Source: Nephrocerus scutellatus | Lineage: Eukaryota; Arthropoda; Insecta; Diptera; Pipunculidae | Length of the DNA stretch: 64,000 bases | NCBI GenBank assembly: GCA_947095585.1 | Contig: OX352766.1 | Location: 22,992,939 to 23,056,938, forward strand | Direction of reading: 5' to 3' | Part shown: positions 1-64,000 of the stretch, piece after piece | Position numbering within the stretch: position 1 is the first letter of the stretch | Layout of the letters: every line of letters starts with the position of its first letter | The notes under the pieces: model-generated | The model's database searches: none | What the model saw: the letters and a program-made list of their open reading frames with translations, nothing else | What the model was told of the DNA's origin: nothing | Position numbers and translations under genes: made by a program

Positions 1-626
1 GCCGTCATTCAAGATGCATATACCACCTCAATAAGGAAATGGACTGCCCCAAGAATACCGGAGTCCCACAGGGCAGGAATTACAGGGGTCAGGAAAGCAC
101 TGGAATGCCTAAGCCCCAACAAAATGGGGAAAACGATAAACATCGTGTCGGACTACCGAGTGGCACTAGGGAAAATATGCACACAAAGCAGATGTAGCAC
201 AGATGTACATAGCAGACCGCATGGCTAAACAGGCGGCAACGTTGCCAAACACATATGAGCGGATAAGCATAGCCAGGCCGCTTAAGGCAGCAAATCAAGA
301 GGCGCGTAAAAGGATGAACAACAACAGGATACAGGAGTGGAATAATTCATCCCTCGGACGGGCGGTTCATGACGCTATCGGGAAGCCCACAGGGAACTGC
401 ACCAACCTGGGAAAAAAGGCAGTATACCTAATAACGGGTCACGGACCTTTTATCAGCTACTTCCGTCGTTTTAGGATTAGAGATGTCCCAAACGTCTGCC
501 CCTGCCAAACGGATGTTGACAGCATTCAACATATTTTGAATGACTGCACACTTCCACAGAGGATAGAAGCACGGAGGGAATTTAAAAATGAATATAGAGA
601 AGAGCACATCGTAATAAAAATAGACG
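1..626 (+). pseudogene. R1-A ORF2 3' fragment (RNase H end plus zinc finger)
   Basis: Tail of an R1-type ORF2 entering from the left edge. The reading runs from mid RNase H (AVIQDAYTT) through HRAGITGV, where the family has HRAEITGV, so the catalytic Glu is Gly. A deletion and frame change near 180-205 then lead to MYIADRMAKQAA, the last RNase H motif. The C-terminal CPCQTD...IQHILNDC finger (CxCx8Hx4C) is intact. It cannot encode an active RNase H. By reading, it matches 7123-7748 with one difference seen. At 626/627 it is abruptly joined to R1-B coding sequence, so it is a recombinant remnant. Confidence 0.85.
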
Positions 627-630
627 GATA

Positions 631-1648
631 GGATGCTAGAGTCGGTGTTGACGTCTCATTGGACAAAACTGTGATGATGTTGCTGAAAGGCAAACTATCG
701 CGCAGTCGTCACCCAGTGGTTAGACTCAACGGGTCTAGAATCAAGTATGTTAACCAGGTAAGATACCTCGGTATTAACATGAGCGAACGCATGAACTTCC
801 TTGTGCACCTTACTGAGCTCAGGAAGCGGCTGCTTAATCTCGTAGGTCCAATTCGTTGTGTACTTCGCACTGAATGGGGTCTTAACAGGCGGGCAGTTCG
901 CATCATATATGGTGGCCTATTTGTTGCTTGTGCAACTTATGGAGCACCGGTATGGTATGAATCTGTCATGCTTGAAAGAGGCAAAGCAAGGATTAACTCT
1001 TGCCAACGCGTGGCTCTGATCGCATGCTTGCCAGTCTGTCGCACAGTCTCTACGGAGGCTATGCAGGTCTTAATGGGTGTTCCACCTCTTGTTCTGGAAG
1101 TAATCCGAAGAAGCCTTGTCTTCAAGATCAAGAAGAACCGACCGTTCCTGCAGAGCGACTGGCTGGCATCTAGTGAGTTGGAAAATAGAGGCCTTGCCCA
1201 GTGCAAGGAACTCCTTGAAGAAGCCATGATATCTAGATGGCAATCTAGATGGTCTGAATCCGAAAAAGGCAGAGTTACTTATGAATTTGTAAAGGACGTC
1301 CAGTACGTCAGAGCAAATCCGGACTTTGCTTTTAGCCTTAGAATGGGTTTCCTGCTCACTGGGCACGGCAGCTTTGATGCATTCTTACATCAAAGAGGCG
1401 CCAGTGAGACAGCAAGCTGCATCTGCGGTTTCCCTAGAGAGGACTGGTTGCATTTCCTATGCGACTGTCCACTATACTCTGACATAAGAGATCTAAGTGC
1501 GATGGGCATAAGCTTGCTTAATAACAGATACGTCTTCGAATCTGTATTGAGCCGCAGTGACCATATTGAGTCCATGAAGGCTTTTGCCAAATACGCGTTT
1601 CAACGGCGAACAAGGAGGCAACCTGCTATGGTTGCTTCACCTGACTGA
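631..1648 (+). pseudogene. R1-B ORF2 3' half (RT thumb to C-terminal zinc finger)
   Basis: One open frame of about 330 codons covering the end of a reverse transcriptase and the C-terminal region of an R1-type ORF2. Visible are VRYLGINMSE (end of RT/thumb), YGAPVWYESVM, a W-x-x-RW-x-x-SEKGR linker, LLTGHGSFDAFL and the finger CICGFPREDWLHFLCDC (CxCx8Hx4C). There is no RNase H between thumb and finger, unlike R1-A. The endonuclease and the catalytic FADD palm are missing on the 5' side, so the protein is non-functional. The 5' join to an R1-A copy lies at 627-630. A clearly related copy is at 60601-61340. Confidence 0.88.
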
Positions 1649-2155
1649 TTAAAACAGTCAGTTTAAATCCGTGCATATTGCGATGTATGGAGGGCCACCA
1701 GTCCCGAGTCGTAAGGAACTCTACTGCAGTAGTTAACTACTTGTTAGCTACGAAAATCTGACCAGAGATTCGTCTGGTACCACGGGAGCTGGGGAGCCCA
1801 CGGAAGGATTTCTTCCGTCCCCAGCTATGAGGTAGGCCCCCTTGTGGGAGCATCGTGGTGGCTGTGGTTTGACACCCAAATGCGGGTAGAGTATTTACTC
1901 AATGTGAGTTCTTACTCGGCGGGGAGTTGCGTTCTTCCAACTGGGTGCCGTGACCCATAGATCGGCAGAGATTTAGATAGGTCTCGCTCCAATCAGTGAG
2001 AAGTTGAAGCCTTACACTTCAATGATACTGATACATTTATAATAGTAATATTGGGAATGGGCGTTGATTGACGTCACAAAATCAATCCGTGTCCGAAGAG
2101 GACCGTGAAATTATACCCTCTGTTGGAGGTGTTCACGGAAATCTTAATTAATATA
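1649..2155 (+). other. R1-B 3' UTR
   Basis: About 500 bases of non-coding sequence between the R1-B stop and the R1 target motif. The last 120 bases (GGGCGTTGATTG, GTCCGAAGAGGACCGTGAAA, GGTGTTCACG) recur in 57868-57955, also just before a target-like sequence, which marks them as a conserved element 3' end. No poly(A) tail is present, as is usual for site-specific R1 elements. Confidence 0.8.
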
Positions 2156-2168
2156 TGTCCCTATCTAC
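2156..2168 (+). other. R1 28S target motif (junction 1)
   Basis: TGTCCCTATCTAC joins the R1-B 3' UTR to the next fragment. It equals the first 13 nt of the 14-bp target duplication known for R1 in 28S rRNA genes. No other 28S sequence flanks it. Confidence 0.85.
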
Positions 2169-3184
2169 CAACTCCGCCGAAGCCGGTCCTAAGCCCGAGT
2201 TGAAAAAGGAGGAAGGGTAGAGGAACAGAACCTCAATAAAAAACCATGACTTATGTGCCCCCCCCCGGATGATTTAACGGAAGGGGCCTAGTCAGGCTTA
2301 AGAAGACTGGTGTTTGTGGATTTGCGAGATCCACATCACCGGGTGATTGTGTATTTGGATTCCTCACAATCACCAATGCTATCAGAAACATTTTAAAAAA
2401 GAAGATAATCCCCGGCGGTTAGGGGTATAGAAAACACCGCGGTACGGAACGCCTGAAGTAAGAGTCCTCTAAAGTTCCATTTTGTGTTAGGGTCCAGCAG
2501 CATCTTTGTTTAACCTTTTGTTAGATGCAGGACTCTTCCACGGTAGATTAAAAGAAAGGGCCACTGGTACTTAGAGATGCTTACAGTCGGGCAAACTCTT
2601 CGTATTTAAGTGGCCAAGTCTAACATATGTGAAGGGCCCAGGATAGCTTGCTATCCTTGGTGGGCCTAGGATGGCTTGCTGTCCTAGTGGCAAATGATAG
2701 GGTTCGAAGTTCCGGAAGGATGTGCTGCCAGGGTTTTGCCTTGTCAAATGCCCAGGCACTCATACCTAAAGGAATGGGTGATTCTTGATGCCAGATCTGA
2801 CCAAGGTTGCGTTTGGAAACTCGGGATAGCTTGCTATCCTGATGGCAAGTGAGATGGCATAGGTCACTGACGGATGTGCTGCTAGGGTTTTGCCTTGACA
2901 AATGCCCATGCACTCATACCTGAAATTTCCGACGCCATTGATGTCAGACCCCACCAAGGTCGAATTGGTACCGCGGGAATTGTCCGTGCCCACAGACAAA
3001 AAGGCCGGCCGTAAGGCTCGACCAGTCTGAGGACAATTGTGGTTGAGGACCCAGCTCGTTCTGGGGATGCAACGCGGGGGATGTGGTTTACTTTCGAAAG
3101 AATGGACCACTATTTAGTCGGTATTGAGTATGCTTCATGGCTCAAGCTAGGCAAGCGTGGGGCTCACGCTCCAACTCACGATCA
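2169..3184 (+). mobile_element. R1-like type C 3' UTR fragment with internal repeats
   Basis: Non-coding kilobase between two R1 target motifs, so most simply a 5'-truncated R1-like insertion. Its last 70 bases (GAGTATGCTT, GCTAGGCAAGCG, GGGGCTCA) recur at 37508-37577, again directly before a target motif, which defines a third 3' end type. Inside it are two diverged units about 149 bp apart with GGATAGCTTGCTATCC palindromes and GGATGTGCTGC...GGGTTTTGCCTTG, starting near 2640 and 2823. No ORF of substance is present. The family assignment rests on position and the shared 3' end. Confidence 0.6.
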
Positions 3185-3197
3185 TGTCCCTATCTAC
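3185..3197 (+). other. R1 28S target motif (junction 2)
   Basis: TGTCCCTATCTAC between the type C 3' end and the 5' end of R1-A copy 1 (which begins CAGTGTTAGACAAACTC). Confidence 0.9.
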
Positions 3198-3260
3198 CCA
3201 GTGTTAGACAAACTCTTGCGACGAGCAGACGTGCAACGGAAGTATTTTCGAGGACAAAAC

Positions 3261-3304
3261 AGCGATTTTTATTGCTACATTCGCAAACAGTAATTTTTAT
3301 TACT
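3261..3304 (+). promoter_or_regulatory. Two 16-nt hairpins in R1-A copy 1 5' UTR
   Basis: AGCGATTTTTATTGCT (3261-3276) and AGTAATTTTTATTACT (3289-3304) each fold as a 6-bp stem with a TTTT loop; the first has one G-U pair. Equivalent hairpins recur in other R1 5' UTRs of this window with paired changes. The function is unknown; an RNA structure or a palindromic protein-binding site would both fit. Confidence 0.6.
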
Positions 3305-3352
3305 TCAACAAAGTGAAAACCCAACAAAACAAAACACACAGAACACAATCAC

Positions 3353-3356
<4 letters not shown>

Positions 3357-3389
<33 letters not shown>
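3357..3389. repeat. (AC)n microsatellite in the R1-A 5' UTR
   Basis: About 16 AC units directly before GTGCGCAGGTATAAAA. The same arrangement, shorter, is at 50161-50180 in copy 4, so the run belongs to the element 5' UTR. Confidence 0.9.
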
Positions 3390-3391
<2 letters not shown>

Positions 3392-3600
3392 GCGCAGGTA
3401 TAAAATCCCTACGCGAACAAACGCATTAGTGCGCGACCCAAAAATTAACACGTGCCGAATTGTGAAGAAATACGCTACCTGCTTATTACGTGAAATAAAG
3501 TGATAGTTAGCCGTCAGCATTTTGTTAGCAATTCTTGGAATTAATATAGAAAACAATTATAAAAGTGATCACTTCAGTGAAAAGAGAAATAAATCGCCAA

Positions 3601-4899
3601 ATGATGGAAAGCAGCGACAGTGAGAAAATTGAGGCAAACGCGGGGAAACCCAAACCACTCAGCAAACGTGTTGCCAAAAAGAGACAACAAAAGAGGACAG
3701 CATGCCTGGACAAACATCGGGAAATCTCTCCTTCAAAGAAAAAAAAAAGGAAATCACGACGCATCTGGTGAATCGATGGACGAAGAGCCAGAGGCAAAAG
3801 AAAAAGCAGGTAAGAAAGTTAAATTTCCTACAAATAATGAATCCATCATATATATATCCGACCATGAACTTACTGACGGCGAAGTTTGCAACAATAAGGG
3901 GCAAACAGAAAAAAATATGATTGTAAAACAAAAAACCGAAAAAATCACCAATGCATTGGAAAACATAGAGGTATCTTTTGACAAATACCCGAATACGACG
4001 ACCATTAAGAAAACATTCTTAGAAAATCAGGGGGAAATCCTGCGAACGTGTCTCAGCTTGGTCGCGACAATTAGCGATAAGGAGACAGAAATTCGCGAAC
4101 TGTGGAAAAAAATCCACGACATAGAAAAAAAGACAGGGGAACAGTAGAGACAAAAATAACCGGACAAATTATTGGCACAAAAAGGGCAATACCTCCAGGG
4201 TACAACGCTAATTTTCCACCAATAGGTCGAAAATCCAGAGATCGTTCAAACTCTAGGACGAGACATGCGATGCTAACACCAAAAAAACCATTAGGGAAGT
4301 CATCAAAGGGGCAAACCTGGCACCATTCAACGCATAGAAAAACCATACAAAATGGTAAATGCATAATTGAGTCTGAATCAAAAAAAGAACAGGAAAAACT
4401 CAAAGAAGCATTGGACAAAGCAAAAGAGCAACTGACAACAAGGCCATTCAAGACACCAAATCCCGTACTCACTATCTTGGGAGTTGACTCAGAGGCCGCG
4501 CTTAACGAAACGACCATCGGCAGCGATCTCACACAATACAATCCCAGAATTGCGGAAAAAATCGGGACAGAAACCATGAAAAAAGGGATCAATTTCCTAA
4601 CAAAAAGGAAATGCCGGAACCTCCAGAAAGAAAACTGGAAGATAGAGGTAACCCCAGAGATATAAAAAGTCCTCATCAAAGAAGAACGAGTCGTGATCGA
4701 TTGTACATATGCTTACCTTAAGGAATGCATCGAGTTGGCAAGGTGCTACAAATGCCAGAGTTACGGGCATGTAGCAAAATACTGCAAGTCCACAAAGGAA
4801 ATTTGTCCAAAATGTGCTGAAAAGACCGACAACAAAGATCACATTTGCGGAAACAGAACCATATGCTGTATAAACTGCAAGGATATATTAAGAAATTAA
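3601..4899 (+). pseudogene. R1-A copy 1 ORF1 (Gag-like, zinc knuckles)
   Basis: RNA-binding Gag-like protein of an R1-type element, expected to coat element RNA. The start at 3601 (MMESSDSEKIE) is the first in-frame ATG after the 5' UTR. The basic N-terminus reads KKRQQKRT...PSKKKKRKS, then a run of ten A (3739-3748) shifts the frame to an acidic stretch. A second shift near 4130 leads to the conserved middle (TPNPVLTILGVDSEAAL, GINFLTKRK). After an in-frame stop at 4663 the cysteine knuckles follow: CYKCQSYGHVAKYC (CCHC), CPKCAEKTDNKDHIC and CCINC. The C-terminal end is lost before the ORF2 start. Confidence 0.85.
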
Positions 4900-4923
4900 A
4901 ACAGACCGGACATCTCATCAACT

Positions 4924-7840
4924 ATGGTAAAAATTAAAACCATACAAGTAAACATAGGCAGAGGCAAAGAAGCCACAAACCTATTGGAAAGAACAATGGA
5001 GGAAAGGAATGTCGATGTGGCCCTAATTCAAGAACCATATAGAAGAATGAAAGTTAGTAAAACCTTCACTCTTTATATGCACCATGGAACAGGCGCTCTA
5101 AAAGCCAAGACGGCGATCGTTGTAAGAAACAGCACCATATCGGCATTGCTTCTTCCAGAATTTACCGACGACAACTTGGTAACGATTAAACTTACCAATA
5201 CAATACCGAATATTATTGTAACTTCGGTATACATGGAGCCCCTCTCTCGGATGTAAAGACACTTTATAAAGATAAAGAGCATCATCCAGAAATATAGAAA
5301 AAATATCTTAATAGCTGGAGATATTAACTCTAAAAACCCACTATGGGGCGGCGAGACCATAGACCGAAGAGGAGAACGTTTAATGGACCTCATAGCCAAA
5401 GAAGGCCTAAACATAGAAAATAATTGCGACAGCGAACCCACATTCTTTACCAGCCATGGAGAAAGCTGGATAGATATAACCCTTACCAAGCAACTAAGCA
5501 TCGAAGGATGGAAAGTCGAGACTACCGAAACACTAAGCGACCATAGGTACATGGAGAGAAACCAGGAAAAGACGAAGATGGATGCAAGAATCCACGGACA
5601 ACATCAGAAGAGCAATTCTCAATAATGAGTACAAAAGCCAAAGAAATAAGCTCAAAAAGATGATAAAAGAAGCCAAATTTCAGTCCTTGAACAGAGTCTT
5701 AGAAGAAAACAATTCAGAAATGGACCCGTGGGGAGTTGCCCACAAGATACTAAACGCAAAAGGCAGGACACAAACACAAATAAAGTCCATCCAGAAAGCC
5801 GACGGAACATGGACACAAACCATTGAGGAAACAACCACTGAATTAATGGGAAAATACTTTCCAAAAGACTCGTGTGCCGACGACTCTGCACAGAACAATG
5901 CAGATAGGCACGAAACTTGCATATGGCAAACGCAAGAAGAGTGCGACATAACCAAGGATGAAATTACAGCGGTAATTAGAACTCGTAGAAAGAGAAAAGC
6001 CGCAGGCCACCGATAAATTCCCGACAATAGCACTAAAGCCACTCTCGGAAGAAATTCTGAGGAATTGGCTAGAAGTGTTGAACCTCTGCCTAAGAGAAGG
6101 CAAGTTCCCGGAGATTTGGAAGGTAGCTGAGATAGCTTGGCTACCAAAACCAGATACAGACGAAGTCAGACCAATCTGTCTTCTTCCTACAATCGGAAAA
6201 ATCTTTGATAAAATCCTTGCAGACCGCCTGGCTCACCACCAGGAGTCGAATCGGAAGCTCTCGCCAAATCAATATGGCTTTAGAAGAACGAGATCATCCG
6301 CACAAGCAACCGAAAAACTTATGGAAGTAATAAAGGAAAATAAGGCTTGTAAGCGCCACACACTGACTGTGACGTTGGACATTAAAAATGCGTTCAACTC
6401 AGCTTGGTATCCCAGGCTGAAACTCCTCTTGGCGAACACTGGATGCCCTGAAAAATTAGGAAAAACCATAATAGATTTCCTACAGCAACGTAGGATAAAA
6501 TCGAATGGTGCAGAGTTAAGAACATACTATCAGCTGTCCCTATCTACGCAGTTACATTGTGACACTCGAGGTGAACAGACGTGTAGAAATCTAGTGCGCA
6601 TCAATATTGAGCTACAAAGTGCTAAACAATTATTGACAAAACACAGAGACAAAACCCACAACCAAAAAGCAATTTTTATTGCTACACGACAAAAAATATA
6701 GACAACAAAATTCAATATGTGGGCATAATTATTGATGACAGATTAACATGGATCCAACAAGCAAAGTTCGTTAGAGGAAAAGCATCAGCCAAAGCGTACA
6801 GGCTATTCATCGTCGCAGGAAAAACTTGGGGAACCAGTAGGGAAATTCTGAAAACGATTTACGAAGAAGCCATCAGACCAATGCTCACATACGGGGCAGA
6901 AATCTGGGGCAAAAATCCCAAAAACAGATACCTGCAAAAGCCCCTGGAAGCAGCTCAAAGGCCATTTCTTATGGCTTTGAGCAAAGCTTACAGAACCACG
7001 GCAAACAAGTCCATCCAAATACTGTCGAACTAAGCGCTACTTCATCTAGAGACAAGACAGAAATTTGAGACAGAAGAGGACAGGAAAACTGGAGAAAAAT
7101 GGAGATTGCGACAGGAGTAGGCGCCGTCATTCAAGATGCATATACCACCTCAATAAGGAAATGGACTGCCCCAAGAATACCGGAGTCCCACAGGGCAGGA
7201 ATTACAGGGGTCAGGAAAGCACTGGAATGCCTAAGCCCCAACAAAATGGGGAAAACGATAAACATCGTGTCGGACTACCGAGTGGCACTAGGGAAAATAT
7301 GCACACAAAGCAGATGTAGCACAGATGTACATAGCAGACCGCATGGCTAAACAGGCGGCAACGTTGCCAAACACATATGAGCGGATAAGCATAGCCAGGC
7401 CGCTTAAGGCAGCAAATCAAGAGGCGCGTAAAAGGATGAACAACAACAGGATACAGGAGTGGAATAATTCATCCCTCGGACGGGCGGTTCATGACGCTAT
7501 CGGGAAGCCCACAGGGAACTGCACCAACCTGGGAAAAAAGGCAGTATACCTAATAACGGGTCACGGACCTTTTATCAGCTACTTCCGTCGTTTTAGGATT
7601 AGAGATGTCCCAAACGTCTGCCCCTGCCAAACGGATGTTGACAGCATTCAACATATTTTGAATGACTGCACACTTCCACAGAGGATAGAAGCACGGAGGG
7701 AATTTAAAAATAAATATAGAGAAGAGCACATCGTAATAAAAATAGACGATGCCTCAACCAAAGAATACCTAGACGACGTGAATGCACTCGCGGAAAAGAT
7801 GGTCTTCGATTACGAAGACGCACAAATCATGGAGCAATAA
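4924..7840 (+). pseudogene. R1-A copy 1 ORF2 (endonuclease-RT-RNase H)
   Basis: Replication protein of an R1-type element. The ATG at 4924 starts VKIKTIQVNIGRGKEATNLL, the APE-like endonuclease, with LIQEP and AGDINSKNPLWGG visible and a stop at 5254. The C-terminal SDHRY is present as LSDHRYM near 5550, followed by a deletion into the linker. RT begins with IAWLPKPDTD...RPICLLPTIGKIFD and VTLDIKNAFNSAWY. The palm core (PQGSCLGP, FADD) is gone, replaced at 6535-6698 by an R1 5' UTR fragment. The thumb follows (VGIIIDDRLTW, LTYGAEIWGK). RNase H is damaged (HRAGIT, internal deletion). The finger CPCQTD...HILNDC is intact and the frame ends at 7840. Confidence 0.88.
6535..6698 (+). mobile_element. 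R1 5' UTR fragment replacing the RT core
   Basis: Begins with TGTCCCTATCTAC (6535-6547) and then GCAGTTACATTGTGACACTC, the same 5' start as the element at 37591, and includes the hairpin AGCAATTTTTATTGCT (6668-6683). It ends abruptly and ORF2 thumb sequence resumes at 6699. Compared with other copies the catalytic RT palm has been lost at this spot. Either a second R1 inserted here and then suffered a deletion, or recombination or template switching produced the join. Confidence 0.75.
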
Positions 7841-8000
7841 TCATTGCAAAATGATCAGGGATCCCCCCGCTAATTGTTGGAGTGTGGTTTGGTGGTTGGG
7901 TTCCTTTGCCTGCGGATCCGCGTGATGGTTAAGAAGGACTTAATATTTGCTTAATACCGAAAGGTGGGGAAGCGGAGGGCTTGCCCTCAATAATATCAAC

Positions 8001-8013
8001 AGTCCCTATCTAC
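8001..8013 (+). other. R1 28S target motif (junction 3, one change)
   Basis: AGTCCCTATCTAC, one base from the usual motif, between the 3' UTR of R1-A copy 1 and the type D 5' UTR. Confidence 0.8.
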
Positions 8014-8842
8014 ACAGTTGTGTTTGAACATCAGAAGCGAAAGGTTGCTTTGCGCATCGCAAGTACGTGTAGTAATAGTAAAGTAAGCAACGAAAACCTG
8101 AGGAGTCTGCAGAACAGCCGCCATTAAGTGACTGTTCTGATTAGCCGCCGCGAAAAATGATGACAAGGAGACAGTCCATGGTACAAGAAGCGGCCCAAAG
8201 CAAGGACGATGAAAAAAAAGGCAGACAACGCTATGGAAGAAGAAGCCGAAAACGAAGAAGAAAGCTCCTCAGAAAGCTCCTCAGATGATGAAGACGACGA
8301 GGAAGAAGAGGTAAGTATCGAAGATAAAATAACCGAGTTCATTTCTAGCTCAAAAGAAGCTGCACTAAGGAGCGAAAATCTCTGTAGGAAAATTGCCTGT
8401 AAAAGTCAAGATCTCAAAGACGGCGAAATAACAGCCATCAGCAAGAAAATCTGTCAGAACATCGTAGACGATTTAGTTCTGTTGAGAACATGGAACAACG
8501 CATTTGTCGACAAAATAAAGGAATACATAACACGGGAGAAGCTGACGAACAAACTAATGAAGAACATGGAGAAATGTATGGAAAATATGTACGAAAAAAT
8601 GATGACAAAAATGGAGGACAAAATAGTTGAGACTATTAAAAAGATGGAGGGCTCAGGCAAAAGTCTCATTGGGACACAGCCAGTTCCTCAACTACTTCCG
8701 ACGAGAATAATGCCAGTCACGGCTACAGCAGTACTCCCGTGCAGTGCGCCGCACTGTCGCAACTGCGATTTGAAGGGTCAGCTTGCTGACCATCAGATGA
8801 TGTCAAGAGGCTGTCCTATCTACAGTGGACTGGTCGCCGGTT
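8014..8842 (+). mobile_element. R1-like type D 5' fragment
   Basis: 5' end of another R1-like element directly after a target motif: short 5' UTR (8014-8156) and most of an ORF1, then cut off where the TTTAGR satellite begins. Its 5' start (ACAGTTGTGTTTGAACATC) differs from types A and B, so it is called type D here. No ORF2 follows. Confidence 0.7.
8157..8842 (+). pseudogene. Type D ORF1 (acidic Gag-like), frameshifted
   Basis: The likely start at 8157 reads MMTRRQSMVQEAAQSKDDEK; the MTRRQS box is shared with ORF1 at 43616 and 53619. In a run of eight A (8212-8219) the frame changes to the long open frame that can also be read from the ATG at 8209. That frame has a Ser/Glu/Asp-rich segment (EEESSSESSSDDEDDEEEE), a long helical Lys/Glu-rich middle (LMKNMEKCMENMYEKMMTKM), then a cysteine-poor tail (CRNCDLKGQLADHQ...RGCPIYS) resembling the last knuckle and CPIF box of R1-A ORF1. 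It ends by running into satellite DNA, so the C-terminus is missing. Confidence 0.7.
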
Positions 8843-9780
8843 TTCTAGATTTAGATTTAGAATAGGTTTAGATTTAGGTTTAGGTTTAGATTTATATTAA
8901 GATATAGATTCAGATTTAGAATAAGGTTTAGATTTAGATATAGATTTAGGTTTAGAATTAGGTTTAGATTAAGATTTAGATTTAGATTCAGATTTAGATT
9001 AAGATATAGATTTAGATTTAGAATATGTTTAGATTTAGGTTTAGTTTTAGATTTATATTAAGATATAGATTCAGATTTAGAATAAGGTTTAGATTTAGAT
9101 ATAGATTTAGGTTTAGAATTAGGTTTAGATTAAGATTTAGATTTATATTCAGATTTAGATTAAGATATAGATTTAGATTTAGAATACGTTTAGATTTAGG
9201 TTTAGGTTTAGATTTATTTTAAGATATAGATTCAGATTTAGAACAAGGTTCAGATTTTGATATAGATTTAGGTTTAGAATTAGGTTTAGATTAAGATTTA
9301 GATTTAGATTCAGATTTAGATTAAGATATAGATTTATATTTAGAATAGGTTTAGATTTAGGTTTAGATTTAGAAATAGATTTAGCTTTAGATTTAGATTT
9401 AGGTTTAGGTTTGGGTTTAGATTTAGAATAGGTTTAGATTTATATTAAGATATAGATTCAGATTTAGGATAAGGTTTAGATTTAGATATAGATATAGATT
9501 TAGGTTTAGAATTAGGTTTAGATTAAGATTTAGGTTTGGATTTAGATTTAGAATAAGATATAGATTTAGATTTATAATAGGTTAGGATTTAGGTTTAGGT
9601 TTAGATTTAGAAATAGATATAGCCTTAGATTTAGGTTTTGGTTTAGATTTAGGTTGTGGTTCATAATTGGGTTTAGATTTATGTTTGGGTTTAGATTTAG
9701 ATTTAGAGTTGGATTTAGACATAGGTTTTGTTTATATTTAGATTTAGATATAGATTTAGGTTTAGATTTATATTAAGATA

Positions 9781-9943
9781 CTAGCTGTTCCCGGGCGCTT
9801 TGCTACCCGCCCACTAACGCCACGCCCACTTACACCCGCGTTTCCCGGCTGCCCCATCCCGCTGACCACCGCCCACTGACCTCCCGCCCACTGACGCCAC
9901 GCCCACGGTCCAAACAACACCGTGACACGAGATTTTTATATAT
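9781..9943. mobile_element. GC-rich insert in the TTTAGR array, unidentified
   Basis: About 160 bases starting CTAGCTGTTCCCGGG and ending in an AT-rich tail, ATTTTTATATATTAGATAG. It holds two similar modules (CCCGCCCACTAACGCCACGC and CCCGCCCACTGACGCCACGC). It lies between AAGATA and GATTCAG, where the uninterrupted array reads AAGATATAGATTCAG, so it looks inserted. A short interspersed or truncated retroelement is plausible; I do not recognise the family. Confidence 0.5.
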
Positions 9944-10122
9944 TAGATAGATTCAGATTTAGAATTAGGTTTAGATTGAGAGTTAGATTTAGGTTTAGAT
10001 TAAGATATAGATTTGGATTTAGTATTGGTTTAGATTTAGATTTAGAGTTTGATTTAGACTTAGATTTTGGTTTAGATTTAGTTTTAGATATAGATTGAGG
10101 TTTAGATTTATATTAAGATATA

Positions 10123-10237
10123 ACGGGTGTTTTTTTGGGAGGTTTGTTTTTCCGATAGATGTCGTTTTATTTTATGACAGTTGTTTTGACAGCTCAAAGT
10201 GGCCTTTCTACTCAGTATTGTTTGGCAAATCATTATG

Positions 10238-10274
<37 letters not shown>

Positions 10275-10429
10275 ACATTTGTGAAAAATAGTCGTGGTAG
10301 CCATATGCCAGAAATTGTGTTTAAATGTTAAATGCCAAAAAATTATCTACCAAATAAAAAAAAAATTTCATAATTTTATATGTGTTTTATTCAAAAAAAA
10401 AATCGGCAACCTCTTAAAAAAACACCCGT
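10123..10429 (+). mobile_element. MITE copy A, internally deleted DD41D element
   Basis: 307-bp non-autonomous element flanked by TA. Left end ACGGGTGTTTTTTTGGGAGG, right end ...CCTCTTAAAAAAACACCCGT. Its left 115 bases match the 5' side and its right 157 bases the 3' side of the full transposon at 22396-23699 (reverse strand). The transposase gene from just after ATGAA to about 20 codons before the stop is missing, and an uninterrupted run of 35 A (10238-10272) sits there instead. Confidence 0.88.
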
Positions 10430-10437
10430 TAGATATA

Positions 10438-10530
10438 ACGTGTTTTTTTATTTGGTAGATAATTTTTTGGCATTTAACATTTAAACACAATTTCTGGCAT
10501 ATGGCTACCACGACTATTTTTCACAAATGT

Positions 10531-10563
<33 letters not shown>

Positions 10564-10678
10564 CATAATGATTTGCCAAACAATACTGAGTAGAAATGCC
10601 ACTTTGAGCTTTCAAAACAACTGTCATAAAATAAAACGACATCTATCGGAAAAACAAACCTCCCAAAAAAACACCCTT
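10438..10678 (-). mobile_element. MITE copy B, inverted relative to copy A
   Basis: Same internal-deletion derivative in the opposite orientation, 8 bases from copy A, with a run of 31 T (10533-10563) at the equivalent position. It also lacks about 60 bases of subterminal sequence next to its left end (ACGTGTTTTTTTA then TTTGGTAGATAA). The right end CCCAAAAAAACACCCTT is followed by TA. Together A and B form a large imperfect palindrome. Confidence 0.87.
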
Positions 10679-10754
10679 TAGATTCAGATTTAGAATTAGG
10701 TTTAGATTGAGATTTAGATTTAGATTTAGATTAAAATTTAGGTTTTGGATTTAG

Positions 10755-10825
10755 ATTTTTTAGTGGATGGATAGATAGATGGATAGGGAGATAGGTAGAT
10801 GGATAGATAGATAGTGAGATAAATG
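10755..10825. repeat. Tetranucleotide TGGA/TAGA repeat
   Basis: Imperfect GGATGGATAGATAGATGG-type run directly after the TTTAGR array. Confidence 0.8.
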
Positions 10826-10829
10826 GTAG

Positions 10830-11210
10830 TAAAATATTCAAAATTATTATTGCTTTCGGGATCACCTTCGACATTATAATTGCCTTCGGGATCAACCTCG
10901 ACATACGAAAATTCGTCAACTAAGGTCGATATGTGATCAGAAGCCCAATCAGAAGTTAAAAATAACTTATTCAACATCGTATTTGACCTCGTGATCGATC
11001 TCGACATAGGAAAGTCCGTCAACTAGGGTCGATATGAGATCAGAGGCTCGAACAGAAGTTAAAAAATAACACATTCAACATCGTAATTGACCTCGTGATC
11101 GATCTCGACATAGGAAAGTTAAAAAACAACACATTCAGCATCATAATTGACCCCGGGATCAGCCCCGACATAAGAAAAACTTCAGCTAGGGTCAATATCA
11201 AGCCAGAGTC
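10830..11210. repeat. ~104-bp satellite units
   Basis: Diverged tandem units marked by CTCGACATACG/CTCGACATAGG at about 10899, 11002 and 11106 (steps 103 and 104), each with GTCAACTAGGGTCGATATG-like and CAGAAGTTAAAAA blocks; the last unit is shortened. Reverse-complement units occur at 32440-32600. Confidence 0.8.
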
Positions 11211-11600
11211 ATTTTATTATCGACGAAACGAATTATTGGCGAAGATGGATTCAGCTTGGAACCAATGAGAATACAACATTGCACCCAAAAGGAAGCACAA
11301 TGGATGGGATTCCTCGGGGTCCATCCGCCGATTCATCCTTCCATAATTAGGGACCTGGATGTGGGTTATAAAGGTAGGACATGCATCCCTCGTAAGGAGG
11401 TGCATGTCCACCACACAGTCGACTGTTGCATCCAGGCATGTTGTGTTAGTTTGAACCATTTCACCATCAACCTAATTGTTACCGTATGAACAAGTAAGCC
11501 GGTGGAATGGAAAAAGTGGAAACGTCACACATGCCACTAACCTATCCGAAACAAACGAAAAGGGGTTGCCAAAATGAATTATGGCAATAATATGATTGAA
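11211..11600. other. Unassigned unique-looking stretch
   Basis: About 390 bases between satellites. Short open frames exist on both strands but show no recognisable motif, and I see nothing to support a gene. Confidence 0.4.
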
Positions 11601-12450
11601 GAAAAAGAGAGAAAAGGGAAGGGGTACAAAATGAAAAGATAACAAAATAATAAAATGAAAAGATAAGCAACAAGTGGTTAGATGTTAGAGGTAAGTAGGT
11701 GGAAGGTTAGATAGTTGGGTGGTTGGATGGATAAAAGGTTAGTGGGATGGTTAGAATGTTAGATGGTTAGTGGGATGGTTAGGTTGTTAGATGGATAAAT
11801 GAAAAGATAACAAAATAATAAAATGAAAAATAAAAAAAATTAAAAAAAAAAATTAAAAGATAACAAAATAATAAAATAATAAAATAAAATAATAAAATGA
11901 AAAGATAAGCAACAAGTGGTTAGATGTTAGAGGTAAGAAGGTGGAAGGTTAGATAGTTGGGTGGTTGGATGATTAGAAGGTTAGTGGGATGGTTAGAATG
12001 TTAGATGGATAAAAGAAAAGATAACAAAATAATAAAATAATAAAATGAAAAAATAAAAAAATTAAAAAATAAAAAATGAAAAGATAACAAAATAATAAAA
12101 TAATAAAATGAAAAGATAAGCAACAAGTGGTTAGATGTTAGAGGTAAGTAGGTGGAAGGTTAGATAGTTGGGTGGTTGGATGGTTAGAAGGTTAGTGGGA
12201 TGGTTAGATGGATAAACGAAAAGATAACAAAATAATAAAATAATAAAATAATGAAATGAAAAGGTAATAAAATGAAAAGATAACAAAAATAAAAAGATAA
12301 CAAAATAAAAAGATAACAAAATAATAAAATAATAAAACGAAAAGTTAAAAAATGAAAAGATAACAAAATAATAAAATAATAAAATGAAAAGATAACAAAA
12401 TAAAAAGATAACAAAATAATAAAATGAAAAGACACGGGATTTACAATAGT
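11600..12450. repeat. A-rich minisatellite with composite units
   Basis: Blocks of GATAACAAAATAATAAAATGA-like sequence alternate with AGCAACAAGTGGTTAGATG ... GGTTAGATAGTTGGGTGG blocks. The latter start near 11667, 11909 and 12120, so units are about 240 and 212 bp. Reverse-strand open frames rich in Phe/Tyr/Leu come from this repeat and are not genes. Confidence 0.85.
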
Positions 12451-13971
12451 ATAATATAATATAACAAACATGTCCACAATGGATAAGGCCATGGGATGGT
12501 CCAAATCAAAACCACATTTCGAATAGAAAATAATTGTTATGGCATGTGTTAGAATTGATTGAAGTATAGATCGGAGTTGATATTATCGATGATTTAGAGT
12601 ATGGAGTGAAAATAGTTAAATGGAAACAGATAAATTTCATGATTATGAACACGTCCTATTTTCTATATTATGTCACAAGGAAACAGAGAGAATTTAGAAA
12701 ATGAATGCAAACAAAATTAAATGTCAAATTGTCGTTTGTAGGAGATGTCAAAATCAAATAAGAATGTGACAACAATAACGTAAGTAATGTCAATAGTTTC
12801 TAAAAATTATGATATATGGTATATTTTAAACAATTTAATTTGTAATTTCAGATATTAATGTGTTAGAGGTTTGCTAGTAGATGAATATCATATTGTGGAA
12901 GGTAAGTTAAACTGTGCAAATTAGAGGACTTGGTTTTAGTGAAAGTTTATATCTAAATTTAATTTGTATGGTTGTAGTTAAAAAAAGCCTGAACGGCTCG
13001 GACAATTGTGGAGTCATGGAGAGTGATGAAAGGACATGCAGAATGGCGAGCATGTGAACTGAGTAAGTATAAAAAGAGTAGTATATATATACTAATTTGT
13101 TTTCTTCCGCTAAGACTTGGCGAGATTTGGTGTATCCGGGTGTAGGTGCTATAGCAGGAAATTTTTTTCATGTGTATGGTGAGTTGTGTGATTAAGTAGA
13201 TCACTAGAATGGATGGAATAGTATACTTTGGAAGCTGCGGTAATGTGTAATTGGTGGGGTGAGTATTTATCAAATAGGTGAAAATTGGAAATATTTTTTT
13301 TATTTATGCAGGTATGGAATGCAGAAATAAACGATGGTTGACCCAGATGGAGGACAGGAGATGATCAAGGAGTTATGGTGTAAAAGGCAACATTAAATGA
13401 GATGATAAGGTAAGAATAAGTTCTTTTGAGAGCTAAATAAGAATGAAAAAGTGAGAACAAGCTCTTTTAAGAGCTAAATAAGAATCGGTTCTTATAAGGA
13501 CCAGAAATCATTGAGAAAGAGATAGAGATTACCAATTTTAACATTGATTAAAAATGTCCAATAATGCTGAATTAGTTAGTTTAGTTAAAGATTGTAGATA
13601 AAATTGTTTTAAACATTTAACATCCAAACCGTTTGATTACAAAACGAGAAAATATACATATAAGCATGAGAAAATTTCTTTATTTATTTTTACAAATAAA
13701 TTTAATTTTTACAAATAAATTTAAATAAAAAATTGTGTATCTGGGTGTAAGTGTTGTAGCGGAAGGTTTTTTGATGTATAGATAAGTCGTAAGTGGACTT
13801 TTAAAAGGTTTGTACTATGTGAGCAAGAGTGTATTTTGGAAATCTCAGTAGGACTAGCATAGACCGCTGCGGTAATGTATCAATGGTTGGATGAGTATGC
13901 AGAAATTAGGCAGGAATTAGTACTATTCTTTTTCTTTTTTAAATTCTCTATATTAACATAACTTGCCCGTG
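12451..13971. other. AT-rich non-coding stretch
   Basis: No open frame with recognisable sequence. Two weak internal duplications were seen: GTGTATCCGGGTGTAGGTGC near 13130 and GTGTATCTGGGTGTAAGTG near 13735, and GAGCTAAATAAGAAT twice at 13430-13490. The latter adjoins CGGTTCTTATAAG, which recurs near 14940. Probably old repeat remnants. Confidence 0.4.
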
Positions 13972-14032
13972 GGTCGGTCGTCGGTCGTCTGTCGTGGAAT
14001 CTTGCGATCAATTTTTAAACCACTTCCCAAAG

Positions 14033-14700
14033 CCCGATTTTATTGAAATTACACATGTGTATTTTTTAAAATTTCGGAGACCCTGGGCCCCGGGTTCGTG
14101 GGACCCGATAAAATTTTTTAAAAATATAACCCGATTTTCTTCAAATTTTATACACATGTGTATCTCTGATAGACAACACTTTTTGTAAAAATTTTGGAGA
14201 ACCTGGGCCCCGGGTTCGTGGGACCCCATAAATTTTTTTTAATAAAAATAACCCGCTTTTCTTCAAATTTTATATACGCATGTAGCTCTGATAGACAACA
14301 CTTTTTGTAAAAATTTTGGAGACCCCGGGCCCCGGGTTCGTGGGACCCACAAATTTTTTTAAAAAAAAAAACCCGACTTTCTTCAAATTTTATATACGCA
14401 TGTATCTCTGATAGACAACACTTTTTGTAAAAATTTTGGATACCCCGGGCCCCGGGTTCGTGGGGCCCCATAAATTTTTTTTTAAAAAAATAACCCGATT
14501 TTCTTCAAATTTTATATACGCATGTATCTCTGATAGACAAAATTTTTTGTAAAAATTTTTTTTTGATGGACATAACTTTTTGTAAATTTGTTGGAGTGAT
14601 AGGGCCCTGTGACCCGTGTGGTGTCCATGTAAATTTTTTAAAAATTAGCCCGATTTTCTTCAAATTTTAACACATACCCATCTCCTATTAGAGAATTTTT
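14033..14700. repeat. ~120-bp tandem array with GGGCCCCGGG cores
   Basis: Five to six units begin CCCGATTTT or CCCGCTTTT at 14033, 14130, 14252, 14372, 14493 and 14649, so the central period is 120-122 bp. Each central unit has TCTTCAAATTTTATA, CTCTGATAGACAACACTTTT, and CTGGGCCCCGGGTTCGTGGG or a close variant. The outer units are more diverged. It is preceded by a short GGTCGTC repeat (13972-13997). Confidence 0.88.
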
Positions 14701-15248
14701 AATGAAAAATTTTAATTTTTGTGGGTTGTTTTTTTTGGTATTGAGCCAGACGATAGACGATGTGAAGCGAACTGATTTGTAAGAGACAGGACGCTTTGGA
14801 GTAACCGATCAATAAAATATGAAAGATTAATTTCAGAAGCAGAAAAATTAATATGAATAAATGCTAACGTGTGCACAGGATCTTTTTAGATTTATGAAAA
14901 ACCTAACAAAGTATATATAAAAATAAAATAAAAATAAAAATCGGTTCTTATAAGAACTAGAAAACTTTAACGTAAGAGATAAAGTTGATCAGAGGTATTT
15001 TTATAAAACTAACATGATGTTATGTGGAGATGTAAGTTGGTAATGATGTAAATGTGTGTTTTTTTGAAAGGAAAAACTTATTATAAGATATGCGAATTAG
15101 AAAATATGACTAAGAAAGTAATATATATAGTAAATAATTATAATGAATTAAAATACGTAACTAAGATTAATTAAAAGGGAAGACAATGTGGCCGTGATTT
15201 ATGTACATATCCCGTATGGGATTTAATGCAAGTGGGTTGCATTTTTGG
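14701..15248. other. AT-rich non-coding stretch
   Basis: Nothing recognised apart from a second CGGTTCTTATAAGAAC motif near 14940. Confidence 0.4.
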
Positions 15249-15253
15249 TGGTC

Positions 15254-15298
15254 GCTCGAAACGTTTTCGGCCCTAACCACAGGGCCTTATCAGCGAGC
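15254..15298 (-). ncRNA. Hammerhead ribozyme-like motif, one core change
   Basis: Read on the minus strand the order is: stem I GCTCG; core CTGATAA; stem II GGCCCT, loop GTGGTT, AGGGCC; core GAAA; self-complementary ACGTTT; stem I CGAGC. All helices pair perfectly (5 bp stem I, 6 bp stem II). The known core is CUGANGA, so G8 is replaced by A and cleavage would be impaired. The very short palindromic stem III (AACGTT) is typical of hammerheads associated with Penelope-like elements. Probably a decayed copy from such an element. Confidence 0.6.
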
Positions 15299-15309
15299 TT
15301 AGAGGCTCA

Positions 15310-16540
15310 CGGCCTGATGAATATTTGAGTTGGGTAAGTGGCCGGGGCCAGAGATAAAATGTCAGTGGGGTGATGTAATATAAATAGCAATAGGATCATG
15401 TAATATAGATATATATACTTACATTAAAGAGTAAAAAATATAAATAATAGTAGATAGGAGTCGAAAGAGATTAAAGAGACAGTAGTATAGTAATGTGTGT
15501 GGATCCTACCTTGTTGTGTCAAGGGGTGCGGATATTGGGTCCAGAAAAAGTGTTTGTACCCAGTATGGTAGTAAGGCTTATACACTGATGTTTAAAGTTG
15601 GAAGTATATGTGATTTTTGGATTAGTAGTGTTTTGTAATGTGTAATCGAGTAAAGAATGATGTGACGCGTTTAACGAGTAGTGCTGCAAAAGATCGAGCG
15701 TGCGAGAATTGTGTATTATTGGATTGGAAAAAAGATGTGCACTGATTTAAGTGCTAAGTTTTGGTGTGATCATATATGGAGTGTTGTGTGGGTGGAGGGC
15801 AGATTGGGTGGATGGAAGACCGATTAAGTAATGGGTACAAATTGCATACAGTGAATGGAAGAGAAGATTTGTGTTTGTGGATGACAAACTGACAAAATGG
15901 GTGCACGTTGCTAACAATTAAAGGAAGTCACTAATTTAGTGCATAATAGGAAAGAGACTACTCTGTGTGTAGGGAAGATAAGAGTGCAAGATGGCTGAAT
16001 ACAAGTGATGGGTAGAAGGGAAAGTGTAAAGGTTGTGTGAGGAGGTGGCAGGAAAACAGATATATTTTTGAATTTTGGTTTGTTTGTTTAGATAAGCCGG
16101 GAAATAGATAAGGAGAGGATTAAAGTGTGGGGTGAGGGGTTGGAAATGTGTTAGTGTATGGTGAGGGGTGCGAAGAACAAGGACAGTTACAGTTATGTGT
16201 GTATTAGAGTGTCGTGTTGGAAAAAACAGGATCATGGACTACTGACGGTTGTATGTGCCTTGGTGTGCGTATCGTTTTTGTGTTTCTTATTTGTTTTGTG
16301 ATAAAGATTAGTTGCACAGTTTTTCTTGGGTTTAAGGATGGGGAGGAGCCAGCTAGTGGTAGAAGGTCTTTCATTTTGTATTTTTAATTTTCAAACACTG
16401 TAAGTAAGTGGGAAAGTTAGTTGCGTTTTTTAAGCCTTAAGAGATAGACATCACTGCATCAGAAGATACAACAATGTAAGTTTGGGGGAAGATGTTTGTG
16501 GGAAAATTTAATATTGTATTGTTAGGAATTGAATGGGGTC
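15310..16540. other. Unassigned stretch, G+T-rich on the plus strand
   Basis: No ORF with recognisable sequence. The reverse-strand open frame at 15936-16235 is low-complexity (His/Thr/Leu/Pro) and has no motif support. Confidence 0.4.
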
Positions 16541-16550
16541 CTCATTATTA

Positions 16551-16706
16551 TCTTCTTCTTCTTCTTTATGTCCTGTATTCCCTTGTGGGTCCTAGGGCCT
16601 CTACTACGCCTACGCGCCATCGCGTGCGGTTCCTGGCAATGAGCTTCAGCTCTCTCCAACTCTTCCCCAATTGCCGTGTCTCCTCCTCAACTGTTCTGCG
16701 CCATGT
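16551..16706 (-). pseudogene. LINE ORF2 C-terminal scrap with (AAG)n tail
   Basis: On the minus strand one clean frame of about 44 codons reads TWRRTVEEETRQLGKSWREL, then a KLIARNRTRWR-like segment, and ends in TAA followed by AAGAAGAAGAAGATAATAAT. The pattern WRRTVEEE-x-x-x-x-GKSW-x-E-x-x-x-x-A-x-NR-x-RWR is common at the C-terminus of an APE-type LINE ORF2 in animals. Only the extreme 3' end is present, as expected for a 5'-truncated insertion. I cannot fix the exact clade. Confidence 0.65.
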
Positions 16707-16789
16707 ATTTATATATTATACTTTGCATATTCGATATTTCATCCAATTCATAAATTCTAAATTTTATATAGTGTTCTGTTTATATTTCA

Positions 16790-17043
16790 GGCGTGAAGGA
16801 GGACTAGCAATAGAATATGTGCCGATCATTCCACCAGAGGATGAGGAATATGATGCAGCAGAATGGGAAGAAGAGTCGGAGTCAATGGAGGAAGAGGATG
16901 AAGAGTTGGATGTGCCAGATCCATCAGTGGATGAAACACAGTTTGAGCCAGAGGATGAACGACTAGAAATGGGTACCCCAGTGTGGGTATTCAATCTTGG
17001 AAATGATGAAGAAGAATTCTGGGCAGAGTTCAAGATATATTAA
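16790..17043 (+). CDS. Acidic ORF of unknown function
   Basis: Open frame of about 84 codons after TTTATATTTCAG (16778-16789), which looks like a splice acceptor. It reads REGGLAIEYVPIIPPEDEEY, then a Glu/Asp-rich stretch (AEWEEESESMEEEDEELDV), then an aromatic end (VWVFNLGNDEEEFWAEF) and a stop. Upstream the same frame runs antisense through the LINE scrap, so an ATG further up is unlikely to be genuine. It may be a last exon of a host gene, a retroelement gene remnant, or chance. A second acidic ORF lies at 31343-31660. Confidence 0.35.
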
Positions 17044-20000
17044 TTTGAAACTATGCCTCACCGTGAGACCTAGGGTATCAGTAAAAATTTTTTTTGGAAT
17101 GAATTAAATGAATGTTTTTAGTTTTGATTGTTTTGAGTTACTTTTAAAGAAAATTATAAGTAGAAGTTGAAGTAAATGAAATCCAAATTATAAACAATTT
17201 TGTGTGTTGTCATTTTTATCTCTAATTTTATTAAAAATGGAAGCGAATTGGATTGGAAACCATCTTGAATATAGGTCGTTCAACACATAGAAATTTTTGA
17301 ATATGGTATTTGAACTATTTTGTATGCATTTGGAAAACTACGAATTAGAAGATGAGATAAATGAAATCAACAATTATAAACCATTTGGTAAATTAACATT
17401 TTATATCACTATCTCTAAAAGGGAAGTGAATTGGGTATCTCAAGTATGGGTCGTTCAACAAATGGGAACGAAAAACTTTTTGAACGTGGTGTTCGAATTG
17501 TTGTATAGGTTTTGTTGCGTGACAATTGTTGCGTAATAAGTTTTTAAAGATAAAAATAGTAGCGTAAAAATTTTTGGATTTAGGACAGCCTGATTATGGA
17601 ATTGAGGTTGGCCCATTGTATTGGTTTAAATATATATGCTTGTATTAAACGGTAAGTCTACGAGTTTTGTTGTTCCTTGAGGTGGTGGATTATAAATTGT
17701 TTATTTGCAGTAGTTATATAGTCTATGGTTAGGAATTTGCATTTGTAGATAAGATGGTCAGTGGCAAAAGTGTTTTAAAATGTTTCTGTTAGTCGAGACG
17801 TGGGAAAATTTGTGTAAAAATACGTGAACAAGGCGATCGTGAAAGATTGGATGAGTATGTATGAAAGTGGTAATTAATGATCAGGATGGTTAATGCATTG
17901 TGTCTATTGTGTAAGAGTGTGTTAAGTGCGTTAAAGGATTTCCTTGTGTAGATGGTGTGATGGCGACAAGTTTTATTGCTTTTTGTCTGTAGACGGAAGT
18001 GATAAAGGCATTTGCATGTGTTTTTTTTTTGTGACACGTGTTGCTGTTAGTGCATGCAAAGTATTCTGGTTAGGATGATGTGTATGTGTGTGTCGTAGAA
18101 AGAGAAGACGAAAACAAAGGTTTCTGGTACATTATGGGTGTTTAAAAATTGTGGCGGTTTATCCTATTACATTGTGTGAGTGAGAGTGCGAAATGTGAGG
18201 GAAGGATTGACTTTGATTGGTTGAGATATCGGTGGAAGAAATTAAGAGTGTAAGAAATTAAAAGCCTATGCGAAATAATAGATCAACAGTTGAACATTGG
18301 AAAAGTGAGAAGGTGATGAAATCAAAATCATAAGATTTAAAAGTACAAGATCTAGTAATTTGATTAACAAAAAAATAATTTTTGAAATTCAAATAAAAAC
18401 CAGTAAGTAAATTGCAAGAAATAAAACATGATAGGGAGAATTTTTAAATTTTGTTGAAGAACTAGATGTGAATGGATTTTTTAAAAAATTGTATAATTGT
18501 ATCTTTTCAAATTTATAAGGCTGTATAATTTTATCTATACAGGTTTTAAAGACCACGTCGAGATGTAATATTGTGTGAGAAATGTGGCCTGCTCGCTTCG
18601 GAGCAGTATTTGGAGGGAGTTTGTACTAGCGAGTGGAGCGAAGATACATTGTTTTAGGAGAAATTCAATAATGTGTAACTAAAAGGATATTATCAAGTAT
18701 TGATAATTTTAAAGAAATTTTTGAGAATATGTTTTTGTTTTTTATTGAACTTTGCGAACTTATGTCAAAACCGGTTGAGCACATTTGTGTTGAGAAACCG
18801 ATAGGCATCATTTGATTAGTTTTCAACCTTTTTTGATGGCACATATGATGTTTTTGCACTGTGATGACGACACATGAAATGTTTTTGTGCATTGTGTTTC
18901 ATGAAGGCCATGACGCCAATCAAACTATGACTGAGGTTAAAGTTCATAAAATGTTTGAGACCATAAATTTTTTAGGAACAGGATTGGCTGTTTTTGGCCA
19001 ATTATTTAACTTGGCAGATTATGCAGTATATTAGCCGCATTGGTCCACATGCATGTTATGTCGTGTGGGATTTAAACTTAAGCTTGGGTCAGTCCAGCCT
19101 GACGCCTCAACCGTTCCTGCCATGGTGTGGGTTAGGCCATTGGTTTAATATTTTGGCTGCATTTTATGATGGGTATAAGGGGGAAATTAGCCTAAGTTGG
19201 GAATGGTAGGGCCAGTTGTGGTTTTTTTTTTTAGTTTTTTGGTGGTGTAATAGGGGTTGTTTTTGGATATAGTTTAGAAGAGTTTTTGGCAGTGAAGAAT
19301 GGGTTTATTTAGAGTTCTTTTTAATATGGGAATAATTAGAATTAAAACCCTAATTTTTCGAGGAGAATTTAGTGTAGTTTGTTGCGTAAATTTGAGATGA
19401 AAGCCAATTAGAGGGATTTAGTCTAGTGTTAGTGTTAGGTCTAGTGTTTTTGTCAACTGTACCATTGTAGGAGTTAAGAATAGAGGAGTTTAAGTATAAA
19501 AATGTGGGTCACTAATTAAATTGGATATTGGACCCGTAGCTAGTATGATGAAGTGTGAGATGTAAAAAATGGGCGTATATTTACGTAGGTGTTATAGATG
19601 AGTGAAGAGCTAAATTGTAAGATGGGTGTATTGGTGTGTGAGTGTGGATGTATGCAGAGTTGTTTATTTAAAATTGGATTGTGAACGTTTGAACTGTGAA
19701 GTCAAAGAGGTAGAAAGCGAAATTGTGTAAGACAAGTAAATAAATGGTGGATGATCGTCGAAAGATAACGCTTGAAAAATATATAGAAAACAGAAATTGT
19801 GAATTGGGAAAAAAAAACTGGAAGTTAAAACCCTTAGTAAAGTTTGAAGAGGTGGAGAGTGAAACTGTGCTAGTTAAATAATTAAATCGAGAATAGTCGT
19901 TGAGTTGAATAATTAAATGGTGAACTATCGTTGAGAAACACTGTCTTATGTATATGAAGAGCAATAATTGGAAAATAATTCTGAAAAATAAAGCTCTAAG

Positions 20001-20250
20001 TGGAGTGTTGAAGTTGCAAATTGGATGAATGTGCTGACTAGTATAATCATTGAAAATAGAGCAAAACAATATACATGCGGAAAAATTAAATGTTTGGAGT
20101 ACAAGTTAAAACAACTGGGAGAGTAGAATCAGGAGCTCTATTAAAGTAGGTAAGGCATCAGTCATAATAACACTGATGAAAAAGGGAGCGACGCGAAATC
20201 CCCAAGCAAAAAATATCTTCACTAATATTCTTTACAACGACATTTGCATA
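17044..20250. other. AT-rich stretch without recognisable genes
   Basis: Several short open frames on both strands lack motifs and homologous neighbours. I see only scattered low-complexity sequence and no RNA gene. Confidence 0.4.
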
Positions 20251-20254
20251 TATA

Positions 20255-20277
20255 CATATATATATATATATATATAG
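20255..20277. repeat. (TA)n microsatellite
   Basis: About 11 TA units within a longer TATACATATA tract. Confidence 0.85.
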
Positions 20278-20280
20278 GTA

Positions 20281-21598
20281 ACTAAACAAGAGATATTGCA
20301 TTAAAAAATACAAGATATTAACAATTCTCTATTATTTATTGCTCCTTATAAAAATATAGTTAAATAATATATTACCATTGTATATCAGGAACAATACTAA
20401 AACATTTCAGTCCTATGGGTCGTGCGAAAATGGTTAAAAAGGACATTTCCAACCGTCACGGAAATGCTGCCATTTTCTCCTTTTTTGAGGCCAGCGCCAA
20501 ATGCGAAACGCGTTACACGTCACGAGCGGAATAAAAAAAATACTATTTGGACTTAGGCACTCACAAAATTTCAAATTTCTCTAAGTCGTGGAAGTAGTAG
20601 TAGAAAAACAGGCAAAAATATTCACTAGTCAAAATAATTAAATGTTTTTAATTAAAAAATGTTCAAAAGACCCGACCCGCTCACTTCAGAAATTCGATTA
20701 ACAATGAAAATAAAAATAGTATTCGCGTTCAATGAGGTTCTAAGAGATTGAGTAGATAGAGTTACGAGTATTTATTTAGTTGAGTAATAAAAGTGGGCAT
20801 TGAGCAGCGTGTGGAACGAATTTTGAGTTTAATTTTATGAATAGGTTCCCATGAAGAATTTAAAATTCAAAGAGAAATGTTTTATTCCTCTTATCAAGAG
20901 GCGCATAAAATAATTGTTTTCGAAGCATTCGTAAAAGATTGATTAGTAATTTCTAATATAAAGGATAGAAATGTGAAATGAACTTTTTGAGTATAATATA
21001 GTGTAGATATATTCCAGAAAGAAATAATATGCATATAGAACTGTTTTATTCTCATCTGAATAATATTTGTTTTCGCTTTCGAGTGAGTAGAAATACTGAT
21101 TTATTTTGTGGTGTTATAGAACGGGCTTTGAACTGTACAATTTTCTTTTAAGAATGCTCTACTTTCCTAGCAACAAACTCAAAAGAGTTTTGCAACAAGT
21201 TCTTATTTCTCGTTTGTTTTTTTACACTCAATAGTTATCAAAAGGCCAAAAAACATAGTCCATTTGTTTTCTTTCACTTCAATACTCCATTAATGTGCAA
21301 CAAGTTCACAGAGTTTCGCAAATACATACAACAAGTTCTAAAAAATTTTCCACATATAGTATATATAGTAATTTTAGTTTCGCTCTTAAATATAGAGAAA
21401 TTTCAGTCTCAAAATTCTTCATAAATTCAAACATTTAAGAGCAACATTGAGAACTTATATTAAAAACGAGAGCACATCAACATTAACTATAACTCATTTA
21501 ATAATTTGTGTTTAATGCAACATTTGAATCAGGAATAGGTAAAAAAGAATATTTTTAATTTTTATTGACTGCGCCAACAAACTTAGTCCCTGAACTCT
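20281..21598. other. AT-rich non-coding stretch
   Basis: No gene supported. GCAACAAGTTC or ACAACAAGTTC recurs several times between 21190 and 21330, suggesting an old repeat. Confidence 0.35.
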
Positions 21599-21599
21599 T

Positions 21600-21649
21600 C
21601 TTTCTTCTTCTTCTTCTTCTTCTTCTTCTTCTTCTTCTTTCACTTCAAT
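21600..21649. repeat. (CTT)n microsatellite
   Basis: About 14 CTT units. Confidence 0.9.
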
Positions 21650-22191
21650 AAACCGAACAAAATAATGTGTAGGTCACATTTCACAAGAACTTAATATGCT
21701 CAACTTACAAAAAAATTTCACGTTAAGTTCTCTTTATACGTTGTCTCTTAATACTGTGCCTCAAATTTATATAGTTTCGAACCTCTTACTTTTTCTGGAA
21801 TTTATTCCAAAATATGAGATCACTGAATTATTTGAAGGCAACTACAACAAGTTATATTTTCATTTATGTCCAGCACGTTTTGATTTCATTAAACGATTTT
21901 TTCAAATAATAGCTCATTTGAAGTTTTAAGATTACTAAGCAAATCTACGCTATATTATTAACCTTGAAACTATACTCGTTTTTCAAAGAAAAAATATTAA
22001 AAGTAAAAAAAACCCTTTGTGCATATGTATCTACAGGACGCTGCTGTTTACTGTACATAAACTACGCAGTCAAACTGCTTCCACGAACATCGTCAATCAT
22101 AACAAACCCAGGCATTCGCGCTGACAGCTTGGATTTCAATTTCCAAATGTTTACACTGTTGCCTTTAGATAATAAACAGGCGGCGATGCTC

Positions 22192-22264
22192 TGACTTGAA
22201 CCAAAACCTTCTCTATAGAAAGCCCAAATCTACGCATACTAATGCTGTAAACCAAGACCAAACG
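22192..22264. repeat. Left arm of an inverted repeat around the transposon
   Basis: TGACTTGAACCAAAACCTTC, CTATAGAAAGCCCAA and ACCAAGACCAAACG pair with the right arm at 23708-23786. The arms lie outside the transposon ends, so the transposon seems to have landed inside an older fold-back structure. Confidence 0.75.
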
Positions 22265-22395
22265 AATGTGTGTTTGTGGGATGTGAATACAGTGTACACA
22301 AAATAAGAAGTCGCAAAGAGCGAGAAACGTAAGATGTGGTAGTGGGAAAAATAAATATTTTATATGGATTTTGCTCTTTAGTTGATTACTAAATA

Positions 22396-23699
22396 ACGGG
22401 TGTTTTTTTAAGAGGTTGCCGATTTTTTTTTTGAATAAAACACATATAAAATTATGAAATGACCAAAATTTTTTTTTATTTGGTAGATAATTTTTTGGCA
22501 TTTAACATTTAAACACAATTTCTGGCATACGGCTACCACGACTATTTTTCACAAATGTCATTCTGGAGGTCCAATTTTCCAGCACTTTTTCAAGCATTTG
22601 AGGGCGTATGTCAGCAATGACACGTTGAATATTGGTTTCCAAAGCGTCAATCGATTGAGGTTTATCCACATAAACCAATGACTTCACGTATCCCCACAAA
22701 AAGTAATCGAGTGGCGTCAAATCGCACGAACGCGGAGGCCAATTCACCGGACCATTTCTCGAAATAATGTTGTCGTTGAAAGTTTCTTTCAATAAGTCGA
22801 TTGTTTCACGTGCTGTATGGCAAGTGGCACCATCTTGTTGAAACCACATTTCATCCATATCCATATCTTCAAGATTTGACAACAAAAACTCATTTAACAT
22901 GGTTCTGTATCGATTTCCATTCACGGTAACGCGTCGTCCTTCCTCATTTTTAAAGAAATATGGACCGATGATCCCACCAGCCCATAGACCGCACCAAACA
23001 GTACATTTATCAGGATGCATTGGTAATTCTTGAACGGCGTGTGGATTATCTTTGCTCCAAATGCGACAATTTTGTTTGTTGACGTATCCATTTAACAAAA
23101 AATGCGCCTCATCACTGAAGAGAATTTTACGGTAAAAAAATGGATCTTCGTTCAATTGATTTAACGACCAATCACTGAATTCACGGCGCAAACGATGGTC
23201 GTGTGGCTTTAATTCTTGCACCAATTGAATTTTGTATGGCACCAAACCCAAATCTTTACGTAAAATTTTCCATAAAGTCGATGGACAAAGTCCAATTTGC
23301 TGAGCACGACGACGAATCGATAAATTGTCGTTTTCTTCGACACTGGCCTCAACGACAGCAATATTTTCTTCTGTACGAACTCTTCTCATTCTTGTCGGTG
23401 GCTTGGCATCCAAAAGAGTGAATGTAGACCGAAATTTGGTAATTACGTTCTTTATGGTGGTCTCTGACGGACGATTATGTGCACCATAAAATTCACGAAG
23501 TGCTCTATAAACATTTTTAATTGAACACTGATTTTGAAAATAAATTTCCACGATTTGAAAACGTTGTTCTGGAGTTAACCTATTCATAATGATTTGCCAA
23601 ACAATACTGAGTAGAAATGCCACTTTGAGCTGTCAAAACAACTGTCATAAAATAAAACGACATCTATCGGAAAAACAAACCTCCTTAAAAAACACCCTT
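22396..23699 (-). mobile_element. Tc1/mariner DD41D-type transposon, apparently intact
   Basis: 1304-bp element flanked by TA dinucleotides (22394-22395 and 23700-23701). Terminal inverted repeats of about 24 bp: ACGGGTGTTTTTTTAAGAGG at the left and the complement of CCTCCTTAAAAAACACCCTT at the right. It encodes one uninterrupted transposase on the minus strand. It is the best preserved element in the window and the source type of the MITEs at 10123-10678. The DD41D spacing points to the group described as visitor; that name is from general knowledge, not a search. Confidence 0.9.
22502..23587 (-). CDS. DD41D Tc1/mariner transposase
   Basis: 361-residue cut-and-paste transposase. I chose the start MNRLTPEQRF at 23587, since the 12 residues upstream do not resemble the family and the 5' UTR sequence is conserved in the MITEs. 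N-terminal helix-turn-helix DNA-binding region about residues 1-120 (VYRALREFYG, STLWKILRKDLG). Catalytic triad D159 (LFSDEAHF), D252 (WFQQDGATCHTA) and D294 (CDLTPLDYFLWG); 41 residues separate the last two, hence DD41D. The frame has no stops or shifts. It recognises its terminal repeats and inserts at TA. Neighbouring sequence is all decayed, so this insertion is likely younger than its surroundings. Confidence 0.92.
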   Translation of the reverse strand: MNRLTPEQRFQIVEIYFQNQCSIKNVYRALREFYGAHNRPSETTIKNVITKFRSTFTLLDAKPPTRMRRVRTEENIAVVEASVEENDNLSIRRRAQQIGLCPSTLWKILRKDLGLVPYKIQLVQELKPHDHRLRREFSDWSLNQLNEDPFFYRKILFSDEAHFLLNGYVNKQNCRIWSKDNPHAVQELPMHPDKCTVWCGLWAGGIIGPYFFKNEEGRRVTVNGNRYRTMLNEFLLSNLEDMDMDEMWFQQDGATCHTARETIDLLKETFNDNIISRNGPVNWPPRSCDLTPLDYFLWGYVKSLVYVDKPQSIDALETNIQRVIADIRPQMLEKVLENWTSRMTFVKNSRGSRMPEIVFKC

Positions 23700-23707
23700 T
23701 ACAAATA

Positions 23708-23786
23708 CGTTTGGTCTCAATCTAAGCATGTATCTGTGTACGATCGGAACAGTTGGGCTTTCTATAGAGAAGGTTTTGACTTGAAC
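23708..23786. repeat. Right arm of the inverted repeat around the transposon
   Basis: CGTTTGGTCT and then TTGGGCTTTCTATAGAGAAG, GGTTTTGACTTGAAC, complementary to 22192-22264 with a variable middle. Confidence 0.75.
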
Positions 23787-23799
23787 ACAAAAACATAAA

Positions 23800-24384
23800 C
23801 AAAAAACTATAAACTTATATATATACGACGACCGCTGGGATCGAGTTACCCATTTAAAAAATAAGAAGAAGAACAACAAAACAATAATGGCGAGACTTCT
23901 GGTCTTACGACCGTTCTTTGCGCTTCAAATGGAATTCGTTATGGTTGACAACGTCAAATAATGCGCAGTACGCCTTAATAATAAGGCATGTAGTGTGCGT
24001 AGTAATATTTAGCTCCTCATATGCTTCTGCTTCAGTCCTCATGTTCATTATTAGTAAAGGCTAATGCGTATAACCGATAGCTATTTGATAAGTTGGCGTT
24101 AGTATCTATGTACGTACTTCGGACGGAGCGATAAAACCAAAAACGACGGAAATTCTAAATGCGCGTGTGCGCGTTCGATGGAAAGACGCCAAGCCAATAT
24201 GACGACGGCACAGAATTGTTGCCTTCGCTTACTTGCGTAATTACTTACAGCTGACGTGTTGATATTGACTGTACCTAAGTATGCAAAACTTTGCGTTATT
24301 TCTCATTAACGTCGGCACGCACTAAGAATTTATATGACCACTTCGCATTGTTTCTTGGGAAACACCATCGCTCTGGGTACTTGA
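23800..24384. other. Unassigned stretch
   Basis: No ORF with recognisable content; nothing else seen. Confidence 0.35.
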
Positions 24385-24690
24385 TATCGAAATCTCTGGC
24401 CGGCACGCGCCCAATTAAACGAGCTTAAAAATAAAGCAGTTAATCGAAACTTACGCCCACTAACAGCCGATAAATCGACCGAATACTCATTGTGGAAAAT
24501 AACTAAAAACTTTAAACGTCCCATTCCACACAACCCACCAATTAAATAAAATAACTCATTGCCCAAAAGAAACCCTGAGAATGTATTTCAACCCAATAGA
24601 AAGCAAAACTAAGTAATATGGCCGGAAATCGAGCAACTCTCCGCCGAAATTCCTCCAGTTACACCCTTCGAATTAGAATAAACCTAATTT
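24385..24690 (+). pseudogene. Jockey-clade ORF2 relic (endonuclease-RT linker)
   Basis: One frame with stops reads RNLWPARAQLNELKNKAV ... STEYSLWKITKNFKRP ... HNPPIK, then NVFQPNRK and IEQLSAEIPPVTPFELE. The combination SLWK-x-T-K-x-x-KRP-x-x-x-x-PPI, VFQPN and PPVTP-x-EL is the linker before the reverse transcriptase in Jockey-type LINE ORF2 proteins. No endonuclease or RT core remains. Short internal fragment. Confidence 0.7.
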
Positions 24691-24894
24691 CATAAACCAT
24701 ATTATATACAGTCGAGCAACATTCTAATATACCTGTCAGCTTTAGTAATAAAAACTTATCAAAGTCAACCACCATAACGAGGAAAGCGTTCGAGTTATTG
24801 AGAATATGGAGTAAACGGATCCGCATCACGAATGCGCCAAATATATTTGAAACATCAGCAAGTTGACCAAATAAGGATTGAATAAATTGTCAGT

Positions 24895-25000
24895 AAACTT
24901 AGTATACTCCCTGGATGTACTTGGTGTACTGTGTGAACTGGGTGTACTGGGTGTAATGGGTGTACTCAGTATACTCAATATAACCAGTAGGTACACCGTG
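24895..25000. repeat. GGTGTACT minisatellite
   Basis: About nine imperfect 9-10 bp units (TGGGTGTACT and variants). Confidence 0.8.
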
Positions 25001-25089
25001 TTAAATGCAAAAATTGAAACAAAATAAGCGAAATTTGCGAAAGGGTTTTTATTCACTTCGATAGGTATTTTAAAATCCTAACGACAAAA

Positions 25090-25266
25090 ATGGCTGAACT
25101 CGAACAGCGGTTACAGGCGTTTTCCAATATTGTTCATCAAGCGTGGATACTGCTGATAGCAATACCATCCAAACAAAGACATCATATCGTAACGTTACCA
25201 AAGAATCAGACACAAAAAAGAAGTTACGTTAAAAAGTATTGTTATTCAAGTTTTTATTTTATTTGA
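25090..25266 (+). CDS. Small ORF, unrecognised
   Basis: 58 codons starting MAELEQRLQAFSNIVHQAW. I do not recognise it. It lies between a minisatellite and the LINE at 25509 and could be an ORF1 or 5' UTR relic of that element, or chance. Confidence 0.2.
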   Translation: MAELEQRLQAFSNIVHQAWILLIAIPSKQRHHIVTLPKNQTQKRSYVKKYCYSSFYFI

Positions 25267-25508
25267 GTAGTTTTTAGAAGTAGAATTTTTATTGACTTTC
25301 TGTCTCAGTAGCTGTGCGTGCCTTTTTCGTTTGTTAGGCCTGGTACTACAAACGAATAAGTAACGTTTTCACTGTTGAGTGGTTGGTTCGTAGAAATTCT
25401 TCTTATTATTGTTATTTATAATATTTTTTGATTTTTTATTTTATTATTATCTTATTTTACGTATATTTTCATCATCTTGACGGGTTCGGTATTTTTAATT
25501 TGTAAAAT

Positions 25509-28386
25509 GAAATCTTATTCATTCAAATTCATTTCACAAATATTCGCGGCATTAAAAGTAATTCCAACTCGATCGTAGCACATCTTGACGCGAATAAACC
25601 TGCGGTTCTAAGTTTATGTGAAACGCAGGCCTCTTATATGGGTACCCCAAATGATTTTCAATGTAAGGGGTATTCTCGTGTCGACTGTTTGGTTCCTCAT
25701 CGTGGGGTTATTTTATTTATACGAGAAGACATCAGTTTTAGTGTACCTAATTTTAATATTCCAAACAGTAATCCAATGTTCAATACGATATGGATTGAAA
25801 TTGTAATTTCAAACCATTCGATATTTATTTGTTCCCTTTATCGTAGTCCTAATTTGTCACCTGATGACACTAATATTGAGTTTAATTACTTATCAGACAC
25901 AATAGACAAGATTTACCAATCATCACCAACATCAGAATTGGTAGTCTTGGGTGATTTTAATGTACACAATGATTCATGATTGAATGATTCATCATGATTC
26001 AATGATTCGAATGGTAGAGATCGATCAGGTGAAACCGCTGAACTATTTTCAAATGTTAATCTTTTCACCCAACTCGTTGATAAGCCAACAAGGTATCCCA
26101 ATACTACTGGTCAATCACCTCACCTTTTAGATTTATTTCTTACAACTATGCCTGATAAATATTCAATTGATGTATCTGCTCCATTAGGTCTTTCTGACCA
26201 TGCTTTGATAGTAGCCAAATTTTCAATATCACCAGCTCTTATAGAGACTACAAGTAAAAGGCTACTCTGGCACTATAAAAATGCTAACTGGGAGCTCCTG
26301 AACCAATTTTATAGCTCATTTGATTGGTCAACCTGTTTTTCCAGCAATAATGCTGATGAAGCATCACAACTTATCACGTCAACCATTTTGCTAGGAATGA
26401 AAAATTGCATTCCTTCTTCATTTAAAAAGAAAAATACTCATAAAAATAAATGGTTTAACGAACATTGCAGGTCAGCAGTCGCGTGTAAAAAAGCAGCCCA
26501 TTTGGACTACGTTAATTGCACTTCTGAAGAAAACCTTGCAAAGTTTCGAATAGCTAGAAATAGATCAAACGCTATATTGAAAAGGTCCAAAATAATATAT
26601 GACCTTAAGATTCGAGATAGCATGCGATTTTTGGATTCTGATTCAAACAGTCGAAGCTTTTGGTCGTTTGCTGCATTGGTTAAAAGAAACTTTGCAGACA
26701 ATACTTCGTCTATTTCTTCTTTATTTCATAATGGTATTCATTATAGAACTAATATTGAGAAAGCTAATCTCTTAGCTTCTCATTTCGCTGGTGCGTCTAC
26801 TCTTCCTTTAACTAATCAAAGCCCCCCAATTCTCCCGAATCTAGGTCCAGGTATGTCTAAAATCTATTTTCGGAAACGGGTTGTTTCAAAGATTCTGAAA
26901 GAACTTGACCCCAATAAAGCGACTGGCCCCGACGGTATTCCGCCATTAGTATTGAAAAGTTGTATTCTTACTTTGGCAAAACCGCTTAGCAAATTGTTTC
27001 ATCTCTCAATGAAGACAGGTGTTTTTCCATCATTTTGGAAAATAGCAAATATTCAACCCGTTCCGAAAAATGGTGATAAATCGGCACCTACGACCTATTG
27101 CTTTGTTGTCGGTTCTATCGAAGGTAATGGAATCTATCGTTAATTTCAGACTAATGAACTATCTGGATTCAAATGTTCTTTTATCCGATGTGCAGTATGG
27201 ATTTCGTAAAAATCGATCTTCAGGCGAACTAATGACTTGCATGACTCATTGTTTGGAGCGAAGCATTGAAAACCTAGGTGAATCAAGCGTTGTTTCCTTA
27301 GATATTGCTAAAGCTTTTGATAGAGTATGGCATGATTGTCTTATTAATAAGATTCGTGCGCTGAATTTACACTCCTCTCTCATTACACGGATTGAGAATT
27401 ATTTATGGAACCGTAAAATAAAAGTTGTATTAAATGGTATATCTTCAGAATCACATGGGATCAATGCTGGCGTGCCTCAAGGATCATCCTTGTCTCCCAC
27501 GCTCTTCTTGATATATATCAACGACCTGTTGTCTTCTACAACCTGTGATATCCATTAATTTGCTGGTGATACAACACTATCGGCCTCCATTGAGTTTGTC
27601 AATCAAAAAGAATGCAATTCTCGCTTGAATTTGACTATTCTCTCTAATATTCAAATCATTCTTGATTGGGGCATTTCTAACAGAGTAGAATTTAACCCAA
27701 ATAAATTCCAGTCTTGCCTTTTTTCTCAGAAGACAACTCAACATTATGTTCCTCCTGTTATTAATGGTACCTCTATTGCGAGATCTGATTCACTTAAGTT
27801 GTTAGGTTTAAAAGTATCAAGTGATCTTTCCTGGAAAGAACATATTTATGAAATTTCAAAAAGAGCTAGCCAATGTTTAGGCTTCATAAGACGTTGTAAC
27901 TTCTACTTCACTCCCTCTGAAGTGTTAAGATTATATAAATCTTATGTTAGACCAATTTTAGAATTTAGTTCATATGTGTGGGGTGGTGCTCCAAGATCGC
28001 ATTTGGTTCATCTTGATGGTGTTCAGAATAGAGTTATCCGTTTGATAAACGATGTAACCATTACTTCGTCTCTTGATACTTTGGAGCACAGACGAAATGT
28101 AGGAGCTTTATCTGTTTTCTATAAATTTTACAACGGTAAATGTTCTTTAGAAACCCGTTCTCTAGTTCCTGGGCCTTTTCTCAGTAACGTAAACACTCGT
28201 TTAAAGTGCAATCAACATAGATTTGCCTTAAAACTTTTTTCATGTAGAACCCAACACTTTAAATCCTCCTTTTTTCCGAGAGTCTCTTCGATGTGGAATC
28301 AATTGGTCGAACACGTGTTTCCAGAATCTTATAATCTGCAGGCGTTCAAATTAGCCGTTAACAACTTCTTGAAGGATGATGGTTAA
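25509..28386 (+). pseudogene. CR1/Jockey-group LINE ORF2 (endonuclease-RT), copy L1
   Basis: APE-type LINE ORF2. Endonuclease: NIRGIKSNSN, CETQASYMG, LYRSPNLSPDD, GDFNVH, then a frame break at an expanded ATGATTCA repeat (25967-26012), then LSDHALIVAKF. RT: DPNKATGPDGIP, RPIALLSVLSKVME, SLDIAKAFDRVWH, GVPQGSSLSPTLFLIYIND, thumb LKLLGLKVSSDLSWKEHI, SYVRPILEFSSYVWG and a C-terminal MWNQLVE box. Frame breaks fall near 27100 and 27556, where a stop precedes FAGDTT, so the catalytic FADD is also changed (D to G). There is no RNase H. The start is uncertain because the first in-frame ATG is not obvious. Not functional, but fairly long. Confidence 0.85.
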
Positions 28387-28790
28387 AGTATTCATAAGTT
28401 GTTTCTTAATATATAAAAAAAAAAAAAAAAAAAAAAATGGTTATTAGTATTTTTTAAATTATTTTTATAATTTGTAATATTTTCTTGGTCAAGGTTTTTT
28501 GTAGTTTTCCCTGACCATGATTCATTGATAAAAGTATTTGGACTCGCGTCGTTCTAAATTCGTGTTCGTTTTTCGTATTGCTTTTCCAATGAATCAGGGA
28601 GAATTCTGAGAAAATAAATTGAAACCGGCTACAAACGTGAGGAATGCGATATATATTGTAAATCACATTCTTTCGATTTTTATTTTATTTTGAATTTAAT
28701 AAAGGGCTTAGCCCAACTTATTGCCGTGACGTAAGTCATTCAGGGAGTCATCCCTTGGCAATAAGTCTCTACATAAAAAAAAAATGAATG
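28387..28790 (+). other. Probable 3' UTR and tail of LINE L1
   Basis: Contains a 23-A run (28415-28437), then AT-rich sequence, AATTTAATAAAGGGCTTAGC and a block with TTATTGCCGTGACG and CTTGGCAATAAGTCTCTAC, ending in a 10-A run followed by TGAATGAAT. Either A run could be the true tail. The second block may be a separate small element. Confidence 0.5.
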
Positions 28791-29190
28791 AATTCTATAC
28801 TGAATCTTGATTTTTAAGTGTGAATTTAGAACGTTACCGTGACAACTTCAAATTTAGGACATTAAATTGTGTAATTATAGCTTTTTTTAAAAAAAACAAT
28901 ATACCCTGCACCTAGCTGTCCAAAGGGGGAAAGGTATCGTGTTAGAATCCATAATTTGCCAGTGCATCCCGTGCTAAGCTGTTCAAAAGACGATAGGTCT
29001 TGTGTTAGTTCTTCGATTTGCTGTGCCAGTTGAGTTAGTGGAATCCAAAAGTTGCAGTTTTTAGGTAGTGTAGTTAACGTAGGGAGATATAGATATTAGT
29101 AATTGGAGTAGGGAAAATTTGTGTAGCCGACCTAGGTGGGCAGAAATATTAGTTGATAATATTCCATTTAGGAATTAGTACGGGGGTGGT
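28791..29190. other. Unassigned stretch
   Basis: One weak direct repeat (AGCTGTCCAAA...GTGTTAG and AGCTGTTCAAA...GTGTTAG, about 75 bp apart). It may be the 5' flank of the Penelope-like relic. Confidence 0.35.
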
Positions 29191-29193
29191 TTT

Positions 29194-30527
29194 TTGGAAC
29201 CGTACCAAGATAGATTATTAGCTATGTGCAAAGAGGCTAGTACGTTCTTGAAAAGTAACCGTGATTTGTTGGTGGTCCAGGCGGATAAGGGAAAAGTAAC
29301 TACTTTAATGTATGCGGATGAGTACACAACGAAGATGAACACACTTGTAGCTAAGGGTATTGCAGCCGGGGTTTATGTTGAGGTGGTGGGGAGTTTATCC
29401 TTGAAGAAGTTGGCTTTGAGGGATACTTTTAGGTTCTTGCGAAGTCGAATTATGTTAGCGTTAAGGTCTAATAGGCTTAGGTTGACTTAAAAATTATCTC
29501 ACGCATTGTGCGAAGCAGATAAGACCTGTTTGGCGTTAACTTATTTGTATGGGGTGATAAAATTTCATAAGGTAGACAGGCCTTGATGGCCAATAGTGAG
29601 CACAAAGTATTGGATAAGTGCAGCAGTACAGAAGTTATTGCATTATGTATTGTCTGCGTTTAGAGATGAGGAGTATAACTTGCGAGACATTCATAAGTTA
29701 CCTAGCATGTTGTCAAGTGTACAATGTGTTGGGGGCTATGTGTTTTTGAAAGTGGACATTGCAGATATGTTCACTCGCATTCCACGAGATAGTTTAGTGG
29801 AAATAGTTATGGAGTATATAGGTAGGCCTGAGTGTGTGAGTCCACTTGGGATAGGATCAGTGTTGTTGAAATGGTTGTTAGTTTTTGATTTGAACGAGTT
29901 GTCGTATGTGGCCTATGCGGGAAGGGTATATCGTCAAAAGAAAGGTTTGCCTCAGGTTGGGTGTAATTCAACCATGTATGCAGAATTATATGTGGATGAC
30001 CGGATGGAAAGGTGTAGACGATATATGTGGGAGACAACAGGGGTTAGGTTTTTTACGAAGTAGGTAGACGACTTTCTGTTTATATGCCAGAGGGTAAGGT
30101 GGCGACGTTTCCTAGTTGGTTGTCAGGGGAAATGGGGTTGGAAATGACTAGTGAGTTGGACGAGGAATTTGAGGGTAATAGGGGGATGAATTATTTGGAT
30201 TATTGGATAGTGAGAGACGTAATTAACGCACGGTTTGAATATTGTCAGTATCGCAAACCATTCGCCTCCCGAAGGATGTTAAATTATCGTTCGAATCAAC
30301 CAGTGTGCCAGAAAAAAGCAACTTGCATTTCACTTCTGCGAAATGTTTTGACCCGAACTAGTGTGCGTTTTCAATGGCGGGATTTGGAGGAAGTGAGGTT
30401 AACTATGGAGGAGAATGGTTTTCCTAGCTTGTGGCTGCGGCAAATTCTGTCGAGTGGGATATCAGAGAAGTTAGCGGGGGTAAATGAGCCTGAATGTGTG
30501 TTATTGCTTACTTCATATATGTCGTAA
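29194..30527 (+). pseudogene. Penelope-like element reverse transcriptase relic
   Basis: The order of motifs is that of Penelope-like RT: VVQADKGKVTTLMYADEYTT, YLYGVIKFHK, a PIVST box after a stop at 29584, FLKVDIADMFTRIPRDSLVE, RQKKGLPQVG, AELYVDD, FFTK then a stop and VDDFLFI, and MNYLDYWI followed by YRKPFASRRMLNY. At least three in-frame stops or shifts. I see no GIY-YIG endonuclease domain downstream, so the C-terminus is lost or the element belongs to an endonuclease-poor lineage. Penelope-like elements often carry hammerhead motifs; one lies at 15254-15298 on the other strand. Confidence 0.8.
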
Positions 30528-31342
30528 TTCAAGCTGGTCCTGGTGAGGTCTAGGGTGAGGGTAGAAAGGCGAAACAAGGCAGGTTAGCGTTGGTTAGCAA
30601 AGAGACGTTGGCAACGGAAGTGAGTTAGAAGCCGATGGATTGGTAGGGGTAAGTGTAGTATTAGTGATGATTTTTATGAAGCAGAATGTTGTGTAACAGA
30701 GAAGTTAGATTGTTCACATCAGATAACAGAAAGGTATAGGTATAGTTAAGGGGATTTTTTTATAATATGTGGGCTAGGACATGGTGGGTTGTGGTACAAC
30801 CTAGTGAAATGTATTTATTAATTGTGTGTATTTTGATTCGATCGTATGTATTTAGGTTCGATCGTAGATGTAGGACAATCCTTTTTTATCAATTTAGGGA
30901 AGTTAAGAAAAATTACAAAATCCGATATAGAACTTCTTGTGAAACCAATTTTTAATCACAACATCCGATATAAAATTTCCAATGAACCGATTTTTTATGA
31001 GTATGGGTATTTTTGGTTGGGTGGACAGAGTATTCTGTGGTTGTAATCATTCGATGTATAGTTTCTCATGTCAAACAATTTTTTATTATTTTTATTAGTT
31101 TGGGTTTTTTGGTGGGTAGTCATTCATAGAGTATTTTTAGTTATAACCATTCGAAAATGGTTTCCTATAAAAACAATTTTTTATTAGTGGGTTTTTTTGG
31201 TGGTTAGACATTCATAGTTGTACTCCTCAACATGCAGTGTAGGTAGGAGATGAGCATTTTTTCAGTTTGTTAGTCAGATGGGTAATTACATTAGGATAAT
31301 TAACATCAGGTGCATTAAGTGTAATATTTTTGAGAGGGCAAA
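30528..31342. other. Unassigned stretch after the Penelope-like relic
   Basis: G+T-rich on the plus strand like the relic, possibly its 3' part. A TTCGATCGTA motif occurs twice near 30836-30866. No coding motif seen. Confidence 0.35.
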
Positions 31343-31660
31343 GTGTTGGCCAACTCACAATTACCTGAAAAAGGAACGAAGGGAAGCATTGAAGCAACCG
31401 GTAAGGAACGAAAATATGACTGGACGGAAATAGAGCTATATGAGGGCGAACTACATCAAGCCATTATAGAAGAAGAAGCCCGTTACGAACGATTATGTAA
31501 AGAAATGGAAGAGGGGGAAGCAGAGATACGAGAAGAAGAACTAAAAGAGTTTGAAATGATGGATGAATACTATACACAGGGCAATGGAGGTCCTTATGAT
31601 GAAGAAGACGACGAGGGAGATGTTTATGTAAAATATAGTTACGAAATTTATTTTTCATAG
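31343..31660 (+). CDS. Acidic coiled-coil-like ORF, unknown
   Basis: 105 codons from an ATG. N-terminal MLANSQLPEKGTKGSIEATG, then a Glu-rich helical part (EEEARYERLCKEMEEGEAEI), then YYTQGNGGPYDEEDDEGDVY and a short aromatic end. No known domain is recognised. It resembles the acidic ORF at 16790-17043 only in composition. It could be a retroelement or host remnant, or chance in purine-rich DNA. Confidence 0.3.
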   Translation: MLANSQLPEKGTKGSIEATGKERKYDWTEIELYEGELHQAIIEEEARYERLCKEMEEGEAEIREEELKEFEMMDEYYTQGNGGPYDEEDDEGDVYVKYSYEIYFS

Positions 31661-32439
31661 AGGATAAGGATGCAACAGACAAGCAAAAGTTGTAGATTTC
31701 TTTTGAGAAAAACTATCATTCTGTGGAAAAATACTCATTCTTTTAGAAAAATAACAATTAAGAAACAAAAATCCTTGAAAGCTTGAAAAGAAATTTTTAT
31801 AATTTAAAATTTGAAAAATTATTTTTTATGAAAAACATATACAATTTGAAATTTTGAAATTTGCAAAGAAATCCTATAATTTAACATTTGAAAAATTATT
31901 TTTATGAAATAAATACACGATTCAAAATTGGAGAAATTTTTTATATATATGTGAATAAAGATTTGAAAAACGTTCACTTAAAGGTGTCATGTTGTAAAAT
32001 AGATTATAGGTTAAGAAAAATTTTCTAGAGAAGAAGTATTTAGCCGAAAAATAATAATTATGAAATACAACATTTGGGATTGAATAATTTTTTTTATAAA
32101 TTAATGCTTTGTAATAATATGATACAGAACAAGTTTGTGTTTTTTTTTTGAGAGAAAAATTGTTATCCACTTTGAAGTGGAGTCGAAACCTACCATGGAG
32201 AATGTTAGAAAAATAACCTGAATAGCTGGAGACAACGCGTCGTAGAATTAATTTTTATTTACTTATTATTTTTCACACCTATTACATTTAAACCTTTTTT
32301 TTACCTATAATGACAATCACACAATGAAACTGACGACAAAGGCTACAAACAAATACAACTACTATAATTTTCGCGCTTCGCTTCGCTTTTACACGCGACG
32401 TTTAAATTAATTCACGTTATTTTTAACCTCTGGATGAGC
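31661..32439. other. AT-rich non-coding stretch
   Basis: Repeated TTTGAAAAATTATTTTT-like phrases around 31810-31910; no gene seen. Confidence 0.35.
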
Positions 32440-32600
32440 TTCTCATCTCATTTTGACCTTAGTTGACGGACCTTCTTATGTCAAGTTTGATCCCGAAGTC
32501 AATTACGATGTTGAATATGTTATTTTTAACTTCTGACTGAACTTCTGTTTTCATATTGACCCTAGATGATGAACTTTCTTACGTCCAGGTTATCTTGTCC
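32440..32600. repeat. ~104-bp satellite units, reverse of 10830-11210
   Basis: Units marked by GACGGACCTTCTTATGTC and ATGAACTTTCTTACGTCC about 103 bp apart, with AATTACGATGTTGAATATG and TTTTTAACTTCTG. They are the complement of the satellite at 10830-11210. Confidence 0.75.
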
Positions 32601-33000
32601 TACAAATCTCTACATCTCCATATTTCTTTCCACCTCCCACCTTCTCTACAATATCCCTACCCTCTACATCCTTCTACACTTTTCACACTTTTCCATCTAC
32701 ACTCTTCCTATCAATTACATTCTTCCTATCCTTCTTTCTCTTCTATACTTCTTACACTTATCCACATTATCACTCTTTCTATCTTTCTACCTCTTCCACA
32801 TCTTTTTACTCTGTATTTTTCTACCATGTCTACATTCTTCCACTATTACCCACATTTTCCTATCTTTTATCATATATTTATTTATCTTTGTATTTATATA
32901 TATATTTATAAGACAGATGAGTTCAGATTAGATAGATGATTTTCAGATTAGATAGATGAGTCACAGACAATTTTTCAAATATTTTTTATATTATATTTTA
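32601..33000. repeat. Pyrimidine-rich low-complexity tract
   Basis: C/T/A-rich imperfect TCTACATC/CTTCTA-type repetition to about 32880, then TATA-rich sequence and TTCAGATTAGATAGATGA twice (32922-32960). Overlapping open frames here are repeat artefacts. Confidence 0.7.
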
Positions 33001-33019
33001 TTATATTGTACATGTCTAG

Positions 33020-33140
33020 GGGAGATGTCAGGCACTCGAGGACTCCGTCCAAAAGGCATGCCGGGCAGCTCGAGAAGCTTTTTAGGGAGCTGTAAGGCAC
33101 TCTAGGACTCCTTCCGCAAAAAATATGCCGAGCAGCTCTG
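33020..33140. repeat. Two ~65-bp direct repeats
   Basis: GGCACTCGAGGACTCCGTCC...GGGCAGCTC and GGCACTCTAGGACTCCTTCC...GAGCAGCTC follow each other. Unknown family. Confidence 0.7.
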
Positions 33141-33371
33141 ACAGTCATGACAGAAATCGACGACGCAAAGTAATCACTGAATGATGTACATGCACTGCAG
33201 TACATCTGCTACAACCTGCTTGGGGACAGGCGCATATACATATTTGGAAAAGATGCTCATAGCAAGCACGCAGCTCCAGATAAGATAATATATAAGCAGA
33301 TGAGCTAGATGAGTTAGATGAGCTAGTTAAGTTAATTTCTATTACCAGACAGATGAGCTTAGATGAGATAG
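33141..33371. other. Unassigned stretch
   Basis: Contains a GATGAGCTAGATGAGTTAGA-like repeat at 33299-33330; no gene supported. Confidence 0.35.
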
Positions 33372-35116
33372 TTTATTAGTGCTATTCTACGTCTTAATAA
33401 CGTCGACGTTACAGACAAATCTGTCATGTCTGAGGCATTTAATTACTATTTCGCTAATATAGCCAGTAGCTTACAACCAGGCCCCGTCCTAACGCATTGT
33501 AACTCATGTTCAGGCTTTTGTAGCTCTGATGAACTGTTTCAAAGAAACAGTTTTGTTTATGAGCCCATTACATCGCTTGAAATATTAAAAGTTATTGGTA
33601 CTTTAAAAAATTCTAAATCGTGTGGTGTTGATGGTGTTTCGAACCTGCTTTTAAAAAAAGTTGCTTGCTTCGTAGTGGATGTCTTGTCAGATATTTTTAA
33701 TCGTTGCGTATTTGCGGGAGTATTTCCAGAAGAACTGAAATGTGCAGACATTATACCATTGTATAAGAAAGGTTCTACTATGGAAATGTGTAACTACAGG
33801 CCCATATCACTTCTTCCAGTTTTCAGTAAAATCTTCGAAAAACTTGTCAAAAATAGATTAGTGAGCTTTCTAATTAAAACCAAGTTTTTTAACCCAAATC
33901 AGTTTGGTTTTCAGAAAGGTAGATCGACGGAAGATGCAGTATTGCAGTTTTGTGCTCAAGTAATGTCAAACCTTTATGGGAAAAAGTGTCCGGCTGGATT
34001 ATTTATTGATATCACCAAAGTTTTTGATATGGTCAATCACAATATTCTGCTGAGAAAATTAGAAAAAGCCGGTTTTCGTGGTTTCGTACTAGATTGGTTT
34101 AGATCTTATTTAAAAGATAGGTCGCAAAGAGTGAAATTGGATGAGATTAGAAGCGACATAAAGTTCTTCAATTTGGGTGTACCACAAGGTTCTGTTTTGG
34201 GACCAATTTTTTTTTCTAGTCTATATTAATTCCCTCCTTGCACTTAATTTCAAAGGATCTCCTACTGGTTTTGCGGATGATATAGGCTTTTCTTATGGTT
34301 CGAATAGTCCTTTGGATCTTGTTTCCGACATCAATTGGGATCTAAGTTTATTGAGAAGCTGGTTTGCGGAGCACAAGTTGATTATAAGCTCTAAAACTAA
34401 AATAATATTTTTTGATTTGTCATCCCTCAACAATTTGGAAGGTAATGTATTTTATCATGCACCTGAGTGCCAAAAATACAAGTTGTTAAATTGCATGAGT
34501 ACGACTTCTAACTCCTTTTGTGATAGTTCAAGTTGCAGTAACATGTGTTTTTTAATTGAGACAGTGAATGAATTTTAATACTTGGGGGTTTCAATCGATT
34601 CTAGAATGAGCTTCACGTATCACGTAGAAACTTTGAGGAAATATTTCCGTTGTACACTTAGACATTTTTTCTATTTGCGAAATATCTGCTCAACAAAGCT
34701 GTTAAAATCGATATATTACGGAATTTTCCATTCCAAACTGCAATATGCTATTGTATGTTGGGGAGGTGTTTATTTAAATAAAATTCAACCTTTGTTAATA
34801 CTGCAGAAATATATTTTAAGAATAATATGCCGGAAACCTAGAAGACATCTTTATGAAGTCTGGAAATCGAAATTATCGTGTAATCTCTAGTTATAATTTA
34901 CGTGTAAACTTTTTGAACATGGTATCTGTGCCAACCTTCCGAACGACTACTTTTCGCAATTTTTTTTCAGTTTTATCATGTCGTTTATTCAATAATCTTC
35001 CTCAATCCGTCAGAGCAACAGCAATGCCTGAAATGTGTTTAAAACTTGTAAAACACTGGCTACTGAATTTAAATTACAATAGTTTAGATTCTATTCTTCA
35101 TGATATTCTGGCTTAA
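33372..35116 (+). pseudogene. CR1-type LINE ORF2 (RT), 5'-truncated, copy L2
   Basis: Begins in the linker (VMSEAFNYYFANI), so the endonuclease is missing by 5' truncation. RT: LKNSKSCGVDGVSNLLLKK, MCNYRPISLLPVFSKIFEKL, NPNQFGFQKGRSTEDAVL, IDITKVFDMVNH, LGVPQGSVLGP. A shift in a T run (34205-34214) leads to VYINSLLALN and TGFADDIGFSYGS. After a stop at 34576 come YLGVSIDSRMSF, LLKSIYYGIFHSKLQYAIVCWG and the C-terminal PQSVRA box. The same family as L3 at 61376 (SFADDTALSY), different from L1. Inactive because of stops and shifts. Confidence 0.85.
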
Positions 35117-35490
35117 TTTAAATTTAATCTTATTTTCTTTTATCTTGAAGCAATTACATCTTATATAATTAAAAAATAAAGTTTTCTTTTGTAGCATTAC
35201 TTAATTTATGCAGTCGAATTTGCTGTTCCTTTATTATTGTAAGCATATACCTATTTTGTATAGTAAAAATTGTTTTAATAGGGTCACCCCACCCATAACT
35301 AATATTTAAATATATATAAGCCCTTTGAAGTGGCATTCAAAACTATTTTTTAATACTTAGTATATAAAAATACAGAATGTCATGAATATTTCTTTATTCT
35401 ATACTATAAGTTATTGATATTTTAATATTGTGAATTTGAAGAAAAATGAAGAAATAATAAAGTATTCTATTCTATTCTATTCTAGTTTAT
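35117..35490 (+). other. L2 3' UTR with (TATTC)n tail
   Basis: AT-rich 3' UTR ending in AATAATAAAG and four TATTC units (35463-35485). CR1-group LINEs characteristically end in short tandem repeats instead of poly(A). Confidence 0.7.
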
Positions 35491-35770
35491 TTTATTTATT
35501 TATTTATTTAGTTATATACTTATTATTTTTACTTATGTAATTTATTATTTTTATATTTATTTATTTATTCATTTATTGATATATTTATTTATTTATTTAT
35601 TTAATTATTTCTCTAACTATCCAACTATCTAAACAACTAACCATCTAACTATCTAACTATACCACTAACCATCAAAAATCATCTAACCTATCCATCCAAC
35701 TATCTCGCTAACATTCTTACTATCTAACTATCTAACCATCCAACCACTTCACTTCACCACTTCTTTCTAT
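35491..35770. repeat. TTTA and CTAACTATC low-complexity repeats
   Basis: (TTTA)n followed by imperfect CTAACTATC/CCATCTAAC units, similar to the complement of the 11650-12240 minisatellite. Confidence 0.75.
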
Positions 35771-36069
35771 CATCCTATTCTTAACTGGTTACCATGGTTG
35801 TGGAACCAGAACCCACAACCATCTGCTACAAAAACATTCGTTTGTCACAATCAGGTTAGATACGGGGGCACTACCACAAAAGGTCCTCTGTAGGATGAAA
35901 AACGTAGATGCCCGCGCATGTGGACTTTCCTTTCGGGAATACATCACTAGATGTACTCCCCTTTTGGAATCCATTGCCTTGTCAACACACATCCAGGACC
36001 CATATCCTAAAGGTCATCAGAACGTCGGGGACCCTTTACCGTTCGCGAAAATGCAAAAGAAATGTGCAT
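35771..36069. other. Unassigned stretch before an R1-A fragment
   Basis: No recognisable coding or repeat content; open frames here continue from ORF1 in wrong frames. Confidence 0.35.
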
Positions 36070-36072
36070 CCC

Positions 36073-36988
36073 ATTTACAGCCCACAGACCACAAAAATCC
36101 CCAAAGATGCGATCGACGCAATACAAACTGCAATAAACAAGATTCTTAACATTGCAGGAAACTTTCCTCCATCATACAAAAATCTTATAGCAGGAAACAC
36201 TGCTACTATTAAAGACAATTGCATGCACCTTCTTGTGGAAATCACAGAGAAGGACGCAGACATCATAAAATTGAGGAAACAGGCACAGGAAATGGTAAAT
36301 ACAACCTATAAAGTGACCAAAAGCCGTCAGACCCAAGGGAACCTTAACAAGGAACAGCCCATTTAAACTAGAAAACCAAGGGACAGATCAACCCATAAGA
36401 CCGATTACGCGTCGATCCTAAAGGCAAACAACTCTGAGGAAAAACCTAGGGAACTCCTGTGCAACCTGAAAGTATGGGAGCACCTTATAATGGAACCAAG
36501 GATATAAAAAGTGGAGGCGTCATCGTTAGACATGTAAACAAAGCAAGTCAAGATGCTTTCCAGAACTATGTAGCCAAAAACGCGAATGAGAAATTAACAG
36601 TGAAAGCTTTTAAGGTCCCAAATCCGACGATAGTTCTCATGGGAGTCGAAAGCTACACCAATTTAAGCGAGAAACAAATCGGAAAAGACCTAGCAGAGTA
36701 CAACCCCAACAAAAAAATTATAGTAGACTATTCTTTCGCCTACATAAGAGAAAGCATCGAAGTCGCAAGATGCTTCAAATGTCAAATGTGGCAAAATACT
36801 ACAGACCCGTAAAAGAGACCTGCCCAAAGTGCGCCGAAAAAACAGATACTAAAGAACATATCTGCAAAAGCGCCACTCTATGCTGCGCAAATTGTAAGGA
36901 ACTAGGGGTAAAAGACACAGCACATTGCGCCTGGGACAACAAATGCCCAATTTTCATAAGGAAAGTTAGGCAAGCTGGAAATTTAATT
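36073..36988 (+). pseudogene. R1-A fragment ORF1 (Gag-like)
   Basis: ORF1 pieces in several frames: KDAIDAIQTAINKILNIAG, DNCMHLLVEITEKDADIIKL (same block as 38380-38520 and 50610-50700), VPNPTIVLMGVESYTNLS, YIRESIEVARCFKCQ with loss of the rest of the first knuckle, then CPKCAEKTDTKEHIC, CCANC, HCAWDNKCPIF. Stops at 36364 and 36810. The 5' UTR and N-terminus are absent, so the fragment is 5'-truncated or recombined near 36070. Confidence 0.8.
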
Positions 36989-36989
36989 T

Positions 36990-37512
36990 AATCAACGTAG
37001 GCAGAGGCAAAGAGGCCACAAACCTACTAGAGCGGTTCATGGAAGACAATAACATAGATATAGCTCTCATCCAAGAACCTTTCAGAAGAATGAAAGTAAA
37101 TAAGAATTTCACCCTCTATCTGCCAAACAAAACGGCAAGGACGCTGACGGCTAAGACGGCAATGGTGTTAAGGAACAGCACCATTACGTCTATATTGATA
37201 TCAGAATTCACTGATGACAATTCAGTGACCGTAAAAATTACAAATACAGTACCCAATACCGTATTGGTCTCACTGTATATTGAGCCACTTGCCAGAATGA
37301 AGAGGCACTTTAGAAAAATGGAGAAGATTCTTCAAAAATACAAGAAGAACATCCTAATTGCTGGTGACATCAAATCCAAAAACACAATTTGGGGTGGAGA
37401 TACCACGGATAGAAGGGGAAAAAGTTTCATGGACCTAATATCCAAAGAAGGCCTCAAAATAGAAAATAGTAGCGCCAGCGAGCCTACATTCCTGTTGAGT
37501 GATATGAAATAA
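36990..37512 (+). pseudogene. R1-A fragment ORF2 (endonuclease N-terminal part)
   Basis: The endonuclease domain lacks its first residues: the usual ATG overlap with ORF1 is deleted and the frame begins NVGRGKEATNLLERF. LIQEPFRRMKV and the GDI motif (AGDIKSKNTIWGG, with N changed to K) are present. The domain stops at SEPTFLLSDMK, before SDH, where a type C 3' end takes over. Non-functional. Confidence 0.85.
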
Positions 37513-37577
37513 GGAGTATGCTTAATGGCGAAAGCTAGGCAAGCGCGGGGCTCAAACCCTAATCTCCACCGACCACG
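37508..37577 (+). mobile_element. Type C R1-like 3' end, 70-bp remnant
   Basis: Shares GAGTATGCTT, GCTAGGCAAGCG and GGGGCTCA with 3125-3184 and, like it, ends at a target motif. Its fusion to R1-A endonuclease coding sequence implies recombination or template switching. Confidence 0.65.
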
Positions 37578-37591
37578 TGTCCCTATCTACT
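37578..37591 (+). other. R1 28S target, full 14-mer (junction 4)
   Basis: TGTCCCTATCTACT, identical to the complete 14-bp R1 duplication, before the 5' end of R1-A copy 2. Confidence 0.9.
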
Positions 37592-37693
37592 CAGTTACAT
37601 TGCGACACTCGAGGTGAACAGACGTTTTAAATTTGAAGGGCGCATTCTGCATATTACCCGACAAATACGGAATTTACATCGAAAAACCAAATC

Positions 37694-37864
37694 AGTAATT
37701 TTTATTACTCGTGACCAGAAAAAAGTAATTCTCATTACTAAAAGTGTTAAAAACCAGACAAAAGACAGTAAAAACATTTTTATTACACGACAAATACGGA
37801 TTTTGCAGCTGCAAATAAATAGTAATTTTTATTACTCTAGTGAGAAAAAGCAATTTTTATTGCT
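37694..37864 (+). promoter_or_regulatory. Cluster of four 16-nt hairpins in a 5' UTR
   Basis: AGTAATTTTTATTACT (37694-37709 and 37821-37836), AGTAATTCTCATTACT (37724-37739) and AGCAATTTTTATTGCT (37849-37864). All form a perfect 6-bp stem with a 4-nt loop. Role unknown. Confidence 0.6.
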
Positions 37865-38092
37865 AAGTGATAAAAGACCAAACACGTTTATTACGACGAA
37901 AGTGAACCGAACAAAACGCGCACAGGTATAAAATTAAAACTATGTATACACAATCACGCCTGGTCTTCAACCATCGTTTAAATCTAAAAGCCGTCGGCAG
38001 TTTAAAATCGTGATCCTCAAAAAGCCGTCGGCATTCGTAATTTTAAAATTTTTTACAAACCTTCGCATAAAGGAAATACCGAGTGCTTGAAT

Positions 38093-39327
38093 ATGGGGAA
38101 AAATTCCAGGAAGAGAAACAAAGGAAGCAAACACTCAGACGAGGATATACCAGATTACACAAAGAAATCGAGACAAGTAAAAATCGAACACGGACAATAG
38201 CGATTTAGAGGAAAGAGATGACCTACGTATCGCAGGTAAGAAAAAAATTATTCCTGAAAATTTATGTGATAGCAATCTATCGGACGATTCAGCAACGGAA
38301 ATTACAGACATAGTTAGGGAAACCAGACAAGAACCAGACAACACAAACACAGGAAAAGACAAATCACCAAAGAGCTCGATCGAAAAAATTCAGAGCGCAA
38401 TAGATAAAACTTTACGCTTAACGGAAAAATATCCGAAAATCAAAAACGACACTATTAAAAATGCATCGGAAATAAGAAACAACTGCCTTGATCTTTTGGT
38501 AGAGATTACTAACAGGGATGCTAGTATTCTAAAACTGACACAACAGGCACTAAACGTGACAAGGACAATGACAAATAATACAAAGCCCATAAATCACCCA
38601 ATCCAGACAAACAGCAACAAAAATCCCTCAGCTCCGGGTAGGAAATCTAGGGACAGGGTGGAACATTTGACGGCACAAAGGACCTCAAAAGTGGCGACCT
38701 GATAAACCCGACAACAAAAGCCAATCTGGAAAAACTCCAAAAATTCATAGCGGTAAAGGGTAAAGATACACTCACAGCCAAGCCATTGAAAGTTCCAAAC
38801 CCAACAATCCTACTGTTTGGAGTCGACAAATTCGCTGAACTTTCCGAGGAACGCATTGGGGAACAAAGCGCTGAATCAAACCCTAATATCGCTCAGAGAA
38901 TAGGGAAACAAAATATGATAAAAGGAATAAAATTTTTGACTAAAAGGGACAACAGAAATCCATCGACACAAACATGGAAAATAGACGTTACTCCAGACGT
39001 CTATAAAGTCCTCATCAAAGAGGAGAAAATTGTAATAGACTACTCTTTCGTATACATTAAGGAAAGCATCGACATAGCAAGATGCTTTAAATGCCAAGGA
39101 TATGGACACGTGGCAAAGTACTGCAGGTCCACGAAAGAAACCAGCCCAAAGTGCGCCGGAAAACGAACACCAAAGAGCACACCTGCAAGAGTTCAACCCC
39201 GTGTTGCGCAAACTGCAAGGATATGGGGGTACCAAACACAGTACACTACGCAATGGACAGTAGATGCTCAATCTATCAGAGAAAATTAAGGCAAACAGGA
39301 TCCCTAGTAAACTATGGTAATAATTAA
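38093..39327 (+). pseudogene. R1-A copy 2 ORF1 (Gag-like)
   Basis: Start MGKNSRKRNKGSKHSDED at 38093, the first ATG after the 5' UTR. A stop follows VKIEHGQ at about 38198, then a frame with EKIQSAIDKTLRL, RNNCLDLLVEITNRDASI and a basic GRKSRDR. After another break come VPNPTILLFGVDKFAEL, GIKFLTKRDNRN, KIDVTPDVYKVLIKEEK and the knuckles CFKCQGYGHVAKYC, SPKCAGK (first Cys of the second knuckle changed) and CCANCKDMG. It ends NYGNN at 39327. The Gag-like role is inferred from R1 ORF1 proteins. Confidence 0.85.
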
Positions 39328-42300
39328 AGCCATACAAATCAACAAAGGCAGAGGCAAAGAAGCCACCAACCTATTGGAACGAACAATGGAAGAAAGGAAC
39401 GTCGTTATAGCCCTAATTCAAGCACCATATAGAAGAATGAAAGTTAGTAAAAACTTCACTCTCTATATGCACCATGAAATAGGCGCTCTAAAAGCCAAGA
39501 CGGCGATCGTCGCAAGAAACAGTACCATATCGGCATTGCTTCTTCGAGAATTTACCGACGACAACTTGGTAACGATTAAACTTACCAATACAATACCGAA
39601 TATTATTGTAAAATCGGTATACATGGAGCCCCTTTCCCGGATGAAAAGACACTTTATAAAGATAAAGAGCATCATCCAGAAATATAGAAATAATATTTTA
39701 ATAGCTGGAGATATTAAGTCTAAAAACCCACTATGGGGTGGCGAGACCATAGAACGAAGAGGAGAACGGTTTATGGATCTTATAGCAAAAGAAGGCTTGT
39801 ATATAGAGAACGATTGTGACAGTGAACCAACATTCTTCACAAACCACGGGAAAAGCTGGGTTGACATAACCCTTACGAAGCAATTGAGCATCGTAGAATG
39901 GAAAGTCGAGACGACTGAAACGCTAAACGATCATAGGTATCTATCATTCAGTATCAACACTGAAATAGAACCTATAAGAATAGCTCGGGCCTACAACACA
40001 GCAAGAGCAGACTGGCCAAAATTCGAGCGACATCCCCAAAACCATACCTGGCAAATGGATGATAGGGAACTGTCAGCAAACGATCGTGCCAATTAACACC
40101 AAGCTGCCTGCAGTGCAGCTATCCCGCTACGACCTGGAGGACTAGTAGTAAAATACAAACCTTGGTGGACAAGGGAGCTCCAAATACAGAGAAAAGAAAC
40201 CAGGAAAAGGCGAAGAAGGATCCAAGAAACCACGGACTACATCACAAGAGAGATTCTCAACAGCGTATATAAAACACAGAGAAATAAGCTTAAGAAACTG
40301 ATTAAAGAAGCTAAATTCCAGACCTTACATAAAGTCCTAGAGGAAAATAACGCAGAAATGGATCCCTGGGGAGTTGCCCATAAGATAATTAATGCAAAAG
40401 GAAGGTCTGAAACAAAATTAAAATCCATCCAGAAGGCCGATGGATCGTGGACACAATCCATAGAGGAGACAACAATGCAATTACTGCGAACATATTTTCC
40501 AACGGACTCTACGGCCGATGATTCTGCACAAAATAGTGCAGACAGACAAGAAACTTGCGAATGGCAAACACAAGAAGAATGCGACATTACCAAGGACGAA
40601 TTAAAAGCGGTTATTAAAACCCGGAAAAATAGAAAAGCCCCAGGCCCGGACAAATTTTCAACAGTGGCACTTAAGCCACTATTAGAGGAAATTCTAGAAA
40701 ATTGGAAAGAGGTACTGAACCTCTGAAATAGCGTGGCTACCGAAACATGACTCAGATGATGTTAGACCCATTTGTCTTCTCCCTACCATCGGTAAGATCT
40801 TCGACAAGATATTGGCCGACCGACTTACTCATCATATGGAATCAAGCGGTAAATTCTCGCCTAACCAATACGGATTCAGGAAAACAAGGACTTCTATGCA
40901 AGCAATCGAGAGCCTACTGGAAACAATAAAAGACAATAAAACAGCTAAGCGACACACCTTAATTATTGCGATGGATATTAAAAACGCGTTTAACTCAGCA
41001 TGGTATCCTAGACTAAAACTTCTCTTGGCAAAAACAGGATGCCCAGAGAGACTAGGAATAACTATTATCGATTTTCTACAACACCGGAGCATAAAATCAA
41101 ATAATGTAGAACTGATAACAGAGCGAGGCGCTCCTCAAGGATCATGCCTAGGACCCGTCCTCTGGTTAATCATCATGGAGGATTGGTTCAACGAGCTTAA
41201 AAACGTGCAAACATACGCCTTTACCTCTTTGCATATCCAGGCATTTGCCGATGACCAAATAATATCAATTTCCGGAACATCCCTCAATAGGATAGAACAA
41301 TTATGGTCACAAACTTGGGGGAAATGCAAAAGATTGGCCCAAAATAATAAGCTAAGTTATGCGGCGCATAAAACAAAGGCAATGTTTATCCCATCAAGGC
41401 CATTGGTAAGACCCCCGCGGGTAAAAATCGATGATCTAAATGTCACTATCGACGCCAAAATTAAATAACTAGGGATGATTATCGACGACAAATTAACATG
41501 GGTAGAGCGCGCGAAATTCGTAAGAGGAAAAGCCTCCGCTAAAGCGTACAAATTATATATATCATCGCAGGCAAGACCTGGGGAACAAGCAGGCAAATAC
41601 TTAAACGTATTTACGAAGGAGCCATCAAACCACTGCTCACATATGGAGCAGAGATTTGGGGCAAAAACTCCAAAAATAGATACATACAAAGACACTTGGA
41701 AGCAGCACAGAGGCCATTTCTTCTGGCCATATCCAAAGCATACAGGACAACGGCAAACAAGTCAATTCAAATACTGACAAATCAGCCACCGCTCTATCTG
41801 GAAACAAAAGAGAAGCACGAGCTACATATTGCTAAGAAAACTGGACAGTACGAGCTGAAACTGCCACCAAACTTATGGCCACATCTGGCCAGAATGCAGA
41901 CGAGACACTACAACACCTGCGATGGAAGCATTGGAGAAATAGGAGCCAACACAATTTGGATTTTTACCGACGCTTCCACAACCGAAGCAGCCACAGGAAT
42001 AGGTGCAGTTATCCAAGGTACTGACCGCACAACAATAAAGAAATGGACTGCCACAAGGACACCGGAAATACACAGGGCTGAAATAACTGGAGTTATGAAA
42101 GCACTGGAATATCTGGACCCAGATACTAGAGGGAAAACGCTCAACATTGCATCAGACTCTCGGGTGGCACTAGCGAAAATATGCAACCCAAAGCATGACG
42201 ATCCAGCCATCATACAGATTACAAGCTTGTTGATACTAATCGAGGAAAACGAAAATACTATAGCACTGCACTGGACTAGAGGCCACAAAACAGATGTAGT

Positions 42301-42808
42301 GCAAATGAGTATAGCAGACCCCATGGCCAAAAAAGCAGCAACAATGCCGAATGAGTACGAGAATATAATCATTCAAAGGCCACTCAAGATAGCTAAGGAA
42401 GAGGCTCATGCAAATCTGAAAAGATATTGGCTACAAAACTGGAATCACTTGACATCGGGACGTGTGGTACACGATGCTGTGCCACAACCTACAAAAAACT
42501 GCAACTACCTCGGAACAGTCCACCTTATCACAGGACACGGACCATTCAGTAGCTACTTCCGTCGTTTCAGGATCAAAGAAATCCCGGACATACGCTCTTG
42601 CCACACGGGCGTTGACAGCATTCAACATGTACTGAATGACTGCCAGCTACCAGAACGGGTAGAAGCCAGAAGGGTTTGTAAAGGAAAATACGGACAAGGG
42701 AGCATCGTAATAAGGATAGACGACGCCTCTACAAAAGAACACCTGAACGACGTCAACCTACTAGCAGAAAAAATGGTCTTCGAATACGGAAAAGAAACCA
42801 ACACGTAA
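39314..42808 (+). pseudogene. R1-A copy 2 ORF2 (endonuclease-RT-RNase H)
   Basis: The ATG at 39314 lies inside the ORF1 end. The endonuclease has three damaged motifs: LIQAP (Glu to Ala), GDIKSKN (Asn to Lys) and NDHRY (Ser to Asn). A stop falls at 40094. RT: KAPGPDKFSTVALKPL, a small deletion near 40725, then IIAMDIKNAFNSAWY, GAPQGSCLGPVLWLI and QAFADDQI, catalytic Asps intact. A stop at 41466 and a shift near 41570 precede RNase H, which is intact: TDAS, HRAE, SDSR and ADPMAK give Asp, Glu, Asp, Asp. The C-terminal finger reads RSCHTG...HVLNDC, with the first Cys lost. Ends at 42808. Confidence 0.9.
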
Positions 42809-43016
42809 GATCTTTTGATATATTAAGTATTATAGTTTTTTTCATATTTTATATTTTTAAAAAGAGGGACCGAAAGACTCCACTAATTATTGGAGTGTGG
42901 TTTGGCGGTTGGGTTCTCTTGCCTGAAGGATTCGTGTGATAGTGAAGATGAGACACAACTTAAATGCTTAATACCGAAAGGTGGATAAGCAGAGGGCTTG
43001 CTCTCAACATAACTGC
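42809..43016 (+). other. R1-A copy 2 3' UTR with 28S-antisense-like block
   Basis: Conserved 3' UTR: CACTAATTATTGGAGTGTGG, GTTGGGTTCTCTTGCC, TGCTTAATACCGAAAGGTGG, GAGGGCTTG. The first half resembles the reverse complement of insect 28S rRNA just downstream of the R1 site. No poly(A). Confidence 0.7.
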
Positions 43017-43097
43017 TGTCCCTATCTACTTGCTTTATACCGAAAGGTGTGAAAGCGGAGGGCTTGCCCTCATTTATATAATCTGTCCCTATCTACT
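43017..43097 (+). mobile_element. 54-bp R1-A 3' end between two 14-mer targets
   Basis: TGTCCCTATCTACT at 43017-43030 and again at 43084-43097; between them only the last 3' UTR bases (TGCTTTATACCGAAAGGTG ... GAGGGCTTGCCCTCA). This is what a severely 5'-truncated R1-A insertion into the target at the end of the previous copy would leave. Confidence 0.88.
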
Positions 43098-43167
43098 CAG
43101 TCTTAGACAAACTCCTGTGACGAACAGTCGTTTATACGGAAGATTTTACTAAAGGCATAATTAAATC

Positions 43168-43183
43168 AGTGATTTTCATCGCT
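43168..43183 (+). promoter_or_regulatory. 5' UTR hairpin with compensatory changes
   Basis: AGTGATTTTCATCGCT: stem AGTGAT/ATCGCT with one G-T pair and a G-C pair where most copies have A-T; loop TTTC. Confidence 0.55.
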
Positions 43184-43615
43184 AAAAAAAACCCCAACAG
43201 AGAAAATAAAAATAATGTGCTAACTGGTGCTTACACACTTACACACATCATAAACACACATTCTGTTTTAAAATTGATTTTTATTACCACAACCAAAGTG
43301 TATTCCGTGAAAAATAAAAATGTTTATGACCACACAAGTAAATCTGGTGAAAAATAAATATTTATTGTGCACAAGTGTGTTTTTATACCTGAACAACGGC
43401 ATTAATTACCGTGTGTGTGCTCCCGTGATAAAACGCAGTGTTTTATTACCGTGTAGGTGTGCGCGAAGTTACCAGTGAGATTAATATACTTGACGCAGGT
43501 ATAAAATTGAAAATTGTCCACCGGAATTCTCTTAATAAAAAAAAAAAGTCACCGCGACAAAATGGGAGGGAGCCCTAAACAGCCCAACGTTAAAAAATCA
43601 AGGACCAAATCTTGA

Positions 43616-45136
43616 ATGGAACAAATACGCAAGGATTCATCAGGAAGCGAAGAAGAAAGAAGCCCAGAGGAACGGCCTAGAAAAATAATGACGAGGCGAC
43701 AATCGGTGGTAAGTCAAAAAAATATCTTCACTGGGTTGGGTAATGAGAACACCATAATGACATATTCGGAGGTAACACAAAATAAGTCAGCCGACCCAAA
43801 AGACAACACTGCTACGGACGATAGGGATGAAAACGACGACGGTAGCGATTCCTCGGATGATGCTGACGTCGAATCGGATGGCACTGTAATAAGTGCTAGC
43901 AAAAGCGAAGACATTGGTGGCAAAAAGGAATGCTATGGAGAAGGAAAAAGCCTAACCAACGCGATAGAAATTATCAAAAACGAACTAGAGAAAATAAAAG
44001 ACGCTTCAGAAAGTGTCCCAGTTCTTAAAGAGACAATCACAGGGAACACTGAAATCATTTACGGAAAACTTGTGGAACTCCTGCTGGGCATCGCTGAAAA
44101 CCAACAAAAAATGTTGAAGCTCGAAAGAAAAAATTGGACTCTAACCAACACTCTCGCAAAAAAGCCAAGCGGACAAAAAAGTACGCAGGGACAACTCAAC
44201 AAATAGGACAGCCTTTAAAGTCGCTGTTTCATCCAGCAACAAAGATATCCCAACAGGCAAAGTGCTAAGGGAAGCACTAAACATTAAAGAAGTAGGAGGG
44301 CCACTCAAAAACCTCGACACCCTACGAAGCGGGGATGTCATGATAGGCTGTCACTCTCGAGAACAGTGGACAAAAGTCCAACAACAAGTCGCTGTTTTAT
44401 CCAGCAACAAAGATATCCCAACAGGCAAAGTGCTAAGGGAAGCACTAAACATTAAAGAAGTAGGAGGGCCACTCAAAAACCTCGACACCCTACGAAGCGG
44501 GGATGTCATGATAGGCTGCCACTCCCGAGAACAGTGGACAAAAGTCCAAACAACGATGACAAAAAAAGCTAAGGACACGCTAATAGTGAAACCCATTAAG
44601 GTACCAAAGTTCATTATGCTACTCATGGGCATTGACGAAAACAACGACCTAAGCGAGGAAAACATCGGAAAAGACCTTGCAGCTTGCAACCCAGACCTCT
44701 CGGAAAAAATCGGGGCTAGCAAATTCGCAGAGGGAATCAAATTTCTGGGAAAAAAGAAAAATTATAACTCCAGGAGGGCCAACTGGAAAATAGAAGTAAC
44801 CCCTGAATTTACAAAGTTCTGATTAAAGAGGAGAAAATTATTGCAGATCTCACGTGGGTATATATTAAAGAATATACCGACCTTGCAAGATGCTACAAAT
44901 GCCAGGGCTACGGACACGTAGCCAAATACTGCAGATCAACGCAAGAGGTTTGCCCAAAGTGCGCAGAGAAATCTAGCACAAAGGACCACATACGCAAATC
45001 CGCGATCCCGTGCTGAATAAACTGCAAATAAATGAAGCAACCCAGCACAGACCACTTCACCTGGGATAGCAAATGCCCAATCTTCAGAAGGAAACTGAGA
45101 CAAGCAGGAACCCTCATCGACTATGGCAATAATTAA
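43616..45136 (+). pseudogene. R1-A copy 3 ORF1 (Gag-like) with 168-bp repeat
   Basis: The start is uncertain: the ATG at 43563 reads MGGSPKQPNVKKSRTKS and stops, so 43616 (MEQIRKDSSGSEEERSPEE) is used. N-terminal acidic and basic stretches, MTRRQSVVS box, DDRDENDDGSDSSDDADVE, helical segment INAI-like, stop at 44204. Then GKVLREALNIKEVGGPLKNL ... DVMIGCHSREQWTKVQ occurs twice in tandem (44220-44387, 44388-44555). Next MLLMGIDENNDLSEENIGKD, GIKFLGKKKN, a frame break at 44822 and the knuckles CYKCQGYGHVAKYC, CPKCAEKSSTKDHI (last Cys lost) and a stop in the third. It ends DYGNN at 45136. Confidence 0.82.
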
Positions 45137-46234
45137 AATTATTCAAGTCAATATAGGCAGAGGCAAAGAGGCCACTAACCTACTAGAAAGGGTAATGGAA
45201 GAAAGGGGCATTGACATAGCCCTAATAGAAGAATGAAAGTTAACAAAAATTTCACTCTCTATATGCAGCATATAAAAACAGGCCGAGACCTAAATGCCAA
45301 GACGGCAATCATAACCAGAAACGCCACCATCTCGGCTTACTACTGCCAGAATTTATGGATGACAACTCGGTGACGTTGAGAATCGTCAACACAACGCCGA
45401 ACATAGTTGTAACATCTCTGTATATGGAGCCGCTCTCTCGTATGAAAAGACACCTCAAAAAGATAGAGAATATCATCCGAAAGTATAGGAATAACATCCT
45501 AATAACCGAAGATATTAACTCCAAAAACCCACTTTGGGGAGGTGAAATCATAGACCGAAGAGGGGAAAGGTTTATGGACCTTATAGCCAAAGAAGGTCTT
45601 CATATTGAAAACAATTGCGACAGCGAACCCACTTTCTACAACAATCATGGAAAAGGCAGGGTAGACATAACCCTCACAAAGGAACTCAACGTCGAAGACT
45701 GGAGAGTCGAAACGACCGAAACATTAAGCGACCATAGGTACATAGCATTCAGTATCAACACTGAAATGGAAGCTATAAGAATAGCTCAGACCTATAACAC
45801 AGCAAGAGCTGACTGGTCTAGTTTCGAGCGAGATCTACAAAACCATGTCTGACAAACGAATGACAGGGCATTGTCAGCAAATGATCGTGCCACAGAACTC
45901 CAAGCCTTGGCGACAGCAGCATGTAATGCAGCTATCCCGCTAAGAACTGGAGGAATAATGATAAAATACAAACCATGGTGGACAAGGGAGCTGCAATCCC
46001 AAAGAAGAGAAACCAGTAAAAGGCGAAGATGGATGCAAGAATCCACGGACTACATCACAAGAGCAATTCTCAATAATGAGTACAAAAGCCAAAGAAATAA
46101 GCTCAAAAAGGTGATAAGGGAACCCAAATTTCAGTCCTTGAACAGAGTCTTATAAGAAAATAATTCAGAAATGGACCCGTGGGGAGTTGCCCACAAGATA
46201 ATAAAAGCAAAAGGCAGGACACAAACACAAATAA
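44578..46234 (+). repeat. First unit of 1657-bp direct duplication
   Basis: From ORF1 (ACGCTAATAGTGAAACCC) to the ORF2 linker. The second unit is 46235-47891. Differences are few: single bases, one 17-base loss near 45228 and one A-run change near 45248. Confidence 0.92.
45123..46234 (+). pseudogene. R1-A copy 3 ORF2, first partial (endonuclease)
   Basis: The ATG at 45123 overlaps the ORF1 end. IQVNIGRGKEATNLLERV, then a small deletion removes the LIQEP catalytic motif. ITEDINSKNPLWGG has Gly changed to Glu. LSDHRYIAFSI is intact. Stops at 45850 and 46153. Truncated at the linker by the start of the duplicate. Confidence 0.85.
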
Positions 46235-47891
46235 CGCTAATAGTGAAACCCATTAAGGTACCAAAGCTCATTATGCTACTCATGGGCATTGACGAAAACA
46301 ACGACCTAAGCTAGGAAAACATCGGAAAAGACCTTGCAGCTTGCAACCCAGACCTCTCGGAAAAAATCGGGGCTAGCAAATTCGCAGAGGGAATCAAATT
46401 TCTGGGAAAAAAGAAAAATTATAACTCCAGGAGGGCCAACTGGAAAATAGAAGTAACCCCTGAATTTACAAAGTTCTGAATAAAGAGGAGAAAATTATTG
46501 CAGATCTCACGTGGGTATATATTAAAGAATATACCGACCTTGCAAGATGCTACAAATGCCAGGGCTACGGACACGTAGCCAAATACTGCAGATCAACGCA
46601 AGAGGTTTGCCCAAAGTGCGCAGAGAAATCTAGCACAAAGGACCACATACGCAAATCCGCGATCCCGTGCTGCATAAACTGCAAATAAATGAAGCAACCC
46701 AGCACAGACCACTTCGCCTGGGATAGCAAATGCCCAATCTTCAGAAGGAAACTGAGACAAGCAGGAACCCTCATCGACTATGGCAATAATTAAAATTATT
46801 CAAGTCAATATAGGCAGAGGCAAAGAGGCCACTAACCTACTAGAAAGGGTAATGGAAGAAAGGGGCATTGACATAGCCCTAATTCAAGAGCCATATAGAA
46901 GAATGAAAGTTAACAAAATTTCACTCTCTATATGCAGCATTTAAAAACAGGCCGAGACCTAAATGCCAAGACGGCAATCATAACCAGAAACGCCACCATC
47001 TCGGCTTACTACTGCCAGAATTTATGGATGACAACTCGGTGAGGTTGAGAATCGTCAACATAACGCCGAACATAGTTGTAACATCTCTGTATATGGAGCC
47101 GCTCTCTCGTATGAAAAGACACCTCAAAAAGATAGAGAATATCATCCGAAAGTATAGGAATAACATCCTAATAACTGGAGATATTAACTCCAAAAACCCA
47201 CTTTGGGGAGGTGAAATCATAGACCGAAGAGGGGAAAGGTTTATGGACCTTATAGCCAAAGAAGGTCTTCATATTGAAAACAATTGCGACAGCGAACCCA
47301 CTTTCTACAACAATCATGGAAAAAGCAGGGTAGACATAACCCTCACAAAGGAACTCAACGTCGAAGACTGGAGAGTCGAAACGACCGAAACATTAAGCGA
47401 CCATAGGTACATAGCATTCAGTATCAACACTGAAATGGAAGCTATAAGAATAGCTCAGACCTATAACACAGCAAGAGCTGACTGGTCTAGTTTCGAGCGA
47501 GATCTACAAAACCATGTCTGACAAACGAATGACAGGGAATTGTCAGCAAATGATCGTGCCACAGAACTCCAAGCCTTGGCGACAGCAGCATGTAATGCAG
47601 CTATCCCGCTAAGAACTGGAGGAATAATGATAAAATACAAACCATGGTGGACAAGGGAGCTGCAATCCCAAAGAAGAGAAACCAGTAAAAGGCGAAGATG
47701 GATGCAAGAATCCACGGACTACATCACAAGAGCAATTCTCAATAATGAGTACAAAAGCCAAAGAAATAAGCTCAAAAAGGTGATAAGGGAACCCAAATTT
47801 CAGTCCTTGAACAGAGTCTTATAAGAAAATAATTCAGAAATGGACCCGTGGGGAGTTGCCCACAAGATAATAAAAGCAAAAGGCAGGACAC
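46235..47891 (+). repeat. Second unit of 1657-bp direct duplication
   Basis: Repeats 44578-46234, including the same stops after the endonuclease and in the linker, and then continues into RT. Confidence 0.92.
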
Positions 47892-49805
47892 AAACACAAA
47901 TAAAGTCCGTCCAGAGAGCCGACGGAACATGGACACAAACCATTGAGGAAACAACCACTGAATTAATGGGAAAATAATTTCCAAAAGACTCGAGTGCCGA
48001 CGACTCTGCACAGAACAATGCAGATAGGCGGTAATAAGAACTCGTAGAAAGAGAAAAGCCGGAGGCCCCGATAAATTCCCGACAATAGCACTAAAGCCAC
48101 TCTCAGAAGAAATTCTGAGAAATTGGCTAGAAGTGTTGAACCTCAGCCGGAGATTTGGAAGGTAGCGGAGATAACTTGGCTACCGAAACTAGACACAGAT
48201 GAAGTCAGACCAATCTGTCTTCACCCTACAATCGAGAAAATCTTTGACAAAATCCTTGCAGACCGCCTAATGCACCACCTGGAATCAAACGGGAAATTCT
48301 CGCCAAATCAATATGGCTTTATAAGAACGAGATCATCCGCACAAGCAATAGAAAAACTTCTTGAAGTAATAAAGGGAAACAAGGCTTGCAAACGCTAAAC
48401 ATTGACTGTGACGTTGGACATTAAAAATGCGTTCAACTCAGCTTGGTATCCTAGGCTTTAACTCCTCCTGGCGAACAGTGGATGCCCAGAAAGGCTAGGA
48501 AAGACCATAGTAGATTAGATCCTACAACAACGTAGGATTAAATCAAATGGTGCAGAATTGATAACGGAAAGAGGCATCCCTCAAGGATCATGCCTGGGCC
48601 CAGTTCTTTGGCTGATCATCATAGAATAGTGGTGGAGTGACGAAATGAAAAACTCTCAAACTGCAGCTTTTACCACGCTACATGTCCAAGCGTTTGCAAA
48701 TGACCAGGTAATAATGATCTCAGGGACATCCCTGAGCAGGATCGAAGAATTATGGACACAAACATGGGAAAATTGCAAAAGATGGGCACAGAACAACAAA
48801 CTCAGCTATGCGCCACAAAAGAAAACAGCAATGTTTATCCCATCAAGGCCATCTGTTAGACCACCCCGCATTAAAATCGATGACATAAATGTTCCAATAG
48901 GTAATAAAATCAAATACCTCAGGATAATAATCGATGACAAGCTCACATTTGTAGAACATGCGAAATTCATCAGAGGAAAGGCAACTGCCAAAGCATATCG
49001 ACTCTACATTGTCGCAGGCAAAACCTGGGGAACTAGCAGAAAAATTCTAAAAAGGATTTATGACTGTGCCATCAAACCACTGCTAACTTATGGGGCAGAG
49101 ATCTCGGGCAAAAACTCAGGAAACAGATACCTGCAAAGGCACCTTTAAGCAGCCCAAAGGCCATTCCTCTTAGCACTTACCAAGGCATACAGAACAACGG
49201 CCAATAAGTCCATACAAATACTGGTCAACAAGCCGCCTCTCTACTTGGAAGCCAGAGAGAGGTATGAGATTTACGAGGCCAAGAAAACTGGCAGATTCGT
49301 TGAAAAATTGCCACCAAGCATGTGGCCACATCCAGCTAAAATGATATCAAGACCATATAATAACCTCGAGCAGATCAGAGAAGGAATAGCAGCCAACACA
49401 ACATGGATCTTCACTGACGCATCCACAACAGAAACAGCTACCGGAATAGGCGCTATAATTCAAGATGAAATCTTCACAGCAATAAAGAAATGGACCGCCT
49501 CAAAGACACCAGAGATCCACAGGGCTGAAATTACAGAGGTGTTGAAAGCCCTTGAATGCCTGGATACCAACAAAAGAGAAGACGTCTGCCCCTGTCAGAT
49601 GGATGTCGATAGCATTCAGCACATACTGAATGACTGTACGCTTCCAGAGAGGGTTGAAGCACGAAGGGAATACAAAGAAAATTACGGACAAGAGAACATC
49701 GTACTAAGGATAGACGACATCTCTGCGAAAGAATACCTAAACGACGTAAACTTACTTGCTGAAAAGATGGTCTTTAGATACGACGACGAACAAACGAACG
49801 GATTA
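46780..49805 (+). pseudogene. R1-A copy 3 ORF2, second pass (endonuclease-RT-RNase H)
   Basis: Start at 46780. The endonuclease motifs LIQEPYRRMKV, ITGDINSKNPLWGG and LSDHRY are readable but frames shift near 46915. RT: RPICLHPTIEKIFDKIL, VTLDIKNAFNSAWY after a stop, GIPQGSCLGPVLW, a frame break, and QAFANDQV, where the catalytic FADD is FAND. The thumb is open (RIIIDDKLTFVEH, LTYGAEISGK). RNase H starts well (WIFTDASTTETATGIGAI, HRAEITEVL) but is cut after LDTNKRE and joined to the finger CPCQMD...HILNDC. The normal stop is lost and the frame runs on through the 3' UTR into the next copy. Confidence 0.87.
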
Positions 49806-49966
49806 AATTGCAGAAAAATAAGCAAGGTCTCCACGCTAATTATTGGAGTGCGGTTTGGCGGTTGGGTTCTCTTGCCTGCGGATTCGTGTGGTAGTTCAGA
49901 CGGACCTAATGTTGGCTTTATACCGAAAGGTGGGAAGGCGGAGGGCTTGCCCTCAAATATATCAGA

Positions 49967-49979
49967 TGTCCCTATCTAC
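49967..49979 (+). other. R1 28S target motif (junction 5)
   Basis: TGTCCCTATCTAC between copy 3 3' UTR and copy 4 5' UTR (CGAGTCTTAGACAAACTC). Confidence 0.9.
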
Positions 49980-50271
49980 CGAGTCTTAGACAAACTCTTG
50001 CAACGAGCAGACGTGCAACGGAAGAATTTTCGAGGACAAATCAGCGATTTTTATTGCTAAACTACACAAAAGGCAAAACAGTAATTTTTATTACTCAAAC
50101 AAAGTGAGAAACAACAGTGGGAAAACCAATAAAACAAAACACACAGAACACAATTACGCAAACACACACACACACACACAGTGCGCAGGTAAATCTGAAA
50201 TCAAAACAAACGATACACAAAAGTGCGCGACAATAAAAACGAAATAAAGAACAAGTGCAAGTTATAATAAA

Positions 50272-51580
50272 ATGAGGAAACACAGAACCTCACAACTACA
50301 CCCGGAATCACGTATTAAACATAAGAGGAAGAAAATATCGAACGAAGAAAACCAAAAGAAACAGGTTAAAATAGAGGAACAAAACACGGAAAGCGATATG
50401 GAGATTGAAGTACCAGAAACTACAGGTAAGTGTACCAAAGATTTTCTAAATGCTACCTCATCTGACGATACGAACTCCGACAGCGCTGTAGCCCCAGCCC
50501 CAAAAACAACCACTACGTTAACTAAAGCCACAACAGTAAAACCCCTAAATGATAAACACCCCAAAAACAAGGCGCATTAGGAAATATACTGCGCCTTACA
50601 GACGAGTATACCGACATCAAAAGCGAGATATTGAAAAACGCACTAAAAATTAAAGACAATTGTATAGACCTCCTTGTAGAGATCACTGGCAGGGACGCGA
50701 AAATTTTCAAAACAGTGCAGCAGACCCCGACTATAGTAATGACAACTCCTCAACAAAGACCCAGAAACAGATCAACTCAGAGGAAACAAACAGGGGAAAC
50801 TTTCTGGACCACGCAACCTGCCCAGAGACAACTCAAACAAAACCACCAATTACAAGACAGTCTTGCAAACGACCGATACAGATGAAGCCGCGGGAAAACT
50901 TTTCAGCGAAATTGTCAAAGGAAAAAACCCCGAAAATTACGGAGGACCTTTAATCGGCGCAAATAATCTAAAAAGCGGATGCCTCATGATAAGGACTACA
51001 TGCAAAGCAAACTACAGCAGACAATAGTAGCAGCAGGCAAAAATAAGCTAACCGTCAAGTCACTTAAGGTCCCAAATACGACGTTAGTATTATTGGGGGG
51101 TCGATAAATATGAAGACCTCACTGAGGAACATGTCGGAAAACAATTGGCAGACTTCAACCCCAAAATCGCCGAAAAAATCGGGTGGCAAAAGATGGCAGA
51201 TGGAATTAAATTCCTGGCCAAAAGAGACAACAGAAATACGTCGAGGTAAAACTGGAAGATAGAAGTATCACCAGAGGTCTTAAAAGTCCTTATTTAAGAG
51301 GAAAAGATAATAACAGACTTTCTGTTCGTCTACATCAAGGAAAGCATGTTATAAATTCCAAGGCTACGGTCATGTGGCAAAGTACTGCAGATTTGTAAAA
51401 GAGATCTGCCCAAAGTGCGCGGAAAATCGGATACATACATTTGCATACCTGCAAAAGTGCCACGCTATGCTGCGCAAATTGTGAGGAAAGATACAGCACA
51501 TTGCGCCTAGGACAATTAATGCCCAATTTTCATGAGGAAAGTAAGACAATCTGGAAATCTTATCAATTATGGTAACAATT
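50272..51580 (+). pseudogene. R1-A copy 4 ORF1 (Gag-like)
   Basis: Start MRKHRTSQLHPESRIKHKRK, basic, then an acidic Ser/Asp segment and APAPKTTTTLTKATT; stop at 50578 after a frame slip. The helical block resumes as LKIKDNCIDLLVEITGRDAK. The middle is heavily mutated with several stops (51000-51300). The first knuckle has lost its CFKCQ part although the KATVMWQSTAD-type frame still shows the following bases; CCANC is visible. It ends near NYGNN before the ORF2 ATG. Confidence 0.78.
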
Positions 51581-52832
51581 AATGATATCCAAATTAATGT
51601 AGGCAGAGGCATAGAGGCCACAAACCTGCTAGAGCAATTCATGGAAGAGAATAAGATAGACATAGCCCTCATCCAAGAACCCTTCAGAAGAATGAAGGTA
51701 AATAAGAACTTCACCCTCTATCTGCCAAACAAAACGGCAAGGACGCTGACGGCTAAAACGGCAATGGTGTTAAGGAACAGCACCATTACGTTAATATTCA
51801 GAATTCAGAATTCACTGATGACAATTCAGTGACCGTAAAAATTACAAATACAGTAGCCAATATTGTATTGGTGTCACTGTATATGGAGCCACTTGCCAGA
51901 ATGAAAAGGCACTTTCGAAAAATGGAGAAGATTCTTCAAAAATACAAGAAGATTGTTGGCGACATCAACTCCAAAAATACAATTTGGGGTGGAGATACCA
52001 CGGATAGAAGGGGAGAAAGGTTCATGGACCTCAGACCAAGGAGGCCTCAAAATAAAAAAAAAGTACCGCCAGCGAGACTACATTCTACACACCACATGGA
52101 CAAAGCTGGGTAGCCATTACTTTGACAAAGGACCTAAACGTCACTGGGTGGAAGGTCGAAACGACCTAAACACTGAGTGACCATAGGTATCTATTGTATA
52201 ACATAGACACTGAAAAGGAACCTATGAGTATAGCTCCAAGATACAATTTGTCTAGAGCAAATTGGTCTCTGTTCAGAAATACCCTTAATAGCCATGAATG
52301 GGAAGTAAGCGCAGAAAACGCAACAGCTAATGAGAGGGCTATTGAACTGCAAGATTTGGCCACAGCGGCTTGCAATTAAGCCATACCCTTGAGACCTGGA
52401 GGTGTCTTTGCAAACAACAACACATGGTGGTCAAGAGAGCTACAAAAGCAAACAACGAAAACAAGGACAAAAAGAAGAAAAATATAAGAGACCAAAAATA
52501 TTGGGACGCCTTCTGAATGACGTTGTGGAAAAACCAACGAAAAATTGCATCTATCTTGGACCAAAAACAGTTTGCCTGTTAACATGGCCCGTTCAACAGC
52601 TACTTCCGTAGATTTGAAATAAAATGGACTCCGGACTTGTGCCTCTGCCAAAGGGATACTGACAACATTCAGCACATACTGAATAATTGTCCGCTCCCGC
52701 GTAGAGAGGAAGCAAGGAAGGAGTTCAAGGAAAAATATGGTCAACAAGACATAAGACGATGACTCCACTAAAGAATATCTTAGAGACCTAAACACGCTGG
52801 CTGAAGAGGTAGTTTATGAATATCCGGATTAG
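51569..52832 (+). pseudogene. R1-A copy 4 ORF2 (endonuclease joined to C-terminus)
   Basis: MVTINDIQINVGRGIEATNL starts the endonuclease. LIQEPFRRMKV is intact. A short insertion near 51795 shifts the frame. The IVGDINSKNTIWGG motif is present after a small deletion, and SDHRY survives at 52176-52192 (TGA CCATAGGTAT, Ser lost to a stop). After the linker (KRGQKEEKYKRPKI) the sequence jumps to the region just before the finger (NDVVEKPTKNCIYLG). The finger is CLCQRDTD...HILNNC. No polymerase domain remains. Confidence 0.83.
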
Positions 52833-53005
52833 GACGACATCAAATAGAAATAAGAAATAGCCAGGGTATCCCCGCTAATTGTTGGAGAGAGTTTTAGCGG
52901 TTGGGTTCTCTTGCCTGCGGATTCGTGTGGTAGTTAAGACGGAACAAATATTTGCTTAATACCGAAAGGAGGGAAAGCGGAGGGCTTGCCCTCAATAATA
53001 TCAAC

Positions 53006-53018
53006 TGTCCCTATCTAC
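53006..53018 (+). other. R1 28S target motif (junction 6)
   Basis: TGTCCCTATCTAC between copy 4 3' UTR and copy 5 5' UTR (CCAGTCTTAGACAAACTC). Confidence 0.9.
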
Positions 53019-53362
53019 CCAGTCTTAGACAAACTCTTTTGTGTCAAGCAGACGTTTAGCGGAAAAGTTTTTCGAAGAGGCAACCAAACCAGCAGTTTTT
53101 ATTGCTACAGCCAAAAATTAAAACCACACACAAACATACACAAGAAAGCATAAAGTGCGCGCAGGTATAAAACACCGACGCGAAACAACCCAAACATTAG
53201 TGCGCGACCTTTAGGAACCTAATTAAGGAATATTTTACCCGGAAATTACTCGCACACAGTAATACGCTATAATACCGTCGGTATTGTGAAACCCCGTCGG
53301 CTTTTTAACTAACGTAAAAACGGAAAAGTGGAAAGTGAAAAAAGGAAATAAAAAACAAAATC

Positions 53363-53598
53363 AGCGTGACAGTGGGAGAAAATCCAGTCATACAACACGT
53401 ATGTGGAATGCTCTGCCAAGCTCTCTTTCCACATCACTATGATCCACAGACATTCAAGACACAAGCTCATAGACATCTCCTCTCTTCTTCTCCTTTTCCG
53501 TAACGCCCACGCTGTGCCAAGCATATTGCCGAACATAATAATGGTGCGAACCCCTTTTTGCGTGCGCAAATTATAAAAAAAAAAAAAAAAAAAAAATT
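53363..53598 (+). mobile_element. Jockey-like LINE 3' end with poly(A) and target duplication
   Basis: Reads MWNALPSSL, then HYDPQTFKTQAHRHLLSSSP after a one-base slip, the usual C-terminal box of Jockey/CR1-group ORF2. A poly(A) run of about 23 (53574-53596) ends the insert. AACAAAATC occurs on both sides (53354-53362 and 53599-53607), consistent with a target duplication. A 5'-truncated insertion of about 235 bp into an R1 5' UTR. Confidence 0.82.
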
Positions 53599-53618
53599 AA
53601 CAAAATCTCAATAAGACG

Positions 53619-54664
53619 ATGAAAAGCGATGACGACAAAAGCCCAGAAGAGTTACCCAGGAAGATTATGACGCGGCGACAATCAATAGTAAGTGAGCTTG
53701 CCATTTATAAAGGGTTGGGCGAAGGTAATAAGACATACGCAGACACAGTTAAAAGGGGCGATAATAAATAGCTCATCCGACGCTGACCACGCTATGGCCA
53801 ACAAATAATACGACGCCAAAAAGTATACGGTAAGCGTTTCCTCGGATGGCACGGCTAAAAGTGCCAAGTCATATAACGATAGGGGTAACAAGACGGGCCC
53901 AACTAGCCCAAAAGACGTGGTAAACATAATTAAAAAAGAACTGGAAAAAATTAAAGATGCCGCGGAAGCATTTAGACATTAAAGAAACTGGAGGGCCCCT
54001 TAAAAAACTAAATACCCTACGGAGTGGGGATGTTCGTATCGGCTGCTACGCCAGGGAACAATTAGTCAAAGTCCAAAATACTCTGACCAAAAAATCTAAG
54101 GACATACTGACAGAGAAACCCCACAAGACCCCAAAGCCAATCATGCTCCTCATGGGCGTAGACGAAAACGCTGAATTAAATGAAGCACAAATAGCATAAG
54201 ACCCCGCAGCCGGCAACCCAGACCTCGCAGAAAAAATCGGGGCATCCAAAATGGAAGAAGGAATTAAATTTCTAGGGAAGAAGAGAAACTTCAACTCCAG
54301 ACGGGTTAACTGGAAATTTGAGGTGACCCCCGAGATATACAAGGTCCTCATAAAAGTGGAAAAAATTGTAGCAGATTATTCCTGGGTGTATATCAAGGAA
54401 TACACTGATCTTACAAGATGCTACAAATGCCAGGGCTACGGGCACGTAGCTAAATGCTGCAGATCAACGCAAGAGGTCTGCCCAAAATGCACGGAGAAAA
54501 CCGCAACAAAAGAGCACACATGCAAAACCACAGTTCCATGCTGCGTGAATTGCAAAGAAATGAAATTAGTCCGAACAGACCATTTCGACTGGGACAGCCA
54601 ATGCCCAATCTTTAGACGAAAGCTGAGACAAGCAGGAATACATATCGATTATGGTAATAATTAA
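53619..54664 (+). pseudogene. R1-A copy 5 ORF1 (Gag-like)
   Basis: Start MKSDDDKSPEELPRKIMTRR at 53619; the first segment runs 51 codons to a stop at 53769. Further stops follow until VVNIIKKELEKIKDAAEA. A deletion leads to HLDIKETGGPLKKLNTLRSG, GCYAREQLVKVQ, MLLMGVDENAELNEAQI and one stop at 54197. From there the frame is open to the end: GIKFLGKKRNFNSRR, VTPEIYKVLIK, and three knuckles CYKCQGYGHVAKCC, CPKCTEKTATKEHTC, CCVNCKEMK...HFDWDSQC. It ends DYGNN at 54664, 14 nt past the ORF2 ATG. Best preserved zinc region in the window. Confidence 0.87.
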
Positions 54665-57495
54665 AGCCATACAGATTAACATAGGCAGAGGCAACGAGGC
54701 CACTAACCTACTAGAAAGAGTATTGGAAGAAAGGGGCCTTGATATAGCCCTAATTCAAGAGCCATTTAGAAAGATGAAGGTTAACAAAAACTTCGCTCTC
54801 TATATGCAGCAAATAAAGACAGGCCGACATCTAAACGCTAAGACGGCGATCATAACGAGAAACGCCACCATCTCGGAATTACTACTGCCAGAGTTCACGA
54901 ATGACAACTCGGTGACGGTGAAAATCACCAACACAGCACCGAATGTCGTAATAACATCATTGTATGTGGAGCCTCTGTCACGCATGAAAAGGAACTTGAA
55001 AAAGATAGAGAACATCTCCTGGAAATATAGGAATAACATCCTAATAGCCGGAGATATCAACTCTAAAAACCCACTCTGGGATGGCGAGACCATAGATCGG
55101 AGAGGAGAACGGTTTATGGATCTTATATCCAAAGAAGGCCTGTGCGTTGAGAATAATTGCGACAGCATACCCACTTTCTACACCAACCTCGGAGAAAGCT
55201 GGGTCGATATAACCCTCACCAAGGATCTACGTATTGAAGGATGGAAAGTTGAAACGACAGAAACTTTGAGTGACCATAGGTATCTGTCTTTCAGCACAAA
55301 CACTGAAATAGAACCTATAAGAACGGTCCAGATGTACCAAACGTCAAAAACAGACTGGTCACGTTTCAGGGAATACCTTCAAAACAATGTCCAACAAATT
55401 TGCGATAGGAACCTATCAGCAAATGACAAAGAAGAAAAACTAGGAAAACTCGAAGAATGATGCAAAACTCCACACAACCCATCGCAATAGCACTTCTCTG
55501 CAGCGAATACAATCCTTGAAGAAAATCCTAGAGGAGAATACCGCAGAAATGGATCCCTGGGGAGTCGCCCATAGGATAATAAATGCCAAAGGCAGGACAG
55601 GAACAAAAATAAAGTCCATTCAGATACGACTCTCGCCATACCAATACGGTTTTAGGAGAACTAGGACAACCACGCAAGCAATTGAAAACATACTGCATGT
55701 AATCAAGGCGAACAAAGCAGTGAATAGGTATTCCCTTACATCAAAAATGCTTTTAATTCAGCATGGTATCCTAGGCTCGAACTTCTATTGGCAAAGACTG
55801 GATGCCCAGAAAGACTAAGGAAAACAATTGAAGATTTCCTACATAACCGCAGGATCAAATAAAATGGCGTAGAAATGGCAACAGAGAGAGGTTCTCCTCA
55901 AGGTTCATGCCTAGGCCCAGTCCTCTGGTTACTCATCATGGAGGATTGGTTTAACGAACTAAGAAACGTGCAAACAGATGCATTCACTTCGTTGCACATC
56001 CAAGCATTCGCCGACGATCAGATCATAACCATTTCAGGATCATCCCTCGCTAGAATCAAGCAATTGTGGTCACTAACCTGGGAAAGCTGCAAAAGATGGG
56101 CGCATAATAACAAGCTAACCTACGCGTCACACAAGACAAAGGCTATGTTTATCCCATCAAAGCCATCAGTAAGACCCCCACAGATACAAATCGACAACAT
56201 GAATATCACCATCGATAAAGAAGATTTAATACCTGGGAATAATTATTGATTACAAACTATCATGGGTTGAGCACGCAAAATTCGTTCGAGGAAAGGCCTC
56301 TGCTAAGGCGTACAGGCTATTTATCGTCGCAGGGAAAGCTTGGGAAACACGCAGGGAAATATTGAAAAGAATATACGAGGGAGCCATAAGATCACTGCTG
56401 TTATACGGGGAAGAAATCTGGGGCAAAACCCCAATTAACAGGTAACTGCAAAGGCATCTTGAAGCAGCCCAAAGGCCATTCCTTCTGGCCCTTTGCAAAG
56501 CCTACAAGACAACGGCGCACAAAATTTATCTAAATACTGGCAAACCAACCACCGCTCTATCTTGAAATACGAGAAAGATCCGAGATACAGGAAGCAAGGA
56601 AAACTGGACAGTAATTGGAAAAATCGACACCAAACCTGTGGGCACATCCGGCCAAAATGAAAATAAGGACCTACCATACCTGCGACGAAAGCATCGGAGA
56701 TATTGCAGCTAATGCAATATGGATCTTCACGGATGCATCTACAATAGAAGCTGCGATTGAAATAGGTGCCATAATCCAAGATGCATACACAACATCGACA
56801 AGAAAATGGACTGCCGCAAGAACACCGGAAACCCATAGAGTAGAAATAACAGGGGTCATGAAACCCCTTGCTTGAACCCTGCTATATGCGGGTTACACTG
56901 GGGAAAATATGTAAACCCAAATTTGACGACCCAGATATTATTAACATCATCAACAAGTTAAAACACTTAGAAGAAACCGGAAACACTATAGCACTAAAAT
57001 GGACAAGAGGTCACAAAGCTGATGTAATGCAAATGGAAAAAGCAGACCTTATGGCAAGAAAAGCGGCTACATCTCCAAATATATACGAGCGGATAAGCAT
57101 CCCAAGGCCGCTCAAAAGAGCAAAGGAAAAGGCACACAAAAAAATGAATACCAACTGGACACTAGAGTGGAATAATTCCACTCTCGGACGCGAAGTACAC
57201 AACGTCATAAAACAACCCACAGGAAACTGTACCAGCCTGGGAACAAAAGCAGTTCACCTCATTACGGGCCAATGACCTTTCAACAGTTACTTCCGTCGTT
57301 TCATGATCAAAGATATTCCGAACATCTGCCCCTGCCAGACAGATGTTGACAGCATTCAGCACATACTGAATGACTGCACGCTTCCGCAGAGAATAGAAGC
57401 GCGAGAGGAATACAAAGACAAATATGGTCATGACGACATCGTACTAAGAATAGACGATGATAATATGATATGATAATATGGTCTTTGAATATTGA
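54651..57495 (+). pseudogene. R1-A copy 5 ORF2 (intact endonuclease, deleted RT)
   Basis: Start MVIIKAIQINIGRGNEATNL at 54651. The endonuclease is open to 55460 and keeps the catalytic motifs LIQEP (Glu), AGDINSKNPLW (Asp, Asn) and LSDHRY (Asp, His). Then a deletion and shift; the linker MDPWGVAHRIINAKGR is joined directly to LSPYQYGFRRTR, so the first third of RT is missing. GSPQGSCLGPVLWLLIMEDW and QAFADDQI are intact. The RNase H start is present (WIFTDASTIEAAIEIGAI) but HRVE replaces HRAE and a rearrangement follows. The later part has TRGHKAD...ADLMARKAA. The finger is CPCQTD...HILNDC. The last residues are deleted. Confidence 0.88.
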
Positions 57496-57687
57496 GAGGA
57501 AGTAGATCGACATATCTACGAAAAGGAAGAAGTAGAAAAGGGATCTCGGGTCCCCGCTAATTATTGGAGTGCGGTTTGGCGGTTGGGCTCTCTTGCCTGC
57601 GGATTCGTTGGTAGTTCAGATGATGAATTTTAAATGCTTTATACCGAAAGGTGGGAAAGCGGCGGGCTTGCCCTCAAATTTAGAATC
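57496..57687 (+). other. R1-A copy 5 3' UTR, clearest 28S-antisense-like block
   Basis: TCCCCGCTAATTATTGGAGT at 57551-57570, then GGTTTGGCGGTTGGGCTC and TCTTGCCTGCGGATTCG. TCCCCGCTAATTATT equals the reverse complement of insect 28S rRNA downstream of the R1 site as I recall it. Ends at a target motif. Confidence 0.7.
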
Positions 57688-57700
57688 TGTCCCTATCTAC
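57688..57700 (+). other. R1 28S target motif (junction 7)
   Basis: TGTCCCTATCTAC between copy 5 and an R1-B type 3' UTR. Confidence 0.9.
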
Positions 57701-57963
57701 CTCCCCGATGGTGCTGTTGTATCTTTCTGTCCTGATGTTACCGGTGCGATGATGCGTTCTCTGTGGGGTTGCATATCTCAACCGGTTGCCGAAAACCAAA
57801 TATCAGCAAGGATTTAAGATAGGTCCTGCTCTAACAATTGAGTTAATACTGGCACATCAGTCTATGATGGACGTTGATTGTCGTATAACTAATCCAAGTC
57901 CGAAGAGGACCGTGAAATTAAGCCCACAGTTAGCGGTGTTCACGTTAGTCAATAACATTTTCC
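57701..57963 (+). mobile_element. R1-B type 3' UTR fragment
   Basis: Non-coding; 57868-57955 shares GGACGTTGATTG, AAGTCCGAAGAGGACCGTGA and GGTGTTCACG with the R1-B 3' end at 2055-2150. A 5'-truncated R1-B relative between two target sites. Confidence 0.72.
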
Positions 57964-57978
57964 TTGCCCTTATCTTCG
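57964..57978 (+). other. Decayed R1 target motif (junction 8)
   Basis: TTGCCCTTATCTTCG aligns to TGTCCCTATCTACG with one insertion and two changes, between the 3' UTR fragment and a 5' end beginning CAGTTGAGTTGTGACACTC. Confidence 0.6.
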
Positions 57979-58090
57979 CAGTTGAGTTGTGACACTCATA
58001 GCGAACAGACGTTCAAAATCGTAAGCGCACAAGTTGTAAAGGTTGGAAAATTAAAATAAAATAAATATATTTTATTTTATTCTAAGAAAC

Positions 58091-58106
58091 AGTAATTTTT
58101 ATTACT
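58091..58106 (+). promoter_or_regulatory. 5' UTR hairpin of R1-B copy 2
   Basis: AGTAATTTTTATTACT, identical to the R1-A hairpins, showing that the element is shared between lineages. Confidence 0.6.
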
Positions 58107-58429
58107 AGACAGTGTTAAGTGAAGTTTAAATTATATTTGTCAAACGTGCAGCTGCAAAAAGTAATTACATTGAAGCGTACAAGCGGGTTTTACAACCGGT
58201 AACGGCCATAAAAACCGTGTGTGTGTGTTGTGCGTAACAGTACCACATTATCTGCCACCGGTCTCGTGAGCAAATCACCTGGCAGGTATAAATAGTTTAG
58301 AGTGTTAATTACGAACGTACAAACCCTTCGGTACTATAATAAAGAATAAAGTGAGTGATAATTTCAAAAGCCGTCGGCATTTAATATTGTGAAACTCGAA
58401 AAAAAAAAAATATTAGTGAATTTTCCGTC

Positions 58430-59418
58430 ATGGCTAGTGACACCAACGACGAGATGTCGATGGTGACAAAGAAAAATTCCCGCAAGCACAGAGACAAAAA
58501 AGCGAAATCAGAAATAGATATAGCTTTGACTGACGCAGAAATCAGCAAAGATGAGGAAATGCCGGGGAAGGGGAAAGTTGCTCATGCAAAAACGCAACTA
58601 GAATCTGGAGTAAGTCATAAAAATTTGCCTAATAATAAGTTTGAACGAGACCTTAGTGAAGTACTAAGCTCGCACATGAGTTCTCTTGATGGCCACATCA
58701 AAAGTCCCGCTGTGGTTATTGCTGCAGAGAATCTGCGGAAAAAAAGGAGGAGCTAACTAGAGACACCACACTAGCAGACTCAAAGGACGAGGCTCTATCT
58801 AATAAGTTAGGGAAGAAGTCTAACCAAGTATTGATGCTGGCAAAATCAGAGAGCGAGGAACTTTTCCAAAGTATCCTCGTAATGATGAATTCCTACAACA
58901 ACAAAATTAAATACCTAGAGGGTCTAAACTCGCGCCTCTTAGGCCAAATTGATTTTTTGGGAAAAAACTTGTTGTTAAAAACAACGGTAAAGTTACGGCG
59001 AAAGAACTAGCCGATACAGTCATTACATTACAGTCCTACACTTGGTACAAGGGTTCACGAGGTAAAGGCCACCAAAAATGGAAATGTCTCGGTAAATGAG
59101 AAACTGGGATCTAAAATAATGCTGCAGAACATCTTGTCGGTAATACCAGACAATGACCTGATGGCCGAGATTCATCGAAACAACTTCAACGAAGTCATGT
59201 ATATTGATGAATTCAAAAAGAGCGCTCGAATTGTGTACCAGCCTAAGAAAGATGGACCTGAGGCAGTGTCAAATGTAGTATTAGAGCGTACCAGCCAAAT
59301 AACGAATGTTCTTTTGGGAGCTCGCCGTTGTTACGTACTATGGTACTCCTACGTTTTTCGAGAACTGGACCCTGTTATGGGCTGTTTCCGCTGCCTGGGA
59401 TTTGACCATCAAGGGTGA
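58430..59418 (+). pseudogene. R1-B copy 2 ORF1 (Gag-like)
   Basis: Start MASDTNDEMSMVTKKNSRKH at 58430. The first frame stops at 58754 after SEVLSSHMSSLDGHIKSPAV and ENLRKKRRS. The next frame continues KEELTRDTTLADSKDEAL and a helical part (LFQSILVMMNSYNNKIKYLE). After a break near 59000 it resumes NILSVIPDNDLMAEIHRNNF, ARIVYQPKKDGPEAV, VLLGARRCYVLWYS and a first knuckle CFRCLGFDHQG, where it stops at 59418. It lacks the remaining knuckles. Only distant similarity to R1-A ORF1. Confidence 0.82.
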
Positions 59419-59659
59419 TTTTGAAAAGTTCTTTTTTGTTAGTATATACTGCAAGTTTAATGAGCCTCCGGAACCATATTTGGTCTATATGGAGTCCATA
59501 TTGCAACTGATATAAAATATAACTATAGAGAACGATGCATAAAATTAACAAAGGTGAATAACAGCGTAACCAATGTGTACAACAGAGTAATAACAGTGTA
59601 AGGCTGTGAAAATTGTTGCCCCCTCCATAAAAAAGTTTCACTTCAACAAAAACTGCTGA

Positions 59660-59893
59660 AGGTGTCTTAGTAGAATACGTAGATACTTCTACTGATGCTG
59701 GAAGCAGCAGAGATGAAGGCTCTAGACACAGAAAAAGGATGACAAGCGTGGAAAATATACCTGGGGTAAGTCCTAAAAATGTATCTATGTTTAACTTGAC
59801 AAACTTAACAGACTTGAACGCTGTACTCAGTTCACATGTGGAGCAATTAGCAGACTTGCATATAAAAAATGATGAATATAACAGCCACTTATA
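59660..59893 (+). pseudogene. Second R1-B-like ORF1 fragment
   Basis: An open frame reads VEYVDTSTDAGSSRDEGSRH, VENIPGVSPKNVSMF and LNAVLSSHVEQLADLHIKND. It matches the SHKN...LSEVLSSHMSSLDGHIKS part of the preceding ORF1, so it is a piece from a diverged R1-B relative inserted or recombined between ORF1 and ORF2. Confidence 0.65.
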
Positions 59894-59999
59894 AAGGCTC
59901 CAATAACAAAGCTTCGTGAAATAAAATTGAAAATATATCAATGTAGGTATCTGAATGTAGACATAAAGAAAATGTCTGCCATCAGACGGTTACACGTTT

Positions 60000-60560
60000 G
60001 ATGGACATCGGGGCGTAAGTGACATCGATGAGTCCTTCTGTAGTCGTGCGACCGGCTCTCTCTAATTTCTCTGGAGACTTATAGCTGGGAAGGGTTTCAG
60101 CGACCATAGTCTTATTGATATATGACCTTGGCCCCAAGAAGATGGCACACTCGTCGTGATGACTGGGAGGCCTACGCTGAATACATTAGATGGAAAGCAT
60201 CAAGATTTTAGCTTGGCGAATTCGGAAATCTAAGTGTTGACCAGCAAATCTTGTTGGTCGACACTTGGATGGTTACCGCTAATGATGGTGCTTTTCAAAG
60301 GGTTAGAAAAACTAACCCTAAACGTACTAAATGGTGGACTACCGAGTTAAGTGCGAAGCGTGCGTGGCTAAGACGTCTCAGGAAAGCGCACCAGAGGGCC
60401 AGATCTGGTGATAGTCCAAGTGTCGATCACTTTAGGTTGGCCTATCAGCGCGGCACACGTGAGTACCGAAATAGGATTCTTAAAGCCAAAGAGGACGATT
60501 GGAGGCATTTTGTTGGTAACAACAATAGCGATTTACCCCATATGCAGGGGAAAGCGTAGG
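60000..60560 (+). pseudogene. R1-B copy 2 ORF2 5' part (endonuclease end, linker)
   Basis: In shifting frames: SDIDESFCSRATGSL, GKGFSDHSLIDI (endonuclease SDH motif), then an open linker KWWTTELSAKRAWLRRLRKA, FRLAYQRGTREYRNRILKAK. The sequence is cut before the RT core. Typical R1 endonuclease-RT linker. Confidence 0.75.
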
Positions 60561-60600
60561 TCGGAAGTTTGCGGCATTCGTGTCAATGACCGTGTGTGCC

Positions 60601-61340
60601 ATACCTGTGCAAGTCGATAGCATCAAGTATGTTAACCAGGTACGATACCTCGGTATTAACATGAGCGAATGCATGAACTTCCTTGTGCACCTTACTAAGC
60701 TCAGAAAGCGGCTCCTTAATCTCGTAGGTCCAATTCGCCGTGTACCTCGAATGGGGTCTAAGCAGGCGGGCAGTGCGCATCATATATGGTGGCCTATTTG
60801 TAGCTTGTGCAACATATGGAGCGCCGGTATGGTATGAAACTGTCATGCTCGAAAGCGGCAAAGCAAAGACGAACTCTTGCCAACGCGTGCCTCTGATCCC
60901 ATGCTTGCCAGTCTGTCGCACAGTATCTACGGAGGCTATGCAGGTCTTAATGGGTGTTCCACCTCTTGATCTGGAAGTAATCAGAAGAAGCCTTGTCTTC
61001 AAGATCAAGAAGAACGGACCGTTCCTGCAGTAACTGGCTGGCAGACAGTGATTTTGAAAAGAGAGGCCTTGCCCAATGCAAGGAACTCCTTGAAGAAGCC
61101 ATGATATCTAGATAGTCGGAATGCGAAAATGGCAGAGTTAGTTTTGGATTTGTGAAGGATGTCCAGTACATCAGAACAAATCCGGACTTTGCTTTTAGCC
61201 TAAAAATGGGTTTCCTGCTCAATGGGCATGGCAGCTTTGATGCATTCTTACAGAGAGGCACCAGCGAGAAAGCAAGCTGCATCTGCGGTTTGTCTAGAGA
61301 GGATTGGTTGCATATCCTATGCGACCTATGCAGAAACAAC
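60601..61340 (+). pseudogene. R1-B copy 2 ORF2 3' part (thumb to finger)
   Basis: Closely similar to 740-1480: YVNQVRYLGINMSE, LRKRLLNLVGPIRRV, a shift near 60750, YGAPVWYETVM, VSTEAMQVLMGVPPL, a stop at 61031, FSLKMGFLLNGHGSFDAFL and the beginning of the finger, CICGLSREDWLHILCD, which ends as the next LINE starts. No RNase H. Confidence 0.85.
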
Positions 61341-61375
61341 TCTGCTCAAGAGTGGGTAGCATCCTAACAATCTTA

Positions 61376-63260
61376 GACTAAAAAGACATTATGAAAAGGT
61401 GTGCCTTGAGTTAAAAACCGAATTTCCGATTTGCAGAGATACTTATAAAAGATATAACGCAAAAAAGGAATGACAGGTCGTTGATCAATCTGAACAATCT
61501 AAAGCCTAAGTTTGAAAAATAATACCATTAATGTTTCTGACCCTTTTGAATTTTCTGAGTTATTTAATAATTTAATATAAATTCATATCAAGATTGCCGT
61601 ATAAATAACAGTTTATGTGGATGTGAATACACAATAAGGCAAGATAATTTCCGTACGGAAAGTTTCTTCTTCGAAAATTTTACTTCTGTGGAAATATATA
61701 AAATTATTTTATCTCTTAAAAACTCTAACTCCTCATCGTATGATAACATATCTAGTAATATTATAAAAAACATCTCTTTTCAGATCTCTGATGTGTTATC
61801 TTTAATTTTCAATCTTAGCATCATGAAATCCTGAATCTCTTAAAACAGCACTGATTCTTGCACTCCATAAGACAGGTGATACCGTATTAGTAAAAAATTA
61901 TCGTCCCATTTCACTTCTATCAGTCTTTGATAAGATTTTTTAACGAAGAATAAAAACTAGAATGTTGGACTTTTTAAATAGTTCTCATTATTTTAGTGAT
62001 TCTTAGTTTGGTTTTAGGAGTGGTACATCAACTGAAGATGCATTGTTGAAGCTAACAGAAATTTATAATAGCTTTAACGTATCTAAAATACCTGCTACCT
62101 TATTTATTGATATTTCAAAGGCTTTTAATATCGTTGCTGCTAAATATACTTTACCATGCCGGCTTCAGAATGGTTCACTTCTTATTTGTCCAATCGTAAG
62201 CAAAGAGTAATAATAAAGAATTATCTCAGCTCTCAAAATTGTATAAATATGGGTGTCCCACAAGGATCTGTTCTCGGCCCTATACTGTTTTTAATTTATG
62301 TTAATTCTTTATTCATCCAAACTTTAAATGGAAAACTTTCGTCATTCGCTGACGACACTGCTTTATCATATTCTAATAACAGCTTTTTTAATTTAGTGTC
62401 TGATGTTAACAATGATTTGGAATAACTGCGAAGATGGTTTTAAATACACAGATAAGTAATCAGTAACAAAACAAAATTCATGATTTTTAGCTTTACTGGT
62501 ACTGTTGATATAAATGTTGACTATCATTTGCCGAACTGCTTGAGATTTCCTTTAGGAAAACAGTGTTTGCATAGTCTTGGGTTAACTACTTTTAACTCAA
62601 ACATCAACTGTTCTGCCAACAGCTTTAAAATTGAAAGAGTCGACAACTTTATATACAAAATAGGAGTTATTTTGTACCATCAGCTCAGTTGGAAGGAACA
62701 CACTAAGCATTTGATGAAATATTTGAATAGAGTTGTAAAGCAGCTTTATCACATTAGTCATTTGCCAATCTTAAAGATGGTATACAATGGCTTGTTTAAA
62801 TCGAGACTTCAGTATGGGATATCTTGCTGGGTAGGAACATATTTCAACAAAATCGAACCCTTGTTACTCAAACAAAAACTTGCAGTTCGTATTTTACTAA
62901 AGGTTAATCGTAGAACACCTAGTTTTGAATTGTTTATTAGTCTTTAAATACTTCCATTAAGACATCTATATTTTTATAAAGTATAAAAAATATTTTTTGA
63001 AAAGTCAAGTTATAACACAGCAAGGCTCTATAAAAATTATAACCTACGTGTGAACACCAGAAATGAAGCAAATGTACCCAGATTTAGACTATCTCACTAT
63101 GCTCGCTTCTGTGATGTAACTGCGTCACGTATATTTAACTACTTACCAGATAGCCTAAGATGTGAGAGAGTAAAATCAGTTTTCTTGAATAATGTTAAAA
63201 CCTGGCTTTTAAATTATAATCACGTCACTATAGAGAATCTTTTCTTTCTTATGGTTTAAC
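61376..63260 (+). pseudogene. CR1-type LINE ORF2 (RT), copy L3
   Basis: Begins in the linker (NNLRLKRHYEKVCLELKTEF). RT: YKIILSLKNSNSSSYDNISS, VKNYRPISLLSVFDKIF, FGFRSGTSTEDALLKL, LFIDISKAFNIV, GVPQGSVLGPILFLIYVNSL, SSFADDTALSYSNNS (catalytic Asps intact), IGVILYHQLSWKEHTKH, NGLFKSRLQYGISCWVG, and a C-terminal RIFNYLPDSLRCE box. Stops at 61488, 61942, 62425 and 62945, plus shifts. Same family as L2. It abuts the truncated R1-B finger, so it inserted there or was brought in by recombination. Confidence 0.83.
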
Positions 63261-63555
63261 TAAATTATTCAGCTTAAGTTCATTTTAGTTCTTTTTGCAT
63301 TGTACCTCCATATATTTTTTCTTATTATGCAATTATTAATTTTGTTTAATTAATTATTCTTTTCTTGTAAATTTGTATCTTTTTTATTCATTTGTAGTAC
63401 ATTCGCCACACGTTCTCTAACATTAGAATGTACTCATCTTAATTTAATCAAAACTTATAAATTTAGTTTTTGTTCAATTTAGGTTTGAAATATTAATTTT
63501 TTGTAATCTTTTAAGTTCTTAAGTTTGATTAAATAAAGAAATATATCTTATCTAA
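63261..63555 (+). other. L3 3' UTR
   Basis: AT-rich sequence ending AATAAAGAAATATATCTTATCTAATCTG, resembling a short-repeat LINE tail. No further coding. Confidence 0.6.
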
Positions 63556-64000
63556 TCTGATGGGTTGTATAGATCTAAATATTACAGTTCCTAATATGGA
63601 ATTCACTCATATTTAAATTCTCAATTAATGTTTCCTATATAATGTAGATGTCGCGTTAGTCGCAGGGTATTTAATACAAACTAATTTCATATCATATACA
63701 CCAACCGCTACATCCGTAAGATAACATCGCATCAAAATATTTCAGTTACCCCTAGTTGCGCCCAATGAAGTTTAACTTCAAAAATCGAAAGTTTTTCCCT
63801 CTTACAGTACAATATTTTTTAAGAGAAGCCGGCTTATAAGCTTATACCAAGGCGAATTTCGGAAGTCATCACTCTTTATACACGAACTTGAAATCAGTTG
63901 ATAAAAAGAAAGTGAAAGCAGATTGCTATGCACACAGATGGTATAATTGCTTACGCGATGCATTGGAGGAGTTAGATATTGACATTGACAGCTAAGCGAC
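63556..64000. other. Unassigned right edge
   Basis: No element recognised. An open frame without a start (63840-63995) ends KVKADCYAHRWYNCLRDALE, then an acidic tail and a stop. It might be the end of an unidentified coding fragment, but one short frame is weak support. Confidence 0.3.

Follow-up and report, generated by a model that had tools for sequence, protein, structure and literature searches.

How do R1-type retrotransposons come to stand head to tail, with copies of a 28S target between them, in a stretch of DNA in which an Rfam search detects no rRNA? R1 and R2 are textbook parasites bound to the rRNA genes, and in the window, that is, the entire 64-kb stretch of chromosome C6 of Nephrocerus scutellatus analysed here, R1 copies follow one another head to tail, parted by the R1 28S target. 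The target word TGTCCCTATCTACT, at no more than two mismatches, has 10 matches in the window, all on the + strand, against a mean of 0.37 and a maximum of 2 in shuffled controls; none of 100 shuffles reached 10, and chance is rejected as the origin of these motifs. At 57964 lies an 11th, decayed copy, TTGCCCTTATCTTC, with a W-type 3' tail before it and a 5' end after it (M, V and W are tail-type labels coined in this analysis). The ten motifs listed in the initial annotation, as well as the decayed one, are all confirmed, the ten at exactly the positions given there and on a single strand (Table 1). The core 13 bases of the target are intact at 9 of the 11 sites, and position 14 varies over the ten (C at 5, T at 3, G and A at 1 each), being the same on both sides in 5 of the 9 element pairs of the window and different in 4.

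The surroundings of these sites are regular, if not entirely so. Directly to the left of 10 of the 11 lies an R1-type 3' tail of the M, V or W type, the exception being site 6535, which is preceded by interrupted ORF2 sequence; to the right of 8 of the 11 lies a 5' end with A(+1)GT and a DPE-like hexamer, and the remaining three are followed by a 53-nt M-tail piece (43017), a 1,015-bp short element (2156) and a 262-bp short element (57688). Eight 28S flank words, some of them spelled TTCCTAC where the host 28S reads TTCCTTC, have no match on either strand of the whole window, and the host-spelled flank next to the target, GATTCCTTCTGTCCC, is absent from its + strand, in full agreement with the earlier observation that no 28S flank follows any copy; the matches of a ninth word, the target core GTCCCTATC, are the ten motif sites only. 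Scans of viral contigs and of plasmids gave no match. A mariner-like transposase has its best match at 98%, and the named sources ranking below it are a spider, a sea louse and flies.

Table 1. Carried targets and elements of the window (window coordinates)
Feature	Position	Strand	Remarks
Right end of first copy of 7,122-bp tandem duplication	1..626	+	= 7123-7748, 99.84%
W-type R1 element, ORF2 3' part and 3' tail	632..2155	+	
Carried R1 target TGTCCCTATCTACC	2156..2169	+	preceded by W-type 3' tail, followed by short V-tail element
Short element, V-type tail	2170..3184	+	head actccgccgaagcc... again at C6:22984514 and 22870001
Carried R1 target ...ACC	3185..3198	+	preceded by V-type tail, followed by 5' end with Inr+DPE
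Mosaic M-type element with J 5' end, truncated in ORF2	3199..6534	+	
Carried R1 target ...ACG	6535..6548	+	preceded by interrupted ORF2 (no 3' tail), followed by 5' end with Inr+DPE
Internally deleted element: H-type 5' end, then ORF2 and M tail	6549..8000	+	
Carried R1 target with a single mismatch in the core (AGTCCC...)	8001..8014	+	
5' end and ORF1-like stretch of further element, lost beyond	8015..8870 (end approximate)	+	
5'-shortened element: ORF1 end, endonuclease, joined to V-type tail	36000..37577 (start approximate)	+	
Carried R1 target, exact 14	37578..37591	+	
Long M-type element with H 5' end and M tail; broken frames (ORF1-like, endonuclease, RT, RNase H)	37592..43016	+	
Carried R1 target, exact 14; borders the 53-nt micro-element on the left	43017..43030	+	
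53-nt micro-element, M tail only, between two exact 14-bp targets	43031..43083	+	
Carried R1 target, exact 14; borders the 53-nt micro-element on the right	43084..43097	+	
M-type element (J 5' end), ~1,660-bp internal duplication	43098..49966	+	44577-46234 vs 46234-47903, 98.4%
Carried R1 target ...ACC	49967..49980	+	
M-type element, internal deletion over RT region	49981..53005	+	
Carried R1 target ...ACC	53006..53019	+	
M-type element	53020..57687	+	
Carried R1 target ...ACC	57688..57701	+	
Short element of 262 bp, with a CCCCG-like head and a W tail	57702..57963	+	
Decayed carried R1 target	57964..57977	+	W-type tail left, W-like 5' end right
W-like element, intact 5' end, decayed, 3' end lost	57979..61370 (end approximate)	+	

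The window turns out to be a small part of a much larger structure. A genome search places it in a one-strand region, C6:22.29-24.03 Mb, parts of which were read, with 103 exact copies of the target; genome-wide, the word has 105 forward and 8 reverse matches, compared with 0 and 1 for the reversed control. Of 56 sites that were classified, all on one strand, 55 are preceded by an R1-type tail (50) or by a 28S-derived flank (5), and downstream 28S flank words have no match in the stretches searched for them. The locus is a one-direction chain, spread over about 1.7 Mb, in which R1-type non-LTR retrotransposons and short passengers have copies of the 28S target between them. Full-length elements of unlike families, short passengers and tail-only copies (45-56 nt, in addition to the short-headed elements) alternate in it with the target intact at the joins; one element bears the identical mutated target TGTCCCCATCTACT on both sides, and position 14 of the target runs in blocks (200-kb stretch, p 0.00026). 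The description of the array as lying outside rDNA is right for the window and does not extend to the chain, which includes 28S pieces, R2 and older 28S fossils and has the rDNA about 1.2 Mb away on the same chromosome.

The chain and the rDNA differ in a single base of the target. In the assembly, exact R1 sites flanked by 28S number 41, and every one has the spelling TGTCCCTATTTACT, hence T at position 10 (T10), even though the search pattern permitted C; two of the 41 are 28S/R2 pieces inside the chain; the rDNA assembly holds N gaps, so that this result covers the assembled flanked copies and unassembled C10 genes are possible. By contrast, 75 of 77 chain targets have C at this position (C10), and among exact words the chain region holds 103 C10 versus 4 T10 and the rDNA region 55 T10 versus no more than 5 C10 (Fisher p 3e-33, for sites that are not independent). 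The exact letters of the motif are accordingly missing from all assembled flanked copies of the host 28S. The initial annotation had named the lack of the motif from host 28S as an outcome that would refute its reading; it does not do so, since C10 is present in fossil 28S copies, of which four lie in the chain and one lies on C2 (at no more than one mismatch). Five of the reverse-strand C10 matches are without an assigned place. The T10 sites occur at 4 places in the chain, two beside 28S/R2 pieces and two others, so that the chain must have undergone some exchange with the rDNA or else recurrent change.

The same elements occupy both loci. At 99% identity or more, 15 of 29 short element flanks sampled in the rDNA match chain copies (11 of the other 14 match lower and 3 have no match); one shared stretch extends over 1,495 bp at 99.33%, and the chain copy 22329949-22335695 has C10 on either side. 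Near-identity of this kind could also stem from gene conversion of element bodies. Could the motif then be simply the 3' end of the elements, copied with them from RNA? It does come after nearly every tail. However, unlike tails have the same motif, and tails identical at 110 of 110 positions (for example, rDNA L038, L039 and L042 versus those with ends at 22309763, 22356641 and 23352897 in the chain) abut TATTTACT in the rDNA but TATCTACT in the chain. The suggestion that the motif is part of the element end, raised in advance as an outcome that would refute the initial reading, is ruled out by these tails: since the target spelling differs by locus and the same elements are found in both, the motif is the target and not the element, and it follows the locus.

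The scenario that we favor, with a probability of about 0.7, places the origin of the chain in a C10 28S gene, C10 being in this view the ancestral state of the target, and attributes its growth both to target-primed insertion at targets already present in the chain and to tandem duplication. Judging by the junctions, a new copy would nick the target between two older copies, be reverse transcribed there and duplicate that target, such that the landing site would multiply together with the elements; whole-block tandem duplications, which are directly observed, would lengthen the chain further. The rRNA genes would later have turned T10, the state seen in all assembled flanked copies, and the chain would have stayed C10 and still taken insertions of the same young families that occupy the rDNA. 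Selection keeping the motif intact was set aside as unneeded. Both modes of growth envisaged in the initial annotation, insertion into a carried target and unequal exchange, have left traces, in that tandem duplications are demonstrated and insertion is suggested by the C10/T10 difference, the shared young elements, TGTCCCCATCTACT, the position-14 blocks and the 53-nt tail-only copy between two exact targets; the idea that the target is carried along between elements is supported. Weighing against the scenario are the 4 window element pairs that differ at position 14, the 14 of 29 sampled rDNA flanks that have no chain match at 99%, and the T10 sites of the chain.

An obvious competing view is that there were few insertions and that nearly all later growth of the chain came from unequal exchange and the duplication of blocks, as the available portion of a recent study favors for the R1 region by the X rDNA of D. 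melanogaster and argues for Drosophila (Genome Res. 2025, PMC12400953). The block duplications are indeed plain, ranging from 3,279 to 11,040 bp at 99.54-99.85% identity: besides a 7,122-bp tandem duplication at 99.85% (C6:22986445-22993564 versus window 631-7748), there are blocks of 11,040 bp (99.73%), 3,854 bp (99.69%), 5,220 bp (99.54%) and 3,279 bp (99.67%), and there is the duplication of about 1,660 bp within one element. The window elements outside these blocks, however, are mostly 67-82% identical over the aligned stretches (exceptions being two W-type stretches at 89%, patches of the mosaic element at 91-95% and tail-only comparisons over 41-53 bp at 86-92%), and the alternation of unlike families, passengers and tail-only copies with intact targets at the joins also speaks against such growth. 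Moreover, duplication by itself makes no 53-nt tail-only copy flanked by targets, and near-copies of rDNA elements stand on C10 in the chain. Unequal exchange alone is insufficient, and we regard this view as unlikely.

Quite unlikely, too, is the idea that the chain represents a former portion of the rDNA in continuing exchange with the remainder, so that gene conversion homogenizes the element bodies and the C10/T10 boundary marks the reach of conversion tracts. This idea draws on the T10 sites at 4 places in the chain and on the two 28S/R2 pieces (one block, duplicated), which carry T10 and match the rDNA 28S at 60 of 60 positions. It has to contend with the exact words of the chain region, only 4 of which are T10 and 103 C10, and with the fact that converting an element body requires a paralogue already in place.

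Tandem R1 chains as such are already known. According to the accessible text of Stage and Eickbush (2009, PMC2718515), tandem R1 copies at the Drosophila 28S site are parted by the 14-bp target, their formation is explained by insertion into an existing target duplication, and R1 copies also occur outside 28S; many, perhaps all, of those tandem copies lie within rDNA loci, whereas the present chain extends over about 1.7 Mb beside the rDNA, combines several deeply different families and has a target spelling absent from the assembled flanked 28S. Another likeness is offered by the large heterogeneous R1 region with segmental duplication that adjoins the X rDNA of D. melanogaster (PMC12400953, as far as available; McGurk and Barbash 2018 as cited there); that account credits mainly unequal exchange, whereas here the C10/T10 mark and the shared mutated target point to carried-target insertion as well. 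The short elements with R1-like tails between R1 copies resemble the R2/R1 hybrid SIDEs of D. willistoni, which the available text of Eickbush and Eickbush (2012, PMC3414825) describes as short and non-autonomous, with R1-like 3' ends and 14-bp duplications, located between tandem R1. The heads of the short elements here (CCCCGAGGGG..., elements of about 160-800 bp) have no match in Rfam, in which the R2 ribozyme was sought, and differ by eye from the R2 5' end of this host. The elements at 2170-3184 and 57702-57963 were dropped as candidate random 5' truncations because their heads recur elsewhere. For an outdated R1 target carried along by a chain, we found no earlier account among the open-licence papers that the searches listed, consulted mostly as titles and the openings of abstracts.

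If the chain carries, copies and conserves the landing site after the host genes have changed, it would represent a refuge beyond the clean-up by rDNA turnover. More tentatively, and at slightly less than even odds, one may propose that R1-type elements sustain a self-made site of insertion, namely a megabase chain in which an outdated 28S target is both preserved and multiplied, with lineages no longer dependent on the rRNA genes for a place of insertion. The one-base difference in the target would, if this is true, label each new copy by its landing place. The relative roles of insertion and unequal exchange in R1 regions by the rDNA have so far been argued from structure, to go by the available part of PMC12400953; in this species, the C10/T10 difference makes the question directly testable.

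It remains to specify what the elements are. By sequence comparison, they possess a predicted AP endonuclease akin to those of R1Bm and TRAS1, as in the R1 clade of non-LTR retrotransposons: the M-type endonuclease matches TRAS1 at 1.6e-16 and R1Bm at 1.1e-12 (1.9e-15 and 2.6e-10 for the window copy), and that of the W type matches R1Bm at 4.9e-14 and TRAS1 at 3.5e-12. The pieces are not all R1 proper in the strict sense, given an RNase H domain in the M family, for which a search of the W type gave no match, and a W versus M protein identity of 23%. A search of the assembly for R1 with one side in 28S found the W type inserted at the R1 site of a real 28S gene (W tail, TGTCCCTATTTACT and the downstream part of 28S, at C6:25290451); M tails stand on the T10 target at 2 of 21 sites in the rDNA region, an indirect indication of 28S insertion by the M type.

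The target motif TGTCCCTATCTACT has ten matches in the window at up to two mismatches, all on the forward strand, where shuffling leads one to expect 0.37, and a decayed copy at 57964 brings the total to eleven, so that the target sites reported in the initial annotation are borne out. The layout proposed there, with the 3' tail of one element on the left and the 5' end of another on the right, holds for the most part: an R1-type tail precedes 10 of the 11 targets, the one at 6535 being preceded by an interrupted ORF2, and an intact 5' end follows eight. The asserted absence of adjoining 28S sequence stands as well, given that neither the eight flank words tried nor a forward-strand search for the spelling that flanks the target in the host 28S gave any match in the window; an Rfam scan of the window detected no rRNA.

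The exact 14-mer occurs 105 times in the forward and 8 times in the reverse orientation in the 613-Mb assembly of nine contigs (0 and 1, respectively, in a reversed-sequence control). A list of 100 places and a full list of the 64 matches followed by C together placed all 105 forward matches: 103 (97 + 6) fall, clumped and unevenly spaced, within C6:22.29-24.03 Mb, a one-strand run of R1-type elements and carried targets that includes the window at C6:22992939-23056938 and is denoted here the chain; the other two are at 15.27 and 21.16 Mb, and three of the eight reverse matches were placed at C3:29.53, C6:21.46 and C6:21.49. The chain sequence examined consists of 200 kb at 22.28-22.48 Mb, with 40 forward targets and one reverse (up to two mismatches in 13), and smaller stretches elsewhere. 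Using our own tail patterns, we classified 56 sites, 38 in the 200 kb, 11 in the window and 7 in two further chain stretches. The left neighbour of 55 of these is either an R1-type tail, of one of three recurring kinds (W at 22 sites, M at 20, V at 8), or, at 5 sites, sequence derived from 28S; to the right are 23 5' ends with an initiator and a DPE-like hexamer, 14 short-element heads, 4 ends of the CACTTGAG type, 3 tail-only pieces, one AGT start without DPE and 11 sequences outside these classes.

The target comes in two spellings, with C or T at position 10 (C10 and T10). The 28S downstream flank, sought across the assembly at up to one mismatch, is present in three places, each with TATTTACT. 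In one of them an R1 with a W tail abuts 28S, so the search suggested in the initial annotation for R1 copies with one side in genuine 28S did find such an element; in the other two, 28S carries an R2 insertion and its R1 site is empty, and one of this pair has 5.8S nearby on the opposite strand. With either base allowed, the upstream flank is found in 47 places. All 41 exact matches among them are T10, namely 39 within C6:25.28-26.72 Mb plus the chain's two 28S/R2 copies; among the six one-mismatch places, four chain 28S fossils and one place on C2 have C10, and one rDNA copy has T10 with C at position 14. Because these fossils, the C2 copy and the Rfam consensus (by alignment) all read C, C10 is likely to be the ancestral state. 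There are 68 exact occurrences of the T10 word (2 and 2 for its reversed control): 55 in the rDNA region (the assembled rRNA genes of C6, ~1.2 Mb beyond the chain), 9 elsewhere and 4 in the chain region. Of the last four, 23957868 is in a muddled fossil context, and 22893066 has a W tail on one side and a 5' end on the other. In the examined chain stretches, 75 of 77 targets (up to one mismatch in 13) are C10. The C10:T10 split is 103:4 in the chain versus 5:55 in rDNA (Fisher 3e-33, a description rather than a test, the sites being related by descent), with the five unplaced reverse matches assigned to the rDNA side, against our reading, and the counts covering the assembled copies of a gapped rDNA.

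So how did the elements come to be surrounded by this spelling? The same element families live in the chain and in rDNA. An rDNA-inserted R1 is 99.33% identical over 1,495 bp to a chain element that has C10 on both sides, and among 29 rDNA element flanks of ~110 bp (from 20 rDNA snippets chosen by the T10 word, excluding one flank that contains N and ten that are 28S), 15 match the chain at 99% or more and 11 at 86-98%, with no chain match for three; the left flanks of 21 sites in these snippets are 28S in 10 cases, W in 8, M in 2 and V in one. Target-primed insertion would duplicate whichever target it meets, so that young elements that landed in the chain should be surrounded by C10, and those brought in with 28S DNA like that of the assembly should not. 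The C10 beside young elements shared with rDNA thus favours an origin by insertion into carried targets. The element at 23907675-23908571 has an identical mutated target on both sides, and position 14, the last base, runs in blocks, with neighbouring targets in agreement in 32 of 37 cases in the 200 kb versus 25.3 expected (p 0.00026, somewhat inflated by duplicated blocks) and in 5 of 8 in the window versus 2.3 (p 0.024). Duplication is also at work: two head-to-tail copies of a 7,122-bp block are 99.85% identical, the block edges lying away from any target, and other repeated blocks in the 200 kb are 99.5-99.7% identical, some 97-99.3%. Outside such blocks, window elements share mostly 67-82% identity over aligned stretches (exceptions, 86-95%), which is too low for recent exchange to be their general source. 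The element at 3199-6534 is a mosaic, ~91% like the 37592 element in one part and ~95% like the 43098 element in the next.

The initial annotation placed the array outside rDNA, which fits the window but is too simple for the chain because the latter contains rDNA pieces: a 28S fossil, 75-76% identical to an rDNA stretch, lies left of three further chain sites (Rfam match of one, E 1.7e-5). The chain is of the same kind as the tandem R1 arrays of Drosophila, where copies split by the 14-bp target occur in seven species, many and perhaps all of them in rDNA, with insertion into the target duplication inferred (Stage and Eickbush, PMC2718515); short R2/R1 hybrids are interspersed in such arrays (PMC3414825), and for the R1-rich region adjoining the D. 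melanogaster X rDNA unequal exchange is favoured (PMC12400953). The chain differs in its size, its blend of deeply different families and its target spelling. C10 is found in none of the 41 exact 28S-flanked copies, and the open-licence literature searched yielded no account of an R1 target spelling absent from such copies.

The W and M proteins are 23% identical over 891 aligned columns, the W endonuclease being slightly nearer R1Bm than TRAS1 and the M endonuclease slightly nearer TRAS1 than R1Bm. A W-type protein of the 200 kb has endonuclease and reverse transcriptase matches; an RNase H match was sought in it and not found. The top identity among 52 protein relatives reaches 46%, with a protein named R1DM, from a spider, at 27%. 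Scored against the Inr and DPE consensus, six of the eight intact window 5' ends start with A(+1)GT and match the DPE-like hexamer in full exactly at +28, and the remaining two have five of six at +28 and a full match at +30. A full +28 match follows 6 of the 189 CAGT words in the window, five of them element 5' ends; the sixth such 5' end starts with GAGT. Across the chain, ends of this type (matching at 5 or 6 of the 6 positions) follow 23 of the 56 sites, and in 20 the match is at +28. These starts and hexamers suggest that the elements carry their own promoter and would need no 28S transcript. Short elements and tail-only pieces are interspersed among the longer elements; the tail-only ones, 45-56 nt, share nearly one starting point in the M tail and may be the shortest piece accepted by the machinery.

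Elements and other features in the window, the chain and elsewhere
Feature	Location	Remarks
M-type element	window 37592-43016	AP endonuclease, reverse transcriptase, RNase H; frames broken
Tail-only element	window 43031-43083	53 nt, between two exact targets
Tail-only element	C6:22398199-22398254	carried or fossil target
Tail-only element	C6:23352912-23352966	carried or fossil target
Tail-only element	C2:18310813-18310857	45 bases, inside old 28S copy, two decayed targets around
Short elements, shared head (CCCCGAGGGG...)	C6:22300244-22300416, 22304694-22305486, 22854467-22855027, others	joined to V or W tail; some stacked at 186-187 bp spacing
R2 element	C6:22316124-22318496	791-codon open frame, in chain 28S piece
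Degenerate TAGATT repeats	window 8846-9779, 9948-10119	long, beside end of first R1 block
Tandem repeat	window 14062-14559	122 bp; inverted relative at ~C6:22427442-22428031
Mariner-like transposase (DUF4817)	window 22502-23632	minus strand, one open frame, 376 codons
Other reverse-transcriptase element pieces	window 25506-28386, 33372-34229, 61830-62950	among or beyond R1 blocks
Open frames	window 29587-30527	Penelope-like at a guess, by translation; no Pfam match
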